From an uncultured Lachnospiraceae bacterium (GTDB lineage Bacteria; Bacillota; Clostridia; Lachnospirales; Lachnospiraceae), in NCBI GenBank assembly GCA_951802115.1, contig CATOPL010000002.1, positions 124,001 through 188,000 of the forward strand: a stretch of 64,000 nucleotides of DNA, given 5' to 3'. The notes below the pieces were generated by a model. That model did not search any database. It was given only the letters and a program-made list of their open reading frames with translations, and had not been told where the DNA came from. Made by a program: the position numbers and the translations under genes. Below, in pieces: positions 1-64,000 of the stretch; within the stretch, counting starts at the first letter, position 1; every line of letters begins with the position of its first letter.

Positions 1-84
1 CTTTTTTTTACACAATAATCGATAGGTTTATTTTGCATCATAAACAGGAGACCGGCAAACATTGATAACCGAAAGTAATACAAC

Positions 85-2820
85 ATGAAAAACCCATCCA
101 CCAAAACCTTCAACCAATCCTTGTATTTCAAATATTCCCTTCTTTTTGCTATATGCCTCTTCTTCACCCTGTCCGGATTTCTCTGTCATGGAAAAACTCT
201 GGTCTGGCTGGACGACGGCATATCGCAGAATATGATTGAATTAAAAGCGGTCAGAAACTGGATTCATACTTCTTTTACTGCAGGCGCCGTACCTTTTACA
301 AATTATTCTCTGGTTGAAAATCATTATATATTTCGCCTCTTTTATTGGGGAATCCGGGATTTCCTGGCTGTATTGCTTCCAGTTGAAAATCTCGTATGGG
401 TATATACTCTGATGTATGTGATTCAAATGTATCTGTCCGGTATCTTTTTTCTGCTTTTCGGTAAACACAGAAAATTTTTTGACCGTGCGCTTCTTACAGG
501 CAGTCTGATCTATGTTTTCGGTAGTTTTTATACGTTCTATTTAATGAAACAGCCGGTATATGCACATACGCTGGTTCTTGTTCCGCTCTGTCTTCTGGGG
601 ATCGAAAAAATACTGGAGAAGAAAAACGGGTTATTTTTTTCTTTAATGATTGGGATAACCGCATTATGTTGTATTACTTTTATTTATCCAGTCACCCTTA
701 TTCTGGCAATTTACATTCTGTTCAGAATTTATGAAACAAGAGAAAACTCGGAAACTTTGCTGGAAACTGTAAAATTATATGTCCGATCTGTCATCCGGAT
801 AATCATATGGTGGGGACTGGGTATCGCATTATCGGGAATCGTTCTTTTTCCTGTTGTCTCCGGAATCCGCAGCTCTTCCCGAATGGAAATGACGATTTCT
901 ACCGACTCGCTTTTATGGTATCACATCGAAAATTATAAATCATTTGCAGCTGGTTTTCTGGAACCGGCTGTGAAAAACACATGGGGAAATTACTTTGCAA
1001 TTCCGGTTTTTTTGCCGGCGATTATGGTTGTATTAGCGATCGGCAAATTGGACAGAAAAACCAGAGCCGCATATCATATGTTGATTCTGTCTCTGGTATT
1101 ATATCTAATTCCGCTTTGGGGACTGATTGCCAAAGGATTCGCAAATATCAGCAATTACTGGATGTTTGGTCTGGTCTTTTTCGCGGCTTATGCAGGTTCG
1201 GCAGCATTTTCATTCCTGGCGAGAGTAAATTCCGGAAAACTAATAGTGCTGGAAATATTTTTTGTATTAAATATATTCTATTTAATTCATTATGAATTCA
1301 CTCATCCGGAATTTGCCGGTTATTCAATTTTCATTCTTATATTGGCGATGCTGTTTTTTATGGCGCTAAACAGCAAATGGCTTGAAGAATATACCGTTGT
1401 AAAAGAACGTTTACTGCTTGCCAGTGTATGCATCAATATTTGTTTTAACATGGGAATCCTGTCCTTTCCGTTTTCAGAAAGTTTTCTGGACACAGCACTT
1501 CCGCTGGAGAATTATTATGCCCAGTTTCCGGACAGCGCTGCGTCTGAGATAACAGATACTGGCTTCTACAGAGTTGATAAATATAATTATCAGGGTGAAT
1601 TCAATCTGAACCTTCCCCAATGGTACGACTATCCGGGAATGAGCGTCTTCCATTCTGTGCTGATGAAGGAACCCTGTGATTACTATGTTGCCACAGAAAA
1701 CAGGGGATTTATTATGAATAATAAAATCTCAGATCTTGACGGACGCGCCATGGCTCTTGCGCCTGCCAGTGTAAAATATTATCTTGTCCCGTCAGGAGAA
1801 AACCATGATCCTCCTTTTGGATTTGAACAGTCTGCACAGGGCGCCGGCGATCACAATAACATGAATATCTATGTGAATACAACTATGCTTCCGGTTGCAT
1901 ATACCTATCCAGGAGATGCTGTTTCCACAGACGCACTGGAGGGTTTAAACGGTCTGCAAATACAGGAACTGATGCTTCAGCATCCGATTATGGATAACGG
2001 AGCGGAATCTGTAAACAGGGCGGAAACAACTTCCGCAGAGATTGCTTATCAGATACATCCATCGGAAAATGCACGAATCGAAAACGGTCAGATTTACATT
2101 GAAAAAAATAATGGCTCTGTCCGTCTGCGGTTTGACCATCCGGACAATTCAGAGGTATATGTACGACTTTCCGGCCTGACGCCGTCCAGTAAAAACGTGA
2201 TCTATACCGTTGAATGCAAAACTACCGACAAAACCGTAATATCCTACAAAAAAGGAGATTTTCACAAAATAGAAAGAAATTCCTGTCTGATGAATCTCGG
2301 CTATCAGAAAGATCCGGGAAGTATGGAATGCACCGTTTCCTTCTCCCAAAAAGGCGTCTATGACCTGAAGAATATCCAGGTTCTGTACCAGCCTATGGAT
2401 CTTATGGATTCCTATATCGAAGAGCTGCAAAAAGAGTCGCTGACGGATATCACAATAGGGTCTAACAGGATTGAGGGAATGATAGATGCATCAGAAGATA
2501 AATGGATGTGTTTTTCACTGCCCTATTCTGCCGGCTGGAGGGTATATGTGGACGGCGCTGAGGTACCGACGAAAAAAATGAATTATATGTATCTTGGTAT
2601 TTGGCTGGAAGAAGGCAGGCATCATATTGCAGCAAAATACAGCGTGCCGGGACTAAGAGCAGGGGCAGTTTGTTCCGGAACCGGCATATTCATCTGTCTG
2701 TTCTTATGGCTGCGTTCTAACAGGAGGAAACATGGAATTTATAGCGCACAGGATCAATACGTTAAAGGAATTAAGACAATTACCGCAGGAATACGGCGTC
2801 GAATTGGATCTGCGGGATGA
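85..2820 (+). CDS. YfhO-like multi-pass membrane protein (putative GT-C glycosyltransferase)
   Basis: This 911-aa protein has about a dozen hydrophobic segments in residues 17-470, a soluble part at about 480-870, and one last membrane helix near 877-893. The C-terminal soluble part carries the YfhO-type signature GWRVYVDG near residue 815, followed by EEGRHHI. YfhO-family proteins are implicated in glycosylating teichoic acids or other wall polymers with polyprenyl-phosphate sugars; that role is inferred here. The ATG at 85 has only a weak upstream GAAAG ribosome binding site. The 3' end overlaps the next gene by 89 bp, much more than other junctions here. It is the first complete gene of cassette A, and cassette B has no direct copy of it. 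Confidence 0.75.
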   Translation: MKNPSTKTFNQSLYFKYSLLFAICLFFTLSGFLCHGKTLVWLDDGISQNMIELKAVRNWIHTSFTAGAVPFTNYSLVENHYIFRLFYWGIRDFLAVLLPVENLVWVYTLMYVIQMYLSGIFFLLFGKHRKFFDRALLTGSLIYVFGSFYTFYLMKQPVYAHTLVLVPLCLLGIEKILEKKNGLFFSLMIGITALCCITFIYPVTLILAIYILFRIYETRENSETLLETVKLYVRSVIRIIIWWGLGIALSGIVLFPVVSGIRSSSRMEMTISTDSLLWYHIENYKSFAAGFLEPAVKNTWGNYFAIPVFLPAIMVVLAIGKLDRKTRAAYHMLILSLVLYLIPLWGLIAKGFANISNYWMFGLVFFAAYAGSAAFSFLARVNSGKLIVLEIFFVLNIFYLIHYEFTHPEFAGYSIFILILAMLFFMALNSKWLEEYTVVKERLLLASVCINICFNMGILSFPFSESFLDTALPLENYYAQFPDSAASEITDTGFYRVDKYNYQGEFNLNLPQWYDYPGMSVFHSVLMKEPCDYYVATENRGFIMNNKISDLDGRAMALAPASVKYYLVPSGENHDPPFGFEQSAQGAGDHNNMNIYVNTTMLPVAYTYPGDAVSTDALEGLNGLQIQELMLQHPIMDNGAESVNRAETTSAEIAYQIHPSENARIENGQIYIEKNNGSVRLRFDHPDNSEVYVRLSGLTPSSKNVIYTVECKTTDKTVISYKKGDFHKIERNSCLMNLGYQKDPGSMECTVSFSQKGVYDLKNIQVLYQPMDLMDSYIEELQKESLTDITIGSNRIEGMIDASEDKWMCFSLPYSAGWRVYVDGAEVPTKKMNYMYLGIWLEEGRHHIAAKYSVPGLRAGAVCSGTGIFICLFLWLRSNRRKHGIYSAQDQYVKGIKTITAGIRRRIGSAG

Positions 2821-3343
2821 TCTGAATGGAAACTTATATCTTTCTCATAATCCGTTCGAGTCTGGGGAACTGTTTGAAGATTATTTAAGAGAATACCGGC
2901 ATGGTCTGATGATATTAAATATCAAAAGCGAGCGAATTGAAATAAGGGCTATGGAGCTGCTGAAGAAGTACAGCATTCGGGAGTATTTTTTTCTGGACTC
3001 TTCTTTTCCGATGATTCATCTGCTGTCTGAGCAGGGAGAAAAAAGTATCGCTCTGCGGATATCCGAATATGAAGGAATGGATACGCTGAGAAATATGAAA
3101 GGAAACGTAAATTGGGTCTGGATTGACTGTTTCAGCAGGATACCTGTTTCTTCAAAAGAGGTGGACGAGCTTCATGCCATGGGTTATCGCCTGTGTATGG
3201 TTTCGCCTGAACTGCAGGGACGGCAGGAAGACGTTGAGGACTATGCAGCATATATAAAAGACAATAACTGGACGTTGGATGCTGTGTGCAGTAAATTCTA
3301 TAATCTGAATATCTGGAAACAGTGCTGCAAAGGAGAATATTAA
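2732..3343 (+). CDS. GDPD-like TIM-barrel protein, cassette A copy
   Basis: This 203-aa protein begins MEFIAHR and resembles glycerophosphodiester phosphodiesterases: His6-Arg7, the acidic pair Glu24/Asp26 in GVELDL, and His39 in SHNP. In classical GDPDs the last motif is usually HD, so His-Asn is a departure, and the protein is also short (about 200 against 240-300 aa). It could be a phosphodiesterase, a phosphatase-like enzyme or a non-catalytic relative. The start has an AGGAGG site at 2720-2725. It lies inside the 3' end of the YfhO-like gene. A paralogue at 11827-12426 is about 60% identical by eye. Its tie to the nucleotidyltransferases in both cassettes suggests it processes a phosphodiester or phosphorylated precursor; that is inference. 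Confidence 0.65.
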   Translation: MEFIAHRINTLKELRQLPQEYGVELDLRDDLNGNLYLSHNPFESGELFEDYLREYRHGLMILNIKSERIEIRAMELLKKYSIREYFFLDSSFPMIHLLSEQGEKSIALRISEYEGMDTLRNMKGNVNWVWIDCFSRIPVSSKEVDELHAMGYRLCMVSPELQGRQEDVEDYAAYIKDNNWTLDAVCSKFYNLNIWKQCCKGEY

Positions 3344-3345
3344 GA

Positions 3346-4125
3346 ATGAATATTATCATACCCATGACAGGATATGGTTCCCGGTTTGTGGCGGCGGGAT
3401 ATCAAGAACTTAAGCCGCTGATATCCGTTCAGGGAAAACCGATCTTACAATGGATACTGGAAGGTATGTATCCGGGAGAAACGGACATTACATTCATATG
3501 CAGAGCCGAACATCTGAACAGTCGCCCGGATATGGAAACAACGTTAAAAACCATTGCTCCGACTGCAAGGATTGTCTCTATCAATAACTGGATCAAAAAA
3601 GGACCTGTTTTTGACGTACTGCGTGCGGCGGAATTTATCGACGATATGAAACCATGCATCATTAACTACTGTGATTTTTATATGACATGGGATTGGGACG
3701 AATTTCAGAAAAAAGTATTGGATATGGATGCGGACGGCGCCATTCCCTGCTATTCGGGTTTTCATCCGCATCTTTTGAAAAGAAAGAATGTTTATGCTTC
3801 CTGCCTGACGGATGAAAAGGATTTTTTACTGGAGATCAGAGAAAAATTTTCCTTTGAAAAAGATAAGACGAAAGCAAAACATTCTCCGGGCGTTTATTAT
3901 TTCAGGACCGGCGCTTTACTGAAGAAATACTGTCAGAAGCTGGTCAGTTACGGCCCTGCGTTGAACAATGAATATTACGCAAGCCTGCCCTACAATTATA
4001 TGGTAAAAGACGGAAGGAAAGTGTGGGTTCCGGTCAATGTAAAGCATTTTTGCCAGTGGGGAACGCCGGAAGATCTGGAGGAGTATCTGTTCTGGACGGA
4101 ACAGGTCAGGAGGTTTGAACTATGA
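3346..4125 (+). CDS. Nucleotidyltransferase 1 (NTP_transferase fold), cassette A
   Basis: This 259-aa protein opens MNIIIPMTGYGSRF, the glycine-rich NTP-binding loop of sugar-1-phosphate nucleotidyl/cytidylyltransferases, followed by KPLI (the phosphate-contacting Lys) and YCDF (a metal-site Asp). It should couple an NTP to a phosphorylated sugar, polyol or amino-alcohol; the substrate cannot be told from sequence. I chose ATG 3346, two bases after the GDPD stop and 10 nt after an AGGAG, rather than an upstream in-frame ATG at 3322 inside the GDPD gene. The paralogue at 19532-20311 is also exactly 259 aa, supporting this start. The stop overlaps the next start as ATGA. Confidence 0.8.
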   Translation: MNIIIPMTGYGSRFVAAGYQELKPLISVQGKPILQWILEGMYPGETDITFICRAEHLNSRPDMETTLKTIAPTARIVSINNWIKKGPVFDVLRAAEFIDDMKPCIINYCDFYMTWDWDEFQKKVLDMDADGAIPCYSGFHPHLLKRKNVYASCLTDEKDFLLEIREKFSFEKDKTKAKHSPGVYYFRTGALLKKYCQKLVSYGPALNNEYYASLPYNYMVKDGRKVWVPVNVKHFCQWGTPEDLEEYLFWTEQVRRFEL

Positions 4126-4931
4126 ATATTGTCATCCCGATGGCGGGAGCCGGACAGCGTTTTGCAGAAGCCGGATATAAAGTGAGTAAACCTGTAATAC
4201 CTGTGATCGACAGAAGAAGCGGGAAAGAATATCCTATGGTAATCTGTGCGACGATGGATCTTCCCGGTCTGAAAGCAAAAGGAGCGAATCTGATCTATAT
4301 CGACAGAACCTTTCACAAAGATAATGGTGTCGAAGAAACAATTCGCAATCACTATCCGAAAGCAAGTTTTATTACGGTAAACAGTCTGACAGAGGGACAG
4401 GCCTGTACCTGTCTGCTTGCCAGAGCCATGATTGATAATGAACAGCCTCTTTTTATAGCCGGCTGCGATAATGGAATGGTGTTTGATCCGGTAGAATTTG
4501 AGGCCCTGACAAAGCAATGCGACGTGATTGCTTTTACCTATTCGCACGATGACTCGGTTCTTGACAATCCGGATGCATATGGATGGTACATACCTGATGA
4601 AGAAGGAAAAATACAGACGGTATCCATTAAAAAAGCAGTGTCGGACACGCCTACAAATGACCATGCGGTTGTAGCATCTTTCTGGTTTCGCAGAGGCAAT
4701 ATTTTTGTCGAGGCCGCTGAAAAAATGATTCGTGAAAATGACAGAATAAACGGGGAATTCTATGTGGATCAGGTGTTAAAGCATGCGTTGGAACTGGGTT
4801 ATGACTGTCGGATTTTTGATATAGAACGGTACATAGGCTGGGGAACGCCTGTGGATTATGAAAATTATATGGCCACGGTCAGATACTGGAGGGCTTTTGT
4901 AACCGATAAAAGATTTATTCCTGAGGATTAA
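4122..4931 (+). CDS. Nucleotidyltransferase 2 (NTP_transferase fold), cassette A
   Basis: This 269-aa protein starts MNIVIPMAGAGQRF, a second glycine-rich NTP loop, with SKPVIP and the motifs GQACTCLLA and GCDNGM that set it apart from nucleotidyltransferase 1. Two non-redundant nucleotidyltransferases side by side suggest either two activated precursors or one catalytic and one accessory subunit. The ATG overlaps the preceding stop (ATGA), implying translational coupling. The paralogue in cassette B (18729-19535) is 268 aa and keeps the same order directly after nucleotidyltransferase 1. Family assignment is firm; the substrate is unknown. Confidence 0.8.
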   Translation: MNIVIPMAGAGQRFAEAGYKVSKPVIPVIDRRSGKEYPMVICATMDLPGLKAKGANLIYIDRTFHKDNGVEETIRNHYPKASFITVNSLTEGQACTCLLARAMIDNEQPLFIAGCDNGMVFDPVEFEALTKQCDVIAFTYSHDDSVLDNPDAYGWYIPDEEGKIQTVSIKKAVSDTPTNDHAVVASFWFRRGNIFVEAAEKMIRENDRINGEFYVDQVLKHALELGYDCRIFDIERYIGWGTPVDYENYMATVRYWRAFVTDKRFIPED

Positions 4932-4940
4932 GCGATCGTT

Positions 4941-7025
4941 ATGAAGAGAAAAAAACAAAGGATAAAACGTTTGGATCTTTTTATTATCCTCCTGGTATTA
5001 TTAAAAGTTATCCTGATGTTTTCCTTTTCTTCGGATTATGAGAATCAGCTGTTTATACCGTTTGTGAAACATTTCCTGCAAAGCAGGGATAATCCCTATC
5101 ATTTCTTTTACGAAGCGGGAAAGCAGAATATGTTTCCGTACCCGGCTGTGATGCTTTTTGTCCAGTCTGTATCCGGAGCAATAGCGGCCGTTTTACATGT
5201 GCAGTCGGATTATTTATTCAACCTGCTCTTTAAACTGCCGGGCTTTCTTATGGATCTGACAATTTTTTATTGTCTGCTCCATATGTTCCCCAACAAAACA
5301 CGCTATATAACCGTATTTTATTTTGCGTCTCCGATTATTTTATACGCGGTCTACATGCATGGACAGCTGGATCTGATACCAACCGGATTTTTGATACTCA
5401 GCCTGTATTTCCTGGAACGGGAACAAAAGAACCATATGCTTTTGTCGTCTCTGATGCTCTCGTTTGCGCTGCTGTCCAAGCTGCATATCCTTGCGGCAGT
5501 CCCTGTTGTGATTCTGTACATTCTAAAAAGAGACGGACTGTTTGCGGTCGTCCGATGGAGCGTCTCTTTGTTTTTCATCTGCGCTGTTGGCATGTTTCCT
5601 TTCTGGAGCGAAGGCTTTATTCAGACGGTACTGTTCAACGCCGAGCAGTCGGCGCTTACAAAGGTGTGCTTTGATTTTTCAACTGTGAAAGTATATATAC
5701 CGGTATTTGCCGTTTTGATTATATATTTCAACACCTGCAATCTGAACATGATCAACAGAAGTCTGCTCTTTGGAATTTTAAACAGCGTATTTACTGTATT
5801 TCTGGCTTTTTGTCCGCCCATGCCGGGCTGGTACGTCTGGATTGTGCCGTTTATAACTATATTTTTTATACAGGTGGATGAAAATAAATATAAAAATATG
5901 TTCATCTGTCTGACGATGAATCTCTTATATTTGTTTTATTTTATAAATTTTCATTTCAGAGAAGGAATCGTTGACCTGTATTTTTATGGTCAGGAGCTTA
6001 CCTGGATGAAAGTGGAAAATGAAACTGCCAAGAACCTTGTGTTTACCCTGTTGGCTGCGACCTTACTCTATCTGGTTTATCTGATGTATCGGTTGGGAAT
6101 CACAAGCAACTCCCTGTATAAGAGGAGGAACATTCCTTTTACGATTGCCATAGCCGGGGACAGCGGATCCGGAAAAACAACCTTGGTGGAACTGTTAAGC
6201 AGATATCTGGGAAGGCACAGTGTTCTTTTGCTTGAAGGAGACGGGGATCATCGCTGGGAACGGGGCATGGCGGAGTGGAAGAAATACACACATTTGAATC
6301 CCAAAGCCAATTACCTGTACAGACAGGCCGAGGATATAGAAAAACTGAGAACAGGAAACGGCGTCCGAAGAACAGAATATGATCATGACACCGGAACGTT
6401 TAAGAAAGCGAAAAAAGTATACTCAAAACGTTTTATCATCTTATGCGGACTTCATTCGCTGTATTTACCGCAGATGCGGCGAATCGCAGATCTGAAAATT
6501 TATATGGATGTGGATAAGAAGCTCAGATATTATTGGAAGATTCAAAGAGATATGGAACAAAGAGGATATTGTCTGGATGACATTTTGCAGCAGATAAAAA
6601 AGAGAGCTCAGGATTCGTCAAAATATATTGTTCCGCAAAAGGATCATGCAGATATTATCATTCATTATTTTGACCAGACGCTGCAGGATTACAGGGATAA
6701 TAATCATGAGATTGTGCTGAGTCTGAAATTGACGCTGGATTCAGAGATCAATGTGGAACCTCTGCTCTCCATACTTGCGCAGTACAATGTTAATGCAGTA
6801 TACGATTACAGTGACGACCTGAAAAAACAAATCTTAATATTTGACGGAAGCATGCTGCAAAACAAGACGATTCCCTATCATACGATTGCAGACCAGGCGG
6901 TAGAACAACTGGAAGAAATTACAAGACAACGTATTGAGTATGATAATGCTCTTGATGGAATTATTCAGCTGTTTTTGTTTGTATTAATCAGTTATAAGCT
7001 GCGCAAAGGGATAACAGATATATGA
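4941..7025 (+). CDS. Membrane glycosyltransferase fused to a phosphoribulokinase-like kinase, cassette A
   Basis: This 694-aa fusion has two parts. Residues 1 to about 390 hold roughly ten membrane helices of GT-C type (GT87/DUF2029-like), with an HGQLDLIPTGFL segment typical of polyprenyl-phosphate-sugar transferases. Residues about 395-600 form a P-loop kinase: Walker A GDSGSGKTT near 405, CGLHSLYLP near 502, IQRDMEQRG near 533 and VPQKDHADIII near 565. The last three closely follow the cyanobacterial/plant phosphoribulokinase pattern rather than plain uridine kinase. About 90 further residues are unassigned. It could phosphorylate a ketopentose or polyol next to the transferase. The second copy (16645-18723) has the same architecture, so the fusion is not an assembly artefact. 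This copy has no poly-G run. Confidence 0.8.
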   Translation: MKRKKQRIKRLDLFIILLVLLKVILMFSFSSDYENQLFIPFVKHFLQSRDNPYHFFYEAGKQNMFPYPAVMLFVQSVSGAIAAVLHVQSDYLFNLLFKLPGFLMDLTIFYCLLHMFPNKTRYITVFYFASPIILYAVYMHGQLDLIPTGFLILSLYFLEREQKNHMLLSSLMLSFALLSKLHILAAVPVVILYILKRDGLFAVVRWSVSLFFICAVGMFPFWSEGFIQTVLFNAEQSALTKVCFDFSTVKVYIPVFAVLIIYFNTCNLNMINRSLLFGILNSVFTVFLAFCPPMPGWYVWIVPFITIFFIQVDENKYKNMFICLTMNLLYLFYFINFHFREGIVDLYFYGQELTWMKVENETAKNLVFTLLAATLLYLVYLMYRLGITSNSLYKRRNIPFTIAIAGDSGSGKTTLVELLSRYLGRHSVLLLEGDGDHRWERGMAEWKKYTHLNPKANYLYRQAEDIEKLRTGNGVRRTEYDHDTGTFKKAKKVYSKRFIILCGLHSLYLPQMRRIADLKIYMDVDKKLRYYWKIQRDMEQRGYCLDDILQQIKKRAQDSSKYIVPQKDHADIIIHYFDQTLQDYRDNNHEIVLSLKLTLDSEINVEPLLSILAQYNVNAVYDYSDDLKKQILIFDGSMLQNKTIPYHTIADQAVEQLEEITRQRIEYDNALDGIIQLFLFVLISYKLRKGITDI

Positions 7026-9273
7026 AAAAATGGTTCTACTATTTGTTTATTATAATATTGTTGACTTTACCGACATTACCGTCTTTACTGAAAATGTCCC
7101 GTCAGAATCGGGAATATGACTGTAAAGCCAATGGACAGATATACGAATTAGAGACGAAGCAACCAGTTACCGAAGAATTATTATTAAAAGACAGATTTAC
7201 AAAGCTTGGAATTTGCTTTCAGATCAACGGAGATATTTCCCCAAAAAGCAGAATCAGAATTACTCTTAAACAGAAGGAACTTTTATTTTCCGAAGAATTC
7301 TATATAAATAAAATTAAGAGCGGAGCGCCCGTATTTTTTGATAACCCTGGCATTCAAAAAGGTGATTTTCTGCTTTCGATTGAATGCCTGGATTTATCGG
7401 AAGGCGAAAATATCGGTTTGTTATTGTCAAACGACACTGCATTGGGACAGATTTCTGATAATGGTTTTCAAAAAGGGAGCGCCGTCGCTCTCTCTGTTGT
7501 CACAGAATTTAGTTTTCCATGTATATGGCTCCAGACCGTCATGCTTTTCTTTTCTCTTCTGGCCGCTCTGTGTGTTGGGAAATTTTTGTTGCAATGCGGC
7601 AATACAGAACCGGAGAAAAAACAGGAACGGGTTATTTTTCTGGCGTGCATGAGCATTATCTTGTGTCAAATGTACTGCAAGTATCCAATAAGCGTGGGGG
7701 GGGTGAAGCATATTTTGAGATAGAGGGTTTATACTTTGGAGACGTCTACCAAAAAGGCCTTCGGGGATTTTTCACAGGAGACGCCGGATATCTTCCGGTT
7801 TTTCCCAAAGTGATCAGTCTGTTCCTTATAGCTATATTGGGTGTTTCCAAATATGCTCCATTTTTCATGCAGATCATATCTCTGGCTGTTATCGCAGGTG
7901 TTTTTGCTTTTTTTATTACAGAAAATTTTTCCGGTTATTTCAGCTCAAAAGTAAGATTTCTTATTGTGCTGATTATGAGTTGTACGCAGCTTCTGGTGAC
8001 AGAGTCACAAATGATTCTGTTTCTGAACTTTTCATATTTTGGTATTTTATTAGCCGCATATATTTATATGCTCAATTTAGAAAAGAAAAGCGTGACAGGC
8101 TGGTGCTTAGTATCCGGACTGATGATTGCATCAAAAGGAACTTATCTGGTATTACTTCCCATTATTGCAGCAGTGATCCCCCTGTGCATCAGATGCAAAA
8201 AATATCGAACTCTGAAATATACGCTATGGTTAGAATTCTGTCTTTTGGTTCAGTTGATTTATGTATTTTTCAGTTCATCCAATGAAAAGGTGATCGCTGA
8301 TACAAATATCAAATTTTTTATTAAACAGACGTTATCTGCAATATGGTATTACATCGCAACTGTTGTAAAAATTATTTTTTTAATGAATGAACACATAAAT
8401 CCATTTGCTGTTTTTTTCTTTGGCATCTTGATTCTACTGTTTGTTCACGGGTATATCCTGGTTCTTATTTCCAGAAAAAATGCAAATGGAATACTGTTAA
8501 TTTGTCTGGAAACAGCCGCCTTTTTACAGATTCTAATCAATCAGCTGGGAAATGAAAGAAGCGCAAAATTCGTCAATGAATCAGGTATTGGATTGAGGGA
8601 ACTGTCAAGCACACCATTGTACACTTATGAAAAAAATGTTTTTTTCGTATATGTTTTTTTGATGATGGCAGCGCTGTTTTTAATTCATGAATTCATGACC
8701 CAAAAGCACCAAAGACGTCTTGGAATGATAATTCTTATAGGACTCGCAGCAAAAGGAATGCTGCTGCGTCCTCAGGATATGTATGTAGAAGACTCCATTG
8801 GCAACTGGATGGGATACAGCGTTATGCTGACGCAGTCGGATTATGCAATCCCAAATTATAATACTAAAAGATTTCTTATAAATAATTGCCGTATTGCATA
8901 TTTGGGAGAAAAACAGCATCTTCCAACAGGTCCTTTTCGAGGATTGAGTGGGATAAGGGCTGAAGATATCGTCTATTTTGATGATCCAAACCGGAGGAAA
9001 TATTGTCTGGATGAATCTATTGCCCAGAACAGATTGCTGGCGGTTTATACTCAAAAATTGTTTTTGTCCCAGACAGACGATATTTATTGTGTATTCAGAG
9101 ATTCCAATAATCACATTGTCTGGAAACAGCCGGCGGTCACATCGGACATGCGAACACTTGCGGTGGGATTCATTCCTGACGCGCCCGTTGAAAATTGCAG
9201 CAGTTTTGAATTCCGAAACAAAAACGGTGAAATAATAGATTTACAGTCTTTCTGTTTTCTGGCAGTGCAATGA
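7022..9273 (+). CDS. Large membrane protein, frame broken at a G8 run (phase-OFF)
   Basis: Two consecutive reading frames make one gene. The first runs from ATG 7022 (ATGA overlap with the kinase-fusion stop) and ends at 7723; the second is open to 9273. They meet at a run of eight G at 7696-7703. A run of nine would fuse them into about 750 aa. The N-terminal 233 aa have a leader helix, a soluble beta-rich domain and a helix at about 165-185. The second part has about nine membrane helices and a short soluble tail. A motif FFTGDAGYLPVFPKV just after the join suggests a GT-C-like or YfhO-related membrane enzyme. In the present state only a roughly 230-aa truncated product is expected. There is no counterpart in cassette B. 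Confidence 0.75.
7696..7703 (+). repeat. Poly-G tract, 8 G (OFF state)
   Basis: Eight consecutive G on the coding strand of the membrane-protein gene, near codon 225. Eight G put the upstream frame onto a stop about 20 nt later at 7721-7723. Counting codons across the run shows that nine G (or six) restores the downstream frame that is open to 9273. This is seen directly; that the run changes length in the population is inference from the behaviour of such runs in other bacteria. Confidence 0.85.
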
Positions 9274-9327
9274 ATGAAAAAGTTTACATATCCGCCATAT
9301 TTACGGCTATAGCCTGGAGGAGTCAAA

Positions 9328-9346
9328 CGGGCATACAGCATGTCCG
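9328..9346. promoter_or_regulatory. Intergenic dyad, repeated at 28024-28042
   Basis: An imperfect inverted repeat with arms CGGGCAT and ATGTCCG and a 5-nt spacer, in the 118-bp gap between the membrane protein and the HAD gene. A near-copy with similar flanks lies in inverse orientation at 28024-28042. It could be a protein-binding site, an RNA hairpin or a remnant of a small mobile repeat; no poly-T follows, so a simple terminator is unlikely. Confidence 0.35.
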
Positions 9347-9391
9347 TCTGAATTGATATCTGTAGAAATAAAACGACAGTTTGGAGATTAT

Positions 9392-10042
9392 ATGAAAATC
9401 AAAGGAGTTATATTTGATCTGGACGGGACGTTGTACGATTACGAAACGTGTAACCGCCTCGCAGAAAAACAGCTTATGGAAACCGTCTGCAGTCAGTTTG
9501 GTATTTCCGGCAAAACAGCGCGCACGCTGTTTTCCGAAGCCAAAAGAATTGTTAAAAAGCAGGCCGGAAATACTGCTGCTTCGCACAATCGTCTGCTGTA
9601 CATGCAGATCTTATGCGAACTGCAAAAAGTCCCTCCTTTAGTCTGTGCATTGGATTTTTATGAATTCTATTGGAGTACAATGCTGGAAACCATGCAGCTT
9701 TATCCTTATGTAAAACCGGTATTCAAATTTCTGCATCAGCATAACTGCGCGATTGGGATTCTTACAGATCTGACCGTCCACATACAACACCGCAAGATCA
9801 GAAAGCTGGGCATTGAAAAGGAGATTGATTATTTTACGTCAAGCGAAGAGGCCGGCGCCGAGAAACCGTCCGATATCATATTTGAAAAAATGCTGCAGAA
9901 AATCCCCTGCGAACCTCAGGAACTTCTGATGATCGGCGACAATCAGGAACGAGATGTCCAGGGCGCACTACATGCAGGGATGCAGGCGATTTTATTCAGG
10001 CCCGATATGGATATTTTAGAACAAATAAAAGAAAGAATATAA
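9392..10042 (+). CDS. HAD-superfamily phosphatase, cassette A
   Basis: This 216-aa protein carries all four HAD motifs: DLDGT (nucleophile Asp and acid/base Asp), LTDLT (motif II Thr), the motif III Lys in EKPSD, and GDNQERD (motif IV acids). A helical cap domain lies between motifs I and II and contains ASHNRLLYMQ, conserved in the cassette B copy. It should hydrolyse a phosphate ester of a small metabolite. I chose ATG 9392, preceded by GGAG at 9383-9386, over an upstream in-frame ATG at 9353. With the kinase domain and aldolase it probably handles intermediates of one sugar or polyol route; the substrate is unknown. Confidence 0.8.
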   Translation: MKIKGVIFDLDGTLYDYETCNRLAEKQLMETVCSQFGISGKTARTLFSEAKRIVKKQAGNTAASHNRLLYMQILCELQKVPPLVCALDFYEFYWSTMLETMQLYPYVKPVFKFLHQHNCAIGILTDLTVHIQHRKIRKLGIEKEIDYFTSSEEAGAEKPSDIIFEKMLQKIPCEPQELLMIGDNQERDVQGALHAGMQAILFRPDMDILEQIKERI

Positions 10043-10060
10043 AAATCAGAGAAGAAAAAT

Positions 10061-10774
10061 ATGAACAAACTAAAACTGAGCATTGTCGTTCCCTGTTATA
10101 ACGAAGCGGAAAATATACCGCTGATACTGGAACGTTTTCAAACGGTCATCAAAGGCAACAACATAGAAGTGATTCTTGTGAACAACGGATCAACCGATGC
10201 TACCGATGAGATTTTACAGTCTTTGCTGCCTGGCTATCCGTTTGCAAAATCTGTAGTCGTTCCTGTGAATCAGGGATATGGGTATGGAATTGTGCAGGGA
10301 TTAAAACAGGCTGACGGAGACTATATTGGCTGGACGCATGCAGATATGCAAACCGACCCGAAAGATGTGATAAGGGCGTACAGGCTGATTTTGAAAAAAG
10401 CGGATGAACGGCTTTATGTAAAAGGAACCCGCAGAGGAAGACCATGGTCCGACCGTTTTTTCACCTGGGGAATGAGTGTTTTTGAAAGTATCTACTTTGG
10501 TATGCCCCTGCGGGATATCAATGCGCAGCCCAATATATTTCCCGGAGATTTTTTTGAAACCTGGGAAAATCCGCCGTCTGATTTTTCACTTGATTTATAT
10601 GCGGTCTATACGGCGGCCAGAAGCGGGCTTCGGATCGTAAGATTTCCCGTCCTGTTTCCGAAACGAATACACGGAAAGTCCAAGTGGAATACGGGGATCG
10701 TATCCAAATACAGATTTATCAGAAGAACACTGGAATACAGTAAAAATCTAAAGCATTCACTGAAGGAGCTTTGA
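10061..10774 (+). CDS. DPM1-like family 2 glycosyltransferase, cassette A
   Basis: This 237-aa GT-A enzyme begins LSIVVPCYNEAENIPLIL, has VNNGSTDAT for nucleotide binding and THADMQTDP as its DxD-like metal motif, and ends with HGKSKWNTG, characteristic of dolichol/undecaprenyl-phosphate mannose or glucose synthases. It has no membrane anchor. The likely role is loading an activated sugar or related group onto undecaprenyl phosphate for the GT-C enzymes of the cassette. The paralogue is at 14283-15044. A GAAGAAAAAT ribosome site precedes ATG 10061. Confidence 0.75.
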   Translation: MNKLKLSIVVPCYNEAENIPLILERFQTVIKGNNIEVILVNNGSTDATDEILQSLLPGYPFAKSVVVPVNQGYGYGIVQGLKQADGDYIGWTHADMQTDPKDVIRAYRLILKKADERLYVKGTRRGRPWSDRFFTWGMSVFESIYFGMPLRDINAQPNIFPGDFFETWENPPSDFSLDLYAVYTAARSGLRIVRFPVLFPKRIHGKSKWNTGIVSKYRFIRRTLEYSKNLKHSLKEL

Positions 10775-10786
10775 AGGAGAACAGCT

Positions 10787-11818
10787 ATGCAAACGTTTAT
10801 AAAGATGTCAAGATATGCAGGGATGAGAGAAGATCTTGTACAGGCCGGAGGCGGCAATTCCTCTGTAAAAGTATCGGAAACCCGTATGATCATTAAGGCT
10901 TCCGGATACCAGCTGGCCGATATAACGGAGACGAAAGGATTTGCAGTTGTCAATCCCGATATCATCAGGAAATCTTTCCAAAGTCCGGATTTCCTGTATA
11001 AAATGACAGAGAAAGAAGGTACGGCCCTTCTCCGGAAAGCTTTTGTCCAAGGAGAGAAACCGTCTATCGAAACCTTTCTCCACGCGTTTTTAAATCGTTA
11101 TACGTTACACACGCACCCGATTGTGGTAAACGCATTAACGTGCAGAGAGAATGGAATGTCGGTACTGCAGGAACTTTTTCCCGGAGCGCTGATGGTTCCC
11201 TATGCAACGCCGGGGGCAGAACTGGCGAAAACATACTTTGAAGCTTATCAAAAAACAGCTCAAAATACCGACTCAGTATGTGAAGTGGTATTTATGCAGA
11301 ACCATGGCTTGTTAGTCAGCGGCAGTACGGCTGATACTGTCATCAGAAAAACAGAAGAGATTGTGAGAACCATCGAGCAATATCTGGATTGCAATATGGA
11401 GGCGTATCATACGGTAACCGAACTATGGACATACTTTCCGGAGAAAATAATCTGGAGGGTGACCGATCAGCATATATATGCAGCGTATGAAAGCTTTGGC
11501 GGAATATGGAAACATACATTCTGCCCTGATTGCGTCGTATTTCTGGGCAGGAATATATTAAATTCCGAATACGAAAATCTGGCTGCCGCCCTGGAGAGTT
11601 TTATCGCTGATTACGGGCGCCCGGCGGTCATCCGACTGGGAAAAGAGTTCTATTTAGTTGCAGACAGCGTCCAAAAAGCCATGGAACTGCAAAGTATTTT
11701 AAGCTTTAGCGCCCAGGTCATGATGCTGAACCAGGGACAGACATGCAGATTCCTGCCGGATGAAGAACAGAAGTATCTGCTTGGGTGGGAAGCGGAAAAA
11801 TACAGAAAACAGCGATGA
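10787..11818 (+). CDS. Class II aldolase/adducin-family protein, cassette A
   Basis: This 343-aa protein has the class II aldolase fold in its first 220 residues: LVQAGGGNSS near the start, the zinc ligands His108 and His110 in HTHP, and His173 in QNHGLLVSG. The family includes fuculose- and rhamnulose-phosphate aldolases and ribulose-5-phosphate 4-epimerase. The C-terminal 120 residues are an extra domain with FCPDCVVFLG, not part of short aldolases, and shared with the cassette B copy. It could cleave, form or epimerise a phosphorylated ketose used by the cassette. AGGAGAAC precedes the ATG. It is the last gene of cassette A; its stop lies 8 bp from the convergent stop at 11827. Confidence 0.75.
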   Translation: MQTFIKMSRYAGMREDLVQAGGGNSSVKVSETRMIIKASGYQLADITETKGFAVVNPDIIRKSFQSPDFLYKMTEKEGTALLRKAFVQGEKPSIETFLHAFLNRYTLHTHPIVVNALTCRENGMSVLQELFPGALMVPYATPGAELAKTYFEAYQKTAQNTDSVCEVVFMQNHGLLVSGSTADTVIRKTEEIVRTIEQYLDCNMEAYHTVTELWTYFPEKIIWRVTDQHIYAAYESFGGIWKHTFCPDCVVFLGRNILNSEYENLAAALESFIADYGRPAVIRLGKEFYLVADSVQKAMELQSILSFSAQVMMLNQGQTCRFLPDEEQKYLLGWEAEKYRKQR

Positions 11819-11826
11819 ATATCTCT

Positions 11827-12426
11827 TTAGAAGAACTGCCGCCATAATTCAATCTGATGAGCTTTCGTACAGACGGCATCCATCTTCATGCCGTGCTCTT
11901 TTAACCAGCTTGCATATGCCGGGATCTCCTCTCCTCTTCCCTGCAGTTCCGGTGATACAAAACAAAGGCGGTAACCCAGCTGCTTTAACTCTTTGTATTC
12001 CTGAGGCCCGATGGGAAGCTTGGTAAAGCAGTCCACCCAGATCCAGTTTACTTTTCCAGCCATATTTCTGGCAGTATCCAGGCCTTCAAACTCGGAAATG
12101 CGGATTGCCGTATTCTTTTCTCCATGACTGCTCAATAAAAAGATCATCGGAAAAGAGCAGTCCAAAAAGAAATAATCTTTCACTGCATATTTTTTCAGCA
12201 GCTCCAGTATGTTCCATTCAATTCGCTCGCTTTTTATATTGAGAATCATCGTGCCATGATGATATTCTTTCAGATATTCCTCAAAATCCTCCCCTGGCTC
12301 AAAAGGATTATGCTGAATATAAATTCTTCCATCCAGGGAATCTCTTAAATCCAGTTCCACTCCGTACTCCTGTGGCAAACTTCTAAGTTCTCCGGCAGAG
12401 TTGACTCTGTGCGCAATATATTCCAT
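11827..12426 (-). CDS. GDPD-like TIM-barrel protein, cassette B copy
   Basis: This 199-aa paralogue of the protein at 2732-3343 shares MEYIAHR, YGVELDLRD, QHNPFEPGE and VSPELQGR. His6, Glu24, Asp26 and the HNP motif are all kept, so the departure from the usual GDPD HD motif is conserved in both copies and unlikely to be a random loss. It is the final gene of the long minus-strand run, whereas in cassette A the same gene comes early, so gene order has been reshuffled. Function is uncertain, as for its paralogue. Confidence 0.65.
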   Translation of the reverse strand: MEYIAHRVNSAGELRSLPQEYGVELDLRDSLDGRIYIQHNPFEPGEDFEEYLKEYHHGTMILNIKSERIEWNILELLKKYAVKDYFFLDCSFPMIFLLSSHGEKNTAIRISEFEGLDTARNMAGKVNWIWVDCFTKLPIGPQEYKELKQLGYRLCFVSPELQGRGEEIPAYASWLKEHGMKMDAVCTKAHQIELWRQFF

Positions 12427-12440
12427 TCTTCCAACCTCCT

Positions 12441-13469
12441 TTACGTTACTGTCTGTCTGTACTTTTCCGCGTCCCAGTTCAGAAGATCACTTTGTTCCTG
12501 TTCCGGCAAAAAGATACATTCTGCCTCTTTGTTCATTTCCATGACCTGGGCGCTGAAGCTGAGAACACTTTGAATCTCAAGCGCTTTTTTTACACGGTCC
12601 GCAGCTATATAAAGTTCTCCTTTATAACATATTAAAACGGGAGTTCCATATCTGTTTTCAAATTCTTCTTTTTGTGCCCTGTCTGCTTTGTCGTTCAAAT
12701 ACAATATTTTTTTTCCAAGAAATACCACACAATCAGGACAAAATGTATACTGCCATATGGAGCCGCGTCTGTGATATTCCCGAAGCACATTTGCATCGGT
12801 TACCCGCCATATGATTTGGTCTTCGAACATTTCCCATATTTTTGTTGCGTCATGGTATGCACGAAAGTCTGTTTTAAGAAAACGTTCAATTTTATCCGTT
12901 ATCTCTTCGGTTTTTCTGATTACCGCTTCGGAAGTCTCACCGGAAACGACCAGTCCATGGTTTTGCAGGAACACGACATCTGGTATTTTTTCGTTTTTAA
13001 AGTCTTTTTTATACGAAAGAACATATGCTCTGGCGAGTTCTGCGCCCGGTGTTGCATATGGCACAAGAAGCGCCTGCGGAAACATCTTTTTCAACAGCTC
13101 CATGCCGCCTTTTCGGCAGGTGAGTGCATTCACCACAATCGGATGTGTATGCAGCGTATATGTTCCTGAAAAAGCATGCAGAAAAGTTTCTATGGATGGC
13201 TTTTCCCCCTTCAGAAAAGCTTTCTCCAGTATCTGCCGGCTGTCTTCCTCCGTTATGGCAGCAATATCTGACGTTAAAAAATAATCGCGAATGACAGATG
13301 GATTTATCCATGCATATCCGGTCGTTTCCGTCAGATCTGCCAGTGAAACCCCGGATGCTTTGATGAGCATCCGATCACTTGAAATTTTGCAGGACGAATT
13401 GCCGCCTCCCGCCTGAACCAGATCTTCCCGCATTCCCGCATATTTTGATATTTTTATAAAGTCTTTCAT
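12441..13469 (-). CDS. Class II aldolase/adducin-family protein, cassette B
   Basis: This 342-aa paralogue of the cassette A aldolase shows the same landmarks: KYAGMREDLVQAGGGNSS, LHTHPIVVNALTCR (zinc His pair), QNHGLVVSGE and the C-terminal FCPDCVVFLG domain. By eye identity to the A copy is a little over half. It follows the phase-variable methyltransferase gene and precedes the GDPD-like gene by 14 bp. It is likely to act on the same class of phosphorylated sugar as its paralogue. There is no homopolymer run in the gene. Confidence 0.75.
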   Translation of the reverse strand: MKDFIKISKYAGMREDLVQAGGGNSSCKISSDRMLIKASGVSLADLTETTGYAWINPSVIRDYFLTSDIAAITEEDSRQILEKAFLKGEKPSIETFLHAFSGTYTLHTHPIVVNALTCRKGGMELLKKMFPQALLVPYATPGAELARAYVLSYKKDFKNEKIPDVVFLQNHGLVVSGETSEAVIRKTEEITDKIERFLKTDFRAYHDATKIWEMFEDQIIWRVTDANVLREYHRRGSIWQYTFCPDCVVFLGKKILYLNDKADRAQKEEFENRYGTPVLICYKGELYIAADRVKKALEIQSVLSFSAQVMEMNKEAECIFLPEQEQSDLLNWDAEKYRQTVT

Positions 13470-13527
13470 CGCTCCCTCACATTCTAATAATTCTGAAACA
13501 GGTCACCCATATTTTTGCTTTGATGAG

Positions 13528-14332
13528 CTACTTTTTTTGCAAAACGACAGAACATCCACATGCGAAGACGGACGGAGCCAGACGCACCAAAAACCTGTCA
13601 AGCTTTTCGATGGCAGCAGCGCATTTGTCTCCCATGGGAATATAAAAAGTCTTTGCGATCACTCCTCCTGAGAGGAGAAACAGAAGACATTCATTTCGCG
13701 TTCTTTTTATGATTCTGTATGCCGGAAACTCATCACAAAATACCCCCCCCTGCAGAATGTGCAAAGAAAAGGAGCTTGGGGACAGAGCAGTTTGCAGACC
13801 AGGGATCTGACGGGTTATTACAAATGGTTTCTCTGTCAAATACATTTATGGCATCCGACCATCCTTCATGCCTCATGATTCTTAATACGGTTTTCATCAG
13901 CGTACCAGTATAAATGTCTTGAATGATAATTCTTCCGCCCGGTTTTAGTTTGGGATTTACATGGTCTAAAAAAGATGCCGGATTGGATAGATGATGAATC
14001 ATATGCGAACACACAATGACATCAATACTTTCATCTGAATAATCGATATTTAAAGCGTCCACATACTGATCAACCCATTCATGCCTTGCAACGTCAGTCA
14101 GAATGAGTTTTTTGCTTTTTATGAACTGTTTTGACAGGCCTGCTCCGCATCCCAGTTCCAGTACGGTTTGATCCGTCGTCCTGATATAGTTATTCATCCA
14201 GGAAAATCTTTGTCTGAGCAGATGATACAAAATCCTGTTCTTTCCGGTCAGAAAATATTCTCTTGCCGAAACAACATTGCCTTCATTTCTCATTCTGTTC
14301 TTTTCGTGTTTTGGAAAATATTTGTTTTTCAA
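13528..14332 (-). CDS. SAM-dependent methyltransferase, frame broken at a G8 run (phase-OFF)
   Basis: The first frame (14332 to 13733) encodes a class I methyltransferase with the SAM loop VLELGCGAGLS, an acidic LTDVA after strand 2, and a DVIVCSHMIHHLS motif IV region. It ends eight codons into a wrong frame after a run of eight G at 13743-13750. The next frame continues VFCDEFPAYRII and stays open to 13528. Seven (or ten) G would fuse them into about 267 aa. The truncated form keeps the SAM fold but lacks the C-terminal 70 residues. The TTG start at 14332 has GAGG eight nt upstream and overlaps the GT2 3' end; ATG 14293 is an alternative. A likely role is O- or N-methylation of the glycan or its precursor. 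Cassette A has no copy. Confidence 0.75.
13743..13750 (-). repeat. Poly-G tract (C on + strand), 8 nt (OFF state)
   Basis: Eight G on the coding strand of the methyltransferase near codon 195, followed by TATTTT. Upstream reading gives Ala-Gly-Gly-Gly-Ile-Leu-stop; with seven G it reads Ala-Gly-Gly-Val-Phe and continues for about 70 residues. Among the six runs in the window this is the only one whose in-frame length is 7 or 10 rather than 9. Confidence 0.85.
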
Positions 14333-15044
14333 ATCCTTTATCCTCTTTAAAACTATGTTTCAATTCCCGGCTGAATTTTAATGTCCGCTTTATAAACTTA
14401 CATCTGGATTTCAGACCATCCGTATTCCATTTGGACTCTCCGTGTATTCGTTTTGGAAAATCCACTGCAAATCTGACCACCTTTACTCCCTGCCTTTTGG
14501 CCATGTATAATGCATATAAATCCAGAGCAAAATCATATGGAGGATTTATCCATGAATTAAAAAAGTCCACCGGGAATATATTAGGCTGCGCATTGATATC
14601 CCAAAGGGGCGTTCCAAAATAGATGCTCTCAAATAACCCCATGCCTTTGGTGAATAATTCATCAAAAGCAGGGCGTCCTCTTCTGAAACCTTTTACAAAA
14701 ATCTTTTCTTGCTTTCTTTTTTGAAGAAGGGCATACGCCTTCACGATATCGGCCGGATCGGTCTGCAGATCTGCATGCGTCCATCCAATATAATCCGCAT
14801 CCGCAGATTTCAGCCCCTGCAGAATCCCATAGCCGTATCCCCGATTTACCGGAACAGCGATGCTTCTTGCAAACGGATATTGGGGAACCAACTCGTCCAT
14901 CACCCTGGCTGAACGATCGGTAGAACCATTGTTTACCAAAAGAACCTCAATCTTTCTTCCTCCAATTACCTCATGAAATCTTTTGAGAACCAATGGAATA
15001 TTTTCTTCTTCGTTATAACAGGGGATCACAACTGCCAGCTTCAA
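14283..15044 (-). CDS. DPM1-like family 2 glycosyltransferase, cassette B
   Basis: This 253-aa GT-A protein is a paralogue of 10061-10774: LAVVIPCYNEEENIPLVL, LVNNGSTDRS, THADLQTDP, INAQPNIFPVDFF and HGESKWNTD. The long shared stretches around the acceptor end suggest the same donor and lipid carrier. It begins 4 bp after the acyltransferase stop and its 3' end overlaps the methyltransferase start, so it is probably translationally coupled. It is inferred to load undecaprenyl phosphate on the cytoplasmic face. Confidence 0.75.
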   Translation of the reverse strand: MKLAVVIPCYNEEENIPLVLKRFHEVIGGRKIEVLLVNNGSTDRSARVMDELVPQYPFARSIAVPVNRGYGYGILQGLKSADADYIGWTHADLQTDPADIVKAYALLQKRKQEKIFVKGFRRGRPAFDELFTKGMGLFESIYFGTPLWDINAQPNIFPVDFFNSWINPPYDFALDLYALYMAKRQGVKVVRFAVDFPKRIHGESKWNTDGLKSRCKFIKRTLKFSRELKHSFKEDKGFEKQIFSKTRKEQNEK

Positions 15045-15048
15045 AACA

Positions 15049-16029
15049 TCACCTCTTCTTTACACTGCGGATAAGCCAGTTGGTCGGAAAACCAAAAATA
15101 TCAAGTGACAATATACCTGTAATCACAATCGAAAGGATGGTCCATAGGAGATAACCGGCCGGAGAAATGCAGATATATTCCGGTACTCTTGCGGCAAACA
15201 CTAGACTTCTGACCATGATATGCCAGAAGTATATTTGCATGGTCCTTCTTCCAAGAGTGGTAAGTCCTGGAACTCTTTGGGATGGAATAACTGAGAGCAG
15301 TGATAACGACACAACAATAACTACTGCGTAGTAAATCAGTTTGACGATTATCCAGATCGCAGACAGTGTTGGATATACACGATTCGCTCCATATAAAAAA
15401 GCCATTTTTGAAATGCTTACACACCCGTTTCTGCCTAGTATTGTCACCAGAATATATGTCGCCAAAATACCCCCCCCCGCCCACGAAAACATTCGTTCTG
15501 ATTTCAGAACTTTTTCTGTCTTTTTAAAATCCAGCATAGATCCTAAAAAGTAAAAAGGATACCAGGATACCATTTTTGCTATTGCCATATAGTTCATCAG
15601 CGAAGAATCATAACATGCGACACATCCCAAAAATACGGAAACCGTCAAAACCATATGTTTACTGCAGTCTCTGAACAGATATGTGAGCAGCGTACACATG
15701 GCGATGGTCAAAACAAACCAGGGAATCTTTGTCGCTTTGAAAAGATAAAAATCCTGTACTTTACCAAGCAGTACATGATCTACCACAATCAATGCAGCGT
15801 TATAGAGAATCCCTGTTATAATCAGGCTGAGAACCCGTTCCCGGACTTTTTCATGGCGGTGAAAAAGACCCGAAATAAATATAAATAAAGGCATATGAAA
15901 CAAATAGATACCATTATAGATTGCTTTGGATATCTCATCCTTTCGCAGCATAAAATGAGCTGCAACCACTAACAGAATCAATATTCCTTTTACATTATCC
16001 CAGTAATGCTGCCGTTCGTTCATATACAT
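15049..16029 (-). CDS. Acyltransferase 3 family membrane protein with a G9 run (phase-ON)
   Basis: This 326-aa protein has about ten membrane helices and the family-3 opening YWDNVKGILILLVVAAHF, with the conserved His in AAHF, as in OafA, WecH and fucose O-acetylases. It would O-acetylate (or acylate) a sugar of the polymer at the membrane. The frame is intact across a run of nine G at 15470-15478 (codons about 184-187); any change not divisible by three would truncate it there. ATG 16029 and ATG 16023 are both possible starts; AAAGGA lies just upstream. There is no acyltransferase in cassette A. Confidence 0.8.
   Translation of the reverse strand: MYMNERQHYWDNVKGILILLVVAAHFMLRKDEISKAIYNGIYLFHMPLFIFISGLFHRHEKVRERVLSLIITGILYNAALIVVDHVLLGKVQDFYLFKATKIPWFVLTIAMCTLLTYLFRDCSKHMVLTVSVFLGCVACYDSSLMNYMAIAKMVSWYPFYFLGSMLDFKKTEKVLKSERMFSWAGGGILATYILVTILGRNGCVSISKMAFLYGANRVYPTLSAIWIIVKLIYYAVVIVVSLSLLSVIPSQRVPGLTTLGRRTMQIYFWHIMVRSLVFAARVPEYICISPAGYLLWTILSIVITGILSLDIFGFPTNWLIRSVKKR
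15470..15478 (-). repeat. Poly-G tract (C on + strand), 9 nt (ON state)
   Basis: Nine G on the coding strand, read W-A-G-G-G-I-L in frame and followed by TATTTT, the same flank seen at the runs at 13743 and 23744. Adding or losing one G would truncate the acyltransferase. Confidence 0.85.
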
Positions 16030-16648
16030 CCATTCCTTTCACGTATCTGACAGCCTGCATACCAACCGATATCGCTCCGTCAATATCCTTTCTCTGATTG
16101 TCACCGATCATTAGAGCTTCTTCTGGCAGCACGCTTAATTTTTTCAGCATCCGTTTAAAGATTTTCCTGGATGGTTTTTCTTCTCCTGCCTCCTCACTCG
16201 TAACCAGGCAGTCAATTTTTCCGGACAAGCCCAGTGAGATGATTTTTCTGTATTGAATATGTGCGGTTAAATCGGTCAGAATTCCTGTTTGTATTCCTCT
16301 GTTTCGCAGAGAGCCTATAAATGGATTTACATAATCAAATAATTCCATTTCCCTTAACATCGTGTCCCAGTATACATTGTAGAATTCCAGTGCGTATTTT
16401 AAGGGGTCTTTTCCGAGCTGTTCGCATACATTCTGCATATATAACAGACGATTATGCGATGCGGCAACTTCCGCTCCCAGGTTTTCCTTAACCTTGATTT
16501 TTGCTTTTCTGACGGTTTCCTCTGCGGCTTCATAGGTGAGGTTCAGATTGGCGGAAATCATTCTGTACAGATGATATTCTGCAATCGCATTGCACCGGTC
16601 GTAGTCATACAGCGTATTGTCCAGATCAAATATGACTGCTTTTATCAT
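15995..16648 (-). CDS. HAD-superfamily phosphatase, cassette B
   Basis: This 217-aa paralogue of 9392-10042 has DLDNTLYDYDRC (motif I), ILTDLT (motif II), EKPSR (motif III Lys) and IGDNQRKD (motif IV). Motif I has DxDNT in place of the A copy's DxDGT; both are common in HAD enzymes. I chose ATG 16648, which overlaps the preceding stop as ATGA and sits about 10 nt from AAAGG, over the in-frame ATG at 16657. The 3' end overlaps the acyltransferase start. It is likely a phosphatase for the same small phosphorylated intermediate as the A copy. Confidence 0.8.
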   Translation of the reverse strand: MIKAVIFDLDNTLYDYDRCNAIAEYHLYRMISANLNLTYEAAEETVRKAKIKVKENLGAEVAASHNRLLYMQNVCEQLGKDPLKYALEFYNVYWDTMLREMELFDYVNPFIGSLRNRGIQTGILTDLTAHIQYRKIISLGLSGKIDCLVTSEEAGEEKPSRKIFKRMLKKLSVLPEEALMIGDNQRKDIDGAISVGMQAVRYVKGMDVYERTAALLG

Positions 16649-18723
16649 CCCTGCCATCCTTTCATCTTTTCACTGATCATAAAAAGTAATACGATCTGGA
16701 TCACTCCCTCCACATCCGTACCCCATTGGGGATAATAAGTGAAAAAATCCTCATATTGCGGAATATTAATTTCCGCTATTTTTTCAAACTCAATATTCTG
16801 CAGCAATTCCCTGCCATCAAAGGTAATTTCCTGATGCTGGAAGTCGTCACAGATTTTTTGTTCCGGAAAAACATGATATATCCGGAAGGATGCAAGCAGC
16901 CGTTCAATGTTCAGGTTTATATTGATTCGAAACTTAACGCTTAATTCTACTTTGTGATGCTCCTGGAAGGCGCTTTTGAGCGTTTTATCAAAATAGGTAA
17001 TCACCAGATCCGCATATTCTTTTTGGGGATAGATGTATTTTTCTGCGTCAGAGATCCTTTTCCTGATCTGAGCAATAATCTCTTCCTTTGAATATCCGCG
17101 GGAGGAAACGTCCCGTTCAATCTTCCAGAAATTGCGAAGTTCGTCGTCCGTATCCATGTAAATTTTCAGATCCAGCTCTTCTCTGAGAACAGGAAGATAC
17201 AAAGAATGCAGCCCACACAGCACGATATATTTTCTGGTGTTTATCTTTCTGCGCTCTGTAAACTCACCGGTGAGATGATCATATTCCGTCCGCAGCACAT
17301 AATTCCCTCTTTTTAATGTTCGAATATCTTCTGCCTGCCGGTACAGAAAATTTGCCTGTGGATCCAGGGCAGTGACTTTTTGCCAGTTTTCGTCATTTCT
17401 TGCCCATCTGTGGTCCCCGTCTCCTTCAATAAACAGGATATCCTTTCCACTCCCAAATAAATGTTCGATTTTTTCCAGAAGCCGGCTTTTGCCTGCGCCG
17501 CTGTCACCGGCTACGCCTATCACAAAAGCGTTTCCTTTTCTTTGATACAGTTCGTTACTTGCGATTCCAAACCGATAAATTTTACAGATGATGACTCCGA
17601 GTGCAGCCACCATGACCGAAAATACAACAGACCGCAAAGTGGAATTATGGCTTTTCAGCCACTGGAGGCTGTTCCCCATGAACACAATGTCTGTACAGTC
17701 TGTCCTGTGCAGAAATATAAAATAAATCAGGTACACAATATTAAAAAATACATAGACCATCATGGTCTTATATTTATCTTCCACAACAAATCCAAAGTAG
17801 AGCGTATAGAAAGGTACTGCCCACAGATACCATGCCGGCATGGGAGAAATGCAGATGAGAAACACCGTAAACAGTAATCCCAGCATGGAGATCAACAGAT
17901 TCTTGTTAAAATAGTTCAGCTCGAATATATTAAGATATACAAGCAGCAATACCACAATCGGAATCGCCAGCCGTACAGCACCGTAATCAAAATGAACGGC
18001 GGTCAGTGAGAACTGCTCTTTATTGAGCAGCACGGTCTGTATAAATCCATTTCCCCAGAATGGAATACAGGAAGCGATCACAATCAAGGCAGACCACACA
18101 TGATATTTTATGGATGTCATATAATTCTTTTTCTTGGCCATATAGAGAAACAGGATTGGCACTGCAGCCATGATATGAAATTTACATCCGATGGAAATTC
18201 CCAGAAAGACCGCATAAAAAGCAAGGTGATACTTTTTCTTCCAGTTCAGCAGGTGATATATGGCAATCAGAAGAAGTACGGTCGGTATGATATCCAGCTG
18301 GCCGTGCATGCACGTACTGTATAAAACTACAGGGGACGCAAAATAAAACACGACTGCATATTTAAACCGGACCTTCATTTTACAAAGGATCATGAATCCG
18401 GTCAGATCAAAGATCAGGAGCGGCAGTTTGAATATAAGATTCTGCCAGAAGACTCCTGCGGGAGATAACAGCCCTAAAATCCCCCCCCCAACGCCTTCAA
18501 TCAACAGCATAAACGGGAAATATGGAAAGGATGCCGGCAAACCGTTTTCGTAAAAAAATTCATATGGATTTTCTCCTGATAAAAATACCTTCACAAACGG
18601 AATAAACATCTGATCCTGATAATCCGATGAAAACAGTCCCATGAGAATCAGCTTGAAAACCAGAAGCACACCCATGATGACGCCTATATTAAAATTTACA
18701 CGATGAAATACCGTTCTTTTCAT
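16645..18723 (-). CDS. Membrane glycosyltransferase fused to a phosphoribulokinase-like kinase, cassette B (phase-ON)
   Basis: This 692-aa paralogue of 4941-7025 has a GT-C membrane half with HGQLDIIPTVLLL, then a kinase half with Walker A AGDSGAGKS, EGDGDHRW, YDHLTGEF, CGLHSLYLP and YPQKEYADLVI, all matching phosphoribulokinase landmarks. A nine-G run at 18481-18489 falls near codon 79 inside the membrane half (EGVGGGILGLL). The A copy reads SVSGAIAAVL at the aligned place, so the run was gained or lost after duplication. A slip would silence both the transferase and the kinase, because the kinase domain lies downstream in the same chain. Confidence 0.8.
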   Translation of the reverse strand: MKRTVFHRVNFNIGVIMGVLLVFKLILMGLFSSDYQDQMFIPFVKVFLSGENPYEFFYENGLPASFPYFPFMLLIEGVGGGILGLLSPAGVFWQNLIFKLPLLIFDLTGFMILCKMKVRFKYAVVFYFASPVVLYSTCMHGQLDIIPTVLLLIAIYHLLNWKKKYHLAFYAVFLGISIGCKFHIMAAVPILFLYMAKKKNYMTSIKYHVWSALIVIASCIPFWGNGFIQTVLLNKEQFSLTAVHFDYGAVRLAIPIVVLLLVYLNIFELNYFNKNLLISMLGLLFTVFLICISPMPAWYLWAVPFYTLYFGFVVEDKYKTMMVYVFFNIVYLIYFIFLHRTDCTDIVFMGNSLQWLKSHNSTLRSVVFSVMVAALGVIICKIYRFGIASNELYQRKGNAFVIGVAGDSGAGKSRLLEKIEHLFGSGKDILFIEGDGDHRWARNDENWQKVTALDPQANFLYRQAEDIRTLKRGNYVLRTEYDHLTGEFTERRKINTRKYIVLCGLHSLYLPVLREELDLKIYMDTDDELRNFWKIERDVSSRGYSKEEIIAQIRKRISDAEKYIYPQKEYADLVITYFDKTLKSAFQEHHKVELSVKFRININLNIERLLASFRIYHVFPEQKICDDFQHQEITFDGRELLQNIEFEKIAEINIPQYEDFFTYYPQWGTDVEGVIQIVLLFMISEKMKGWQG
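18481..18489 (-). repeat. Poly-G tract (C on + strand), 9 nt (ON state)
   Basis: Nine G encode three glycines in frame in the membrane half of the kinase fusion, followed by ATTTTA. The paralogous gene in cassette A has no G run at the aligned position, a direct internal control that the run is not required by the fold. Confidence 0.85.
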
Positions 18724-18728
18724 AACAG

Positions 18729-19535
18729 CTACTGTAAAAACCGCTTCTCCTTATTATAAAATCCGTTCCAGTATTCAAATGTTTTCTGATACAATTCGTA
18801 ATCCTCTGGAGTTCCCCAGCCAATATACCGGTCAATCTCAAATACTTTTGCCCGGTATCCCAGATCAAGCGCATGCTTTACCGTCTGATCCACATAAAAT
18901 TCATTGCGAATGCGATCGTTTTCCCGGATCATTTTTCTGGCAGCCTCAACAAAAATACTGCCTTTTCTGAACCAGAAAGTAGCGACTACTGCATGATCTT
19001 TCATGGGCTGACTGGAAATCGCCTTTTTGATAGACGTTCCCACAATATTTCCATGCTTGTCGACTTTCATCCAGCCATATGCATCCGGATTCAAAAGTAC
19101 AGACGTATGATTTCGGTATGTAAAAACGAGAACATCGGCTTCCTTTCTTAGTGCATGGTACCGGTCTGTATTCATTTCCATTCCATTATCGCAGCCTGCG
19201 ATCAAAAGCTCTTCGTCATTGTCTATCAGTGCTTCCGCCAGCAGACAGGTACAGGCCTGTCCTTCTGTAAGATGGTCTGTCGTGAGAAACCGGGATTGCG
19301 GAAACCATTCCAGAATGCATGTTTCTGTTCCGTCCTTTTTATGGAACTCCCTGTCTACGTATATTACATTGGAACCGCCGCTTTTTACTCCCGGCAGGTC
19401 AAGCGTTGCACAGACTACCATCGGTAACGGTCTTCCGGTCCGTTTGTCAAAAGTCGGTATGGCAGGCTTGCTTACGGTATATCCAGCCTCAGAAAAACGG
19501 CTGCCGGCCCCGGCCATTGGTATCAGTATATTCAT
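18729..19535 (-). CDS. Nucleotidyltransferase 2, cassette B
   Basis: This 268-aa paralogue of 4122-4931 has MNILIPMAGAGSRF, SKPAIP, GQACTCLLAEAL, AGCDNGMEM and DAYGWMKVD. The NTP loop, Lys and Asp motifs are intact. The ATG overlaps the stop of nucleotidyltransferase 1 as ATGA and the stop is 5 bp from the kinase-fusion start, the same gene order as in cassette A. It is likely to act on the product of the kinase or HAD step; the specificity is unknown. Confidence 0.8.
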   Translation of the reverse strand: MNILIPMAGAGSRFSEAGYTVSKPAIPTFDKRTGRPLPMVVCATLDLPGVKSGGSNVIYVDREFHKKDGTETCILEWFPQSRFLTTDHLTEGQACTCLLAEALIDNDEELLIAGCDNGMEMNTDRYHALRKEADVLVFTYRNHTSVLLNPDAYGWMKVDKHGNIVGTSIKKAISSQPMKDHAVVATFWFRKGSIFVEAARKMIRENDRIRNEFYVDQTVKHALDLGYRAKVFEIDRYIGWGTPEDYELYQKTFEYWNGFYNKEKRFLQ

Positions 19536-20311
19536 CTCTGTATGCCTTTCATTAATTCAATCCAGTATACGGATTCTGCCATGTCCTCAGGGGTTCCCCA
19601 CTGACAGAAGTAATCAATATCCGTTGGAACCCAGACGCTTAGTCCGTCTCTTACCATAAAGTTGTAAATCATGCTGGCGTAATATTCTCCGCTTAATTCC
19701 TGTCCTGACCGCACCAGCTGCCGCGCGTACTTTTTCAGCAGCTTTCCGCTTCGAAAATAATAAGTGCCAGGAGAATGTCTGGCTCTGGTTTTGTCTTCTG
19801 CAAAAGAATATTTCTCACGTATTTCGACCAGATAATTCTTCTTGTCGACCAGACAGGAAGCATAGAAATTTTCCGGCACCAGAAGATGCGGATGAAAGCC
19901 TGTATAACAGGGAACGCATCCGTCGCATCCACAAAGAAGCAGGTTGTTCTTCATCTGCGGCCAGTTCCATGACATGTAAAAATCACAGTAATTGATGATA
20001 CAGGGGCCATCGTCGTCGATTGCATCGGAAGCTCTTAAAACATCGAAGACAGGTCCCTTTTTGATCCAGTCCTGTACGGCGAATATTTCGGCAGTGGGGG
20101 CAATTTTATGTAGCTGTGCCCTCATACCGGCTATGGAATCCAGGTGCTCCTGCCGGCATACGAACAGAAGGTCCTTTTCTCCGGGGTATATTCCATCCAC
20201 GATCCACTGGAGAACAGGTTTGCCGGCCACTGGTATCAGGGGCTTTAATTCTCTAAATCCGGCATTTACAAAACGGGAACCATAACCCGTCATGGGGATA
20301 ATAATTTTCAT
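19532..20311 (-). CDS. Nucleotidyltransferase 1, cassette B
   Basis: This 259-aa paralogue of 3346-4125 starts MKIIIPMTGYGSRF and carries LKPLIPV, INYCDFYMSW and CQWGTPEDM. Length and motif spacing match the A copy exactly. AGGAC lies just upstream of the ATG and the previous gene ends 14 bp away. It and its partner form the most conserved pair between cassettes, marking nucleotide activation as the core of the shared pathway. Confidence 0.8.
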   Translation of the reverse strand: MKIIIPMTGYGSRFVNAGFRELKPLIPVAGKPVLQWIVDGIYPGEKDLLFVCRQEHLDSIAGMRAQLHKIAPTAEIFAVQDWIKKGPVFDVLRASDAIDDDGPCIINYCDFYMSWNWPQMKNNLLLCGCDGCVPCYTGFHPHLLVPENFYASCLVDKKNYLVEIREKYSFAEDKTRARHSPGTYYFRSGKLLKKYARQLVRSGQELSGEYYASMIYNFMVRDGLSVWVPTDIDYFCQWGTPEDMAESVYWIELMKGIQR

Positions 20312-20325
20312 AAACAGTCCTCCAT

Positions 20326-22149
20326 TTAAAAGATCAGGCGGTATATTCTGTAGGAATCTCCGTCACAGGTAATAAACCTTTCAAATAAGTCAGAATTCTC
20401 CATTCTCTCATAGTCGTCTGAGCGCACCAGAAGATAGTCTGTATCTGCAGTTCTCATCACATCAGCAATTTCCGCAACATCTTTTTCAAACAATCCGCGT
20501 ACCGGCTGATACCGTTTATACCATTCTCCAATCTGCGACTTAAACGATGGGATCACTTTGGGATTCACATAACAGTTCCTTTCTGAAATTACCTGCATCC
20601 ATCCGGAACTGTTTTCATCGCGCGGATCGGCCAGAAAGCTCTCCTCAGGAGTTGTCTGCTCGTTTAAACTGCGGGCCAGCTGCCCGATATCCTTACCACA
20701 GGTGTTCACCAATATTTCGGAAGGCGAAAGTATCGTCGGTTTGTTGTCAGAAATCTGCCAGAGCTTTTCATAGGAACAATAGATCAAAAAAACAACAGTA
20801 AATGCAGCTGACAAAAACTTCCATATTCGTCTGTTTATTTGTTTTGTTCTGTAAAAGCCGCCGGTTGTATTCCATAGCGATGACTCTGCGAAAGTATTTT
20901 GCCCAGATAACTGTTGATTTGTATTATCTTTATCCGGCGATAATGATATATTACCTCTCCAAAATTCCTTTCGGAGAAGAAATATACAGCCAAACGTACC
21001 CAAAAACACGGGTATGGCATAAAAACCCATAAAGCGCGCCGTTCCTGCAAATAAAAGTAAAAAAACTCCAGCTACCGGCTTATGGCGTGCAAAAAAGTTC
21101 TCCGCTGTTTTTATATGCCACACCAGTGACAGGACCGAGACATACTTAAAAAATTTCGAAAAATACATAGTTGTAATCACGGGAACCTGTAGTTTCTCTA
21201 TTCCGATATACATAACTCCAAGCGCTCCCAGCCATACGGTTGAAAACAATAAAATTTCTATGATAAATTTTTTCAAATGTTCTTTTTCATATAGAAACAA
21301 ATAGCCAAGACGGAAACATGCCGGATATAAAAGCAACAGGAATGATTTCAGTATTGTGTCCAGGCCCCAAACAGAAGGCTGTAAATGATGCGGATGCCGT
21401 AGCACGGCATAAATATCAATAAATTCTTTGCTGGCAATCGTTAAGGGATCTGTCAGCATATTAGGTATTATTGTTATAACCAGAATTGCAAAGCAAAAAA
21501 GAGCGCATCTGTTTTCTTTGATGAGTAATTTTCTGCTGGAAATAATCTCCGTCAGCAACAGGAGAAAAACGGCGGCAGCTCCATATAAGCCTTCATGGAC
21601 ATGAAAAACAACCGCAAGACCGAGAATACACCAGGCGATATTAAAATACTTTTTTTCACCTACAACAAGCGCAATCGCTAATATGGCAAGCGCGTAACCC
21701 ATCCCTATTCCGATGGTCGCTGCCGGAAATGTATCAAACCCTGCTATTTTTCCGCCGACGCTCTTTACAAAAAACAGTGCGACAATCACGGCATATGGTA
21801 TTTCGTTTTTTTCCGATATCTGAAAACTCAGCACTGCTGTGGCAACAGCAAGTGTAAACACGCCGATATGCAGAAAGAAATACGCTGTCTCAGCCCAGTT
21901 TCCGCCGTTTAATTTCATGAAAAGAGCAAAAAGGGAATCCAACAGATATCTTGGTGAAATCCCATTATCAGAGAGATATACATTGGACACAAACAAAGAA
22001 GAATCATATGTATGAATCTGTCCCACCGCATAGATAAAATTATTCGACTTTAGCTTTACAGGCAAATAAAACAAATAAACCGCCCATGCTGATAGTAAAG
22101 CCTGCACAAATTTCACTCTTTTATCTGCGGGATTCAAAATATCATGCAT
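20326..22149 (-). CDS. Large polytopic membrane protein of unknown function (GT-C-like)
   Basis: This 607-aa protein has about eleven hydrophobic segments in residues 12-470 and a soluble C-terminal tail of about 130 residues ending in RIYRLIF. The layout, many helices then a modest soluble domain, resembles GT-C glycosyltransferases, but I cannot name a family. HVHEGLYG in the middle of the membrane part might be functional. It sits between a GT39 and the nucleotidyltransferases, the position of the YfhO-like and GDPD genes in cassette A. It has no G run. Confidence 0.5.
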   Translation of the reverse strand: MHDILNPADKRVKFVQALLSAWAVYLFYLPVKLKSNNFIYAVGQIHTYDSSLFVSNVYLSDNGISPRYLLDSLFALFMKLNGGNWAETAYFFLHIGVFTLAVATAVLSFQISEKNEIPYAVIVALFFVKSVGGKIAGFDTFPAATIGIGMGYALAILAIALVVGEKKYFNIAWCILGLAVVFHVHEGLYGAAAVFLLLLTEIISSRKLLIKENRCALFCFAILVITIIPNMLTDPLTIASKEFIDIYAVLRHPHHLQPSVWGLDTILKSFLLLLYPACFRLGYLFLYEKEHLKKFIIEILLFSTVWLGALGVMYIGIEKLQVPVITTMYFSKFFKYVSVLSLVWHIKTAENFFARHKPVAGVFLLLFAGTARFMGFYAIPVFLGTFGCIFLLRKEFWRGNISLSPDKDNTNQQLSGQNTFAESSLWNTTGGFYRTKQINRRIWKFLSAAFTVVFLIYCSYEKLWQISDNKPTILSPSEILVNTCGKDIGQLARSLNEQTTPEESFLADPRDENSSGWMQVISERNCYVNPKVIPSFKSQIGEWYKRYQPVRGLFEKDVAEIADVMRTADTDYLLVRSDDYERMENSDLFERFITCDGDSYRIYRLIF

Positions 22150-22185
22150 ATCAACCGTTCTCCTTAATAAATAAACGAATTTTAA

Positions 22186-23808
22186 TTATGGTTTTAAATC
22201 ATAAATATAAATACTGTTCCCAGTCAGTGATTCGCCGCTTAATAAATATTTTATTTGCTCCCTGATATTTTTTAAATCGTTTGCCTTGTGGTTGATACCC
22301 TTTCCACTGACGGAATAAATCAGTGGATATGTGTTTTCAATGCCCTGGTAAATCATATTTTCTGCGGGGTAGAGCTCCGGTTTGGCAGCATAACGTTTTT
22401 TATAAGAAGAACTGATTACCAGGTATTCTTTATCAGCCAGTTCAGGAACCACTGTCACGGATCCGTCTTCTTCCAGTACAAAGCAATCATGCTGGGGCTT
22501 GCGAACTGCAGTGTGCAGGGGCGTATAACCTTCATAGATACTGTTATCAACCGTTATGTCGTTTGCCGCGCAGTATTCCATTGCATGAACTCTGGTATCC
22601 TCTTTTAAGCTGTGAACAACTATGGATACAGAGGTCAAAAGAATACTTGTCATACCGATAATTCCTGCTGTTGCAACCGCAAAACGGATTCCTGAAGCAG
22701 CGAAACGATTTTTTATATGCGTTCTGCACTGCTCAAAAAGAAACAGAAAACCGGCTGCAGCAATCAGCACATATGCAATATACATTGGAAATCCCCAGCG
22801 CAGCCAGTGAAGAGGCAATATGCTGAGTATCATCCAGTACCCTGCATTCAATAACAAAGGCAGATATTCTTTTCTATGACTTCGAATCAGATGTGCGAGG
22901 CCGCAGAAAAAGCATATGGCGCTGACATATCCGAAGGAATTTACCGCTGTCGTAAAATAATAGTTCATATTTCCAAACAGCCCCAATCCGTCGGCGCCCA
23001 AGTGCGCGGTACGCGCTTCTCTTTCAAAAATGCCGATCAGCGTATGGATATCAGTGAACAGATTGGGAGCGGTTATAAACATGGTAATCAGTATAATCCC
23101 TGCGCACTGAAAGCCGACGGGAACTATCACCCGGTGCTGCTTGAAAGTAACTGCCCGATATATAACAATATACGCAATATAAAGCGTGATAACGGCAGCC
23201 GGATACTTGATTGTGATCGCGATTCCTGTTAAAACGGCAATAAAGTATAATGCCTTCATGCTGCCGTTTTCCAGATAATTCAGAGATTCATATGCGATTA
23301 CCACGAAAAAAAACGTTAAAACAATATCAGGCGTCGCGTAAGCGGAATGCTGTACAAAAATGTAGGAGAAGGCAAACAAACCGGCGGTGAGAATCTGGAT
23401 AGGAGCCTGCAGACGTTCCTCCTTTTTAAACATTTTTCCCGCCAGCAGCGCGCCAAACGGAATAAGCGCGCATCCCCAGAAAACGGTATAAAACCTTGCA
23501 ACGACGTAAAAAGCTCCCGGATGCAGTTCAAATGCTTCGTAGGCGGGAATACGATACCTCAAAAACGAAAAAATCTGAAATAAAACTGAACAGCATTTGA
23601 TTTCAAACTGATCAGGACGGTTATACACATAAGATTCCCAGGAATGTCTGGACAGCATCTCTATGGCGCTGTCCACAATGGTGTGTTCATCTGGATGAAG
23701 CTGACAGGGATATCCCCAGAAACAGCAGAGCGTACGTAAAATACCCCCCCCCAAAGTGATAAACACAATCATAATCCACGTTCTTTTTTCCGACATAAAA
23801 TTTTTCAT
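22186..23808 (-). CDS. GT39/ArnT-like membrane glycosyltransferase with a G9 run (phase-ON)
   Basis: This 540-aa protein with about ten membrane helices has the periplasmic-loop HPDE motif (QLHPDEHTIVD, near residue 36) characteristic of GT39 polyprenyl-phosphate-sugar transferases, where the acidic pair is catalytic. A run of nine G at 23744-23752 codes for Gly-Gly-Gly near codon 20, inside the first helix. A one-base slip would remove essentially the whole protein, making it the most sensitive switch of the six. It is likely to transfer a sugar from a lipid carrier to the polymer outside the membrane. Confidence 0.75.
   Translation of the reverse strand: MKNFMSEKRTWIMIVFITLGGGILRTLCCFWGYPCQLHPDEHTIVDSAIEMLSRHSWESYVYNRPDQFEIKCCSVLFQIFSFLRYRIPAYEAFELHPGAFYVVARFYTVFWGCALIPFGALLAGKMFKKEERLQAPIQILTAGLFAFSYIFVQHSAYATPDIVLTFFFVVIAYESLNYLENGSMKALYFIAVLTGIAITIKYPAAVITLYIAYIVIYRAVTFKQHRVIVPVGFQCAGIILITMFITAPNLFTDIHTLIGIFEREARTAHLGADGLGLFGNMNYYFTTAVNSFGYVSAICFFCGLAHLIRSHRKEYLPLLLNAGYWMILSILPLHWLRWGFPMYIAYVLIAAAGFLFLFEQCRTHIKNRFAASGIRFAVATAGIIGMTSILLTSVSIVVHSLKEDTRVHAMEYCAANDITVDNSIYEGYTPLHTAVRKPQHDCFVLEEDGSVTVVPELADKEYLVISSSYKKRYAAKPELYPAENMIYQGIENTYPLIYSVSGKGINHKANDLKNIREQIKYLLSGESLTGNSIYIYDLKP
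23744..23752 (-). repeat. Poly-G tract (C on + strand), 9 nt (ON state)
   Basis: Nine G in frame (L-G-G-G-I-L), followed by TATTTT. It lies only about 60 bp from the start codon of the GT39 gene, so the OFF product would be a very short peptide. Confidence 0.85.
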
Positions 23809-23832
23809 GAAATAAATCCCCTTATTTTTTGT

Positions 23833-24892
23833 TCATAAAAGCTTTCCAATAAACGGAATATGCTTCATGATCCATGTTGCGGCAAATCCCGCCGTACAGG
23901 CGACCAGGATCCAGATCAGGCAGGCTGGCAGACTGTGCAGATACGACTGCAGGAAATCGAATATTTTAACGGTTGCATGTCGGTAAATCTGTTCAAACAA
24001 ATATACGCCGAACGTCAGAGAACCAAGTAAAGAAATTATTTCTGACACGCGGCTGTCAGGCGGATGTTTCAAAAACCAGAATTTAACCGCATAAAAGACA
24101 GTTGCCGCCGGTATGAAAGTAAAGGCATTCAGAAATGTCTGACTGGAATTTTCATCTCCCATGTTTAGAATTCTCCAGTTATAATGTGTCAGCGCACAGC
24201 AGACAACAATGGCGACGAAGCTGATGGATGCTAGCATTACAAGCTTTTTCCAGGTATAGGATTCTTTATTTAATTGATTTTCCAGATAATAGCCAAGTAA
24301 AGGATAAAATACAGTTCTTTCAGTAATAAACAATGAGAAACGAGGATTAAGAGAAACCTCTCCGTGCCAGAGAAGAAATTGTATAATATCCAGGCATTGC
24401 ATTAGAAAATAAACCAATATGATGTATTTAAAGTCCTGATGATTTACCCCCCCCCCTGACAAATTTGCGCAGCAACGGCAGCATTAACAAATACGCCAGG
24501 TAAGAATACAGGTACCAGTATGCCGGAATTATCTGACTGGAGTATACAGTTCTGATAAATTCTGCGAAAGACGCCTCTGAAAAACTCCATTTTAAGGAAT
24601 ACATATAAGAAATAAACGAGCATACTGTCAGGATGAATAAAAACTTAAAAAAACGATTTTTAATTACATACGATACAGACTCTGTTTTTGGAAGCAGCAA
24701 AGCTCCAGAGATCATAAAAAATAAAGGAACCCCAGTTTTTATAAAAACAGCCAAAAACATATAAAACCAGTAAAATGGAGAATGATGCGCGACAGTAAAG
24801 AGAAGAAATCCTCTGGTTCTTGTGTGATTGAATAAAATCATAAATATTGCCGCAATACGTAAAAAATCCAGATAGGTTTTTCTGTTTTTCAT
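23833..24892 (-). CDS. Acyltransferase 3 family membrane protein, frame broken at a G10 run (phase-OFF)
   Basis: The N-terminal frame has YLDFLRIAAIFMILFNH with the family His, then several membrane helices, and terminates at 24428 shortly after a run of ten G at 24447-24456. The following frame continues VNHQDFKYIILVYFL with more membrane helices to 23833. Nine G would give one 352-aa protein, a normal length for the family. I chose ATG 24892, which overlaps the preceding stop (TGATG) and follows AGGA. It is a second O-acyltransferase, distinct from the one at 15049-16029, and currently off. Confidence 0.78.
24447..24456 (-). repeat. Poly-G tract (C on + strand), 10 nt (OFF state)
   Basis: Ten G, the longest run in the window, at codon 146 of the acyltransferase. 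Reading across gives Arg-Gly-Gly-Gly-Lys and a stop six codons later. With nine G the frame passes Arg-Gly-Gly-Val-Asn into the downstream membrane helices. Confidence 0.85.
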
Positions 24893-26121
24893 CAGGTTCC
24901 TTTCTTTTTCTTTGATAAGATGATGCTCTTTTTGATTTTGCGAAGTTTCTTTTTCCACTCGCTCAAAATCAGATACCTTGCACCGGCTGTTTCGATCGGC
25001 AGACGGTCTATAGTTGTAAAGTATCGTCCTCTCAGCAGAGGCTTTACAGGCTGCTTTTTCACAGACGGATTTTCGGAAAAAGCTCTTTTTGCATCTACTT
25101 CTTTCAACCGGATTTGATCCCTGATTGCTTCCAGCAGGTCTTTCCCTTTTGCGGAGTGGACAACAATCAGGGAAGTTCCTTTATCGTCGTCCATTTCCGG
25201 CACAGTCCGTCCGATTCCCCAGAAATCCGCGATTGTGAGATCCGAAACACGGTTAATTTTTCTGAAGCTGCAGGAATAGCAGGAAGGCCTCATAGAGATA
25301 TTGTTCAAAAAAAGCTTCATATACAGATCTTCTGCATGTTCTTTGCGGTAACAACCGCCATTTTCAAACTGTATGCTTAGTTGATATTTCTGCCATCCGA
25401 AATTCTTGTTTCTGAACTGCACGGCGCAGGCAGAATCGTTTGCCTGACGTTCCCGGTATTTCAGATATTTACGCCATGTTTTCGGCGAGGGTACGCCATG
25501 GCAGATAAAGTCCATACAAAGCAAATACGGATAATCCTTTTTTAAAAATTTTTTCAGTCCTTCAATCTGACAGGGAGCGCCAACGAAAAGAACCCGTCTT
25601 CCTTCCTCCAGATACCGTCTGGCTTCAGAAAAGCAATTTCCAGGATTGCTCTGCATGTATTTTGATCCCAGCAGCAAGGACAGCTCATTTTTATTTTCAA
25701 CGCTTATATGATAAGCGGACCGGCAGTCTTCGGCCAGTCGGACTCCGAATACAATTCCGCCTGTTTTAAGCACCTGCTCCGCCACTGTGAAAAAAATTCC
25801 TCCGGAAGAGCTCATCTGTCGTATTTCCTGATCCAGACAGTAGGCCGCATATGTTGACGGACAGAAACCGGAAGCGTTTTGTTCGTGATTTTCGCGTGCA
25901 GCGGATATGACGGACGTGTGTGGGTTCATTTGGCGACTGGCGTGAGAGTTCAATATCGGGCATACCTGTCTGCAGAGATTACATTCTATACAGGTTTTGG
26001 CATTCACGGCCGGATAGATAAAACCTTCCTCGTCCTCTTTCATAATAATGCATTTTTGAGGACAGATATTTACACAGGCGCTGCAGCCGCAGCACTCTTT
26101 TTTGCTTTTTAATTCGATCAT
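24892..26121 (-). CDS. FrhB-like iron-sulfur protein (coenzyme F420 hydrogenase/dehydrogenase beta family)
   Basis: This 409-aa protein has two ferredoxin-type clusters at its N-terminus (CCGCSACVNICPQKC and CIECNLCRQVCP) and the FrhB-type body with SSGGIFFTVAE, GAPCQIEGLKKFL and FCPS-like loops. Family members are common in Clostridia and Bacteroides glycan loci next to polysaccharide pyruvyl transferases, where a flavin-dependent reductase role is presumed but not established. It starts directly after the GT2 stop (26122-26124) and overlaps the acyltransferase start by one base. F420 itself is not expected in this organism, so the F420 name is only the family name. Confidence 0.8.
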   Translation of the reverse strand: MIELKSKKECCGCSACVNICPQKCIIMKEDEEGFIYPAVNAKTCIECNLCRQVCPILNSHASRQMNPHTSVISAARENHEQNASGFCPSTYAAYCLDQEIRQMSSSGGIFFTVAEQVLKTGGIVFGVRLAEDCRSAYHISVENKNELSLLLGSKYMQSNPGNCFSEARRYLEEGRRVLFVGAPCQIEGLKKFLKKDYPYLLCMDFICHGVPSPKTWRKYLKYRERQANDSACAVQFRNKNFGWQKYQLSIQFENGGCYRKEHAEDLYMKLFLNNISMRPSCYSCSFRKINRVSDLTIADFWGIGRTVPEMDDDKGTSLIVVHSAKGKDLLEAIRDQIRLKEVDAKRAFSENPSVKKQPVKPLLRGRYFTTIDRLPIETAGARYLILSEWKKKLRKIKKSIILSKKKKGT

Positions 26122-26889
26122 TTATATATCCCTTTTTGGCATATCTGCAGCTTCCAACATTGTATCCGTCTTCCGCGGCGTATATGCTCCGAACATATTT
26201 TTAAACAAAATAGTTATTAATTGACTGTTTCCTTTAAAAAAACTTATTTTAGTAGGTGTTTTCCCGGTTTTGGGATATACTCGACTGACAGGTATTTCAC
26301 AGGCTTTCATTCCCAGCTGAGTGGCTCGTACAGACAGATAGGCCAAAAGCTCATATGTCATAAATATATCGCGTAAAGGCTGAACTCTTTTATCATTCAG
26401 GTATCTTGCAGAATATGCCCGATAAGCGTTCGTTGTATCTGTAAAATTCCGGTGTGCCGTTAATGAGATAATCGGTGCATGGATAAGCCTGATCGATATC
26501 ATTCTGATCAAGGGCGTGTTAACTGCTTTACCGCCTTTAATAAAACGGGAACCCTGAATGAAGTCATATCCTTCTTCCAGTTTTTCAATAAATAACGGAA
26601 CATCTTCAATACTGTCTTTGTTATTGCCATCAATAGTAATAATCCCTCTGTATCCCCGTTGAAGAGACCACCAGATTCCCATGCGAAGCTGAGCTCCTTG
26701 TTTGCCAATATCCTGTTTAACCAGCAGGCTATTTACATGATACTGTTGAATACGTTCAATACTACCGTCTGTAGATCCACCATCGCATATAATGATATCC
26801 GCATAGTTTGATACATGATACTCCGCGGCTCTGGCAAGTTCTTTTAAAATCCGGTTTCCTTCATTGATTATCGGAATCAGTACTGCTGA
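26122..26889 (-). CDS. DPM1-like family 2 glycosyltransferase lacking a recognisable start codon
   Basis: The reading frame is open for 255 codons directly after the TGA of the pyruvyl transferase and in the same frame. It begins Ser-Ala-Val-Leu-Ile-Pro-Ile-Ile-Asn-Glu-Gly, the first strand of a GT-A fold, with IICDGGSTDGS, ITIDGNNKDS and GSRFIKGG following. No ATG, GTG or TTG lies between the TGA and this strand. The first in-frame ATG, at 26682, is beyond the nucleotide-binding loop. Either the 5' end was deleted, an unusual start such as CTG at 26880 is used, or a nonsense mutation split a longer gene. It may be a pseudogene. The rest of the frame has no defect. Confidence 0.6.
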   Translation of the reverse strand, partial: SAVLIPIINEGNRILKELARAAEYHVSNYADIIICDGGSTDGSIERIQQYHVNSLLVKQDIGKQGAQLRMGIWWSLQRGYRGIITIDGNNKDSIEDVPLFIEKLEEGYDFIQGSRFIKGGKAVNTPLIRMISIRLIHAPIISLTAHRNFTDTTNAYRAYSARYLNDKRVQPLRDIFMTYELLAYLSVRATQLGMKACEIPVSRVYPKTGKTPTKISFFKGNSQLITILFKNMFGAYTPRKTDTMLEAADMPKRDI

Positions 26890-27981
26890 TCAGTGCAGAG
26901 CTTTTATCAGAAACTCTGTGGACTGTTTCCTTTTCTTATTTAAGTTTTTTTCAAAACAGTCGTATCTGGAAAAATCCATTTCGATGTTTTCAAGACCGGA
27001 AAATTTTCGGTCTGTCATATCTGCAATCTCTAACAACGTATCAATTCTGGAATTCATATGTTTTCTGTCAAAAACAATAAAGTTTTTATGATAAAGCAGG
27101 GAAAAAACTGTGGCATGAAAAGAATCTGTACACACAATGGCCGCATGATGAATCAGATAAATAAATTCCAGCGGACCGATCCCATAATAGTCGGCTTGTT
27201 TATGGTCTAAAAGATCAATTATTTTTAAATTCTTTTTTACACTTAAATCCTGTATGAATTTTTCTGAGTCGGCAGTTTTGGTTTTTAAATTATAAGACAG
27301 AATATAAGAATATTCTTCTGTTTCAAAATCCGGTCTCTGTTCCCGGCGTTCCCATTCTTTTGCAGTCAGCAGCATTGTTGGATCCAGTGCCAGCAGAGCG
27401 TCGGATCGATGGATCTGTTTCAAAAATTCCAAAGCTCTTTTTTCTCTCACTGAAATATAATTAAAATCGGACAAGTAGAAGGAAATACGTTCCAGATACC
27501 CATTCGGCAGATCGTTTGTACCAAAGCTGGCCGCATAAGCTACTTTTTTCTCTCTCTTCACAAACGGCAGAAATTCAATATCTGAATTAAACTTCATATC
27601 CGGGTTCCAGATCTGATCGCTGCCGCAGACATAAATGTCATAATCGTTTTTAAATGCCCGCGGAATTTGGTCTTTTATAACTATATATGGACTCCATTTG
27701 ATATAATTTTTGTTAAATCCCAAAAAACATATTTTTTTCTTTATCCGTGGATTTTTTATAAAAAAATTCAGAAACAGACAAACCTGTTTGTTTGCGGCTA
27801 TACCTTCCATTATCTTCAGTAAGACCGGAAAAGTACGCAGTATTTTACTATCTCCGGTCAGGTTTCTGACCGTTTCCACCTGATGTCCAAGAGCGGCGAT
27901 TGTTTCCTGAAGCGCTAGATTCTGCAGGCGGTTTCCAAAATTACTTCCAAGCGTGATTGTCACAATACAGACTTTTTTCAT
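26890..27981 (-). CDS. Polysaccharide pyruvyl transferase family protein
   Basis: This 363-aa protein has TLGSNFGNRLQNLALQ at the N-terminus, VCGSDQIWNPD in the middle and a late CTDSFHATVFSLL segment, the standard landmarks of the PF04230 family (CsaB/WcaK-like). Such enzymes add pyruvate ketals from phosphoenolpyruvate to glycan sugars, though some members without known activity exist. It is paired with FrhB and a GT2, a common grouping. The TGA ends immediately before the start-less GT2 frame. Confidence 0.8.
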   Translation of the reverse strand: MKKVCIVTITLGSNFGNRLQNLALQETIAALGHQVETVRNLTGDSKILRTFPVLLKIMEGIAANKQVCLFLNFFIKNPRIKKKICFLGFNKNYIKWSPYIVIKDQIPRAFKNDYDIYVCGSDQIWNPDMKFNSDIEFLPFVKREKKVAYAASFGTNDLPNGYLERISFYLSDFNYISVREKRALEFLKQIHRSDALLALDPTMLLTAKEWERREQRPDFETEEYSYILSYNLKTKTADSEKFIQDLSVKKNLKIIDLLDHKQADYYGIGPLEFIYLIHHAAIVCTDSFHATVFSLLYHKNFIVFDRKHMNSRIDTLLEIADMTDRKFSGLENIEMDFSRYDCFEKNLNKKRKQSTEFLIKALH

Positions 27982-28023
27982 TTACTTCATTTCCTTTTTT
28001 GTTCCTGCAATCGATAGGTCTGG

Positions 28024-28042
28024 CGGATGTACAGTATGTCCG
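28024..28042. promoter_or_regulatory. Intergenic dyad, inverse near-copy of 9328-9346
   Basis: An imperfect dyad CGGATGTAC...TATGTCCG in the 103-bp gap between the flippase and the pyruvyl transferase. Read on the minus strand it and its flanks (CAAACGG before, a GAT-rich end after) resemble the site at 9328-9346. A short ATCGATAGGT just beside it (28009-28018) also occurs at 18-27. Confidence 0.35.
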
Positions 28043-28084
28043 TTTGGCTGCTGCCGGAGCAGGGCTGCGCAGCTTATTGCCCCG

Positions 28085-29524
28085 TTATTTTGCAGTGGAT
28101 TTTTTGACTAAATTAAGATAAATCCGATAGGTTCCGGTTACAAACAGCAGTATGATATAAATACTTCCAAGATAAAGCCCTTTCACAATTACTCCTATCC
28201 AGATATTTTTTATATGAAATGGAAAAACCACAATGGACAGAAGCAAAATCAGGTACATCATAAGATGCACTTTCATATCCTGCCAGAAACGTCCGGGCCT
28301 GTGCTTAAATCCGTGTTTAACTAATACATAGAACGTATGAACGGCAATAATGTTGTATGCGATAGTCACTCCTATCGTGAGGATATACATACTCCCGCCG
28401 ATCAGACCCGCAAAAATACCAGTAACAGTTAACAGTGTATTTTTGACACTTGTCTGAAATAATAATTTTGAATCGCCAAGGCTTAAAAAAACAGCAGGAG
28501 CAGATACATAGATCATCTGTGCAAAAATGGACAGGCTGAGTATTTTGAAATACGGAATGGCGTTTGTCCATTTTGTTCCATATAAAATCAAAATAATTTC
28601 CTCAGGCGCCAGACAGCAAAACGCCGATACAAATACACCGGAAACTGCCAGAAATGAGAATACGGAAATTGATTTTTCATAAATAATTTCACTGTCATTC
28701 TGATAATCAGATAAAATCGGTTGCAGTGCCGGGGTCACAACACTGGTCAGATTGTTGATGGGATAAGTCATCAGCTGATAAGACTTACTGTATATTCCCA
28801 GATAAAATTCACCGAATACTTTACCAATCAGCAGATTGTCCAGATTTCTGGAAAAGTAATTGACAATACTGAACCCAAATTGATAAGAGGAGAATCCAAG
28901 TACTTTTTTAATGCTGTTCAGACTGAACCGAAATTTAAATTTAGTTTTTGCAGTCGTTACATTCCACAGAAAGGCAATCACAGAACTTATCACTGTCTGA
29001 AAAACAAGGGCGTAGATGCCCCATCCGCAATATGCCAGAATCACAGCCGCAGCGCCTGCGCCTGCAGATGAAAAAACAGTTCTGACCGCAACTGCCAGGA
29101 ACTTTTTCTTTTTCATCAAGACTGCTTTGGGAACCATGTTTAATGTATTAAACATTACGGAAACAGCCAAAATTCTACCGATGACAGAATATATCGAATT
29201 GTTATAGAAGACAGCAACAAGACAGGATAGCCCTGCAAAGACTGCACTTAAAAGCAGACTGAGATAACAGGTGAATGAAAAAATATCCGATGTCTCTTCT
29301 TCTGAAAGTGTTTTATCCTGTATTACGGCGCTTCCAAACCCCATATCTGCCAGAATATTAAAGAAGGATACAAAAACAGTGATAACAGCAACTACTCCAT
29401 ATGCTTTTGGATCAAGAAGTCTGGCCAGGATAATATTTAACAGAAGCTGTACAATAACCTGTGTATATTTGGAGCCAGCATTGATCAGCACTGCTTTTTT
29501 CATGGAATACGTTTTTTTCTCCAT
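28085..29524 (-). CDS. Wzx-type polysaccharide flippase (TuaB/WzxC-like)
   Basis: This 479-aa protein has about fourteen membrane helices and the opening ARLLDPKAYGVVAVITVFVSF with DMGFGSAVIQ, typical of MOP-superfamily O-antigen and teichuronic-acid exporters. It should flip lipid-linked repeat units across the membrane. ATG 29524 has little ribosome-site signal; ATG 29503 (preceded by GGAG at longer spacing) is possible. It pairs with the Wzy at 29668-30891 to give this locus a complete Wzx/Wzy system. Confidence 0.85.
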   Translation of the reverse strand: MEKKTYSMKKAVLINAGSKYTQVIVQLLLNIILARLLDPKAYGVVAVITVFVSFFNILADMGFGSAVIQDKTLSEEETSDIFSFTCYLSLLLSAVFAGLSCLVAVFYNNSIYSVIGRILAVSVMFNTLNMVPKAVLMKKKKFLAVAVRTVFSSAGAGAAAVILAYCGWGIYALVFQTVISSVIAFLWNVTTAKTKFKFRFSLNSIKKVLGFSSYQFGFSIVNYFSRNLDNLLIGKVFGEFYLGIYSKSYQLMTYPINNLTSVVTPALQPILSDYQNDSEIIYEKSISVFSFLAVSGVFVSAFCCLAPEEIILILYGTKWTNAIPYFKILSLSIFAQMIYVSAPAVFLSLGDSKLLFQTSVKNTLLTVTGIFAGLIGGSMYILTIGVTIAYNIIAVHTFYVLVKHGFKHRPGRFWQDMKVHLMMYLILLLSIVVFPFHIKNIWIGVIVKGLYLGSIYIILLFVTGTYRIYLNLVKKSTAK

Positions 29525-29572
29525 AATCGTTTTTCTGATTTATAAGTGGTCTGGTTTCTGCTTTTACCATAA

Positions 29573-29613
29573 AAATTTCCGACAGCAATGTAAGCAGAAC
29601 CGTCAGGAAATTT
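29573..29613. terminator. Hairpin between wzy and wzx
   Basis: Arms AAATTTCCGAC and GTCAGGAAATTT, one bulged base, 18-nt loop, in the 143-bp gap between two codirectional genes. On the minus strand it is not followed by a T-run, so it is a weak terminator or RNA-processing candidate only. Confidence 0.3.
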
Positions 29614-29667
29614 CAACGGTCCAAAAACAGGAAACAGGCGGTTCATAATTTCGTTTTCTGTTTGAGG

Positions 29668-30891
29668 TCAAGAGTCAGCATGGCACAATAAGTTTGAGGT
29701 CCTAACAACTGCAGCCAAGTTTGAAGTGCAGGAACAGGAAAATGTGGGATTCAAAATTATTTTTAAATTCCCGAACATTGCAAACAATACAAACCATTTT
29801 GCACTGTAGATACCTGATTCCGTCAGCGTGGCAAAGAAAAACGCGATCAGCGATATAGTAAGCACTTTCTGTATTACTTCATTCCTATAAAGATAACTGT
29901 TGTGCACAAACATAAAAATCATGGCTGCAATTACAATAAATGTAAATATTCCGCCGCACAGCAATACATACAGAAAGAAATTATGTGCGCTGTAACCGCG
30001 GCCTGACGCCGTCTGGATTACTTCAATTCGGCGGATTCCATATCCCCATATAGGATTTTTCCCAATATACTCAATCGCAGCGTCCCAGGTAATTGTTCTT
30101 CCTGTAAAGCTTGCACTTTTATGAAACAGCATTCTGAATATTACTTCAAATTTCTCCTGTATTCGAAAAACTACAATACCGAAATATATGAATATCAGAA
30201 CAGGAAATACTTTATAAAAGCAGAAAAATCTATGCCTTCTGGAAATACCCAGGAACAGGCACAGTAAATACAAAACCCATGTAATGATTCCTGTTGAAGA
30301 GCGTACGGTCAAAACACAGAATGAAATCATCATCAGCTGACACAGAAGCTGCCTTTTGATTTTTCTGCCGGGCTTCTGATAGCAAACAATCAAACCGCAT
30401 GTAAATAACAAAATTGCCCATTCTATAAATCCATTTTTTATTCCCAGAAAATACATTTTGTAGTTTTCAGAATTGCTGTTTAAAATCCCGTTGGGAAAAA
30501 GTATACACAGTAAAAATTCCAGAAGCATCAGGCAGGACAAATATTGAAACAGCAGATAAATACTGCGTTCTTTAAACCGATACAGTGCAATTTCAACAGC
30601 CATGGCTGCAATGATGCATTCAATCATTTTCTGAAAACAAAATACAAGGCTTTGATTGTTTAAAAGGGTAGACACAGATAATACTCCGCCGTATAAAAGA
30701 ATCAGCCAGCTAAAATGAGGTCTTTTGAGCATATTGATATACTGGAATATAATAATGACTGCAGCCGCCATTTTCATGACAAGAAATAAACGGTCTGTAT
30801 ACGGAAACATTTTAAAAATATCCGGTTCAAAAATTGCTGCCATACAAAAAAGATACAGCCATTCCTTTTTTCGGACAGATATTGTATACAT
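29668..30891 (-). CDS. Wzy-type O-antigen polymerase/ligase
   Basis: This 407-aa membrane protein has about eleven helices and the Wzy_C landmark FTGRTITWDAAIEYI followed by NPIWGYG and a SAHNFFLYVLL loop. It should polymerise lipid-linked repeat units outside the membrane. The last 25 residues (after NLKIILNP) are Ser/Cys-rich and unlike the hydrophobic or basic end expected; the real end may have been altered by a nearby indel. A perfect 9-bp-arm palindrome lies just upstream of the start. Confidence 0.8.
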   Translation of the reverse strand: MYTISVRKKEWLYLFCMAAIFEPDIFKMFPYTDRLFLVMKMAAAVIIIFQYINMLKRPHFSWLILLYGGVLSVSTLLNNQSLVFCFQKMIECIIAAMAVEIALYRFKERSIYLLFQYLSCLMLLEFLLCILFPNGILNSNSENYKMYFLGIKNGFIEWAILLFTCGLIVCYQKPGRKIKRQLLCQLMMISFCVLTVRSSTGIITWVLYLLCLFLGISRRHRFFCFYKVFPVLIFIYFGIVVFRIQEKFEVIFRMLFHKSASFTGRTITWDAAIEYIGKNPIWGYGIRRIEVIQTASGRGYSAHNFFLYVLLCGGIFTFIVIAAMIFMFVHNSYLYRNEVIQKVLTISLIAFFFATLTESGIYSAKWFVLFAMFGNLKIILNPTFSCSCTSNLAAVVRTSNLLCHADS

Positions 30892-30915
30892 GTTAAAACT
30901 CCTTTATGTCAGAAC

Positions 30916-30935
30916 ATGTTTGAATCTTCAAACAT
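30916..30935. promoter_or_regulatory. Perfect palindrome upstream of wzy
   Basis: Arms ATGTTTGAA and TTCAAACAT with a 2-nt centre, in the 47-bp gap before the polymerase start on the minus strand. It may be an operator or an RNA hairpin; its AT-rich composition makes a stable terminator unlikely. Confidence 0.35.
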
Positions 30936-30938
30936 ACA

Positions 30939-31712
30939 TTATACCCAGTCAACAGAAAATTCTTTTTTCAAATTCCCCTTAATTTTTCTTTTGCCCACAA
31001 AAAACTCCAGCATGCCGCGCAGCCTGGTCTGATATTTTGTTTTTTTTCCATATAAAGAATGATTTTCACCTGTTCCCAGCACATATACGGCGCCTTTAAA
31101 CGGCAGAGGTTTCAGCGGCCGTCCCAAAGCGGCACAGGCCGGAACAACTCCGCCATGACGTTTGCGGATAATCCATTTGTTTGCGTCACAGTTGGCAGTC
31201 ATGATATCCGGATAACAGTCAGGCAGATCATCCACAGAATAGTTGACGATACATGCTGATCCGCTTGAAAATTTGGGCAGGATCTTCATATAATCATCTC
31301 CGGCAAAATAAACATATCCGGTTTTTACATAATATCCGTTTTCATCCGGATGCTGGTTAATAAACTCCGCCATGTGACAGCTGATCAGATCATCGGCATC
31401 GACCATCATTGCGTAACCGCCTCCCAACTCGCGAAGTCTCATCGCCAGCGTATGCGTTTTATAACCTTTATCCACCATTTTCTCTTCCTGCGTTGCCGGT
31501 ATCGGGGCTTCTTTTTCACTTACCTGGATAAACTCCACCCGGTCATCATATACCTTTGTGAGCTTTGGAATCTCGTGGCAGGCGACAAGAATCTTAAAAT
31601 CCGGATCGGTCTGGTTATAGCAGCTCCACAGTGTTCTGTTGAACAATGTGGAGACCATTTCCCAGTCTTTGGCTGCCTTTTTACTCATAAGTGGAATTAC
31701 AAAATAGATCAT
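30939..31712 (-). CDS. GT-A-fold glycosyltransferase
   Basis: This 257-aa protein has IYFVIPLMS at the start, SCYNQTDPDFKILVACHE, and AMMVDADDLISC holding the DxD metal motif. It lacks a membrane anchor. The overall plan is GT2-like but the N-terminus is atypical (a long acceptor loop with SKKAAKDWEMVSTLFNRTL), so the donor is not guessed. It overlaps the preceding gene's stop as ATGA. Confidence 0.65.
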   Translation of the reverse strand: MIYFVIPLMSKKAAKDWEMVSTLFNRTLWSCYNQTDPDFKILVACHEIPKLTKVYDDRVEFIQVSEKEAPIPATQEEKMVDKGYKTHTLAMRLRELGGGYAMMVDADDLISCHMAEFINQHPDENGYYVKTGYVYFAGDDYMKILPKFSSGSACIVNYSVDDLPDCYPDIMTANCDANKWIIRKRHGGVVPACAALGRPLKPLPFKGAVYVLGTGENHSLYGKKTKYQTRLRGMLEFFVGKRKIKGNLKKEFSVDWV

Positions 31713-32206
31713 TGGCTTTCCCCGCCGGATTTTTCTGCCGGTATTTCTTTCCCATAATATTTCAGACTGCAGTATTCTGTCACATCGATATTTTCCTTCA
31801 ATATTTTTGCAGGAACTCCTCCTACTGAACAGTTGGACGGAACATCATGGATGACAACTGCATTGGCACCGATAATGACATTATCTGCGATTGTGATATC
31901 CCCCAGAACTTTAGCTCCTGTAGAAATATACACATTGCTGCCGATCCGTGGATGGCCTTCTTTATTCGAACGGCCTCCTGTCAGTACGTTTGTTCCGATC
32001 ACAACATGATCGCCCATGGTGGTTTTTTTACTGATCACACAGCCGATTCCTCCATAAAGGAATTTACAGTTTTTCCCCAGTTTGGCTTCATATGGTATGG
32101 AGCTGTTATGAAAGAAATAGATAAGACCTTTGATGAGTTTGGGGAACAGAGGGATATGATGGACATACAGCCATCGTTCTGCCAGATATAATTTATATGC
32201 ATTCAT
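31709..32206 (-). CDS. Left-handed beta-helix (hexapeptide) acyltransferase, CysE-like
   Basis: This 165-aa protein has hexapeptide turns (IGSNVYISTGAKVLGDITIADN, quoted in parts: IGSNVYIS, AKVLGDI, NVIIGANAVV) and VGGVPAKIL near the end, as in serine O-acetyltransferases and sugar acetyltransferases of capsule loci. It most likely O-acetylates a glycan sugar using acetyl-CoA. I chose ATG 32206, 4 bp after the GT4 stop, over an upstream in-frame ATG at 32332 that lies within the GT4 gene. Confidence 0.75.
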   Translation of the reverse strand: MNAYKLYLAERWLYVHHIPLFPKLIKGLIYFFHNSSIPYEAKLGKNCKFLYGGIGCVISKKTTMGDHVVIGTNVLTGGRSNKEGHPRIGSNVYISTGAKVLGDITIADNVIIGANAVVIHDVPSNCSVGGVPAKILKENIDVTEYCSLKYYGKEIPAEKSGGESQ

Positions 32207-32210
32207 AACT

Positions 32211-33263
32211 TCAGACCCGCCTTTCACAATATCTGACTGCATCAATAAATCCCTGATACATGTTATCAATACTGACTTCCTGGTCAAATACATCCAGACA
32301 AGCCCGGGACATTCTCTGCAGTTTTTTTTCATCCCGGAGCAGCTGAATCATATAGTCTTTTAAATCTGTTTCGTTCTCAGCCAGATAACCTGTAATACCA
32401 TTTTTCATATAGTAGACTTCCGGCGCATGCGTACCTTGCAGAATGATTACCGGAAGTCCCCAGAAAAGCGCTTCGTTCATGGCCAGTCCAATATGCCCGG
32501 GAGTACTGAACACATCCCCCATTTTATAGATCTCATGTACTTCAGAGCCGTATTTTTCACCCAGATAGTAGAGATTGGAATGTTGGTCGATCATTTGCTG
32601 ATGTTGTTCTGAAAATCCAGGACCTACAATGACTACAGCTATGTCATCCAGATCTGCAAAAAGTTCCATTAGCAGATCCACACGTTTATAGGGCATCATT
32701 CTGGAAATATACAAGATAACCTTGTCTTCTTTGATTTGGTATTTCTTTTTCGTTTCCTCTTTATCCGGAACTTTTTCCTTGTCAATATCAGAAAAATCCA
32801 GGGTGTTATAAGCCACAAACAATTTTCGATAATTCTTTTCTGAAAAGTATTTTTTCATATCCGGAGTATAAGTAATCAGCGCATCGCATTGATTATGCAC
32901 AAAGTGGAAGATCATATTTTTTACTTTGTGATCCGGTGTTTTAATATTAATACCATGATTCCAGTAAATAACAGGAATCTGATGCAGCCGGCAGTACCAG
33001 ATGACCGGAAGCATAATTTTATCTTTCAAATGTAAAAAAAGAATCACAATTTGCGGATGCAGTTCTTTTAATTTCTGAATATATTTTCCGACCGAAAAAG
33101 GAAGCTCATATTTTTTAAATTTCAGTTCATAATTCACATCCTGGAAGAAATTGCTTAAAACCTGAAAATCATAGCCATCTTTTAAAAATCTGTCATAAAA
33201 ACAGTTATATATTTTTTCCCGGTAATGCAAAACATCATTTGAAATAAGCAGCACTTTTTTCAT
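32211..33263 (-). CDS. Family 4 glycosyltransferase
   Basis: This 350-aa GT-B protein has a C-terminal donor domain with ILYISRMMPYKRVDLLMEL, VIVGPGF and GLAMNEALFWGLPVI, the GT4 Glu-containing signature. The N-terminal acceptor domain carries YWNHGINIK. It probably adds one sugar of the repeat unit on the cytoplasmic side. Ribosome-site AAGGAG lies just upstream. Confidence 0.8.
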   Translation of the reverse strand: MKKVLLISNDVLHYREKIYNCFYDRFLKDGYDFQVLSNFFQDVNYELKFKKYELPFSVGKYIQKLKELHPQIVILFLHLKDKIMLPVIWYCRLHQIPVIYWNHGINIKTPDHKVKNMIFHFVHNQCDALITYTPDMKKYFSEKNYRKLFVAYNTLDFSDIDKEKVPDKEETKKKYQIKEDKVILYISRMMPYKRVDLLMELFADLDDIAVVIVGPGFSEQHQQMIDQHSNLYYLGEKYGSEVHEIYKMGDVFSTPGHIGLAMNEALFWGLPVIILQGTHAPEVYYMKNGITGYLAENETDLKDYMIQLLRDEKKLQRMSRACLDVFDQEVSIDNMYQGFIDAVRYCERRV

Positions 33264-33276
33264 GCTTTAAATCTCC

Positions 33277-34497
33277 TTACTTGTCAAAGTATCCGGTGAA
33301 GAATTTTTCATATCCATCCAAAAGTGCTTTGCTTGTATGCTCCCAGCTTAATTCTTGAATCACGCGGTTACGGCCAAAGTTTCCCATCGCTTTTCTTTTC
33401 TCAGGGTCTTCCAGCAGACTTACAATTTTTTCTGCCATATCCTGTGCATTGTTCTGCTCCGCATATAAGGAGGATTCCTGCGCTGAAAAACGTCCTTCTG
33501 TCAGATCAAACTGAACAATCGGTTTTGCCAGCGCCATATATTCCAGTATTTTATTCATGGTAGATTTATCGTTCATACTGTTATAAGTATCCGAGTTCAC
33601 ACAGACATCTGCAGTATTCAGATAATCCAAAAGCTGCTGATCTGAAACACGCCCGGTGAATTCCACACAGTCGTCCAGCCCCATTTCCGCGCATATTTGT
33701 TTCAGCAGAGCAACATGAGGTCCTCCGCCGACAATTCCCCAGAAGATATCATCTCTTTTTAAAGTTTCCTTACAGTACCTGGCGGCTTCCAGAATATATT
33801 CAATTCCTTCCTGCTGTCCGATTACCCCAAGATAGCCTACCATATATTTTTTGCCGCGTTTAATCTGTTCGACAGGCTCCTGTATTTTCAGTCGTTCCAG
33901 ATTGGGACCGCTCCGCAAAACAATTACTTTCTTGGAGTCCATCTTTCCGCGTGTAAGTGCAATTTGTTTGTATGATTCATTTGTCACAAATGCGAAAACC
34001 GCGTTTTTATAAGTCTGTTTCTCAAAAAAAATCTGACTTTGATACATCAGCTTTTTTATGATGCCTTTTGTACCGAACTTTGCTTCAAACAGCTCCGGAC
34101 AAATATCATGGTGATCAAAAACAAACTTTACCCCGTGCTTTCGGAATTTTTTTGCTACCATATAAATATTATCCGGCGGATTGCAGCCATGAATCACATC
34201 AAAACCTATGGTCTGGTAGATTTTTTTGGCCAGTTTGATTTCTGCACGGAGCGCCGCGGAATATTCACGCAGATAACCGACTGCGCCATTGCCTTCAGTT
34301 GGCAGGTCATGACGAAAAATATGGACTCCATCTATCAGTTCTTCTTCTGCCGTGTACCCTTTTCCTTTCGGACTGATCACAGATACGGTATATCCGTTTG
34401 CTGCCAGCGTGGTTGCCTCCTGCCACACACGTGTATCAAAAGGAACGGGGAGATTTTCAACAATGATCAGTATCTTTCGGTTCTTATTGTTTTTCAT
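33277..34497 (-). CDS. Family 4 glycosyltransferase
   Basis: This 406-aa GT-B enzyme has VENLPVPFDTRVWQEA near the start, typical of WbuB-type GT4s, and GYLGVIGQQEGIEYIL then MALAKPIVQFD in the donor domain. I chose ATG 34497 with GAGG about 10 nt upstream; it overlaps the heparinase-like gene by 14 bp. The upstream ATG 34527 has no site. Confidence 0.8.
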   Translation of the reverse strand: MKNNKNRKILIIVENLPVPFDTRVWQEATTLAANGYTVSVISPKGKGYTAEEELIDGVHIFRHDLPTEGNGAVGYLREYSAALRAEIKLAKKIYQTIGFDVIHGCNPPDNIYMVAKKFRKHGVKFVFDHHDICPELFEAKFGTKGIIKKLMYQSQIFFEKQTYKNAVFAFVTNESYKQIALTRGKMDSKKVIVLRSGPNLERLKIQEPVEQIKRGKKYMVGYLGVIGQQEGIEYILEAARYCKETLKRDDIFWGIVGGGPHVALLKQICAEMGLDDCVEFTGRVSDQQLLDYLNTADVCVNSDTYNSMNDKSTMNKILEYMALAKPIVQFDLTEGRFSAQESSLYAEQNNAQDMAEKIVSLLEDPEKRKAMGNFGRNRVIQELSWEHTSKALLDGYEKFFTGYFDK

Positions 34498-36394
34498 ATC
34501 GGTTATCCTCAGAGCGTTTATCTTCAAAATATATCGTGGTTATCATTTGTTTGGCTTTTGTTGAAACTACGACTTTCTTAGACATAACAAGTTTTCCGTA
34601 AGACGGAGAAAGCATCTGGTCTTCAATGAAAATTCCGGCTTCATCATCCCCGGAAAATTTGAGCAGACAGTTTATATATTCCAGAACTATTTTTACAGCA
34701 GATCGTTCAGTTGCAATCCGTACATTCGGCGAAAGACAGAAGATTATATCTTTGCTTCCATCCGACGTCATATCATCTATGATTTTCAGCTGATTTCCTC
34801 CTGCATATTCCAATGTCCTTATGTGAGCAAACGGTGCATAACCGTCATGACAGGCTTTCACTTGAATCATTCCGCCTTTTTCCTGAAAATCGAGCAGCCT
34901 GCATTCTGCTCTTTTCCCCCATAAAAAGGGGCCTCTCATCTCTGACTGATTTTTCCGGTCAAAGCAGACCGTGTTATGATTTTCTGTCAGCCGAAAGTAG
35001 TTTCTTTTTGCCAGATTACAGTGATAAATATAGGTGCCCGGGTCCACAAAGAGTGGTTTTCCATCCATATAAAGCTGAAAGCTTAAAGCGTCTGCATGCC
35101 CGTGGGCTGCGATGCTTCCAAAGCCTAATGCACCATGATCAATACCTGCTATCATTCTCCTGTCATTACTTCTGACGATTGTGACCCCGCCATTCGGGTA
35201 ACAGGTATATTGCAAAGAACGGTAGAGCGATTTACGATCCAACATGGACCACTCACTGTCGTTGAAAAGCCAATACAGATTTTCACACGCTGTCTGTCTA
35301 TTGACAGAAATATATTTTTTGGGGAGCAGAAAGCTATATAGTCCCAATATATATTGACAATAGTCCGTTCCGCCATGCAGATCCAGGATTTTTCCTTCAT
35401 CGTCATCGCCAAATTCAATGACTTCCCCATACGATCCAAGACAGTCTGCCAGGTAGCAGCACATTTTATCAAGCATCTGTTCCCAGCCGTCAGGTATTGG
35501 TATATCATTCTTGATCAGCAACCGTATCATCAGCCCCATAGCTTCCATGTAAAAGGCCTGATAATGGAGCGACATTTCTTTATTGACTCCATCAGAATAA
35601 TTCTGAATCTGAAGCTCCCGGGATAAAATTGACAGAGCTGTATCAATCCATGATTGTTGCTGAAACAAAATACCTGTCTGACCGACAGCATATGCTTCTA
35701 CAATTAAATGATTATTTGCCGATGAATAGCGTGAAAAATGACGCGACACATATTCGGTCATATTTAAGATGCCGTTTTTCAGTTGTTCTAAAAGTGTTTG
35801 AGGAACATCCTTTGCCGCACTTAAAAAACAATAAGTATAACACCAGCTGTTTGTCCGAATTGCAATCTCCATCACACTGGTCCAGGAGATTCCCCATAAA
35901 AACGGATTTTTCTGGTTCCAGTCAGAAAACAGTTCCTGCAGCTCTTCAAGATATTTTCTGTCTCCGGAAACCAGATATGCCTTTGCCAGTAAGGCAAATT
36001 GAAAATGACGGTTTAATTCCCAGTTTGTTCGGGCGTCTCCGATGTCATCACGCTGTTTATAATCCAGGGAATAGGAGAATATCTGCGGCCATTCATTCAG
36101 AGTCTGAAATCCGGCATGCCAATGGTCTTTGTAGTCTTTATATGCATACTCTCCGAGCAGAGGAATGTCTGTATTCAGAGAATATTTCTGATTCTCAAAA
36201 TTCAGGAACAATTTCTTACTGTGCGGGACAAGCAGATTCAATTCAGGATCAAACAATTCGGATACAACGGACATCTTTTGCCCCTGAAAACGTTTCTTTT
36301 CCTCAAGCTGAAGTCTTTTTTGCGATATTCGCCAGATAATTTCCTGAATGCTCATCGCTTTTAAACGCTGCACCAGCCACACAATGCGGGCCAT
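34484..36394 (-). CDS. Heparinase II/III-like alginate-lyase-fold protein
   Basis: This 636-aa protein has an (alpha/alpha) toroid in residues 1 to about 380 (repeated W/Y-rich helices, SANNHLIVEAYA) and a C-terminal beta-sheet domain with AAHGHADALSFQLYMDG and PGTYIYH, the signature of heparinase II/III. No signal peptide is visible. Such proteins are regular members of glycan loci with uronic acids, where a lyase, epimerase or editing role is proposed. The neighbouring nucleotide-sugar dehydrogenase would supply the uronic acid. Confidence 0.75.
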   Translation of the reverse strand: MARIVWLVQRLKAMSIQEIIWRISQKRLQLEEKKRFQGQKMSVVSELFDPELNLLVPHSKKLFLNFENQKYSLNTDIPLLGEYAYKDYKDHWHAGFQTLNEWPQIFSYSLDYKQRDDIGDARTNWELNRHFQFALLAKAYLVSGDRKYLEELQELFSDWNQKNPFLWGISWTSVMEIAIRTNSWCYTYCFLSAAKDVPQTLLEQLKNGILNMTEYVSRHFSRYSSANNHLIVEAYAVGQTGILFQQQSWIDTALSILSRELQIQNYSDGVNKEMSLHYQAFYMEAMGLMIRLLIKNDIPIPDGWEQMLDKMCCYLADCLGSYGEVIEFGDDDEGKILDLHGGTDYCQYILGLYSFLLPKKYISVNRQTACENLYWLFNDSEWSMLDRKSLYRSLQYTCYPNGGVTIVRSNDRRMIAGIDHGALGFGSIAAHGHADALSFQLYMDGKPLFVDPGTYIYHCNLAKRNYFRLTENHNTVCFDRKNQSEMRGPFLWGKRAECRLLDFQEKGGMIQVKACHDGYAPFAHIRTLEYAGGNQLKIIDDMTSDGSKDIIFCLSPNVRIATERSAVKIVLEYINCLLKFSGDDEAGIFIEDQMLSPSYGKLVMSKKVVVSTKAKQMITTIYFEDKRSEDNRYEKQ

Positions 36395-36420
36395 TTCCCG
36401 ATACCTCCAATGCCCAGATT

Positions 36421-37794
36421 CTAAAATTCAGTTGTACTCATATCATGGGACAATGAAAGTTTCTGTGCAGGATTATGATTGATATTTCCCCAGCTGATTC
36501 CTTCGTAATTTCCTTCATAATCAATTTCCTGATACTGGCGTACCAGATCGACAATTACTTTATGAGGATACTTTTGAGGAATATCTCTGAACTCCTCTTC
36601 TTTGTTTGTTACGACCAGAACATCACAGCAATTTACAACTTCATTTAAGTCGTCAGTTATGATCTCATGTAAATGCGGTAATTTTGCCGCAATAAAATCT
36701 GCGTTTGTACCTGTCAGTTGAGAAATGCGGACATTTTTGTCATATACATGAATTTCATAGCCTTTTCCTATTAAAGATTCCGCCACATCAACGATTGGGC
36801 TGCATCTTAAATCATCTGTCCCAGATTTAAAACTCAATCCAAGTATACCGACTTTGCGTTTTCCCTTGCTTTCAATGATGTCGATCGCATTTTTCTTCTG
36901 TAATTCATTTGAAGGATTAATTGCATTAATAACAGGTACATCTATATAAAAATCATGTGCCAAAGTACGCAATGCTTTTGAATCTTTGGGCAGGCAGGAA
37001 CCGCCATAAGCAAATCCCGGTTTAAAATAATAAGGAGAAATATTCAACTGCTTGTCCTTACAGAAAATCTCCATCACTTTATGGCTGTCAATTCCCATTG
37101 CTTTGCAGATATTTCCTATTTCATTGCCAAAGACAATTTTCAGGGCGTGATAAGTGTTATTAACATATTTCATAATCTCCGCCACTTCGATATCGGTAGA
37201 AATAAATTCTCCCGGAATATCTTTATATAATTCTCTGAATTTTTCCTCTGCAATCTTACTGTCTGTGCCGATAAGTGTCAGCGGAGGATTCATATAATCC
37301 TGTACAGCCGTTCCTTCCCGCAGAAATTCCGGATTGGAAACAACTGTAAAATCTGTTCCACGGGTTTTTCCTGATGCTTCGGCAATGATTTCACCCACTT
37401 TTTTGTTGGTTCCGGGAAGAACCGTACTTCTGACAGCGATAATATGAAATTCTTCTTTATCTTTTAATGCTTCTCCAATGGCCTGTGAAACTTTATAAAT
37501 ATAGTCCAGATTCAGATGACCTTCTTTACTGCTGGGAGTACCTACAACGATAAAAGAAATATCCGAATTATGTACGGCATAGTGATAATCCATCGTTGCT
37601 TCCAGCATCTTATTGTCATGTGCTTCTTTGACAAGTTCTTCGATCTCCGCTTCTATAATTGTCGGTCGTCCCTGATTAATAAGATTTACTTTATTTTCTG
37701 ATATATCATTTCCTATTACATGGTGTCCCATTTTTGCGCAGCACGCTGCACCCACACAACCAACATATCCAAGTCCGAAAAAACTGATGTTCAT
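36421..37794 (-). CDS. UDP-glucose/GDP-mannose dehydrogenase family (AlgD-like)
   Basis: This 457-aa protein has an N-terminal Rossmann motif FFGLGYVGCVGAACCAKMG, NQGRPTIIE, and the catalytic Cys in YGGSCLPKDSKAL. The NQG(R/K)xxIxE spacing is closest to GDP-mannose 6-dehydrogenase (AlgD), though UDP-sugar use is possible. It converts a nucleotide hexose to the hexuronate. It is the first gene of the minus-strand run; GGAG stands 7 nt before the ATG. The upstream gap to the divergent gene is 472 bp. Confidence 0.85.
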   Translation of the reverse strand: MNISFFGLGYVGCVGAACCAKMGHHVIGNDISENKVNLINQGRPTIIEAEIEELVKEAHDNKMLEATMDYHYAVHNSDISFIVVGTPSSKEGHLNLDYIYKVSQAIGEALKDKEEFHIIAVRSTVLPGTNKKVGEIIAEASGKTRGTDFTVVSNPEFLREGTAVQDYMNPPLTLIGTDSKIAEEKFRELYKDIPGEFISTDIEVAEIMKYVNNTYHALKIVFGNEIGNICKAMGIDSHKVMEIFCKDKQLNISPYYFKPGFAYGGSCLPKDSKALRTLAHDFYIDVPVINAINPSNELQKKNAIDIIESKGKRKVGILGLSFKSGTDDLRCSPIVDVAESLIGKGYEIHVYDKNVRISQLTGTNADFIAAKLPHLHEIITDDLNEVVNCCDVLVVTNKEEEFRDIPQKYPHKVIVDLVRQYQEIDYEGNYEGISWGNINHNPAQKLSLSHDMSTTEF

Positions 37795-37945
37795 AATAAT
37801 CTCCGTTTCTTTGAAATATTACTTTCTATTATTGAAACTCTGTCGAAAGTTCCTGTCTGATGTATCACACAGATTTTTATCTGAAAAAAAATGAAGAAGA
37901 ATATCTTTTTATACCCAAGACATCACTCCTTCAATGTTTATTTTA

Positions 37946-37970
37946 GTCACTAAATGCCCCCTTTAGCGAC
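37946..37970. promoter_or_regulatory. Dyad, possible operator
   Basis: Arms GTCACTAAA and TTTAGCGAC (one mismatch) around a seven-base C-rich centre. The position in a divergent control region fits a regulator binding site, but no regulator gene is present in the window. Confidence 0.35.
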
Positions 37971-38149
37971 TTCCTCCGAAAAAGCCCGATAATCTGTGGT
38001 TTTTCAGTGATTTTTGACCAGGATTTTGACCACATATAAATGAAATAAATTTAGTTCTGTAACGGGCCTGTGGGAGATGGAGGGGGCTTTCTATTTTTCT
38101 CAATATCTGTCATAAATAGGGTCGTTCCGGGGTCAGGAAAAGCTGATAT

Positions 38150-38179
38150 TTGCTGAATGAAATTTTCAGATGGTAAAAT
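38150..38179 (+). promoter_or_regulatory. Candidate promoter for the 38267-44274 genes
   Basis: TTGCTG at 38150-38155 and TAAAAT at 38174-38179, 18 bp apart, about 85 bp before the start codon. This is a moderate sigma-A match, read by eye only. Confidence 0.35.
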
Positions 38180-38266
38180 ATGCAGTTTGTAGTACAATGT
38201 ATGTAATATGTATGGAGGAATGCGAGAAATGGTGTAGAATAAAAAGACAGAAGGGGAGGGGAAGAG

Positions 38267-41200
38267 ATGGAGGAGAGAGAACTGCTTATCGACTATCATG
38301 CGGATGGATTTTATGCTACCTGGGTACGGAAGGAGACAGATCAGTTTTATTTGCTGCGGGTTACGAAAAATTGTGAAACTGTTGCAGAGAAAAGGATAGA
38401 CAAAGCAGCAGTCATGCCGGTGCCTGTTTATGTACCCGAACAGTTAAATACGGAAGACAGGTACGAGTTTGCGCTGCAGGTAGTTTCGGAAGAAGCGGTG
38501 ACAACATGTAATATTTCTTCAGGTATCAAACTGCTGTATGGAATTCTTGAGCGAATTTATAAAAGGATTACCAAAGACAGGATATTGGTTTTGAATCAGG
38601 ACTTGGTCCAAAATGAAGTTTGGACAGATGCATGGGAACAGTTTTACGGAAAAAGAGAAATTACAATTCTGAATGTTCAGGAACCCAGGCTGTCGGTTCA
38701 GGAAGAAAGGCTGTATCTGAAAGGAGATGGAATACAGTCTGTTTTCTATGTGGAAAGGACAGAAGACAGTGATCCAAAGTTGTGTCTGCAATTTGATTTT
38801 GGGGATTTACAGCAGGAAATGGAGCAAAGATCAGAACAGGGGACATTGGTGCTGGCGGATGTGTTTAAGGAGACGTCAGGAACAGAGCTGTTTAAATACA
38901 CGAAAGAACTGGGAGCTTTTTCTCAGTTAAATCTGCTGCAGGTTTGCTCCAGATTATATTGTGGACGAACGGTACAGAAGGAAACCTGTATAGAGCTGGG
39001 ACCGAAAAATGCATCATTGATATTGTGGAAAAACAAACTGGAATTGCAGAACTGGTCTGTTATATGCAGAAAGCAGACGATGCTGAGGGAAAAAGATACC
39101 ATACAGATCAGCAGTGTATCGATTCAGGGTGAATTTTTGATTGGATCGGAAAAACAGGCAGAGATATTGGTGCATATTGGGGATTCAGACGTGTGGAGTG
39201 TATATCTGAACTGCGGAGAAGGAGACTGGCTTGTCGCTATTGCCGAACTGGTTGGTTTTCCGAAAGAAAATATAGAAGAAATGGTCTCTTGGCTTGGAGA
39301 AAAAACCGGAGATTTTTCGCTTGATACAGCTGTATTTACTTTTTCAGTCTCACAGAATTGTATAACCGGGGCAGAATTTTCATTAAAACAGAGGAAAAGC
39401 TGTGATCTGTTTCATACGGGGCTTTGCTTGAAAGACTGGAATATATTCATAAATATGATAAAAGGTACAGAGTGGATAAGCGCAGTTGTTCTGGCAGGTG
39501 AACTTGGACTTGGCGGCGGAGAAGATGCCCCCGGGATTTTTGTGACGGTGCCTCTGCAGGAAGGGTGCAGGCAGGTCAGAGTTAGCAGCAGGGAAAAAGG
39601 AATTGCATTGCCTTCTTTTGAAGAACTGTTAAAAATTGCAGGGATTGGAAACGGAGAAGAGCTGATTCCCGATGAATTGTACAATCTGAATGATTACAGA
39701 ATCAGTCAACTGGAATTTGTCGTGGACTTTGACGTTCAACCGCGGCTGGCACAATATAATTTAGAAATTTCAAGTCAGAAAAAACTGATCTTTGCAATCG
39801 GAAATTTTCAGATCCGGATTCACAATGTGTCTCTTGGAATTAAAGGAAGGGATGAGGAAGGACCATATATTGAAGGCAGCGGGACTCTGATATTTCAGAA
39901 AATAGAATGCAGGCTGTGTCTTAAGGTGGATTGCACATCAAAAGCATTACAAATGTCTGCGGTATTAAAAAAAGATGAGGCTGAGCAGATTCAGTTTGAT
40001 GTGATGGCAGACGGGTTTGTAGATGAAAATCTGAGATACAAAAATCTGCCGCTGCCGGAAGGCTTTGATGTACCAATCTTTGAAGAAGCGGTTCTGTGGG
40101 CAGATACAGGGAAGCAAAAGTATGCGGTGAGCGGGAAGCTTAAAAATCTGGGAACCTGCATTTTTGCGACGTCTTTGGATGTTCAGGGGAAAATGGGATA
40201 TATCCTGGCGGCAGTAGCCGACGAAAACTTTAAGTTTGCAGAAATTTCCGGATGTCTGGCTTTTATGGATTCTGTTTTTCTGATTCGGACCGGCGGGATT
40301 GTACTGTCTGCATTAACTGGGAGGCGTATTCTTGATGTGATGGCTGAGCTTCCGCCAGAGCTTGGGATACCGTCGGGCCTGCCTCAGACTGACAGTGAGA
40401 TTAAGAGCGGCTTGTTTGTTTATGGAAGGCTGGAACTTGTGGCGCCTGTGTTTCAGTTTTTGTTTGGACTGGCAGGGGAGGAGAAACCGACTCTGGAAAC
40501 AAGCCTGTACTTTCCGGAAGAGGAAGGAGAAATTCTTGTCCGCGTTGGGTTAAAGGAGATGTCGCTTTTTCAGTTGTTGTATTTTCGGCAGCTGGAATTC
40601 TTCTGCCGAATAAAAGAAGGAACAAGTTACGGTCTCAATGGCAGGGTATTTCTGGCAGCAGGAGGGCAGGAGTATGGATTTGAGTTTTCCGTAAGCGGTG
40701 ATACACGGGAAAGAAAAATTATGTTAAAGGGCAGTGCATCAGAGCCTATAGACCTCGGTTTCCTGACTTTGACAGATACAGTTCACACCAAAGGTCCTGC
40801 AGTTTACCTGGAACTTGACCAGGCAGAGAAAAAGCTGGGAATCAGCGGAGAAATTCTTTTGTTTGGGGAACCTTTTGCTGATATAAAATACTTTGATTAT
40901 GAATTTCAGAAAGAGCGTTTTTTAGGAAAAATATCTTATACCGGACCGGTTACCTTGTTCAGAGGGACTATTTCATTTGCCTGGAACAGAGAAAAAGGTC
41001 CGGAAATTCTGGAATTTCCCATGCATTTTCTGGATGAAATGTTGGATTATGCAAAACTGATAGAGGAGGCCAGTAGCAGTACACAGGGAGAATGCAAAAA
41101 AATTGCCGGGCTTATATTTGACAAGGCGGTCCAGACGGAATTTACGATTACTCCGTCTTTTGGCGGGATCGATGAAGATGGAATGACGGCAGAACTGGAA

Positions 41201-42295
41201 GTACGATATGTTGTTTCAGCAGCAGGTACAGAAATCCTTACGGCTTCTATGAATAAGCTTATTGTCAGAATCGAGAAACCCTCGGAAATCGGATTTGAAG
41301 CGCTTGCCGGGCTTGTAGTCGGCACAGTTTTAAAAAATGCCGTTTCGATTGCCGGGCAGATTGTGGAGGATATGGGGCATCTTGCAAAGCTGATTGCGGT
41401 AATGGGAGCGGTTCAGGCAACTGAAGAAGCATTTGGGGCGCTGCTATGCAGGGGCGGAAAGGAGCTGGTAAAATCTGCTTCAGAGGGGTTTAAAGCAAAG
41501 CAGTATGCGGATGCGGCAGCAAGTGGAGAAAGTCTGGCTGAAGTGGCTGCAGACGCCCAACTGGCGGGAAGCAGTTCTATGGCTGCATCGAAGGGCCTGG
41601 AAATGGTGGAGGCATTTTTTGGCGCATTAGCTGGTATAAGTATTATAGGCGACGGCAGTTCGGGAAAGGATCTGGAAGAATACAAAAAAGAGGTGGATAA
41701 AAAGAAAAAGGAAGCGGAAGCCGCCCGTGAAGATGCAGAGAAAGCAGTTATTGAGCGGTTGGAGATCAAAGAGCTGATATTAATGCAGAAAAAAGCCGAT
41801 ATGGCAGAGCTTGGATGGAGGCCGATCTCAGCCGGGGGCAGCGGTAATGTGAAATATCATGTGATGGTTAAACGAAGCGGGGAAGCTCTGGTGGAGTACA
41901 CAGGGGAAGAACATCAGATACAATTACCTCTGGAATCAGGAAAAGAGAATTTTTTTGAAGTGGAGGTATACGCGCTATACCAGTATGACGGCGGCCATAT
42001 ATACCAGGGAGAAACGGCGGGACTGAAAGCGAAGATAGGGAAACCGCTTGCGATACTGACGACTTCGTTATCTGCGGCAGTGTCCGGGGCAGAATACAAA
42101 TGCGATCTGAAAGCTGAAGGCGGCAGCGGTTCTTATTATTGGAAAGGAAATGGCTTGCCGGAAGGCTTAGAGATACAGGATCAGACCATCTGCGGAGTAC
42201 CAAAATACGGAGGGGGAGAAGTATATGTGGATTTAGTGGTTGAAGATACGATAGGAAACAGTATCGCAGCCGGTTTTTGGCTGAAGATTACATAA
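38267..42295 (+). CDS. 1342-aa protein of unknown function, beta-rich with hydrophobic helices and an Ig-like end
   Basis: There is no signal peptide at the N-terminus. Residues 1 to about 950 are mostly alternating short beta strands with many Lys/Glu, with no repeat I can name; the plan recalls the large DUF6603-type proteins, but that is a weak guess. Around 1010-1150 there are long hydrophobic or Ala/Gly-rich helices (LAGLVVGTVLKNAVSIAG and similar) suited to membrane insertion, then a charged coiled coil (KKEVDKKKKEAEAAREDAEK). The last 80 residues look like a putative Ig domain (LPEGLEIQ, ICGVPKYGG). It is first of four codirectional genes ending with a CdtB-like enzyme and a membrane protein. 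GGGGAGGGG precedes ATG 38267. Confidence 0.6.
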   Translation: MEERELLIDYHADGFYATWVRKETDQFYLLRVTKNCETVAEKRIDKAAVMPVPVYVPEQLNTEDRYEFALQVVSEEAVTTCNISSGIKLLYGILERIYKRITKDRILVLNQDLVQNEVWTDAWEQFYGKREITILNVQEPRLSVQEERLYLKGDGIQSVFYVERTEDSDPKLCLQFDFGDLQQEMEQRSEQGTLVLADVFKETSGTELFKYTKELGAFSQLNLLQVCSRLYCGRTVQKETCIELGPKNASLILWKNKLELQNWSVICRKQTMLREKDTIQISSVSIQGEFLIGSEKQAEILVHIGDSDVWSVYLNCGEGDWLVAIAELVGFPKENIEEMVSWLGEKTGDFSLDTAVFTFSVSQNCITGAEFSLKQRKSCDLFHTGLCLKDWNIFINMIKGTEWISAVVLAGELGLGGGEDAPGIFVTVPLQEGCRQVRVSSREKGIALPSFEELLKIAGIGNGEELIPDELYNLNDYRISQLEFVVDFDVQPRLAQYNLEISSQKKLIFAIGNFQIRIHNVSLGIKGRDEEGPYIEGSGTLIFQKIECRLCLKVDCTSKALQMSAVLKKDEAEQIQFDVMADGFVDENLRYKNLPLPEGFDVPIFEEAVLWADTGKQKYAVSGKLKNLGTCIFATSLDVQGKMGYILAAVADENFKFAEISGCLAFMDSVFLIRTGGIVLSALTGRRILDVMAELPPELGIPSGLPQTDSEIKSGLFVYGRLELVAPVFQFLFGLAGEEKPTLETSLYFPEEEGEILVRVGLKEMSLFQLLYFRQLEFFCRIKEGTSYGLNGRVFLAAGGQEYGFEFSVSGDTRERKIMLKGSASEPIDLGFLTLTDTVHTKGPAVYLELDQAEKKLGISGEILLFGEPFADIKYFDYEFQKERFLGKISYTGPVTLFRGTISFAWNREKGPEILEFPMHFLDEMLDYAKLIEEASSSTQGECKKIAGLIFDKAVQTEFTITPSFGGIDEDGMTAELEVRYVVSAAGTEILTASMNKLIVRIEKPSEIGFEALAGLVVGTVLKNAVSIAGQIVEDMGHLAKLIAVMGAVQATEEAFGALLCRGGKELVKSASEGFKAKQYADAAASGESLAEVAADAQLAGSSSMAASKGLEMVEAFFGALAGISIIGDGSSGKDLEEYKKEVDKKKKEAEAAREDAEKAVIERLEIKELILMQKKADMAELGWRPISAGGSGNVKYHVMVKRSGEALVEYTGEEHQIQLPLESGKENFFEVEVYALYQYDGGHIYQGETAGLKAKIGKPLAILTTSLSAAVSGAEYKCDLKAEGGSGSYYWKGNGLPEGLEIQDQTICGVPKYGGGEVYVDLVVEDTIGNSIAAGFWLKIT

Positions 42296-42454
42296 AATGT
42301 ACCTGCAAAATGACTGTAGCCCATAGGACAGTGTTCATTGGGAGTGATTTTTTACAAAGTGTGATGTACGGCTGACGGAACATGATTTTCAGATATGTAT
42401 TTGAAGTAAAGGATTTTAGAAAATATTTAATTCATAAAAAGAAAGGAAAAAGAA

Positions 42455-42847
42455 ATGGAAACAAGATTAAAATTAACAGTAGGAAGAGAGTTGCCGGTAG
42501 AAATACCACAGGGGTATTATATGTGTTTCAGCTTTACGACACAGGCTGCAAATAAGGTATACATAAAATTATATGATGAGACGACAGTATATCTGGATGA
42601 GGAACGCCAGTCGACAGAGCCGGCGCCGATGGTAACCGGTGACGGATATGTACAGGGAGAAGCTATGCGGCTGAAATTGGATATTCCGGCAAGCAGTAAC
42701 ATTGAGATACGGAAAAATTCATGGGACATTACAGGGCCCGGAGGAGAAGTAATTGCCCGGACAATGGTATTTTTAGTAGAAGACTATATAGATTATGACT
42801 ATAATGATGTGATTTTAACTATTACAGCCTGGAAAGAAAAGGGATGA
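42455..42847 (+). CDS. Small acidic beta-rich protein with a DYDYND motif
   Basis: This 130-aa protein has no signal peptide. Its sequence is nearly all beta-strand-prone and ends with the acidic motif YIDYDYNDVILTI, similar to calcium-binding turns in secreted beta-sandwich lectins and DUF4114-like domains. A binding or adhesion role is possible, not shown. AAAGGAAAAAG precedes the ATG. Three bases separate it from the CdtB-like gene, so the two are almost surely co-translated. Confidence 0.6.
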   Translation: METRLKLTVGRELPVEIPQGYYMCFSFTTQAANKVYIKLYDETTVYLDEERQSTEPAPMVTGDGYVQGEAMRLKLDIPASSNIEIRKNSWDITGPGGEVIARTMVFLVEDYIDYDYNDVILTITAWKEKG

Positions 42848-42850
42848 CAA

Positions 42851-43669
42851 ATGAATTATGCTTTTGGAATTATGATAAACAGCTGGAATGTTCAGGGCGG
42901 TTCTAAGGAAAAATTGTCCTCTCTTGAACACATGCTTTCTTCATCTTATGCAAATCTGTTGGTTTTGCAGGAAGAAGGTGCGCCGGGAACGACTGGATTT
43001 AAGAAAGGAAACGATGTTGAGATTGGCGGTCGGAGATATATCTGCATAAGCGCATCAATAGATTATACAGCAGAAAATTTAAGATGCAGTACGGCAATAT
43101 TTGCGGAAGAAATTTTACGTCCTCATATTGTGGGAACAGGTGAATACATACCAGAGGTAAGGCGTCCGATCTGCTATGTTGATCTGGCGGCCGGCGTACG
43201 GGTTGCGACGGTTCATGCGACGGCAAATGTATCATCATCTGTCCTCGAGATAAAAAACGGTATAGGATGGCTGGATCTTGATGCGCCTTCGAATGGCTGG
43301 ATACTGACCGGAGATTTTAATTCGTGTCCAGGGGATTATCCGCTGCATATTGCCGGAAATCCTCAAATAGCATTATCTGCTAACAAATCACAGGAAATAC
43401 CGTATGCTGCAAATTCCATTGGAGGGATTTGTTTTTGTAATATGCTTTTTGACGCGAATCCCACGCAGGGGAGAGCCGGAGACAGAACGAATTATTATGA
43501 TTTTATTTTTTATAGAAGCGATCCTGGATTTGCAGTTTTAAATATCAACAATCGTATAGTGCGGGAGTGCAGGACGCATGGCTGTATGGATTTTATGTGT
43601 GGCAGCTGTACAAACAGCGGTAATTATGTCAGCGATCATAATTTGATACAGACGATGGTCTATATGTAA
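42851..43669 (+). CDS. CdtB-like endonuclease/exonuclease/phosphatase family protein
   Basis: This 272-aa protein has the DNase I/CdtB core: Asn13 in SWNVQGG, Glu41 in VLQEEG, His122 in VHAT, Asp155 and Asn157 in GDFN, and Asp262-His263 in the C-terminal SDH. The SWNVQG and LVLQEEGAPG spacing is closer to cytolethal distending toxin subunit B than to ExoIII or sphingomyelinases. All expected metal and catalytic residues are present, so it should be active on DNA or a phosphate ester. No secretion signal is visible, unlike classical CdtB. It follows the small beta protein by 3 bp; no CdtA/CdtC ricin-type partner is present. Confidence 0.75.
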   Translation: MNYAFGIMINSWNVQGGSKEKLSSLEHMLSSSYANLLVLQEEGAPGTTGFKKGNDVEIGGRRYICISASIDYTAENLRCSTAIFAEEILRPHIVGTGEYIPEVRRPICYVDLAAGVRVATVHATANVSSSVLEIKNGIGWLDLDAPSNGWILTGDFNSCPGDYPLHIAGNPQIALSANKSQEIPYAANSIGGICFCNMLFDANPTQGRAGDRTNYYDFIFYRSDPGFAVLNINNRIVRECRTHGCMDFMCGSCTNSGNYVSDHNLIQTMVYM

Positions 43670-43752
43670 CCGGTGAAAAGACGTCCGAGAAGAATGCTTA
43701 ATATATGATCGGGAATGTGTTTTAAGGAAGTTTTTGTTATGAGGTATGAGTG

Positions 43753-44274
43753 ATGTTTGGTTGTACAGGATATGATATTGAAAAATATATTTGTAAAAAT
43801 GTGTCTGGAACGCAGACAGAATATGATAAAATAGTGACCGCTTATATCATCTATTACAATAGCAGATCGATGAGATGCAAATGGTCATTTTATGCGATCA
43901 GTCTGATGAAGCTGATATTGCTGGGAATGATTCCTGTGTTTCAGACAATGGGAGCAGCAATAAGTTTTCCGTGGCTGGTCACATCATTTTCATCAGGTAT
44001 TATTTTTCTGGAAGCTGTTCAGGAACTTTTCAGACTGAAAGAGAAATGGATATTATATCGAAATACATGCAATAGTCTTTTGTCTGTTCAGAGACAATAT
44101 ACAGGGGCTTCACAGGTGAATTTCGATTCAAAAACAATGGAGTATATTGCCGCGGTAGAAGAAATTATCGGAGAAGAAGCAAGACAGTGGGTAGAAATGT
44201 CCAGAGAGAGGAAGCAGAATCAAGATACTGATAGATCCGGAAATGAAGAAACTTCAGAAAACGGACAACTGTGA
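43753..44274 (+). CDS. Two-helix membrane protein (SLATT/DUF4231-like)
   Basis: This 173-aa protein has two adjacent membrane helices at about 45-65 and 70-90 (LMKLILLGMIPVFQ and FPWLVTSFSSGIIFLEAV) followed by a long helical tail, with NSRSMRCKWSFYAISL before the first helix, as in SLATT-domain proteins. SLATT proteins are proposed pore-forming effectors in bacterial conflict systems. I chose ATG 43753 with GAGG eight nt upstream; GTG 43750 is adjacent. It ends the four-gene run. Confidence 0.55.
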   Translation: MFGCTGYDIEKYICKNVSGTQTEYDKIVTAYIIYYNSRSMRCKWSFYAISLMKLILLGMIPVFQTMGAAISFPWLVTSFSSGIIFLEAVQELFRLKEKWILYRNTCNSLLSVQRQYTGASQVNFDSKTMEYIAAVEEIIGEEARQWVEMSRERKQNQDTDRSGNEETSENGQL

Positions 44275-44674
44275 AAATCAGTCTGTTAAATATTTTATAA
44301 TTAAATATATAAATCGGAATATAACTGAGAAAATGACAAGATTTGTGGATGGGCTACGTTATCCGCTGATCTCAAGCTTACATGATTGCTAAGTAGCGCA
44401 AATGCAGTAATTGTATGTAAAAGCAGGCATCATTTTTAAAGATTTACGCAGCGGGGACAATTTTCCGAAAAGGGAGTTAAAAAAATCTTAAGATAAATTT
44501 GGTTGAAGTTCTGGAAAAATTTGATTATAATGGTAAACAACATGCGAACCTGTGCTTTATTGAATGTCAGTAGTTTGATAAGCATATCTTAATTGAACGT
44601 TGGTAATATAATAAGTGTATCTTATTTTATATCAACAGTTCAGTAATTGTATTTTGGGAAAATGGAGGAATACG
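44275..44674 (+). other. 400-bp upstream region of the muramidase gene
   Basis: No gene seen. It holds a strong promoter at 44503-44531 and, downstream of it, two similar AT-rich sites, GATAAGCATATCTTA (44578-44592) and AATAAGTGTATCTTA (44611-44625 approximately). Their repetition between promoter and ribosome site suggests regulator binding or a structured leader. Confidence 0.5.
44503..44531 (+). promoter_or_regulatory. Sigma-A-type promoter of the muramidase gene
   Basis: TTGAAG at 44503-44508, 17-bp spacer, TATAAT at 44526-44531. This is the best promoter match in the window. It implies a leader of about 135 nt before ATG 44675. Confidence 0.65.
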
Positions 44675-47600
44675 ATGAGGAGAAGTGTGGCAGTGAGGCT
44701 GCTGTCCTGTTTTCTGGCCGGACTTTTATTGATGGAGGCTCCGATACAGGTTGAGGCAGCGCCGGAAAACGGGGCGGCAGTGCCAGGGGAAGAAACGGCA
44801 GGGGAACCGGAAACGGATGTTTTGACCGATGCGGAAGACTCTGTGGTGCAGACAGAAAATCAGGATGCAGAAATCGAAGAGGCCGAAGAGAAAAAAGACG
44901 GTGATACGGAAGCGACGGACGATGATCTGCAGGATTCTGGAAAACCGGAGGACTCGGAGGGAGATATTCCGGAAGAATCAGAGGAGGAGAAGGGGGAAAC
45001 ACCGGATTCTTCTTTAGATGCTGATGAAAAAACACCGGAAGATCCAGCCATACCGGAGGAGGAACTGCCGGACGATGCGGATAGCGTCATACCAGAAGAA
45101 GTGGAGGAAGAGCAGCAGGAGGAAAAGACGGAGTATCTGACTCTGAGCGCTCTTCAGTATGGTACTTTGCCTGAATATTCAGAAGGATTTGACAATCACG
45201 CAGTTGAGGAAGTTTTGCAGGGTGTATCAGAAGCTCTTTCTGAAGAGGACACTGCTGATATCAGCAATTATGGGATGTCTTCGGAACAACTGAGTGATAT
45301 CCTGACCTGGCTGGTGAATCATGAGGAGGCATACTATACACTGCTTCCTTATATAGAATATACATATGTTGAAAAAGGGGAAGACCAGGAAGTTCAGAAA
45401 GTAACAGTGTCAAGGGTCTCTGAGGAGGAGTTGCTTTCTCTGACTGCGGTTCGCAATATGGAAGAGGTGGAGCTTTCTTTTGTTCCTGCAGACGGGATTG
45501 AACAGTATCGGCTGTTCCGGATCTGCGCAGATGAGCTGACAGAGCTTCCATGGGAGGAAGAGCGCGGAATTTTTACTGACAGTACACCGTTTGAAGCACA
45601 GACAGACTGTGAATATGTGCTCTGCGGTTATCAGACCACAGAAGAAGGATTGAAATTACGTGCGTTCAGCCAGCATGTGTCAGGCGAATATGAACTGATG
45701 CCTCCGGAAAATCTGGAGGCGGAGTCCGGAAAGGATTCCGTTACGCTTTCCTGGGATGAAGTAGAGCTGGCATCCGGATATGAGATTGAAGTTTCGGATC
45801 AGGAAAATGGAACATTTGTTCCGATTGGACAGGTGGAAGGGACGGAATATGTCCAGGAGGAGCTGACAGACGGAGAAGAACGTTATTATAAAGTCAGAGC
45901 TTTTCAGGCTGCAGATGCGCAGATGGTATATTCTGATTCCAGCGCTGCAGTGAGGGGAGTCGCTTTGAGTGCTCCGGTGCTGGCAGCGACAACGAAAGAC
46001 GATACGGTTACTCTTACATGGAAAGACGTAGAAGGTGCAACACATTATTTTATATATGAACTTCTGAAAGATGGTACATATCAATATATAAATAAAGTGC
46101 AGGCACTGGCCGGCGTCAGTTTTACGCATACAGTCACAGGTGTAAAATTAGGCGAGACTCATACTTACGTAGTGGCAGCGGCTTCCGAGGATGTTGCTGA
46201 TAATCAGTATGATTCGACAAAGATGAGTCTTTCTAATGAGGTGGAAGCCACGATTAATTTTGGGGCTGTGAAACTGCAGTGCTCTTCGTCGAGTTACAAA
46301 CAGGTGGCGTTAAAGTGGTCAAAATCATTTGGTGCGAAGTTCTACAGGGTGGAACGCAAGACTGACAAGGGCAGTTATGTGGTAATTGCGGACGAAATTC
46401 CTCTCAGTACGCTTGCGTATACAGATAATGGTGTAAAGGCGAATACCAAGTATACCTATCGGATTATTCCCTATCAAGTTGTTAATGGGACGAAAGTTGA
46501 AGGGGCCGCTTCCAATGAGATCAGTGTAACGCCTGTACTGCCGGCAGTGAAAAGCGCTTCCGTTACGAAAGTAGATTACAAAAGTCTGAAGATTACATGG
46601 AGCAAAGTGACAGGGGCGACAGGATATCAGGTATATCGCTCAACAAGTAAGTCGGGAACCTACAGTCGTGTTGCAACAATCTCATCAGGGAGTACAGTCA
46701 GCTATCAGAACACGAAGCTGGAGCCCGGTGTAAGCTATTATTATAAAGTCCGTGCTTTTTGCAGTGATAAAAGCGGAACAGTTTATGGAGAGTATTCTCC
46801 CATAACGGGCGGAGTAACATCGCTCAATAAAGTGTCCGGCATCAAGACATCGTCTTCGGCATATAACTCTATAAAACTTACGTGGAGTAAAGTTCCGGGA
46901 GCAACCGGCTATGTAATTGAGCGTTCTGAAAACGGATCTACTTATAAATCTCTGAAGACAATCGGCTCCGGAAGTACGGTAAGCTATACAGATGCCAATA
47001 AGATCAGCTTTAATAAAAAATACTATTACCGCATCCGGGCGTATTATAAGAGATCAGATGGAAAGAATACATACGGAAGTTATTCTTCTGCGGTTTCAGG
47101 GGTTTCCAAGCTGGCAGCGACAAAGATTACATCCACTTCCAGTGTTAATTATAATACAGTGAAGATCACATGGGCGAAGGTGGCAGGGGCTTCCGGTTAT
47201 AAAGTGTATCGTGCTACCAGCGCTAACGGTTCTTATTCAACAGTGGCAACAATTAAGTCTGGCAGCACGGTAAGCTGGCAGAATTCAGGGCTTACCATGG
47301 ACAAGACATATTATTACAAAGTACGTCCTTACCGTGTGGCCAGCGGAAAGGAAGTTTATGGAAGTTATTCTTCCGCTGTGAAGGCAGTTCCGAAGCTGGG
47401 GAAGGTGACAAAAGAAAAAGCGGTATCCGCTTCCTACAATTCCATAAAAGTCAGCTGGACAAAGACAGCCGGAGCATCCGGCTATGTGGTATACTATTCG
47501 ACTTCAAAAAATTCCGGGTATAAGACCCTGAAGACGGTGACGGGGACGAGTTACACGCATACCGGACTGACTGCGGGAAAGACTTATTATTATAAGATTC

Positions 47601-49348
47601 GGGCATATAAAACGGTAAGCGGAAAAAAAGTATACGGTGGATACAGTACCGTAGTAAGCGCGAAAGCAGTACCGGCTACCGTTTCTGCAAAACGGTCTAC
47701 AGTCACATACAATTCCGTGAAACTTACCTGGTCGAAGATCAGCGGGTCAAGCGGTTATGAAATTTATCGTTCCGGAAGTAAAAACGGAACTTATTCGAAA
47801 ATTAAAACGATCACTTCCGGAAGCAGCCTTTCCTATATAAATACAGGTCTTGCTACGGGGAAAGTGTACTATTATAAGGTCCGTGCATACAGAACAGTGG
47901 GCGGAAAAAAGATATATGGTTCTTTCAGCGCCATAGTAAATGCACAGCCGAAGCTGAATACCCCGGCTCTTAAAAGATCTACAGTGACTTATAATTCGGT
48001 AAAAATGACCTGGAATAAGATTTCCGGAGCGAACGGGTATGATATTTATCGTTCTACCAGTAAAACTGGAACTTATGAGCATATTAAGAGGATTTCCAGC
48101 GGTTCGACGCTGTCGTATACTGACACCAGTCTGACAACCGGAAAGACATATTATTATAAAGTTCGTGCATACAGGACGGTGAGCGGGAAAAAAGTATATA
48201 GCACTTTCTCAGGGTTGATAAATGCAAAACCCGTGTTGAGTAAGGTGACCGGATTGAAGGCAGTTCCGACTGGCAGTGAGAAAACCGGCAGTATCAAATT
48301 GACCTGGTCGAAAGTCAACGGTGCCACCGGATATGTCATTACCCGTGCCACGTCAAAGAGTGGAACTTATAAAACGGTTAAAACAATAGATTCCGGCTCC
48401 ACACTTTCTTATACCAACAGTGGCCTTGCGTTTGGACAGAGCTATTATTATAAAGTGCAGGCGACAAGAGGCACTTATAAGAGTTCGGCAGCCGGCCCCG
48501 CTCATGCGATGGTAATTGCAATGAGTCTGAGTGACAGCAGTCTGTCGATGTCTGTTGGCGATACAGAGAAACTGGCAGTGGCAACGATCCCGAAGGTGGA
48601 GGTTTCCTGGAGCACTTCGGATAAAAAAGTTGCCAAGGTGGACAGCAATGGTAAAGTCACTGCAGTAGGCGCCGGAAAAGCAACCATTTATGTGAAGGCC
48701 AATGGCCTGACTAAAAGCGTGAAAGTGACGGTAAAAGGACCTAGCGAGTATAAAGGGATTGATGTATCCAGTTATCAGGGAAGTATTGACTGGAAGAAAG
48801 TCGCAGATTCGGGAATTGATTTTGCGATGATGCGTCTGATGACCGGAACAAGTTCGTCTACGACAAGAGATACAACCTTTAAGGATAATTATAATGCAGC
48901 AAGGGATAATGGCATAAAGATCGGTGTCTATCGTTACAGTTATGCGTACACCCGTACGAAAGCGAGACAGGAGGCTGAAAATGCGATTAATGCTCTGAAT
49001 GGCAGAAAACTGGATTATCCAATAGTCATGGATATGGAAGATTCCAGTATTCTGTCAAAGACAAACAGCAACCAGAGAAGATCAGAGATTATTTTGGCAT
49101 TTAAAGAAGTAGTGGAGGATGCAGGATACGAGTTCGCTCTTTATGCAAATACGACATGGTTGAATAATTATCTGGATATGGATATGCTGAAAGATGTGGA
49201 TATCTGGGTGGCCAGATGGAGAAGCCCGGAGTATGGACATGGATACAAAGGAAAAGGAAATGTTACTATGTGGCAGTACTCCAGCACCGGCAGGGTCAAC
49301 GGAATCAGCGGAAATGTGGATTTGAATATATCTTATAAAGATTATTAA
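44675..49348 (+). CDS. Secreted 1557-aa FN3-repeat GH25 muramidase
   Basis: A signal peptide (MRRSVAVRLLSCFLAGLLL, cleaved near VEAAP) is followed by a roughly 125-residue Glu/Asp/Pro-rich region, a unique domain, and about ten FN3-like repeats of 90 residues (the last seven share LTWSKV-GATGY and YYYKVRAY cores). A BIG2-like domain and a C-terminal GH25 lysozyme domain follow, with GIDVSSYQG and the catalytic DxE in VMDMEDSS. It should cleave peptidoglycan in the cell's own wall or that of competitors. No LPXTG or choline-binding end is present. I chose ATG 44675 with GGAGG six nt upstream over an in-frame ATG at 44615 that would spoil the signal peptide. Confidence 0.88.
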   Translation: MRRSVAVRLLSCFLAGLLLMEAPIQVEAAPENGAAVPGEETAGEPETDVLTDAEDSVVQTENQDAEIEEAEEKKDGDTEATDDDLQDSGKPEDSEGDIPEESEEEKGETPDSSLDADEKTPEDPAIPEEELPDDADSVIPEEVEEEQQEEKTEYLTLSALQYGTLPEYSEGFDNHAVEEVLQGVSEALSEEDTADISNYGMSSEQLSDILTWLVNHEEAYYTLLPYIEYTYVEKGEDQEVQKVTVSRVSEEELLSLTAVRNMEEVELSFVPADGIEQYRLFRICADELTELPWEEERGIFTDSTPFEAQTDCEYVLCGYQTTEEGLKLRAFSQHVSGEYELMPPENLEAESGKDSVTLSWDEVELASGYEIEVSDQENGTFVPIGQVEGTEYVQEELTDGEERYYKVRAFQAADAQMVYSDSSAAVRGVALSAPVLAATTKDDTVTLTWKDVEGATHYFIYELLKDGTYQYINKVQALAGVSFTHTVTGVKLGETHTYVVAAASEDVADNQYDSTKMSLSNEVEATINFGAVKLQCSSSSYKQVALKWSKSFGAKFYRVERKTDKGSYVVIADEIPLSTLAYTDNGVKANTKYTYRIIPYQVVNGTKVEGAASNEISVTPVLPAVKSASVTKVDYKSLKITWSKVTGATGYQVYRSTSKSGTYSRVATISSGSTVSYQNTKLEPGVSYYYKVRAFCSDKSGTVYGEYSPITGGVTSLNKVSGIKTSSSAYNSIKLTWSKVPGATGYVIERSENGSTYKSLKTIGSGSTVSYTDANKISFNKKYYYRIRAYYKRSDGKNTYGSYSSAVSGVSKLAATKITSTSSVNYNTVKITWAKVAGASGYKVYRATSANGSYSTVATIKSGSTVSWQNSGLTMDKTYYYKVRPYRVASGKEVYGSYSSAVKAVPKLGKVTKEKAVSASYNSIKVSWTKTAGASGYVVYYSTSKNSGYKTLKTVTGTSYTHTGLTAGKTYYYKIRAYKTVSGKKVYGGYSTVVSAKAVPATVSAKRSTVTYNSVKLTWSKISGSSGYEIYRSGSKNGTYSKIKTITSGSSLSYINTGLATGKVYYYKVRAYRTVGGKKIYGSFSAIVNAQPKLNTPALKRSTVTYNSVKMTWNKISGANGYDIYRSTSKTGTYEHIKRISSGSTLSYTDTSLTTGKTYYYKVRAYRTVSGKKVYSTFSGLINAKPVLSKVTGLKAVPTGSEKTGSIKLTWSKVNGATGYVITRATSKSGTYKTVKTIDSGSTLSYTNSGLAFGQSYYYKVQATRGTYKSSAAGPAHAMVIAMSLSDSSLSMSVGDTEKLAVATIPKVEVSWSTSDKKVAKVDSNGKVTAVGAGKATIYVKANGLTKSVKVTVKGPSEYKGIDVSSYQGSIDWKKVADSGIDFAMMRLMTGTSSSTTRDTTFKDNYNAARDNGIKIGVYRYSYAYTRTKARQEAENAINALNGRKLDYPIVMDMEDSSILSKTNSNQRRSEIILAFKEVVEDAGYEFALYANTTWLNNYLDMDMLKDVDIWVARWRSPEYGHGYKGKGNVTMWQYSSTGRVNGISGNVDLNISYKDY

Positions 49349-49372
49349 GAAGTTGTAAAAGGGGCTGTTACC

Positions 49373-49530
49373 TAAACTCCCGCATGTTTAATCAGCTACG
49401 TTGTGTGAATTTCGGCGGGTTGAGGACGGGTTTGTCTGTCTCGGACGAAAAAATGTCCGAATGAGTCAGACAAACCCGTTTTCTGCCTGATAAATTTCAC
49501 TTGGGTAGCGAATAAACATGCGGGAGTTTA
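49373..49530. repeat. 158-bp near-palindromic element
   Basis: Outer arms are a perfect 18-bp inverted repeat (49373-49390 and 49513-49530, TAAACTCCCGCATGTTTA). Further inside are GGGTTTGTCTG/CAGACAAACCC and an innermost TCGGAC/GTCCGA hairpin with an 8-nt loop (49441-49460). It could be a miniature inverted-repeat element, a very long transcript hairpin ending the muramidase message, or a regulatory RNA. No clear target-site duplication is seen. Confidence 0.75.
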
Positions 49531-49610
49531 TGGGTGAAGGTTTACTGTTCTGAAATAATGAAAATTGATGTAATGCTTGATAATAATGAGGAAATCATGT
49601 AAGATAGGTA

Positions 49611-49619
49611 TGTTATAAT
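49611..49619 (+). promoter_or_regulatory. Extended -10 promoter for the downstream glycan locus
   Basis: TGTTATAAT, an extended -10 match (TGnTATAAT), with no good -35. The start of transcription would fall only a few bases before the ribosome site AAAGGGAGG at 49627-49635, giving a very short leader. Confidence 0.4.
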
Positions 49620-49642
49620 TTTGTCGAAAGGGAGGTACCGTT

Positions 49643-50914
49643 TTGGAAGCTGAAAACAGAACAGCTGATAAAATAGCAGACATAAAAAAAAGAGTACAGC
49701 ATATGAAAGAGCGGTTATTCCGGCTCTCTGAAAACTGGTATGTGGGGATGCTGGTTATTTTGACGATTCATGCGGTACTGTCCTATGTGCAGGTGGACAT
49801 TATGTGGGAGGAGATGGGGCAGGGAATTCCGGTTATCCAGTTTCTGATCACTTACATTGTGCTGCAGCCAAATCACCTGCTTTTTGCGCTTGCTGTTATC
49901 AGATATCTCTGCGCAGAAGAATACAATATCAAGAGAATTGTCGCTGCATTTGTGATATATCTTATATCTGCACATGCAGTGAAGATCAATCAGTATGATG
50001 AAATACTGATGATGCTGTTACTGATGATTGGAGCATGGGGAATCTCATTCAGAAAACTGATCCGCGTGTATTTTGTGACTGTACTGATCATTTTTGTATG
50101 TGTGGTGGCAGCATCACAGCTGGGATGGATTGAAGAACTGGTATATAAGAGCCGCGGCGGGCGAAGAGCATTCGGATTTACCTATCCGACAAGATTTGCC
50201 TCGCATGTGTTTTTCCTGATGCTGTGGTACTGGTATCTGAGGGACAGAAAGCTGAGATATCAGGAAGCATTTCTTGCGCTCGGAGCAGGTATTTTTGTGC
50301 AATTATGTTCCAAAGCAAGACTGAACGCGGTGATGCTGATAATGTTGGCAGCGGTGATGCTGTGGCAGACCTTTTCCTTCCGGCGTGCAGAACAAAGAGG
50401 AACCGAATATCAAATGAACAGCTGGCTTTCTTCACTTCTCGTATTGTCGCCAATAGGCGCGTCGCTGGTGATCAATGTCATGACGGTACTGTATTCGGCG
50501 GACAGTGCGCTCTGGAAGAGTCTGGACAGTCTGATGAGCAGCCGTCTTGTCCTGACGCAGAAAGCAATGGATATTTATGGGATTTGTCTGTGGGGACAGG
50601 AGATTACATTGTCCGGAAACGGAGGACTGGGCAAGACTGCTTCAAAATATTTTTATATAGACAGTGCATGGATGCAGTTCAGCGTCCAGTATGGCTTGGT
50701 GATGCTGGTGATTCTTCTGGTGCTGTTCTGGATTGTCGGAATTCGTGCGAGAAAATACGGAAACTGGATAATACTATGGATACTGGCGCTTGTTTCTCTG
50801 CACTCGATGATAGAGCCGCAGATACTTCAGCTGCAGTACTGTCCGTTGATTTTGACTGTTTTTGCAGGGCTGAAGGAAAATGAGATGAGGAAAACAGACT
50901 ATGAAGAAAATTGA
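49643..50914 (+). CDS. Putative Wzy-like polysaccharide polymerase
   Basis: This 423-aa protein has about eleven membrane helices and a large loop with YFYIDSAWMQFSVQYG, like the Tyr-Asp-containing loop of Wzy polymerases. Sequence signatures in this family are weak; context (a flippase two genes on, then GTs) supports the call. The TTG start at 49643 has GGGAGG 7 nt upstream. The 3' end overlaps the next gene by 14 bp. Confidence 0.6.
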   Translation: MEAENRTADKIADIKKRVQHMKERLFRLSENWYVGMLVILTIHAVLSYVQVDIMWEEMGQGIPVIQFLITYIVLQPNHLLFALAVIRYLCAEEYNIKRIVAAFVIYLISAHAVKINQYDEILMMLLLMIGAWGISFRKLIRVYFVTVLIIFVCVVAASQLGWIEELVYKSRGGRRAFGFTYPTRFASHVFFLMLWYWYLRDRKLRYQEAFLALGAGIFVQLCSKARLNAVMLIMLAAVMLWQTFSFRRAEQRGTEYQMNSWLSSLLVLSPIGASLVINVMTVLYSADSALWKSLDSLMSSRLVLTQKAMDIYGICLWGQEITLSGNGGLGKTASKYFYIDSAWMQFSVQYGLVMLVILLVLFWIVGIRARKYGNWIILWILALVSLHSMIEPQILQLQYCPLILTVFAGLKENEMRKTDYEEN

Positions 50915-52094
50915 ACTGATTGCCGGGACTCTGGGAATACTGACTATTTTAGCCGCTGTTTTTTATTATCAGATATTTGAAGTGGTAAAAGCAGTCGAGG
51001 ATCCGGTGGTAATAGAGGAAGAAGGCGAGCTGCGGGGCTATGAAGAGCCGGTAGAGGCAGTTTCCTATCTGATGGCAAATATTAAAAAGGGTGATCTGGA
51101 ACCGGCGCTTCGCGTCTGTGCAATCGAGGATATCTCGGAGTATGCTGACCTGGTGGAATATCTGAGTTATACAGAGGATTTTCAGGGTGCAAAAATGATT
51201 CCCATGGTAGACAGTAAGGTGTACTATGAGATTACAAAAATACGTCTGGCATCTGATTACGGACATATGATTCAGAAGTGCATCAAACGTCTGAGTCAGG
51301 ATAAAACACTGGAGATTAAAGATATCTCTATCATCGAACCGGAAAATCCGGATGGAAAATATTTTCAGAGACTGGAACAGATCAGTAATATATTGGGAGC
51401 AAGGGATGTCTGTGAATGTACAGTCTCCATGGAGGTAAACGGTAAACCGGTGGAGCTTCATCTTTCGCTCGCAAAGTATAAGCGTTTCTGGAAAGTGATC
51501 CTGTTTGCTCCGATGGAACAATATAAAAACGAGGAGCCGGATATTCGTGCGGTCGATGGAAGAGAAGAAACAGAAGAAGATACTTTTATGGATCTTTCAT
51601 CGTACCTGGAGGATCAGCTTCCGCTTAATTATACACTGCTCAACAGCCGATCGGGAGACAGTGCAACGGAAATGCTCAGCGATTGCTGGATTTATTTTCA
51701 GAGAGGAGATATTCTGTCGGCATTGACGTATTTTGATCTAGGAACGGGTGAGCAAGGCCCTGAGTTTAGTCTTGATTTTCTGGACAGGCAGAAAAAAGCG
51801 GCAATGCAGCTGCAGGATTTCTACTATCAGATGCTGTTATGCCGGGCGGATCTGGAATGGGCGAAACGTCACTATGAGGATACGCCGGAATATATTTGGA
51901 ACTTTCTCAAGATCAGAAATATGCAGTATGTAAGAGTGAGAAGCCTTGAAGAAGTCGAATCTGAGGATGGATATATTACGTACCTTATCAAATATTCTTA
52001 TGACGGAAAAGGGTTTTCACGTCATTTGCTTTTGTCGAATGACAATGGATGGAAGCTGGCGGCGATGAAAAAACCGCCCAAACAAAAAAAATAA
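50901..52094 (+). CDS. Membrane-anchored extracytoplasmic protein of unknown function
   Basis: This 397-aa protein has one N-terminal membrane anchor (IELIAGTLGILTILAAVFYYQ) and a soluble, charged remainder with two similar alpha+beta halves (each with a helix pair then VCEC/VTYL-type strands, resembling NTF2-like or DUF4878-type folds). There is no lipobox and no catalytic motif I can name. Overlap with the polymerase gene and proximity to the flippase suggest a role with the exported polymer. Confidence 0.5.
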   Translation: MKKIELIAGTLGILTILAAVFYYQIFEVVKAVEDPVVIEEEGELRGYEEPVEAVSYLMANIKKGDLEPALRVCAIEDISEYADLVEYLSYTEDFQGAKMIPMVDSKVYYEITKIRLASDYGHMIQKCIKRLSQDKTLEIKDISIIEPENPDGKYFQRLEQISNILGARDVCECTVSMEVNGKPVELHLSLAKYKRFWKVILFAPMEQYKNEEPDIRAVDGREETEEDTFMDLSSYLEDQLPLNYTLLNSRSGDSATEMLSDCWIYFQRGDILSALTYFDLGTGEQGPEFSLDFLDRQKKAAMQLQDFYYQMLLCRADLEWAKRHYEDTPEYIWNFLKIRNMQYVRVRSLEEVESEDGYITYLIKYSYDGKGFSRHLLLSNDNGWKLAAMKKPPKQKK

Positions 52095-52147
52095 ACAGGT
52101 GACGATTCACAAATTGGTCGGAAATGATCAGAGAAGAGGCGCGGAAG

Positions 52148-53671
52148 ATGTCCAGACTGGAGAAAGTAGCTAAAAATTATTCAGGAGAAATTTTTTATCA
52201 GATAGTTTTAACGCTGACCAGCTTCATAGGAAGAACGGTTTTTATTAAAATGCTGGGAGTGGAATACCTTGGTATCAGCGGTCTGTATACAAATGTTCTT
52301 GGAATTCTTTCGCTGACAGATCTGGGCATCGGATCGTCAATCATATTTTCACTTTACAAGCCTCTGAGGAATAAAGACGAGAAAAAAATTTATGCGTTGA
52401 TGAAGCTGTTTAAGACGGTGTATCGGGTAATTGGTATGGCAGTAGCGGTACTGGGCTGTCTACTGATCCCGATTCTCCCACATTTGATGAACGGCGGCAC
52501 GGAATTGGTAAACATATATGTGGTCTACATGATCTATCTGCTGCAGAGTGTAATGTCGTATTTCTTTATGGCATATTACAGTTCGATCATAGAAGCCGAC
52601 CAGAAAAGTTATATCATGGCGTTGTTTCATTCAGCAGAGGCGATTGTCAGCACCTTTATTCAGATTATCATACTTTTACTCACATCGAATTATATTCTGT
52701 ATCTTCTGATTGCTCTGGGTACCAATGTTTTGAAAAATCTGCTGGTTGGATGGACGGCCTGCAGGATGTATCCCTACCTGAAAGAAAAAAAGGATGAGAA
52801 ACTGTCCAAAGAGGAAGTACGTATAATATTTGGAAACAGCGGCGCGCTGATGATCTACAGGATTAATTCTACGATTATGAATGCGTGCGACAACCTGGTT
52901 CTGTCTTCCTTTATCGGACTTCGTATGGTCGGTCTTTATTCCAACTATATGGTTTTCCATAAATGTTTTACTTCTTTCATTAATAAGATTTTTTATTCCA
53001 TGAAGGCAAGTATTGGAGATCTTCATGCAGAAGAGAACAGGGAAAAGGAGTATCAGATTTTTTTATCCTGTAATTATATGGCAGCAATTATTTATGGAAC
53101 AGCTTCTGTGGGTCTGGCAGTTATTTCTAATGAAGTGCTGACTGTATGGATTGGAAAACAGTATGTCATCTCGGAGCTTCTGCCGGTTTTAATGGGAGTA
53201 TCCATGTATCTGGCGGGTATTCAGCACGTAAATTCTATTTTCCGGGACGCGGCGGGACTTTTTCAGCAGGCGAAGTATCGCCCTCTGTTTGCGACAATTA
53301 TCAATGTGTCTTTGTCTGTTCTGCTGGTGAAAGATTACGGAATCCATGGAGTTGTGGCTGCAACTATCTGTTCGCAGTGTGCAACCTATCTCTGGTTTGA
53401 TCCGCTGATTCTCTGCAAATATGCTTTTAAAGTAACTCCCGGACAGTATTTCACCAAGAACGCCGCTTATGCGGCGGTTCTGACAGTGGTGGGGATAGTT
53501 ACCTGGGAAGTCCGCCATATGCTGCATGTACATGTACTGGTGAGGATTGCAGTGGAGATGACAGTATGTGTTGCAGGCATTGTGGGACTGTTTATGCTTA
53601 TATGGTCAAGGGGAGAAGAAGTGAAATATTTAACGAATATTATTACAAAACGTCTGAGAAAGAGAGGATGA
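52148..53671 (+). CDS. Wzx-type polysaccharide flippase
   Basis: This 507-aa protein has about fourteen membrane helices, with YQIVLTLTSFIGRTVFIKMLGVEYLG at the start in two parts (SFIGRTVFIKMLG, EYLGISGLYTN), typical of the MOP flippases in Firmicutes capsule loci. It should flip the lipid-linked repeat. I chose ATG 52148 (preceded by AGAAGAGGCGCGGAAG) over 52124, which has no ribosome site. It is only distantly similar to the flippase at 28085-29524. Confidence 0.82.
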   Translation: MSRLEKVAKNYSGEIFYQIVLTLTSFIGRTVFIKMLGVEYLGISGLYTNVLGILSLTDLGIGSSIIFSLYKPLRNKDEKKIYALMKLFKTVYRVIGMAVAVLGCLLIPILPHLMNGGTELVNIYVVYMIYLLQSVMSYFFMAYYSSIIEADQKSYIMALFHSAEAIVSTFIQIIILLLTSNYILYLLIALGTNVLKNLLVGWTACRMYPYLKEKKDEKLSKEEVRIIFGNSGALMIYRINSTIMNACDNLVLSSFIGLRMVGLYSNYMVFHKCFTSFINKIFYSMKASIGDLHAEENREKEYQIFLSCNYMAAIIYGTASVGLAVISNEVLTVWIGKQYVISELLPVLMGVSMYLAGIQHVNSIFRDAAGLFQQAKYRPLFATIINVSLSVLLVKDYGIHGVVAATICSQCATYLWFDPLILCKYAFKVTPGQYFTKNAAYAAVLTVVGIVTWEVRHMLHVHVLVRIAVEMTVCVAGIVGLFMLIWSRGEEVKYLTNIITKRLRKRG

Positions 53672-53674
53672 TAA

Positions 53675-54883
53675 ATGCGGATACTGATCATCACAGGCGG
53701 CAGTCTTCCGGTACCTGCAGTCCGGGGAGGTGCGATTGAGACACGTGTGGATTATCTGATAAAAGAAAATGAACGAGATGGTCTGTGGGAGCTGGAAATA
53801 GCTTCCGGTTATGATGAAAATGCGGAAAAATACGGCCGCAGGTATGAGCACACGCAATTCTGGTATTTTGTAAACAGTCCCCGCGCAGTGGATCGTTCTG
53901 AACTTTGGAATCGTGCCGTACGAAAGCTGTTCAAGAATAAAAATATACAGGCGAAGCTTTTTTACCATCCGTTTTTGTATCATATTCTGAATTTACTGAA
54001 GAAAAGACAGGATCTGGAGGCTGTGATTCTGGAAAACAAGCCAGAATGGGTGCTGAAGATCCGGAAAGCGACGAAGGCTCCGCTGTTTTTGCATTTGGGA
54101 AATGACCATCTGAATGCTTCTACAAGAAATGCAGCGCAGATTGTCGAAGCTTTGGATGGGATATTGACGGTCAGTGATTATATTTCAGAATGCGTCATGA
54201 ATATACCAGGTGCAAAAAGAGAGAAGATACGAAAGATTCAGCAGGGCAGTGACCAGACTTTATTTGATCTGACCACATATTCAGAAGAGCAGAAACGAAA
54301 GATCCGCCGCAGATATCAGATCAGGGAAGAGGATTTTGTCTTTACTTTTGCGGGCAGAATAGAACGCGAAAAAGGAGTCCTGGAGCTGGTACAGGCGTTT
54401 AATCGTTTTGAAGAAACGGACGTAAAGCTGTTAATCGCGGGAGATGTGTCTGTATGGAACAACAGTCGTGCGTTTTATGACGAAGTCATGCGGGCGGCGG
54501 AACAGAAGAAGGATAATATCATTTTTGCCGGAAATGTTGCGCATGATCAGATGGCGGAGCTTCATGCAATTACAGATACGGCAGTACTTCCGTCCACATG
54601 GAATGAGCCTTCGGGAAACGCCATGATCGAATGCATGGTTGCAGGTCTTCCGCTGATTACGACAGACAGAGGCGGAATTCCGGAATATTGTCCGCGGGGC
54701 AGTGCAGTTCTGGTGCCGGTTACCGACCGGTTTGAAGAAGAACTTTACAAACAGATGTACAGACTGTATCAAAATCCGCAAGAAAGGGAAGAACTTAGAT
54801 ACAGGGCAAAACAAACCGGCAGTCAGTATACGACCGAAGAGCATTATGTGCAGATTTGCCGGGCAATTCAGGAATTATCCTGA
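53675..54883 (+). CDS. Family 4 glycosyltransferase
   Basis: This 402-aa GT-B protein has PAVRGGAIETRVDYLI near the start and FAGRIEREKGVLELVQAF then EPSGNAMIECMVAGLPLI in the donor domain, a full GT4 signature. It begins 3 bp after the flippase stop with AGAGAGGATGATAA as ribosome site. It probably adds one sugar to the repeat unit; donor unknown. Confidence 0.82.
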   Translation: MRILIITGGSLPVPAVRGGAIETRVDYLIKENERDGLWELEIASGYDENAEKYGRRYEHTQFWYFVNSPRAVDRSELWNRAVRKLFKNKNIQAKLFYHPFLYHILNLLKKRQDLEAVILENKPEWVLKIRKATKAPLFLHLGNDHLNASTRNAAQIVEALDGILTVSDYISECVMNIPGAKREKIRKIQQGSDQTLFDLTTYSEEQKRKIRRRYQIREEDFVFTFAGRIEREKGVLELVQAFNRFEETDVKLLIAGDVSVWNNSRAFYDEVMRAAEQKKDNIIFAGNVAHDQMAELHAITDTAVLPSTWNEPSGNAMIECMVAGLPLITTDRGGIPEYCPRGSAVLVPVTDRFEEELYKQMYRLYQNPQEREELRYRAKQTGSQYTTEEHYVQICRAIQELS

Positions 54884-54905
54884 ATATACAGAAAGGAAGG
54901 TTTGT

Positions 54906-55931
54906 GTGAAAGAAAAAACGATTTTGGTTACAGGAGCTGCGGGATTTATTGGTTCCAATCTGATAAAACGGCTGCTGGACACGGTTTCAGATGTAAAGGT
55001 TGTCGGGATTGACAATATGAATGATTATTATGATGTATCTTTAAAAGAACATCGACTGCAGCCGCTGACAGAGAATAAAAATTTTGTATTTGTCCGCGGA
55101 AGTATTGCGGATCAGGCGCTTGTAGACGGAGTGTTTAAAGAGTATGCGCCGGATATTGTCGTAAATCTGGCGGCGCAGGCGGGCGTACGTTATTCCATCA
55201 CGAATCCGGAGGCCTACATTGAAAGTAATCTGGTTGGATTCTTCCGGATTCTGGAGGCCTGCCGCCATTCCCGTGAACAGGGAAGGAAGGGAGTGGAACA
55301 TCTGGTCTATGCCAGTTCCAGCTCTGTCTATGGCGCCAATAAAAAAGTACCATATGCAACTACGGATCAGGTAGATCATCCGGTATCTCTTTATGCGGCA
55401 ACTAAAAAATCCAATGAACTGATGGCATATGCATACAGCAAACTCTATGAAATACCGGTTACCGGGCTGCGGTTTTTTACGGTCTATGGTCCGGCAGGAA
55501 GACCGGATATGGCATATTTCAGCTTTACAAACAAACTTGTAAAGGGAGAGAAGATCCAGATCTTTAATCATGGCGATATGTACCGGGATTTTACCTATAT
55601 TGATGATATCATTACGGGTGTGGTCAGAGTTATGGAAAAAATTCCCAAAGCAGATGAGGATGGTGTCCGTTCTCATGTCTATAATATCGGCAATAATAAA
55701 CCGGAGAGTCTGCTGCGCTTTGTGGAGATTCTTGAAGAATGTCTGATGAAAGAACACATTATTGAGAAGCCGGCTGAAAAAGAATTTCTTCCTATGCAGC
55801 CGGGAGACGTCTATCAGACTTATGCAGATGTGGATGAGCTGAAAAGCGATTTTGGTTTTGCACCGTCTACCAGCCTGGAGGAAGGGCTGGGCAGATATGC
55901 CAGATGGTATAAGGAATATTATCAGAAATAA
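54906..55931 (+). CDS. NAD-dependent sugar-nucleotide epimerase, UDP-glucuronate 4-epimerase-like
   Basis: This 341-aa SDR enzyme has GAAGFIGSNL for NAD binding, SSSSVYG, the catalytic YAATKKSNE (YxxxK) and GPAGRPDMAYF. Length and the DNMNDYYDVSLK region match CapI/LpsL UDP-GlcA 4-epimerases. It would make UDP-GalA (or a similar epimer) for the polymer. I chose GTG 54906, directly before the first beta strand, with AAGGAAGG six nt upstream; a longer frame begins inside the GT4 gene. Confidence 0.8.
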   Translation: MKEKTILVTGAAGFIGSNLIKRLLDTVSDVKVVGIDNMNDYYDVSLKEHRLQPLTENKNFVFVRGSIADQALVDGVFKEYAPDIVVNLAAQAGVRYSITNPEAYIESNLVGFFRILEACRHSREQGRKGVEHLVYASSSSVYGANKKVPYATTDQVDHPVSLYAATKKSNELMAYAYSKLYEIPVTGLRFFTVYGPAGRPDMAYFSFTNKLVKGEKIQIFNHGDMYRDFTYIDDIITGVVRVMEKIPKADEDGVRSHVYNIGNNKPESLLRFVEILEECLMKEHIIEKPAEKEFLPMQPGDVYQTYADVDELKSDFGFAPSTSLEEGLGRYARWYKEYYQK

Positions 55932-56927
55932 ATGACAGGAGAGATGCATTTGACAATGAGAGACCAGGGGCTGGTCAGCATTATTGTCCCTGTGTACAAT
56001 GTGTATTCGTATCTGGCGCAGTGTCTGGACACTCTGTGCGGGCAGACTTATCAGGAGATTGAAATTATTTTGGTGGATGATGGTTCAACGGATGGAAGCG
56101 GAGCGATCTGTGACAGATATGCACAGACAGACAGTCGGATACGGGTGCTTCATAAAGAAAACCAGGGAGTATCGGCTGCGCGGAATGATGGAATAGACAG
56201 CGCAGAAGGAAAATATCTGATTTTTGTGGATGCGGATGACTGCATCCGCCCGGAACTGGTTGAAGTCTATATGCAGGCGGCAGAACCGGGAGTGACGGTT
56301 GTGTGCGGTGCGACAACAAATGAAAAAATGTGGAGGTCTTTTCAGTCATCGGACTGGAAGCAGTATGTAGAGTATCAGGAAGAAAAACGGTTTATGCATG
56401 TGTACTATGATGACCATATCAATCCGCCGTTTAATAAACTGTATGATACAGCTGTAATCCGGAAACATGGAATCCATTTTCCGGAAGATATGAGTCTGGG
56501 CGAGGATCTGTGGTTCAATCTGTCTTATCAGGAAAAATTCAGAGGTGACTGGAAAATCATCCGGAAGCCGTTTTATTATTACCGGGAGAACCGGGACGGC
56601 AGTCTGAGCAACTCGTACAGAAAAGATTTATTTGAGATACAGAGAAAGACCGCAGATGTTTTGTATCGGTTTATGGATAATATCGGCATCTGGGGGGAAG
56701 ACAGTCAAAAAGTGTATTATGAAATGTACTGGGACCGGCTTTTTTTGACGGCCAGGATGTATCGTGCATATGAACGTACGCATCCGGAAGAAAAAAGACT
56801 GAAAGAGATTCTGTCACATCCGATATGGAGAGAGGTATGGCAGGAATGCAGAAACAGAAAACTGCTGAACTGGAAACGAAGGATAAAAAGAATATGTTTA
56901 GAAATATACAAATTGGCACCGTTATAA
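55932..56927 (+). CDS. Family 2 glycosyltransferase
   Basis: This GT-A enzyme of up to 331 aa has VSIIVPVYNVYSYLAQCL, VDDGSTDGS, and FVDADDCIR as DxD motif, then a C-terminal helical acceptor part. ATG 55932 touches the previous stop, but AGGAG at 55937-55941 lies inside the frame and fits a TTG start at 55950 best, giving about 325 aa. The C-terminus overlaps the next gene. Confidence 0.82.
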   Translation: MTGEMHLTMRDQGLVSIIVPVYNVYSYLAQCLDTLCGQTYQEIEIILVDDGSTDGSGAICDRYAQTDSRIRVLHKENQGVSAARNDGIDSAEGKYLIFVDADDCIRPELVEVYMQAAEPGVTVVCGATTNEKMWRSFQSSDWKQYVEYQEEKRFMHVYYDDHINPPFNKLYDTAVIRKHGIHFPEDMSLGEDLWFNLSYQEKFRGDWKIIRKPFYYYRENRDGSLSNSYRKDLFEIQRKTADVLYRFMDNIGIWGEDSQKVYYEMYWDRLFLTARMYRAYERTHPEEKRLKEILSHPIWREVWQECRNRKLLNWKRRIKRICLEIYKLAPL

Positions 56928-58468
56928 AAAGGGGGGAGGTTCCGGCTCTTTTTCTGGCCGGAGAGATACTCCTGACTTTGTATCTGTATTTTATCAGTTA
57001 TTTTTATACGCTGTCCGTACCGTTATCCTGGACAACGCCTCTTAGACTGGCTGGATTTTTTGTTCTTGTGCATGTTATCTGCAACTATCTGCAGAAGTTG
57101 AAACTGTGTATGCGCACACAGCCGGTAAGACTGAACTGGAGATTCGGAATCCTCATTTTTGCATTAACAGCAGGAGTGCTTGGCCTGTATTATGCAGCAT
57201 ACTATCCGGGTGGAATTATTGTTGACAGCTTTAACCAGTGGTATCAGGTGCAAAAAGGGGGATATGTGGACTGGCATCCGGTTATTCATACGCTTTTGTT
57301 TATGAAGCTGCCTTCTCTTGTCTGCAATGATCTGGCTTTTGCCGATTTGATGCAGCTGATCTGGATTGGTCTTGCGTGTGCGTATCTGGGGATGGTGATG
57401 GAACGCTGGGGAATTCCCAGGCTTTTGTGTGCGGTGACGGTGGGGCTGGGGATTGCAGTGCCTTCTTCTTCTATGGTACTGTCTTTCATCTGGAAAGATA
57501 CAGCGATGACGATCTTTGTCATAATTCTTACAGGTCAGACCATTGAAATTGTATGTTCAAAGGGAGAATGGCTGCGGCAATGGCATCATATAGTTGCCGT
57601 TGCTGTCGCCGCCGCTCTTGCGTCGATGATGAGGCATAACGGGATTCTTCTGACAGCTCCCCTTTTGCTGGCATTTGTTTTGTTTTACTGGAAAAAGCTG
57701 AAATATAAAGCAGCTGCAGCGGGCGTGCTGATGCTGGTGGTGATGGCGGGGATTAAAGGTCCGGTTTATCGTCTGGTGGGTGTTGCGACTCATCCGCAGG
57801 TATCGGCGGAAATGCTGGGGCTTCCGATGACGATCCTGGCCAATGTTCTGGTGAATGAACCGCAGAATCTGGACCCGGAATGCAGGGATTTTCTGTATCG
57901 GATCGGAGACCAGGAACTGTGGGAGAACACTTATCGGGAAGGAAGCTGGAACAGTGCGAAATGGATGGGGCAGGATATTTCCAATGACGTGATTGAAGAA
58001 GTCGGAGCGCGCAGAGTGCTTTCGTATACATGGCATGCCATCTGTCGTTCTCCTTATTATTCCTACCGTGCGGTGGTAAAGCTGTTTGAAGTTGTATGGA
58101 AGCCGGCAGGAAAGCAGGTAACATGGAGTTATCATACAAATGTACATTCCGGAAATGTATTCGGATATGAGATGAATGGATTCGAACCGTTACAAAAGCT
58201 GCTGGACATGGTATATAACTGGTCAATTCGCGGCGGTATCTTTTTGACCTGGGGATGGCATACGGGATTTTATATTTTGCTTTTGCTTTTTGCCGGAGTC
58301 AGCCGTCTGAAAAAAGATTTGTCGAAATGTTTGTACTGGGTGCCTGTCATGTGCTATAACTTTGGAACTGCATTTTTGCTCTGCGGTTCGGATTTTCGCT
58401 TTTTTGCGTTTAATACTGTGATAACGTTTTCACTTTTACCGGTGATACTGGGGGAACAGGATGAGTGA
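56894..58468 (+). CDS. Polytopic membrane protein (DUF6020-like)
   Basis: This 524-aa protein has about twelve hydrophobic segments and GGIIVDSFNQWYQVQKGG with DWHPVIHTLLFMKL, features of a membrane family common in Firmicutes glycan loci (DUF6020 or a related GT-C-like group). I chose ATG 56894, within the preceding gene; a strong AGGGGGGAGG at about 56930-56939 has no usable start after it. A GT-C enzyme acting on lipid-linked sugars is plausible but not shown. Confidence 0.55.
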   Translation: MFRNIQIGTVIKRGEVPALFLAGEILLTLYLYFISYFYTLSVPLSWTTPLRLAGFFVLVHVICNYLQKLKLCMRTQPVRLNWRFGILIFALTAGVLGLYYAAYYPGGIIVDSFNQWYQVQKGGYVDWHPVIHTLLFMKLPSLVCNDLAFADLMQLIWIGLACAYLGMVMERWGIPRLLCAVTVGLGIAVPSSSMVLSFIWKDTAMTIFVIILTGQTIEIVCSKGEWLRQWHHIVAVAVAAALASMMRHNGILLTAPLLLAFVLFYWKKLKYKAAAAGVLMLVVMAGIKGPVYRLVGVATHPQVSAEMLGLPMTILANVLVNEPQNLDPECRDFLYRIGDQELWENTYREGSWNSAKWMGQDISNDVIEEVGARRVLSYTWHAICRSPYYSYRAVVKLFEVVWKPAGKQVTWSYHTNVHSGNVFGYEMNGFEPLQKLLDMVYNWSIRGGIFLTWGWHTGFYILLLLFAGVSRLKKDLSKCLYWVPVMCYNFGTAFLLCGSDFRFFAFNTVITFSLLPVILGEQDE

Positions 58469-59426
58469 TTATCGATTTTCGATCATTGTACCTGTGTACA
58501 ATGTGAAAAACTATCTGGGCAGATGTATGGATTCCCTTCTGCACCAGGAAAAAGTGGACGGCGGAATGGAGATTCTGCTGATTGACGACGGGAGCCTGGA
58601 TGGAAGCGGTGAGCTGTGTGATGATTTTGCAGAGCAATTTTCGCAGGTCAAAGTGTACCATAAAGAGAACGGGGGACTGTCGTCTGCAAGGAATCTGGGG
58701 ATTGAAAAAGCAGAAGGCGATTACGTTCTGTTTGTTGATTCTGATGATTATATTGAAAGACATACCTGCTTTGTTCTGGACAGGGAGTTGCGTCGTCATG
58801 GAAATGCAGATGCGCTGGTATTTGGCGGAATGGAGGATGACGGAGACATTCAGGTGTCTCTTAGGACGGTTCCGGTTGTAAAAAAACGGCGTACAGACGG
58901 GAGAACGTTTCTTCTGGAACATTATAAAACCCGCAACATGAATGTAGAAGCATGGCTGTATTCATACAGGCGTGAATTTTTGCTGGAACAGGGTCTGCGT
59001 TTTCGGGAAGGGATTCTTCACGAGGATGTGGAATTTACCCCGCGGGCACTTTTGAAATGCAGGACGGTTGCAGAGCTTCCGGACAATTTGTATCATTATA
59101 TGGTTCGGGAGGATTCTATCTGTACACAGAAAGATAAGACTAAAAATATCCGCGATCTGTTTCAGACTCTGAGGGAACTGGACGCACTGGCAAAACAGCA
59201 GGAAAGGGAATTGTGCCGCTGGATGAAAAATGCAGTTTTGAACAGTTATCTGAATATGGTTCAGGATGCAAGGATGTATCAGCCGCAGTACCGGATGCTT
59301 CTGGACAAGCGTTTTTTAAAGGGGAAAGCAGCAACAAACTGGAATCGGTTCAGGGTTCTGCTTTGCCTGATCAATGTAAAATGGTATTGTCTGGTCAATG
59401 ATATGTATAAGCGCGGTCGCCGCTGA
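58461..59426 (+). CDS. Family 2 glycosyltransferase
   Basis: This 321-aa protein has FSIIVPVYNVKNYLGRCM, IDDGSLDGSGELC and FVDSDDYIE (DxD motif). The start overlaps the previous stop by 8 bp with GGGGGAACAGG upstream. It is a typical capsule GT2 adding one residue on the cytoplasmic side. Confidence 0.85.
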   Translation: MSDYRFSIIVPVYNVKNYLGRCMDSLLHQEKVDGGMEILLIDDGSLDGSGELCDDFAEQFSQVKVYHKENGGLSSARNLGIEKAEGDYVLFVDSDDYIERHTCFVLDRELRRHGNADALVFGGMEDDGDIQVSLRTVPVVKKRRTDGRTFLLEHYKTRNMNVEAWLYSYRREFLLEQGLRFREGILHEDVEFTPRALLKCRTVAELPDNLYHYMVREDSICTQKDKTKNIRDLFQTLRELDALAKQQERELCRWMKNAVLNSYLNMVQDARMYQPQYRMLLDKRFLKGKAATNWNRFRVLLCLINVKWYCLVNDMYKRGRR

Positions 59427-59498
59427 ATGATTTCTGAATCGGAACAACTGTTCATATAAAAAGACACTGGCAGAAGAAAAAGAATCTGGAGTTATAAA

Positions 59499-60671
59499 AT
59501 GCAGGGAAAAATCACAATTATCGCGGTAGGTTATAATCGTGCAGATGCGGTGGAGAGGCTGCTGCATTCGTTGTCAAAGGCACAGTATGATTATACGGAT
59601 ATCAGGCTTGTCATCAGTATTGATCACAGCGGAAATGAAGAGGTTGTCAGAGCGGCGGAAAATTTTAAATGGGATTTTGGCGAGCGCGTGATTATCCATC
59701 ACCCGCAGAGGCTGGGGCTTCGCAGACATATCATTTCCTGCGGAGACCTGACCCGGAAATACGGCGCGGTTATGGTTCTCGAGGATGATCTGTATGTGTC
59801 GCCGGATTTCTATAATTATGCCATGAAAGCACTGGAACAATATGGAGAGCTGCCGCAGATTGCAGGTATTTCACTGAATACCAAAAGAGAGCTTCTGGAA
59901 AGCGCGTATCCGTTTTTTCCGCTGCACAGAGGAGATGATATTTACTTTCAGCAGTTTGCGACTTCCTGGGGGCAGGTGTGGAACGAGCAGATGTGGAGCG
60001 GGTTCCGAAACTGGTATGACAGTCATCCCAGTCTTCCATATCACAAGGACGTGCTGCCGGAAGTTCTGCATTATCCAGACACATCCTGGGCCAAATTTTA
60101 TCAGACGTATATTGTGGATACCGGCAAATATTATGTATACAGCTATGATTCTCTGACTACAAATTTCGGTGATGCCGGACAGCACTTTGGCAGCAGCTCT
60201 TCAGCTGTGCAATCCGTGCTTTTTTATGGAAAAAAAGATTACCGGATGCCGCAGTTTGAAGACGGGGTGAAATATGACATCTATGGAGAACCGGCGGGGC
60301 TTGGGGAATACCTTGGAGTGGAAGAAGAGCATTTTACCTGTGATTTGTGGGGACGCAAGCCTTCGGAAAGCTACCGCAGATATGTACTGAGCAGCCGCAG
60401 ACTGGATTATAAAGTGCTGAAAAGTTTTGCTATGCAGATGAAGCCGGCGGAGCTGAATATTCTGGAGGAGATTCCCGGGAAGGAATTGTGCCTGTATGAT
60501 ACCGCCGTATCGGAGGATACGGGCGGAGAGAAGGAGAAAAATATTCACCTTCGTCTGCTGGAATATGGATATGGAGTGCTTGACGGGCGTGATCTGATGC
60601 GTTGGAGTATTGAGCGGATCAGGCGTAAATTCGCCGGGAAATGGAGAAAGAGTCGAAGGAAACAGAGATGA
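59499..60671 (+). CDS. GT13-like (GNT-I-type) glycosyltransferase
   Basis: This 390-aa protein has ITIIAVGYNRADAVERLL, HPQRLGLRRHII and VLEDDLYVSPDFYNYAMKAL. The EDDL-V-PDF pattern is the metal-binding signature of the GT13 (N-acetylglucosaminyltransferase I) group, seen in a minority of bacterial capsule GTs. FATSWGQVWNEQMWSGF fits the acceptor region. It probably transfers a sugar in the repeat unit. A 72-bp gap precedes the start; the 3' end overlaps the next gene as ATGA. Confidence 0.7.
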   Translation: MQGKITIIAVGYNRADAVERLLHSLSKAQYDYTDIRLVISIDHSGNEEVVRAAENFKWDFGERVIIHHPQRLGLRRHIISCGDLTRKYGAVMVLEDDLYVSPDFYNYAMKALEQYGELPQIAGISLNTKRELLESAYPFFPLHRGDDIYFQQFATSWGQVWNEQMWSGFRNWYDSHPSLPYHKDVLPEVLHYPDTSWAKFYQTYIVDTGKYYVYSYDSLTTNFGDAGQHFGSSSSAVQSVLFYGKKDYRMPQFEDGVKYDIYGEPAGLGEYLGVEEEHFTCDLWGRKPSESYRRYVLSSRRLDYKVLKSFAMQMKPAELNILEEIPGKELCLYDTAVSEDTGGEKEKNIHLRLLEYGYGVLDGRDLMRWSIERIRRKFAGKWRKSRRKQR

Positions 60672-61609
60672 GGAAGAAAACAGTTGCCTTTTTTAAACGA
60701 TTTCGTACAGTTGTAAAAATCAAAAGATGGATCTATGGAGTTCCGGAAAAATGTTTTCGCCGGAGTCTGAAGCTGAGATGGAAAATATGTACTTCCATAC
60801 CAGGATGGAAAGGAATCAATACCGGATCAGACGAACCGGAACTGATCGTGTCTCTGACTTCTTTTCCGGCCCGGATTGAGACGGTGCAGCATACCGTCGC
60901 CTCGATCCTTCTGCAGTCTCACAAGCCGGATAAGGTGATTTTGTGGCTGGCGCCGGAACAGTTTCCGGGTGGAACCGCTTCGTTGCCGAAGGGACTGCTT
61001 GCATTGAGAAAATACGGACTTACGATAGGATGGTGCAGAGATATCCGCTCTTTTAAGAAACTGATACCTTCTTTGCGGAAATACCCGGATGCCGTGATTG
61101 TGACGGCAGACGACGATCTTTATTATGAAAGGAACTGGCTGAAAATTCTTTATAAGGAATATAAAGCAGCTCCGGAACTGGTTCACTGTCACAGGATTAC
61201 AGAATTTTATCTGCAGGACGGCCGCTATGACGCAGTTGGCCGGGGAAAAGGCGTGATGCCGAAGAGTTCTTTTCTGTACAAAGTGACAGGATGCGGTGGA
61301 GTGTTGTATCCGCCGCACTGTATGGCGGAGGATATCTTGAGAGAGGATATCTTTCTGAAAATCTGTTCGACCAATGACGATATCTGGTTCTGGTTGATGG
61401 CAGTGCTGAACGGAGTGCGCATAAGCGTACCAAAACACAATATTCCGAAACTTCATTATGTAGAATCGACGCAGAAAGGACCTACGTTGTCCAGTATAAA
61501 TGATCAGGGAGAGAATTTGTTCTGGATACAGTTTCATCAGGTCATAGAACACTATCCGGAGATCGACCGGAGGTTGCAAAAAGAGTATGAAAAAGCTTAT
61601 TCTTGCTGA
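60668..61609 (+). CDS. Putative GT-A glycosyltransferase
   Basis: This 313-aa protein has VSLTSFPARIETVQHTVASI, VTADDDLYYERNWL (DxD motif) and HCHRITEF, as in a family of bacterial GT-A enzymes of capsule loci often labelled simply glycosyltransferase. I chose ATG 60668, ATGA-coupled to the preceding stop with AAGGAAA upstream, over ATG 60641. Confidence 0.7.
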   Translation: MRKKTVAFFKRFRTVVKIKRWIYGVPEKCFRRSLKLRWKICTSIPGWKGINTGSDEPELIVSLTSFPARIETVQHTVASILLQSHKPDKVILWLAPEQFPGGTASLPKGLLALRKYGLTIGWCRDIRSFKKLIPSLRKYPDAVIVTADDDLYYERNWLKILYKEYKAAPELVHCHRITEFYLQDGRYDAVGRGKGVMPKSSFLYKVTGCGGVLYPPHCMAEDILREDIFLKICSTNDDIWFWLMAVLNGVRISVPKHNIPKLHYVESTQKGPTLSSINDQGENLFWIQFHQVIEHYPEIDRRLQKEYEKAYSC

Positions 61610-61631
61610 TTTTCTGCAGGTGTAGTATAAT
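61603..61631 (+). promoter_or_regulatory. Internal sigma-A-type promoter
   Basis: TTGCTG (61603-61608), 17-bp spacer, TATAAT (61626-61631), just at the end of the preceding GT and about 47 bp before the TupA-like start. The downstream genes may be transcribed independently. Confidence 0.5.
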
Positions 61632-61677
61632 GGGACCGTCAAATATGTGCTTTTGCAGAAATTAAGGAGAGAAAAAG

Positions 61678-62586
61678 GTGAAAAAAGAGGGATTTTTATA
61701 CAGAATGTTCAATGCTGTATGGGTGGATGGTGTCAGTTATCTGAGTTGTTTTTCACCGACTCTGGTAAGTAAAATCCGTTACCGGCAGAATTTCGGCAAA
61801 AAACTGAATCTGAAAAATCCCCGCGGATTTAATGAAAAGCTTATGTGGCTGAAATTAAATACGTATAATAAAAATCCGCTTGTCGTTCAATGTGCCGATA
61901 AAGTGAGAGTGCGGGATTATATAAAAAAACGGGGATGTGAAGAAATCTTGGTTGATTGTCTGGGTGTGTATGAAAAACCGGAAGATATTCCCTGGCATAC
62001 CCTGCCGCAGAAATTTGTACTGAAGTGTAATCACGGAGCAGGCTATAATATTATCTGTACAGATAAAGATAAGCTGGACTCTGTGGCGGAGACAAAACGA
62101 TTGTCAGGATGGCTGAAAGAGAAATACTGGCGCACGCATGCAGAGATACAGTATCGTTATATAACCCCCCGAATTATCTGTGAAACATATCTGCAGCCGG
62201 AATCCGGAAGAGTTCCGGATGATTACAAGGTTTTTTGTTTTGATGGGAAAGCGGAATATATTATGCTCTGCAGAGGAAGAGGCAGCGAACGTGAAAAGTT
62301 CTATTTTGTAGATAAGAACTGGAATTTCCTGCCATGGGAGATCAATTCGGTGGGAGATGATACAAGCGGAATCAAACGTCCTTCCTGTCTGAAAGAGCTT
62401 TTTGCATATGCCGAAAAGCTTTCAGCCGGTTTTCCGTTTGTCAGAATTGATTTTTATGTACTTGGTGACAGAATCTATTTTGGAGAGATGACTTTTACGC
62501 CGTGCGGATGCCTGGATCCATATTATACGGAGGAAGGATATAAGGTTCTGAGCAGACGGCTGAAACTGGGAGTATCGGATGTTTAA
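61678..62586 (+). CDS. TupA-like ATP-grasp protein
   Basis: This 302-aa protein has KLNLKNPRGFNEKLMWLKL at the start and FVLKCNHGAGYNI in the middle, the landmarks of the TupA-like ATP-grasp family, with PDDYKVFCFDGKAEYIM and an acidic metal segment VRIDFYVL. TupA makes teichuronopeptide; relatives in capsule loci are thought to ligate amino acids or similar groups to uronic acids. GTG start with AAGGAGAG upstream. Confidence 0.78.
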   Translation: MKKEGFLYRMFNAVWVDGVSYLSCFSPTLVSKIRYRQNFGKKLNLKNPRGFNEKLMWLKLNTYNKNPLVVQCADKVRVRDYIKKRGCEEILVDCLGVYEKPEDIPWHTLPQKFVLKCNHGAGYNIICTDKDKLDSVAETKRLSGWLKEKYWRTHAEIQYRYITPRIICETYLQPESGRVPDDYKVFCFDGKAEYIMLCRGRGSEREKFYFVDKNWNFLPWEINSVGDDTSGIKRPSCLKELFAYAEKLSAGFPFVRIDFYVLGDRIYFGEMTFTPCGCLDPYYTEEGYKVLSRRLKLGVSDV

Positions 62587-64000
62587 AAATAAAAGCAGGA
62601 AAATGATATATCGGATCCTTTTGCTGATGCTGGCGGATGCCTGGATCATTACTATATCAGGGCCGCTGGCAGTGTATATTCGTTATAATCTGGTTTTTGA
62701 ACCGCGGGCAGTGGAATTTATAGAGAATATACTGCACTATCTTCCGTTAAATCTTGCGGCTACTTTGGTCGTGTTTATGCTGTGCAGGCTGTATCGCGGA
62801 ATATGGAAGTATGCCAGCGCGTCAGACTTGGTGAACATTCTGGCTGGCTGTGCTCTGTCTGCACTGATGCAGACGGCCGGAATGAAGCTGATGGGACTGG
62901 AATTCCCCAGAAGTTATCCGATTATGTATTTTGTTATTCTGACCATGGGCATCAGTGTTTTTCGCTTTATGTACCGTATTCTGGGATATTTCCAGTCCAG
63001 GCGGGAAGGGATGCTCAAGGCGGGAAAAAAGAACACTATGATCGTAGGTGCGGGTGAGGCCGGATACACGCTGCTTAAAGAGCTTCAGAACAGCCGGTTT
63101 GTGGAACAAAACGTACAGTGTATCGTGGACGACGATCCCGGTAAAAAAGGGAAATATTTAAGAGGTGTGCTGGTTGCCGGCAGCCGCTATGATATCTGCC
63201 GTTTGGCCAGCGAATACGATATTGATGAGATTATGATCGCGATTCCGTCTGCATCGCATACAACGAGACAGGAGATTCTGGATATCTGCAGCCAGACGAG
63301 CTGCAAGCTGAGAGTGCTTCCGGGCCTTTATCAGCTGGTGAACGGTGAAGTCAGCGTATCCAGACTTCGAAACGTGGAGATCGAGGATCTGTTGGGAAGG
63401 GATCCGGTAGATACGAAAGTAGACAGTATTATGGATTATGTGGCCGGCAGAACAGTTCTGGTGACAGGAGGGGGAGGTTCGATCGGGAGCGAGCTTTGCC
63501 GGCAGATTGCAAGGCATGAACCCAGACGTCTGATTATTTTTGATATTTATGAAAATAATGTATACGATATCCAACAGGAGTTAAAACGCAGTTATCCGGC
63601 GCTGGATCTGACCGTGTTGATCGGGTCTGTCAGGAATACGCACAGAATTAATAATGTGTTTGATAAATACCGTCCGGAGATTGTCTATCATGCGGCAGCT
63701 CACAAACATGTGCCTCTGATGGAAGACAGTCCGAATGAAGCCATAAAAAACAATGTTCTGGGCACATATAAGACGGCGCAGGCGGCGGATCGCTTTCATG
63801 CATCCCGTTTTGTGCTGATTTCTACGGACAAGGCGGTGAATCCTACCAATATTATGGGCGCTTCCAAACGTCTGTGTGAGATGGTGATTCAGATGATGAA
63901 CCATCGGTCGAATACGGAGTTTGTAGCGGTGCGTTTTGGAAATGTACTCGGAAGCAACGGGAGCGTGATTCCGCTGTTTAAAAAGCAGATTGAAGAGGGC
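62579..64000 (+). CDS. CapD/WbpM-like membrane nucleotide-sugar dehydratase (3' end outside window)
   Basis: At least 474 aa, cut by the window end. Four N-terminal membrane helices, then a CoA-binding-like Rossmann domain (MIVGAGEAGYTLL), then the catalytic SDR domain with VTGGGGSIGSELCRQI and STDKAVNPTNIMGASKR (with the Met-x-x-x-Lys variant active site). These are UDP-GlcNAc/UDP-sugar 4,6-dehydratases or C5-epimerases that begin bacillosamine- or fucosamine-type sugars. The ATG overlaps the TupA-like stop by 8 bp. Confidence 0.88.
   Translation, partial: MFKNKSRKMIYRILLLMLADAWIITISGPLAVYIRYNLVFEPRAVEFIENILHYLPLNLAATLVVFMLCRLYRGIWKYASASDLVNILAGCALSALMQTAGMKLMGLEFPRSYPIMYFVILTMGISVFRFMYRILGYFQSRREGMLKAGKKNTMIVGAGEAGYTLLKELQNSRFVEQNVQCIVDDDPGKKGKYLRGVLVAGSRYDICRLASEYDIDEIMIAIPSASHTTRQEILDICSQTSCKLRVLPGLYQLVNGEVSVSRLRNVEIEDLLGRDPVDTKVDSIMDYVAGRTVLVTGGGGSIGSELCRQIARHEPRRLIIFDIYENNVYDIQQELKRSYPALDLTVLIGSVRNTHRINNVFDKYRPEIVYHAAAHKHVPLMEDSPNEAIKNNVLGTYKTAQAADRFHASRFVLISTDKAVNPTNIMGASKRLCEMVIQMMNHRSNTEFVAVRFGNVLGSNGSVIPLFKKQIEEG

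What the first reader, a model, noticed from the sequence alone, without database searches (positions are those of the whole stretch)
7696..24456. Six poly-G runs (8-10 nt) confined to one glycan region: a multi-gene phase-variation set
Runs lie at 7696-7703 (8), 13743-13750 (8), 15470-15478 (9), 18481-18489 (9), 23744-23752 (9) and 24447-24456 (10). All are G on the coding strand and inside genes. No other run of 7 or more G/C was noticed in the other 47 kb. Three genes are intact and three are broken precisely at the run. Five of six are in frame at 9 G, the sixth at 7 or 10. This is the classical slipped-strand design of Campylobacter, Neisseria and Helicobacter, and I know of little on it in Clostridia. 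Independent switching would give up to 64 surface states.
Basis: partly seen in the sequence, partly recalled or inferred. Interest (0 to 1): 0.92.

Follow-up and report, generated by a model that had tools for sequence, protein, structure and literature searches.

The report
Poly-G switches in gut-bacterium glycan genes
This gut bacterium (probably Lachnospiraceae) carries a cluster of slippery runs of G inside genes that decorate its surface sugars, so its cells probably switch these decorations on and off at random, a trick known from Campylobacter and Neisseria but not one we saw described for this group of gut bacteria.

Summary
All six runs are at the stated places; the window has no other G/C run of 7 or more. 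Three genes read through their run, three change frame at it. The set is larger: the genome has 17 runs of 8 or more, 9 within 61 kb (C2:87128-148456), three of them left of the window. Run lengths are bimodal (6:205, 7:15, 8:5, 9:9, 10:3). Related clusters agree: 33 runs of 8-11 in 74 loci, splitting ORFs more often than runs of 5-6 (9 of 29 against 36 of 848). Homologues of one methyltransferase carry runs at two, perhaps three, sites; runs recur at different places in two more families. Paralogues in strain 1XD21-29 have G7 and G10 at one site. Best reading: translational phase variation by replication slippage. Length change within one strain is untested. A promoter-spacer form (TTGACA, poly-G, TAWAAT) occurs in 19 of 348 family genomes, reversed pattern 0, but not in this genome. 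Known kind; apparently undescribed group.

The parts
7022..9273 (+). large membrane protein gene (family of about 780 aa), split at G8 7696-7703: upstream ORF 7022-7723, downstream frame within ORF 7519-9273
   Evidence: 5 of 6 homologous ORFs examined are single frames of 766-803 aa with 254-285 residues before the match, 246-252 expected; the sixth (L074, 330 aa) is itself split; upstream half fits the N-terminal profile of homologues at 11.9 bits, best of 200 shuffles 4.3
7696..7703 (+). G8 run
13528..14332 (-). SAM-dependent methyltransferase gene, split at the run
   Evidence: Pfam Methyltransf_23 on the upstream ORF; the two halves match one frame of L045 and two frames of L094; DNA alignment
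13743..13750 (-). G8 run (C on + strand)
14283..15044 (-). glycosyltransferase family 2, no run
   Evidence: NCBIfam likeness to polyprenyl-phosphate sugar transferases is far below cut-off
15049..16029 (-). Acyl_transf_3 O-acyltransferase, intact through the run
   Evidence: homologues have other residues at the site
15470..15478 (-). G9 run
16645..18723 (-). fusion of a multi-pass membrane half and a phosphoribulokinase-like kinase, intact through the run
   Evidence: paralogue 4941-7025 without the run
18481..18489 (-). G9 run; its codons lie in predicted helix 70-86
22186..23808 (-). PMT-type membrane glycosyltransferase, intact through the run
23744..23752 (-). G9 run
23833..24958 (-). 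Acyl_transf_3 O-acyltransferase split at the run: halves match profile 2-150 and 156-322 of 326
24447..24456 (-). G10 run
26890..37794 (-). surface polysaccharide genes without runs: pyruvyl transferase, flippase, O-antigen-ligase family, hexapeptide transferase, two GT1, heparinase-like, UDP-sugar dehydrogenase

Best explanation
The runs are evolved contingency tracts. During replication the polymerase slips on 8-10 G, adds or drops a base, and the reading frame downstream is lost or regained; each gene (O-acyltransferases, a methyltransferase, membrane glycosyltransferase-like proteins, a membrane-kinase fusion) thereby switches between full-length and truncated product, giving a population of cells with differently decorated surface polysaccharide. 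Shown: the runs, their bimodal lengths and clustering, frame changes at runs, runs at different places in homologous genes, different lengths at one site in paralogues. Inferred: that length changes within a strain, that switching is reversible and frequent, that the product is a surface glycan, and that phage or immune pressure maintains it.
For: Run spectrum in own genome 205, 15, 5, 9, 3 for lengths 6-10; 12 runs of 9 or more where decay from 6 and 7 predicts 0.09, or 1.25 with a generous ratio of 0.25. Nine of 17 runs in 61 kb, 0 of 200000 random placements, scan bound 2.7e-9, span chosen after seeing it. 74 related loci with 33 runs of 8-11; splits 9 of 29 against 36 of 848 for runs of 5-6. 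Methyltransferase homologues: window G8 split; L094 G10 split, about 12 nt from the window's position; L045 no run there, one open frame, with its own G8 in frame about 70 nt on. Membrane protein family: runs 674, 237 and 405 nt from the start in window, L088 and L098; three other copies have none. Kinase fusion: runs at different places in window, L111 and L096 (in L096 just past its match), and no G stretch above 6 at the window's site in 75 homologous segments. Strain 1XD21-29: paralogues 82% identical with G7 and G10 at one site; each changes frame within the 60-65 nt that hold the run. Pfam profiles continue across a split (24447; C11:74113, 1-27 then 28-210, the first part just under the cut-off).
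Against: No read-level or same-strain length data. The window and L094 methyltransferase runs may be one old run with an indel beside it: the aligner puts them together with an 11-nt gap. Six of the eight runs outside the cluster have no clear gene effect on my reading, though the caller scored three of those six as split. Only 18 of 74 related clusters carry a run of 8 or more, 6 carry two or more. Of 10 proteins looked up beside same-genus runs two are of glycan type. Mismatch repair genes are present, so rates may be low. The split caller is crude: runs of 8 or more A/T in the same loci, each read on both strands, score 18 of 127 (G: 9 of 25, p 0.014).
Confidence: 0.85

Rival explanations
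1. Assembly or base-calling errors at homopolymers broke three ordinary genes; the runs are otherwise unremarkable.
For: Long G runs are error-prone; the technology behind this assembly is not known to me; A/T runs in related loci also give split calls, 18 of 127 readings.
Against: Errors do not create the excess of 9-10 G runs, their clustering, or in-frame runs at different places in homologues. Of the nine A/T runs of 8 in the window, one lies at its edge and one between genes; the other seven lie in ORFs that stay open. The pattern recurs in other assemblies, one of them titled as a strain and not a MAG.
Confidence: 0.07
2. Decaying pseudogenes: the split genes are dead and the runs are mutational scars that will not revert.
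For: Five of nine cluster genes are split in this assembly.
Against: The split genes are open up to the run and open again after it; homologues in one frame exist for the methyltransferase and the membrane protein; intact neighbours carry runs too.
Confidence: 0.06
3. RNA-polymerase or ribosome slippage at G runs gives a mixture of products without change in DNA.
For: G runs can be slippery for RNA polymerase and ribosomes (recalled); nothing tested here.
Against: Different genomic lengths at one site in paralogues and a length peak in DNA point to DNA slippage; it may act in addition.
Confidence: 0.05

Closest known systems
Campylobacter phasomes (PhasomeIt, PMC6321876; passages seen)
   Same: Many G tracts of 7-11 in reading frames, SAM-dependent methyltransferases among them; its cut-off for G/C tracts is 7
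   Different: Other phylum (probable Lachnospiraceae); MutS and MutL present here, absent from Campylobacter as I recall
Neisseria coding-frame and promoter-spacer tracts (PMC5320596; passages seen; van der Ende 1995 seen only in its reference list)
   Same: Homopolymers in coding frame, and a second form between -10 and -35 (fetA)
   Different: Other phylum; the promoter form here is TTGACA, poly-G, TAWAAT in 19 of 348 family genomes, no exact match in the window's own genome
Bifidobacterium G-tract pilus switch (PMC9187656; passages incl. abstract seen)
   Same: Gut commensal, intragenic G tracts of 9-12, lengths vary in a population
   Different: Actinobacteria (recalled), a tract in the first gene of each pilus cluster; here nine tracts in one glycan region
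Clostridioides difficile invertible promoters (PMC11868660; passages seen)
   Same: Phase variation in Clostridia
   Different: Works by DNA inversion, not slippage

Membership tests
Simple-sequence-repeat phase-variable (contingency) genes | G/C tract long enough to be hypermutable and above chance | tested here: met
   (for 8 or more; for 7 or more the window test is weak)
Simple-sequence-repeat phase-variable (contingency) genes | tract lies in the coding frame so that length decides full-length or truncated product | tested here: met
Simple-sequence-repeat phase-variable (contingency) genes | genes act at the cell surface or on its glycans | tested here: met
   by Pfam family only:
Simple-sequence-repeat phase-variable (contingency) genes | tract length differs between strains or cells | tested here: inconclusive
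   differs between species and between paralogues; no two strains of one species were at hand
Simple-sequence-repeat phase-variable (contingency) genes | reversible high-frequency switching with phenotype | not testable with these tools
   needs culture and reads
Promoter-spacer (fetA/porA type) switches | tract between -35 and -10 with spacer near 17 | tested here: not met
   no exact match in own genome; only a weak candidate at C8:42085 (three mismatches); found in relatives

The most novel reading that the evidence does not exclude
Lachnospiraceae as a family run a two-form poly-G phasome: coding tracts, repeatedly recruited into O-acyl-, methyl- and glycosyltransferases of surface polysaccharide clusters, and promoter-spacer tracts in front of secreted and lipoprotein genes, so that common gut commensals diversify their surfaces within a host while keeping mismatch repair.
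Probability: 0.55. Interest if true: 0.78.

Novelty: new member of a known kind. Interest (0 to 1): 0.64.

Why it matters
If true, common gut commensals, not only pathogens, keep reversible surface diversity by slippage. That would bear on phage sensitivity, antibody targeting and strain-level metagenomics, where such genes are called broken or lost. Six of my paper searches joined phase-variation or slippage terms with Lachnospiraceae, Clostridia, Roseburia, Firmicutes/gut commensal or Clostridiales; none of the papers they listed was about poly-G switching in Lachnospiraceae. Lists were cut (20 of 41, 20 of 40) and the library is open-access only, so this is weak evidence of absence.

Tried and rejected
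Family-wide searches with the methyltransferase half, the PMT protein and the acyltransferase (348 genomes each) gave mostly distant homologues; eight of their loci were used for comparing run sites. A promoter scan with a fixed offset missed the promoters of L169 and was replaced by a pattern. The claim that all 17 own-genome runs are switches was dropped: six are intergenic or unclear. The idea that the genus shares this cluster was dropped: the 16 other genomes of the genus matched only the kinase half of the fusion or nothing. Rows dropped: 4 of 33 runs in the 74 loci lay within 400 nt of a locus end and were left out. In one search the caller scored window 7696 and 13743 as 'through' although the frames show a split, and scored C3:170210, C21:52404 and C29:12643 as split although I read them as unclear; of 17 own-genome runs it gave 8 split, 5 through, 4 other. 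Only 5 of 74 loci matched the downstream half of the 7022-9273 gene and none matched its upstream half by tblastn; the N-terminal profile match is weak (11.9 bits). The structure search listing (best 50 of 731) named kinases only; nothing listed there covers the membrane half. The A/T control is much less clear than the G5-6 control.

Full report
Observation. All six are G on the coding strand. The genes at 15470, 18481 and 23744 are open through G9; those at 7696, 13743 and 24447 change frame at the run. For runs of 8 or more chance does not explain it: 6 observed against a mean of 0.68 in 300 Markov-1 copies, none reaching 6; among 45 intact genes 3 observed against 0.32 under synonymous recoding, 2 of 500 reaching 3. 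For 7 or more the Markov test is weak (35 of 300 reach 6), and shorter runs are rarer than expected.

Genome context. The window is C2:124001-188000 of a 3.31 Mb genome with 17 runs of 8 or more. Nine lie in C2:87128-148456; three of these are left of the window: C2:87128 (acyltransferase, split), C2:102511 (acyltransferase, C9 on the coding strand, open through) and C2:123545 (hexapeptide transferase, split). None of 200000 random placements put 9 of 17 in such a span; the span was chosen after seeing it, and a scan bound is 2.7e-9. Runs of exactly 6 to 10 number 205, 15, 5, 9, 3 (derived from overlapping counts); decay at the 6-to-7 rate predicts 0.09 runs of 9 or more, 12 are seen. Outside the cluster a glycosyltransferase (C11:74113; profile 1-27 and 28-210 on either side, the first just under the cut-off) and a BTAD-domain regulator (C5:2686; only the downstream part has a Pfam match) are split at G9; the other six runs are intergenic or unclear on my reading, though the mechanical caller scored three of them as split.

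What the genes are. By Pfam the region is a surface polysaccharide locus: flippase, O-antigen-ligase family, pyruvyl transferase, UDP-sugar dehydrogenase, GT1 and GT2 enzymes without runs, and run-bearing O-acyltransferases, a methyltransferase, a PMT-type glycosyltransferase, a large membrane protein without a Pfam match and a membrane-kinase fusion. The fusion has a phosphoribulokinase-like C half; its run falls in a predicted helix of the membrane half. That the locus makes a capsule-like glycan is inference from families.

Relatives. One scan with the fusion and its paralogue (45% identical) gave 79 loci; 74 have long matches (571 residues or more), and 42 of those 74 record titles say Lachnospiraceae. 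The family of the window's own genome is inferred from this. In those 1.40 Mb, runs of 5 to 11 number 804, 75, 12, 10, 13, 7, 3; 18 of 74 loci have a run of 8 or more and 6 have two or more; 29 control loci around other kinases (103 kb, a small sample) have none of 8. With one mechanical caller, 9 of 29 runs of 8 or more split an ORF against 36 of 848 runs of 5-6 (p 5e-6; 4 of 33 runs near locus ends left out). A/T runs of 8 or more, each read on both strands, give 18 split of 127 against 9 of 25 for G (p 0.014), so part of the effect may be common to homopolymers or to gene borders.

Repeated recruitment. Methyltransferase: the window has G8 and is split; L094 (65%) has G10 about 12 bases away and is split; L045 (70%) has no run there, is open in one frame, and carries G8 in frame about 70 bases further on, where the other two encode Gly-Gly with other codons. 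The window and L094 runs may be one old run beside an 11-nt indel, as the aligner draws it; the L045 run is clearly elsewhere. Membrane protein family: runs lie 674, 237 and 405 nt from the start in window, L088 and L098; L097, L090 and a second L098 copy have none. Fusion family: runs at different places in the window, L111 and L096, and no G stretch above 6 at the window's site in 75 homologous segments. Strain 1XD21-29 (L074) has paralogues 82% identical at the DNA level with G7 and G10 at one site, each changing frame in the 60-65 nt around its run, and a third with C10 on the coding strand. A scar inherited once would not appear at several places in one gene family; selection for a tract somewhere in the gene can do this.

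Mechanism. I commit to replication slippage with frameshift switching. MutS and MutL are present and open, so the setting resembles Neisseria more than Campylobacter (recalled). Polarity in the long operons may couple some switches; I did not test it.

Second form. The same-genus genome G002 has two promoters, TTGACA-N9-G9 or G8-TAAAAT, in front of related secreted proteins. A pattern found 24 such promoters in 19 of 348 sampled family genomes, 0 for the reversed pattern (the spacer range is set by the pattern, and G002 was not in this sample). Of 22 places examined (20 fetched loci and the two of G002), 21 have an ORF of 60 aa or more downstream and about ten of these look like secreted or lipoproteins by eye. 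The reversed pattern controls for composition, not for promoters. No exact match is in the window's own genome.

Literature. Passages of PMC6321876, PMC5320596, PMC9187656, PMC11868660, PMC2831843, PMC13317340 and PMC6437147 were seen; other papers only in listings. Nine searches ran; none of the papers listed was about poly-G switching in Lachnospiraceae, but lists were cut. Orsi 2010 (PMC2831843) names Clostridia among the groups it sampled.

Verdict. Real, and well supported as poly-G phase variation in design; switching itself is unproven. Known kind, apparently undescribed group, with repeated recruitment as the new evidence. On checking I weakened the methyltransferase claim (two, perhaps three, sites); the odds did not need to change.

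Noticed in passing
L169:2317 and L169:7999; L183-L202: Promoter-spacer poly-G tracts (TTGACA, G7-11, TAWAAT), 24 in 19 of 348 family genomes, about ten of 22 examined before secreted or lipoprotein-like genes.
   Followed up: partly
L074:35-7201: Paralogues of the large membrane protein in strain 1XD21-29 with G7, G10 and C10 tracts, frames changing around each tract.
   Followed up: partly
window 3322-11818 and 11827-20311: Two convergent gene sets with matching families (kinase fusion 45% identical, class II aldolase, GT2, HAD, weak nucleotidyltransferase matches); only one kinase copy has a run.
   Followed up: partly
window 16645-18723: Fusion of a multi-pass membrane half and a phosphoribulokinase-like kinase with relatives in 74 loci; no structure in the listing covers the membrane half.
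   Followed up: partly
L007:1820-3077 (C5:2686): BTAD-domain regulator split at G9, a possible switch of a regulator.
   Followed up: no
window 26122-26890: GT2 gene whose N-terminal part lies upstream of the listed start and follows a TGA without a usual start codon.
   Followed up: no
L165:8030: Dam-like methyltransferase gene with G11 near its end in a same-genus genome.
   Followed up: no
L044:47 and L177:8014: Similar elements of the form TTTTCGGAC(A/G)GTCT, poly-G, TAAAGT in two genomes, in L177 upstream of a secreted-protein-like ORF; perhaps another promoter type.
   Followed up: no
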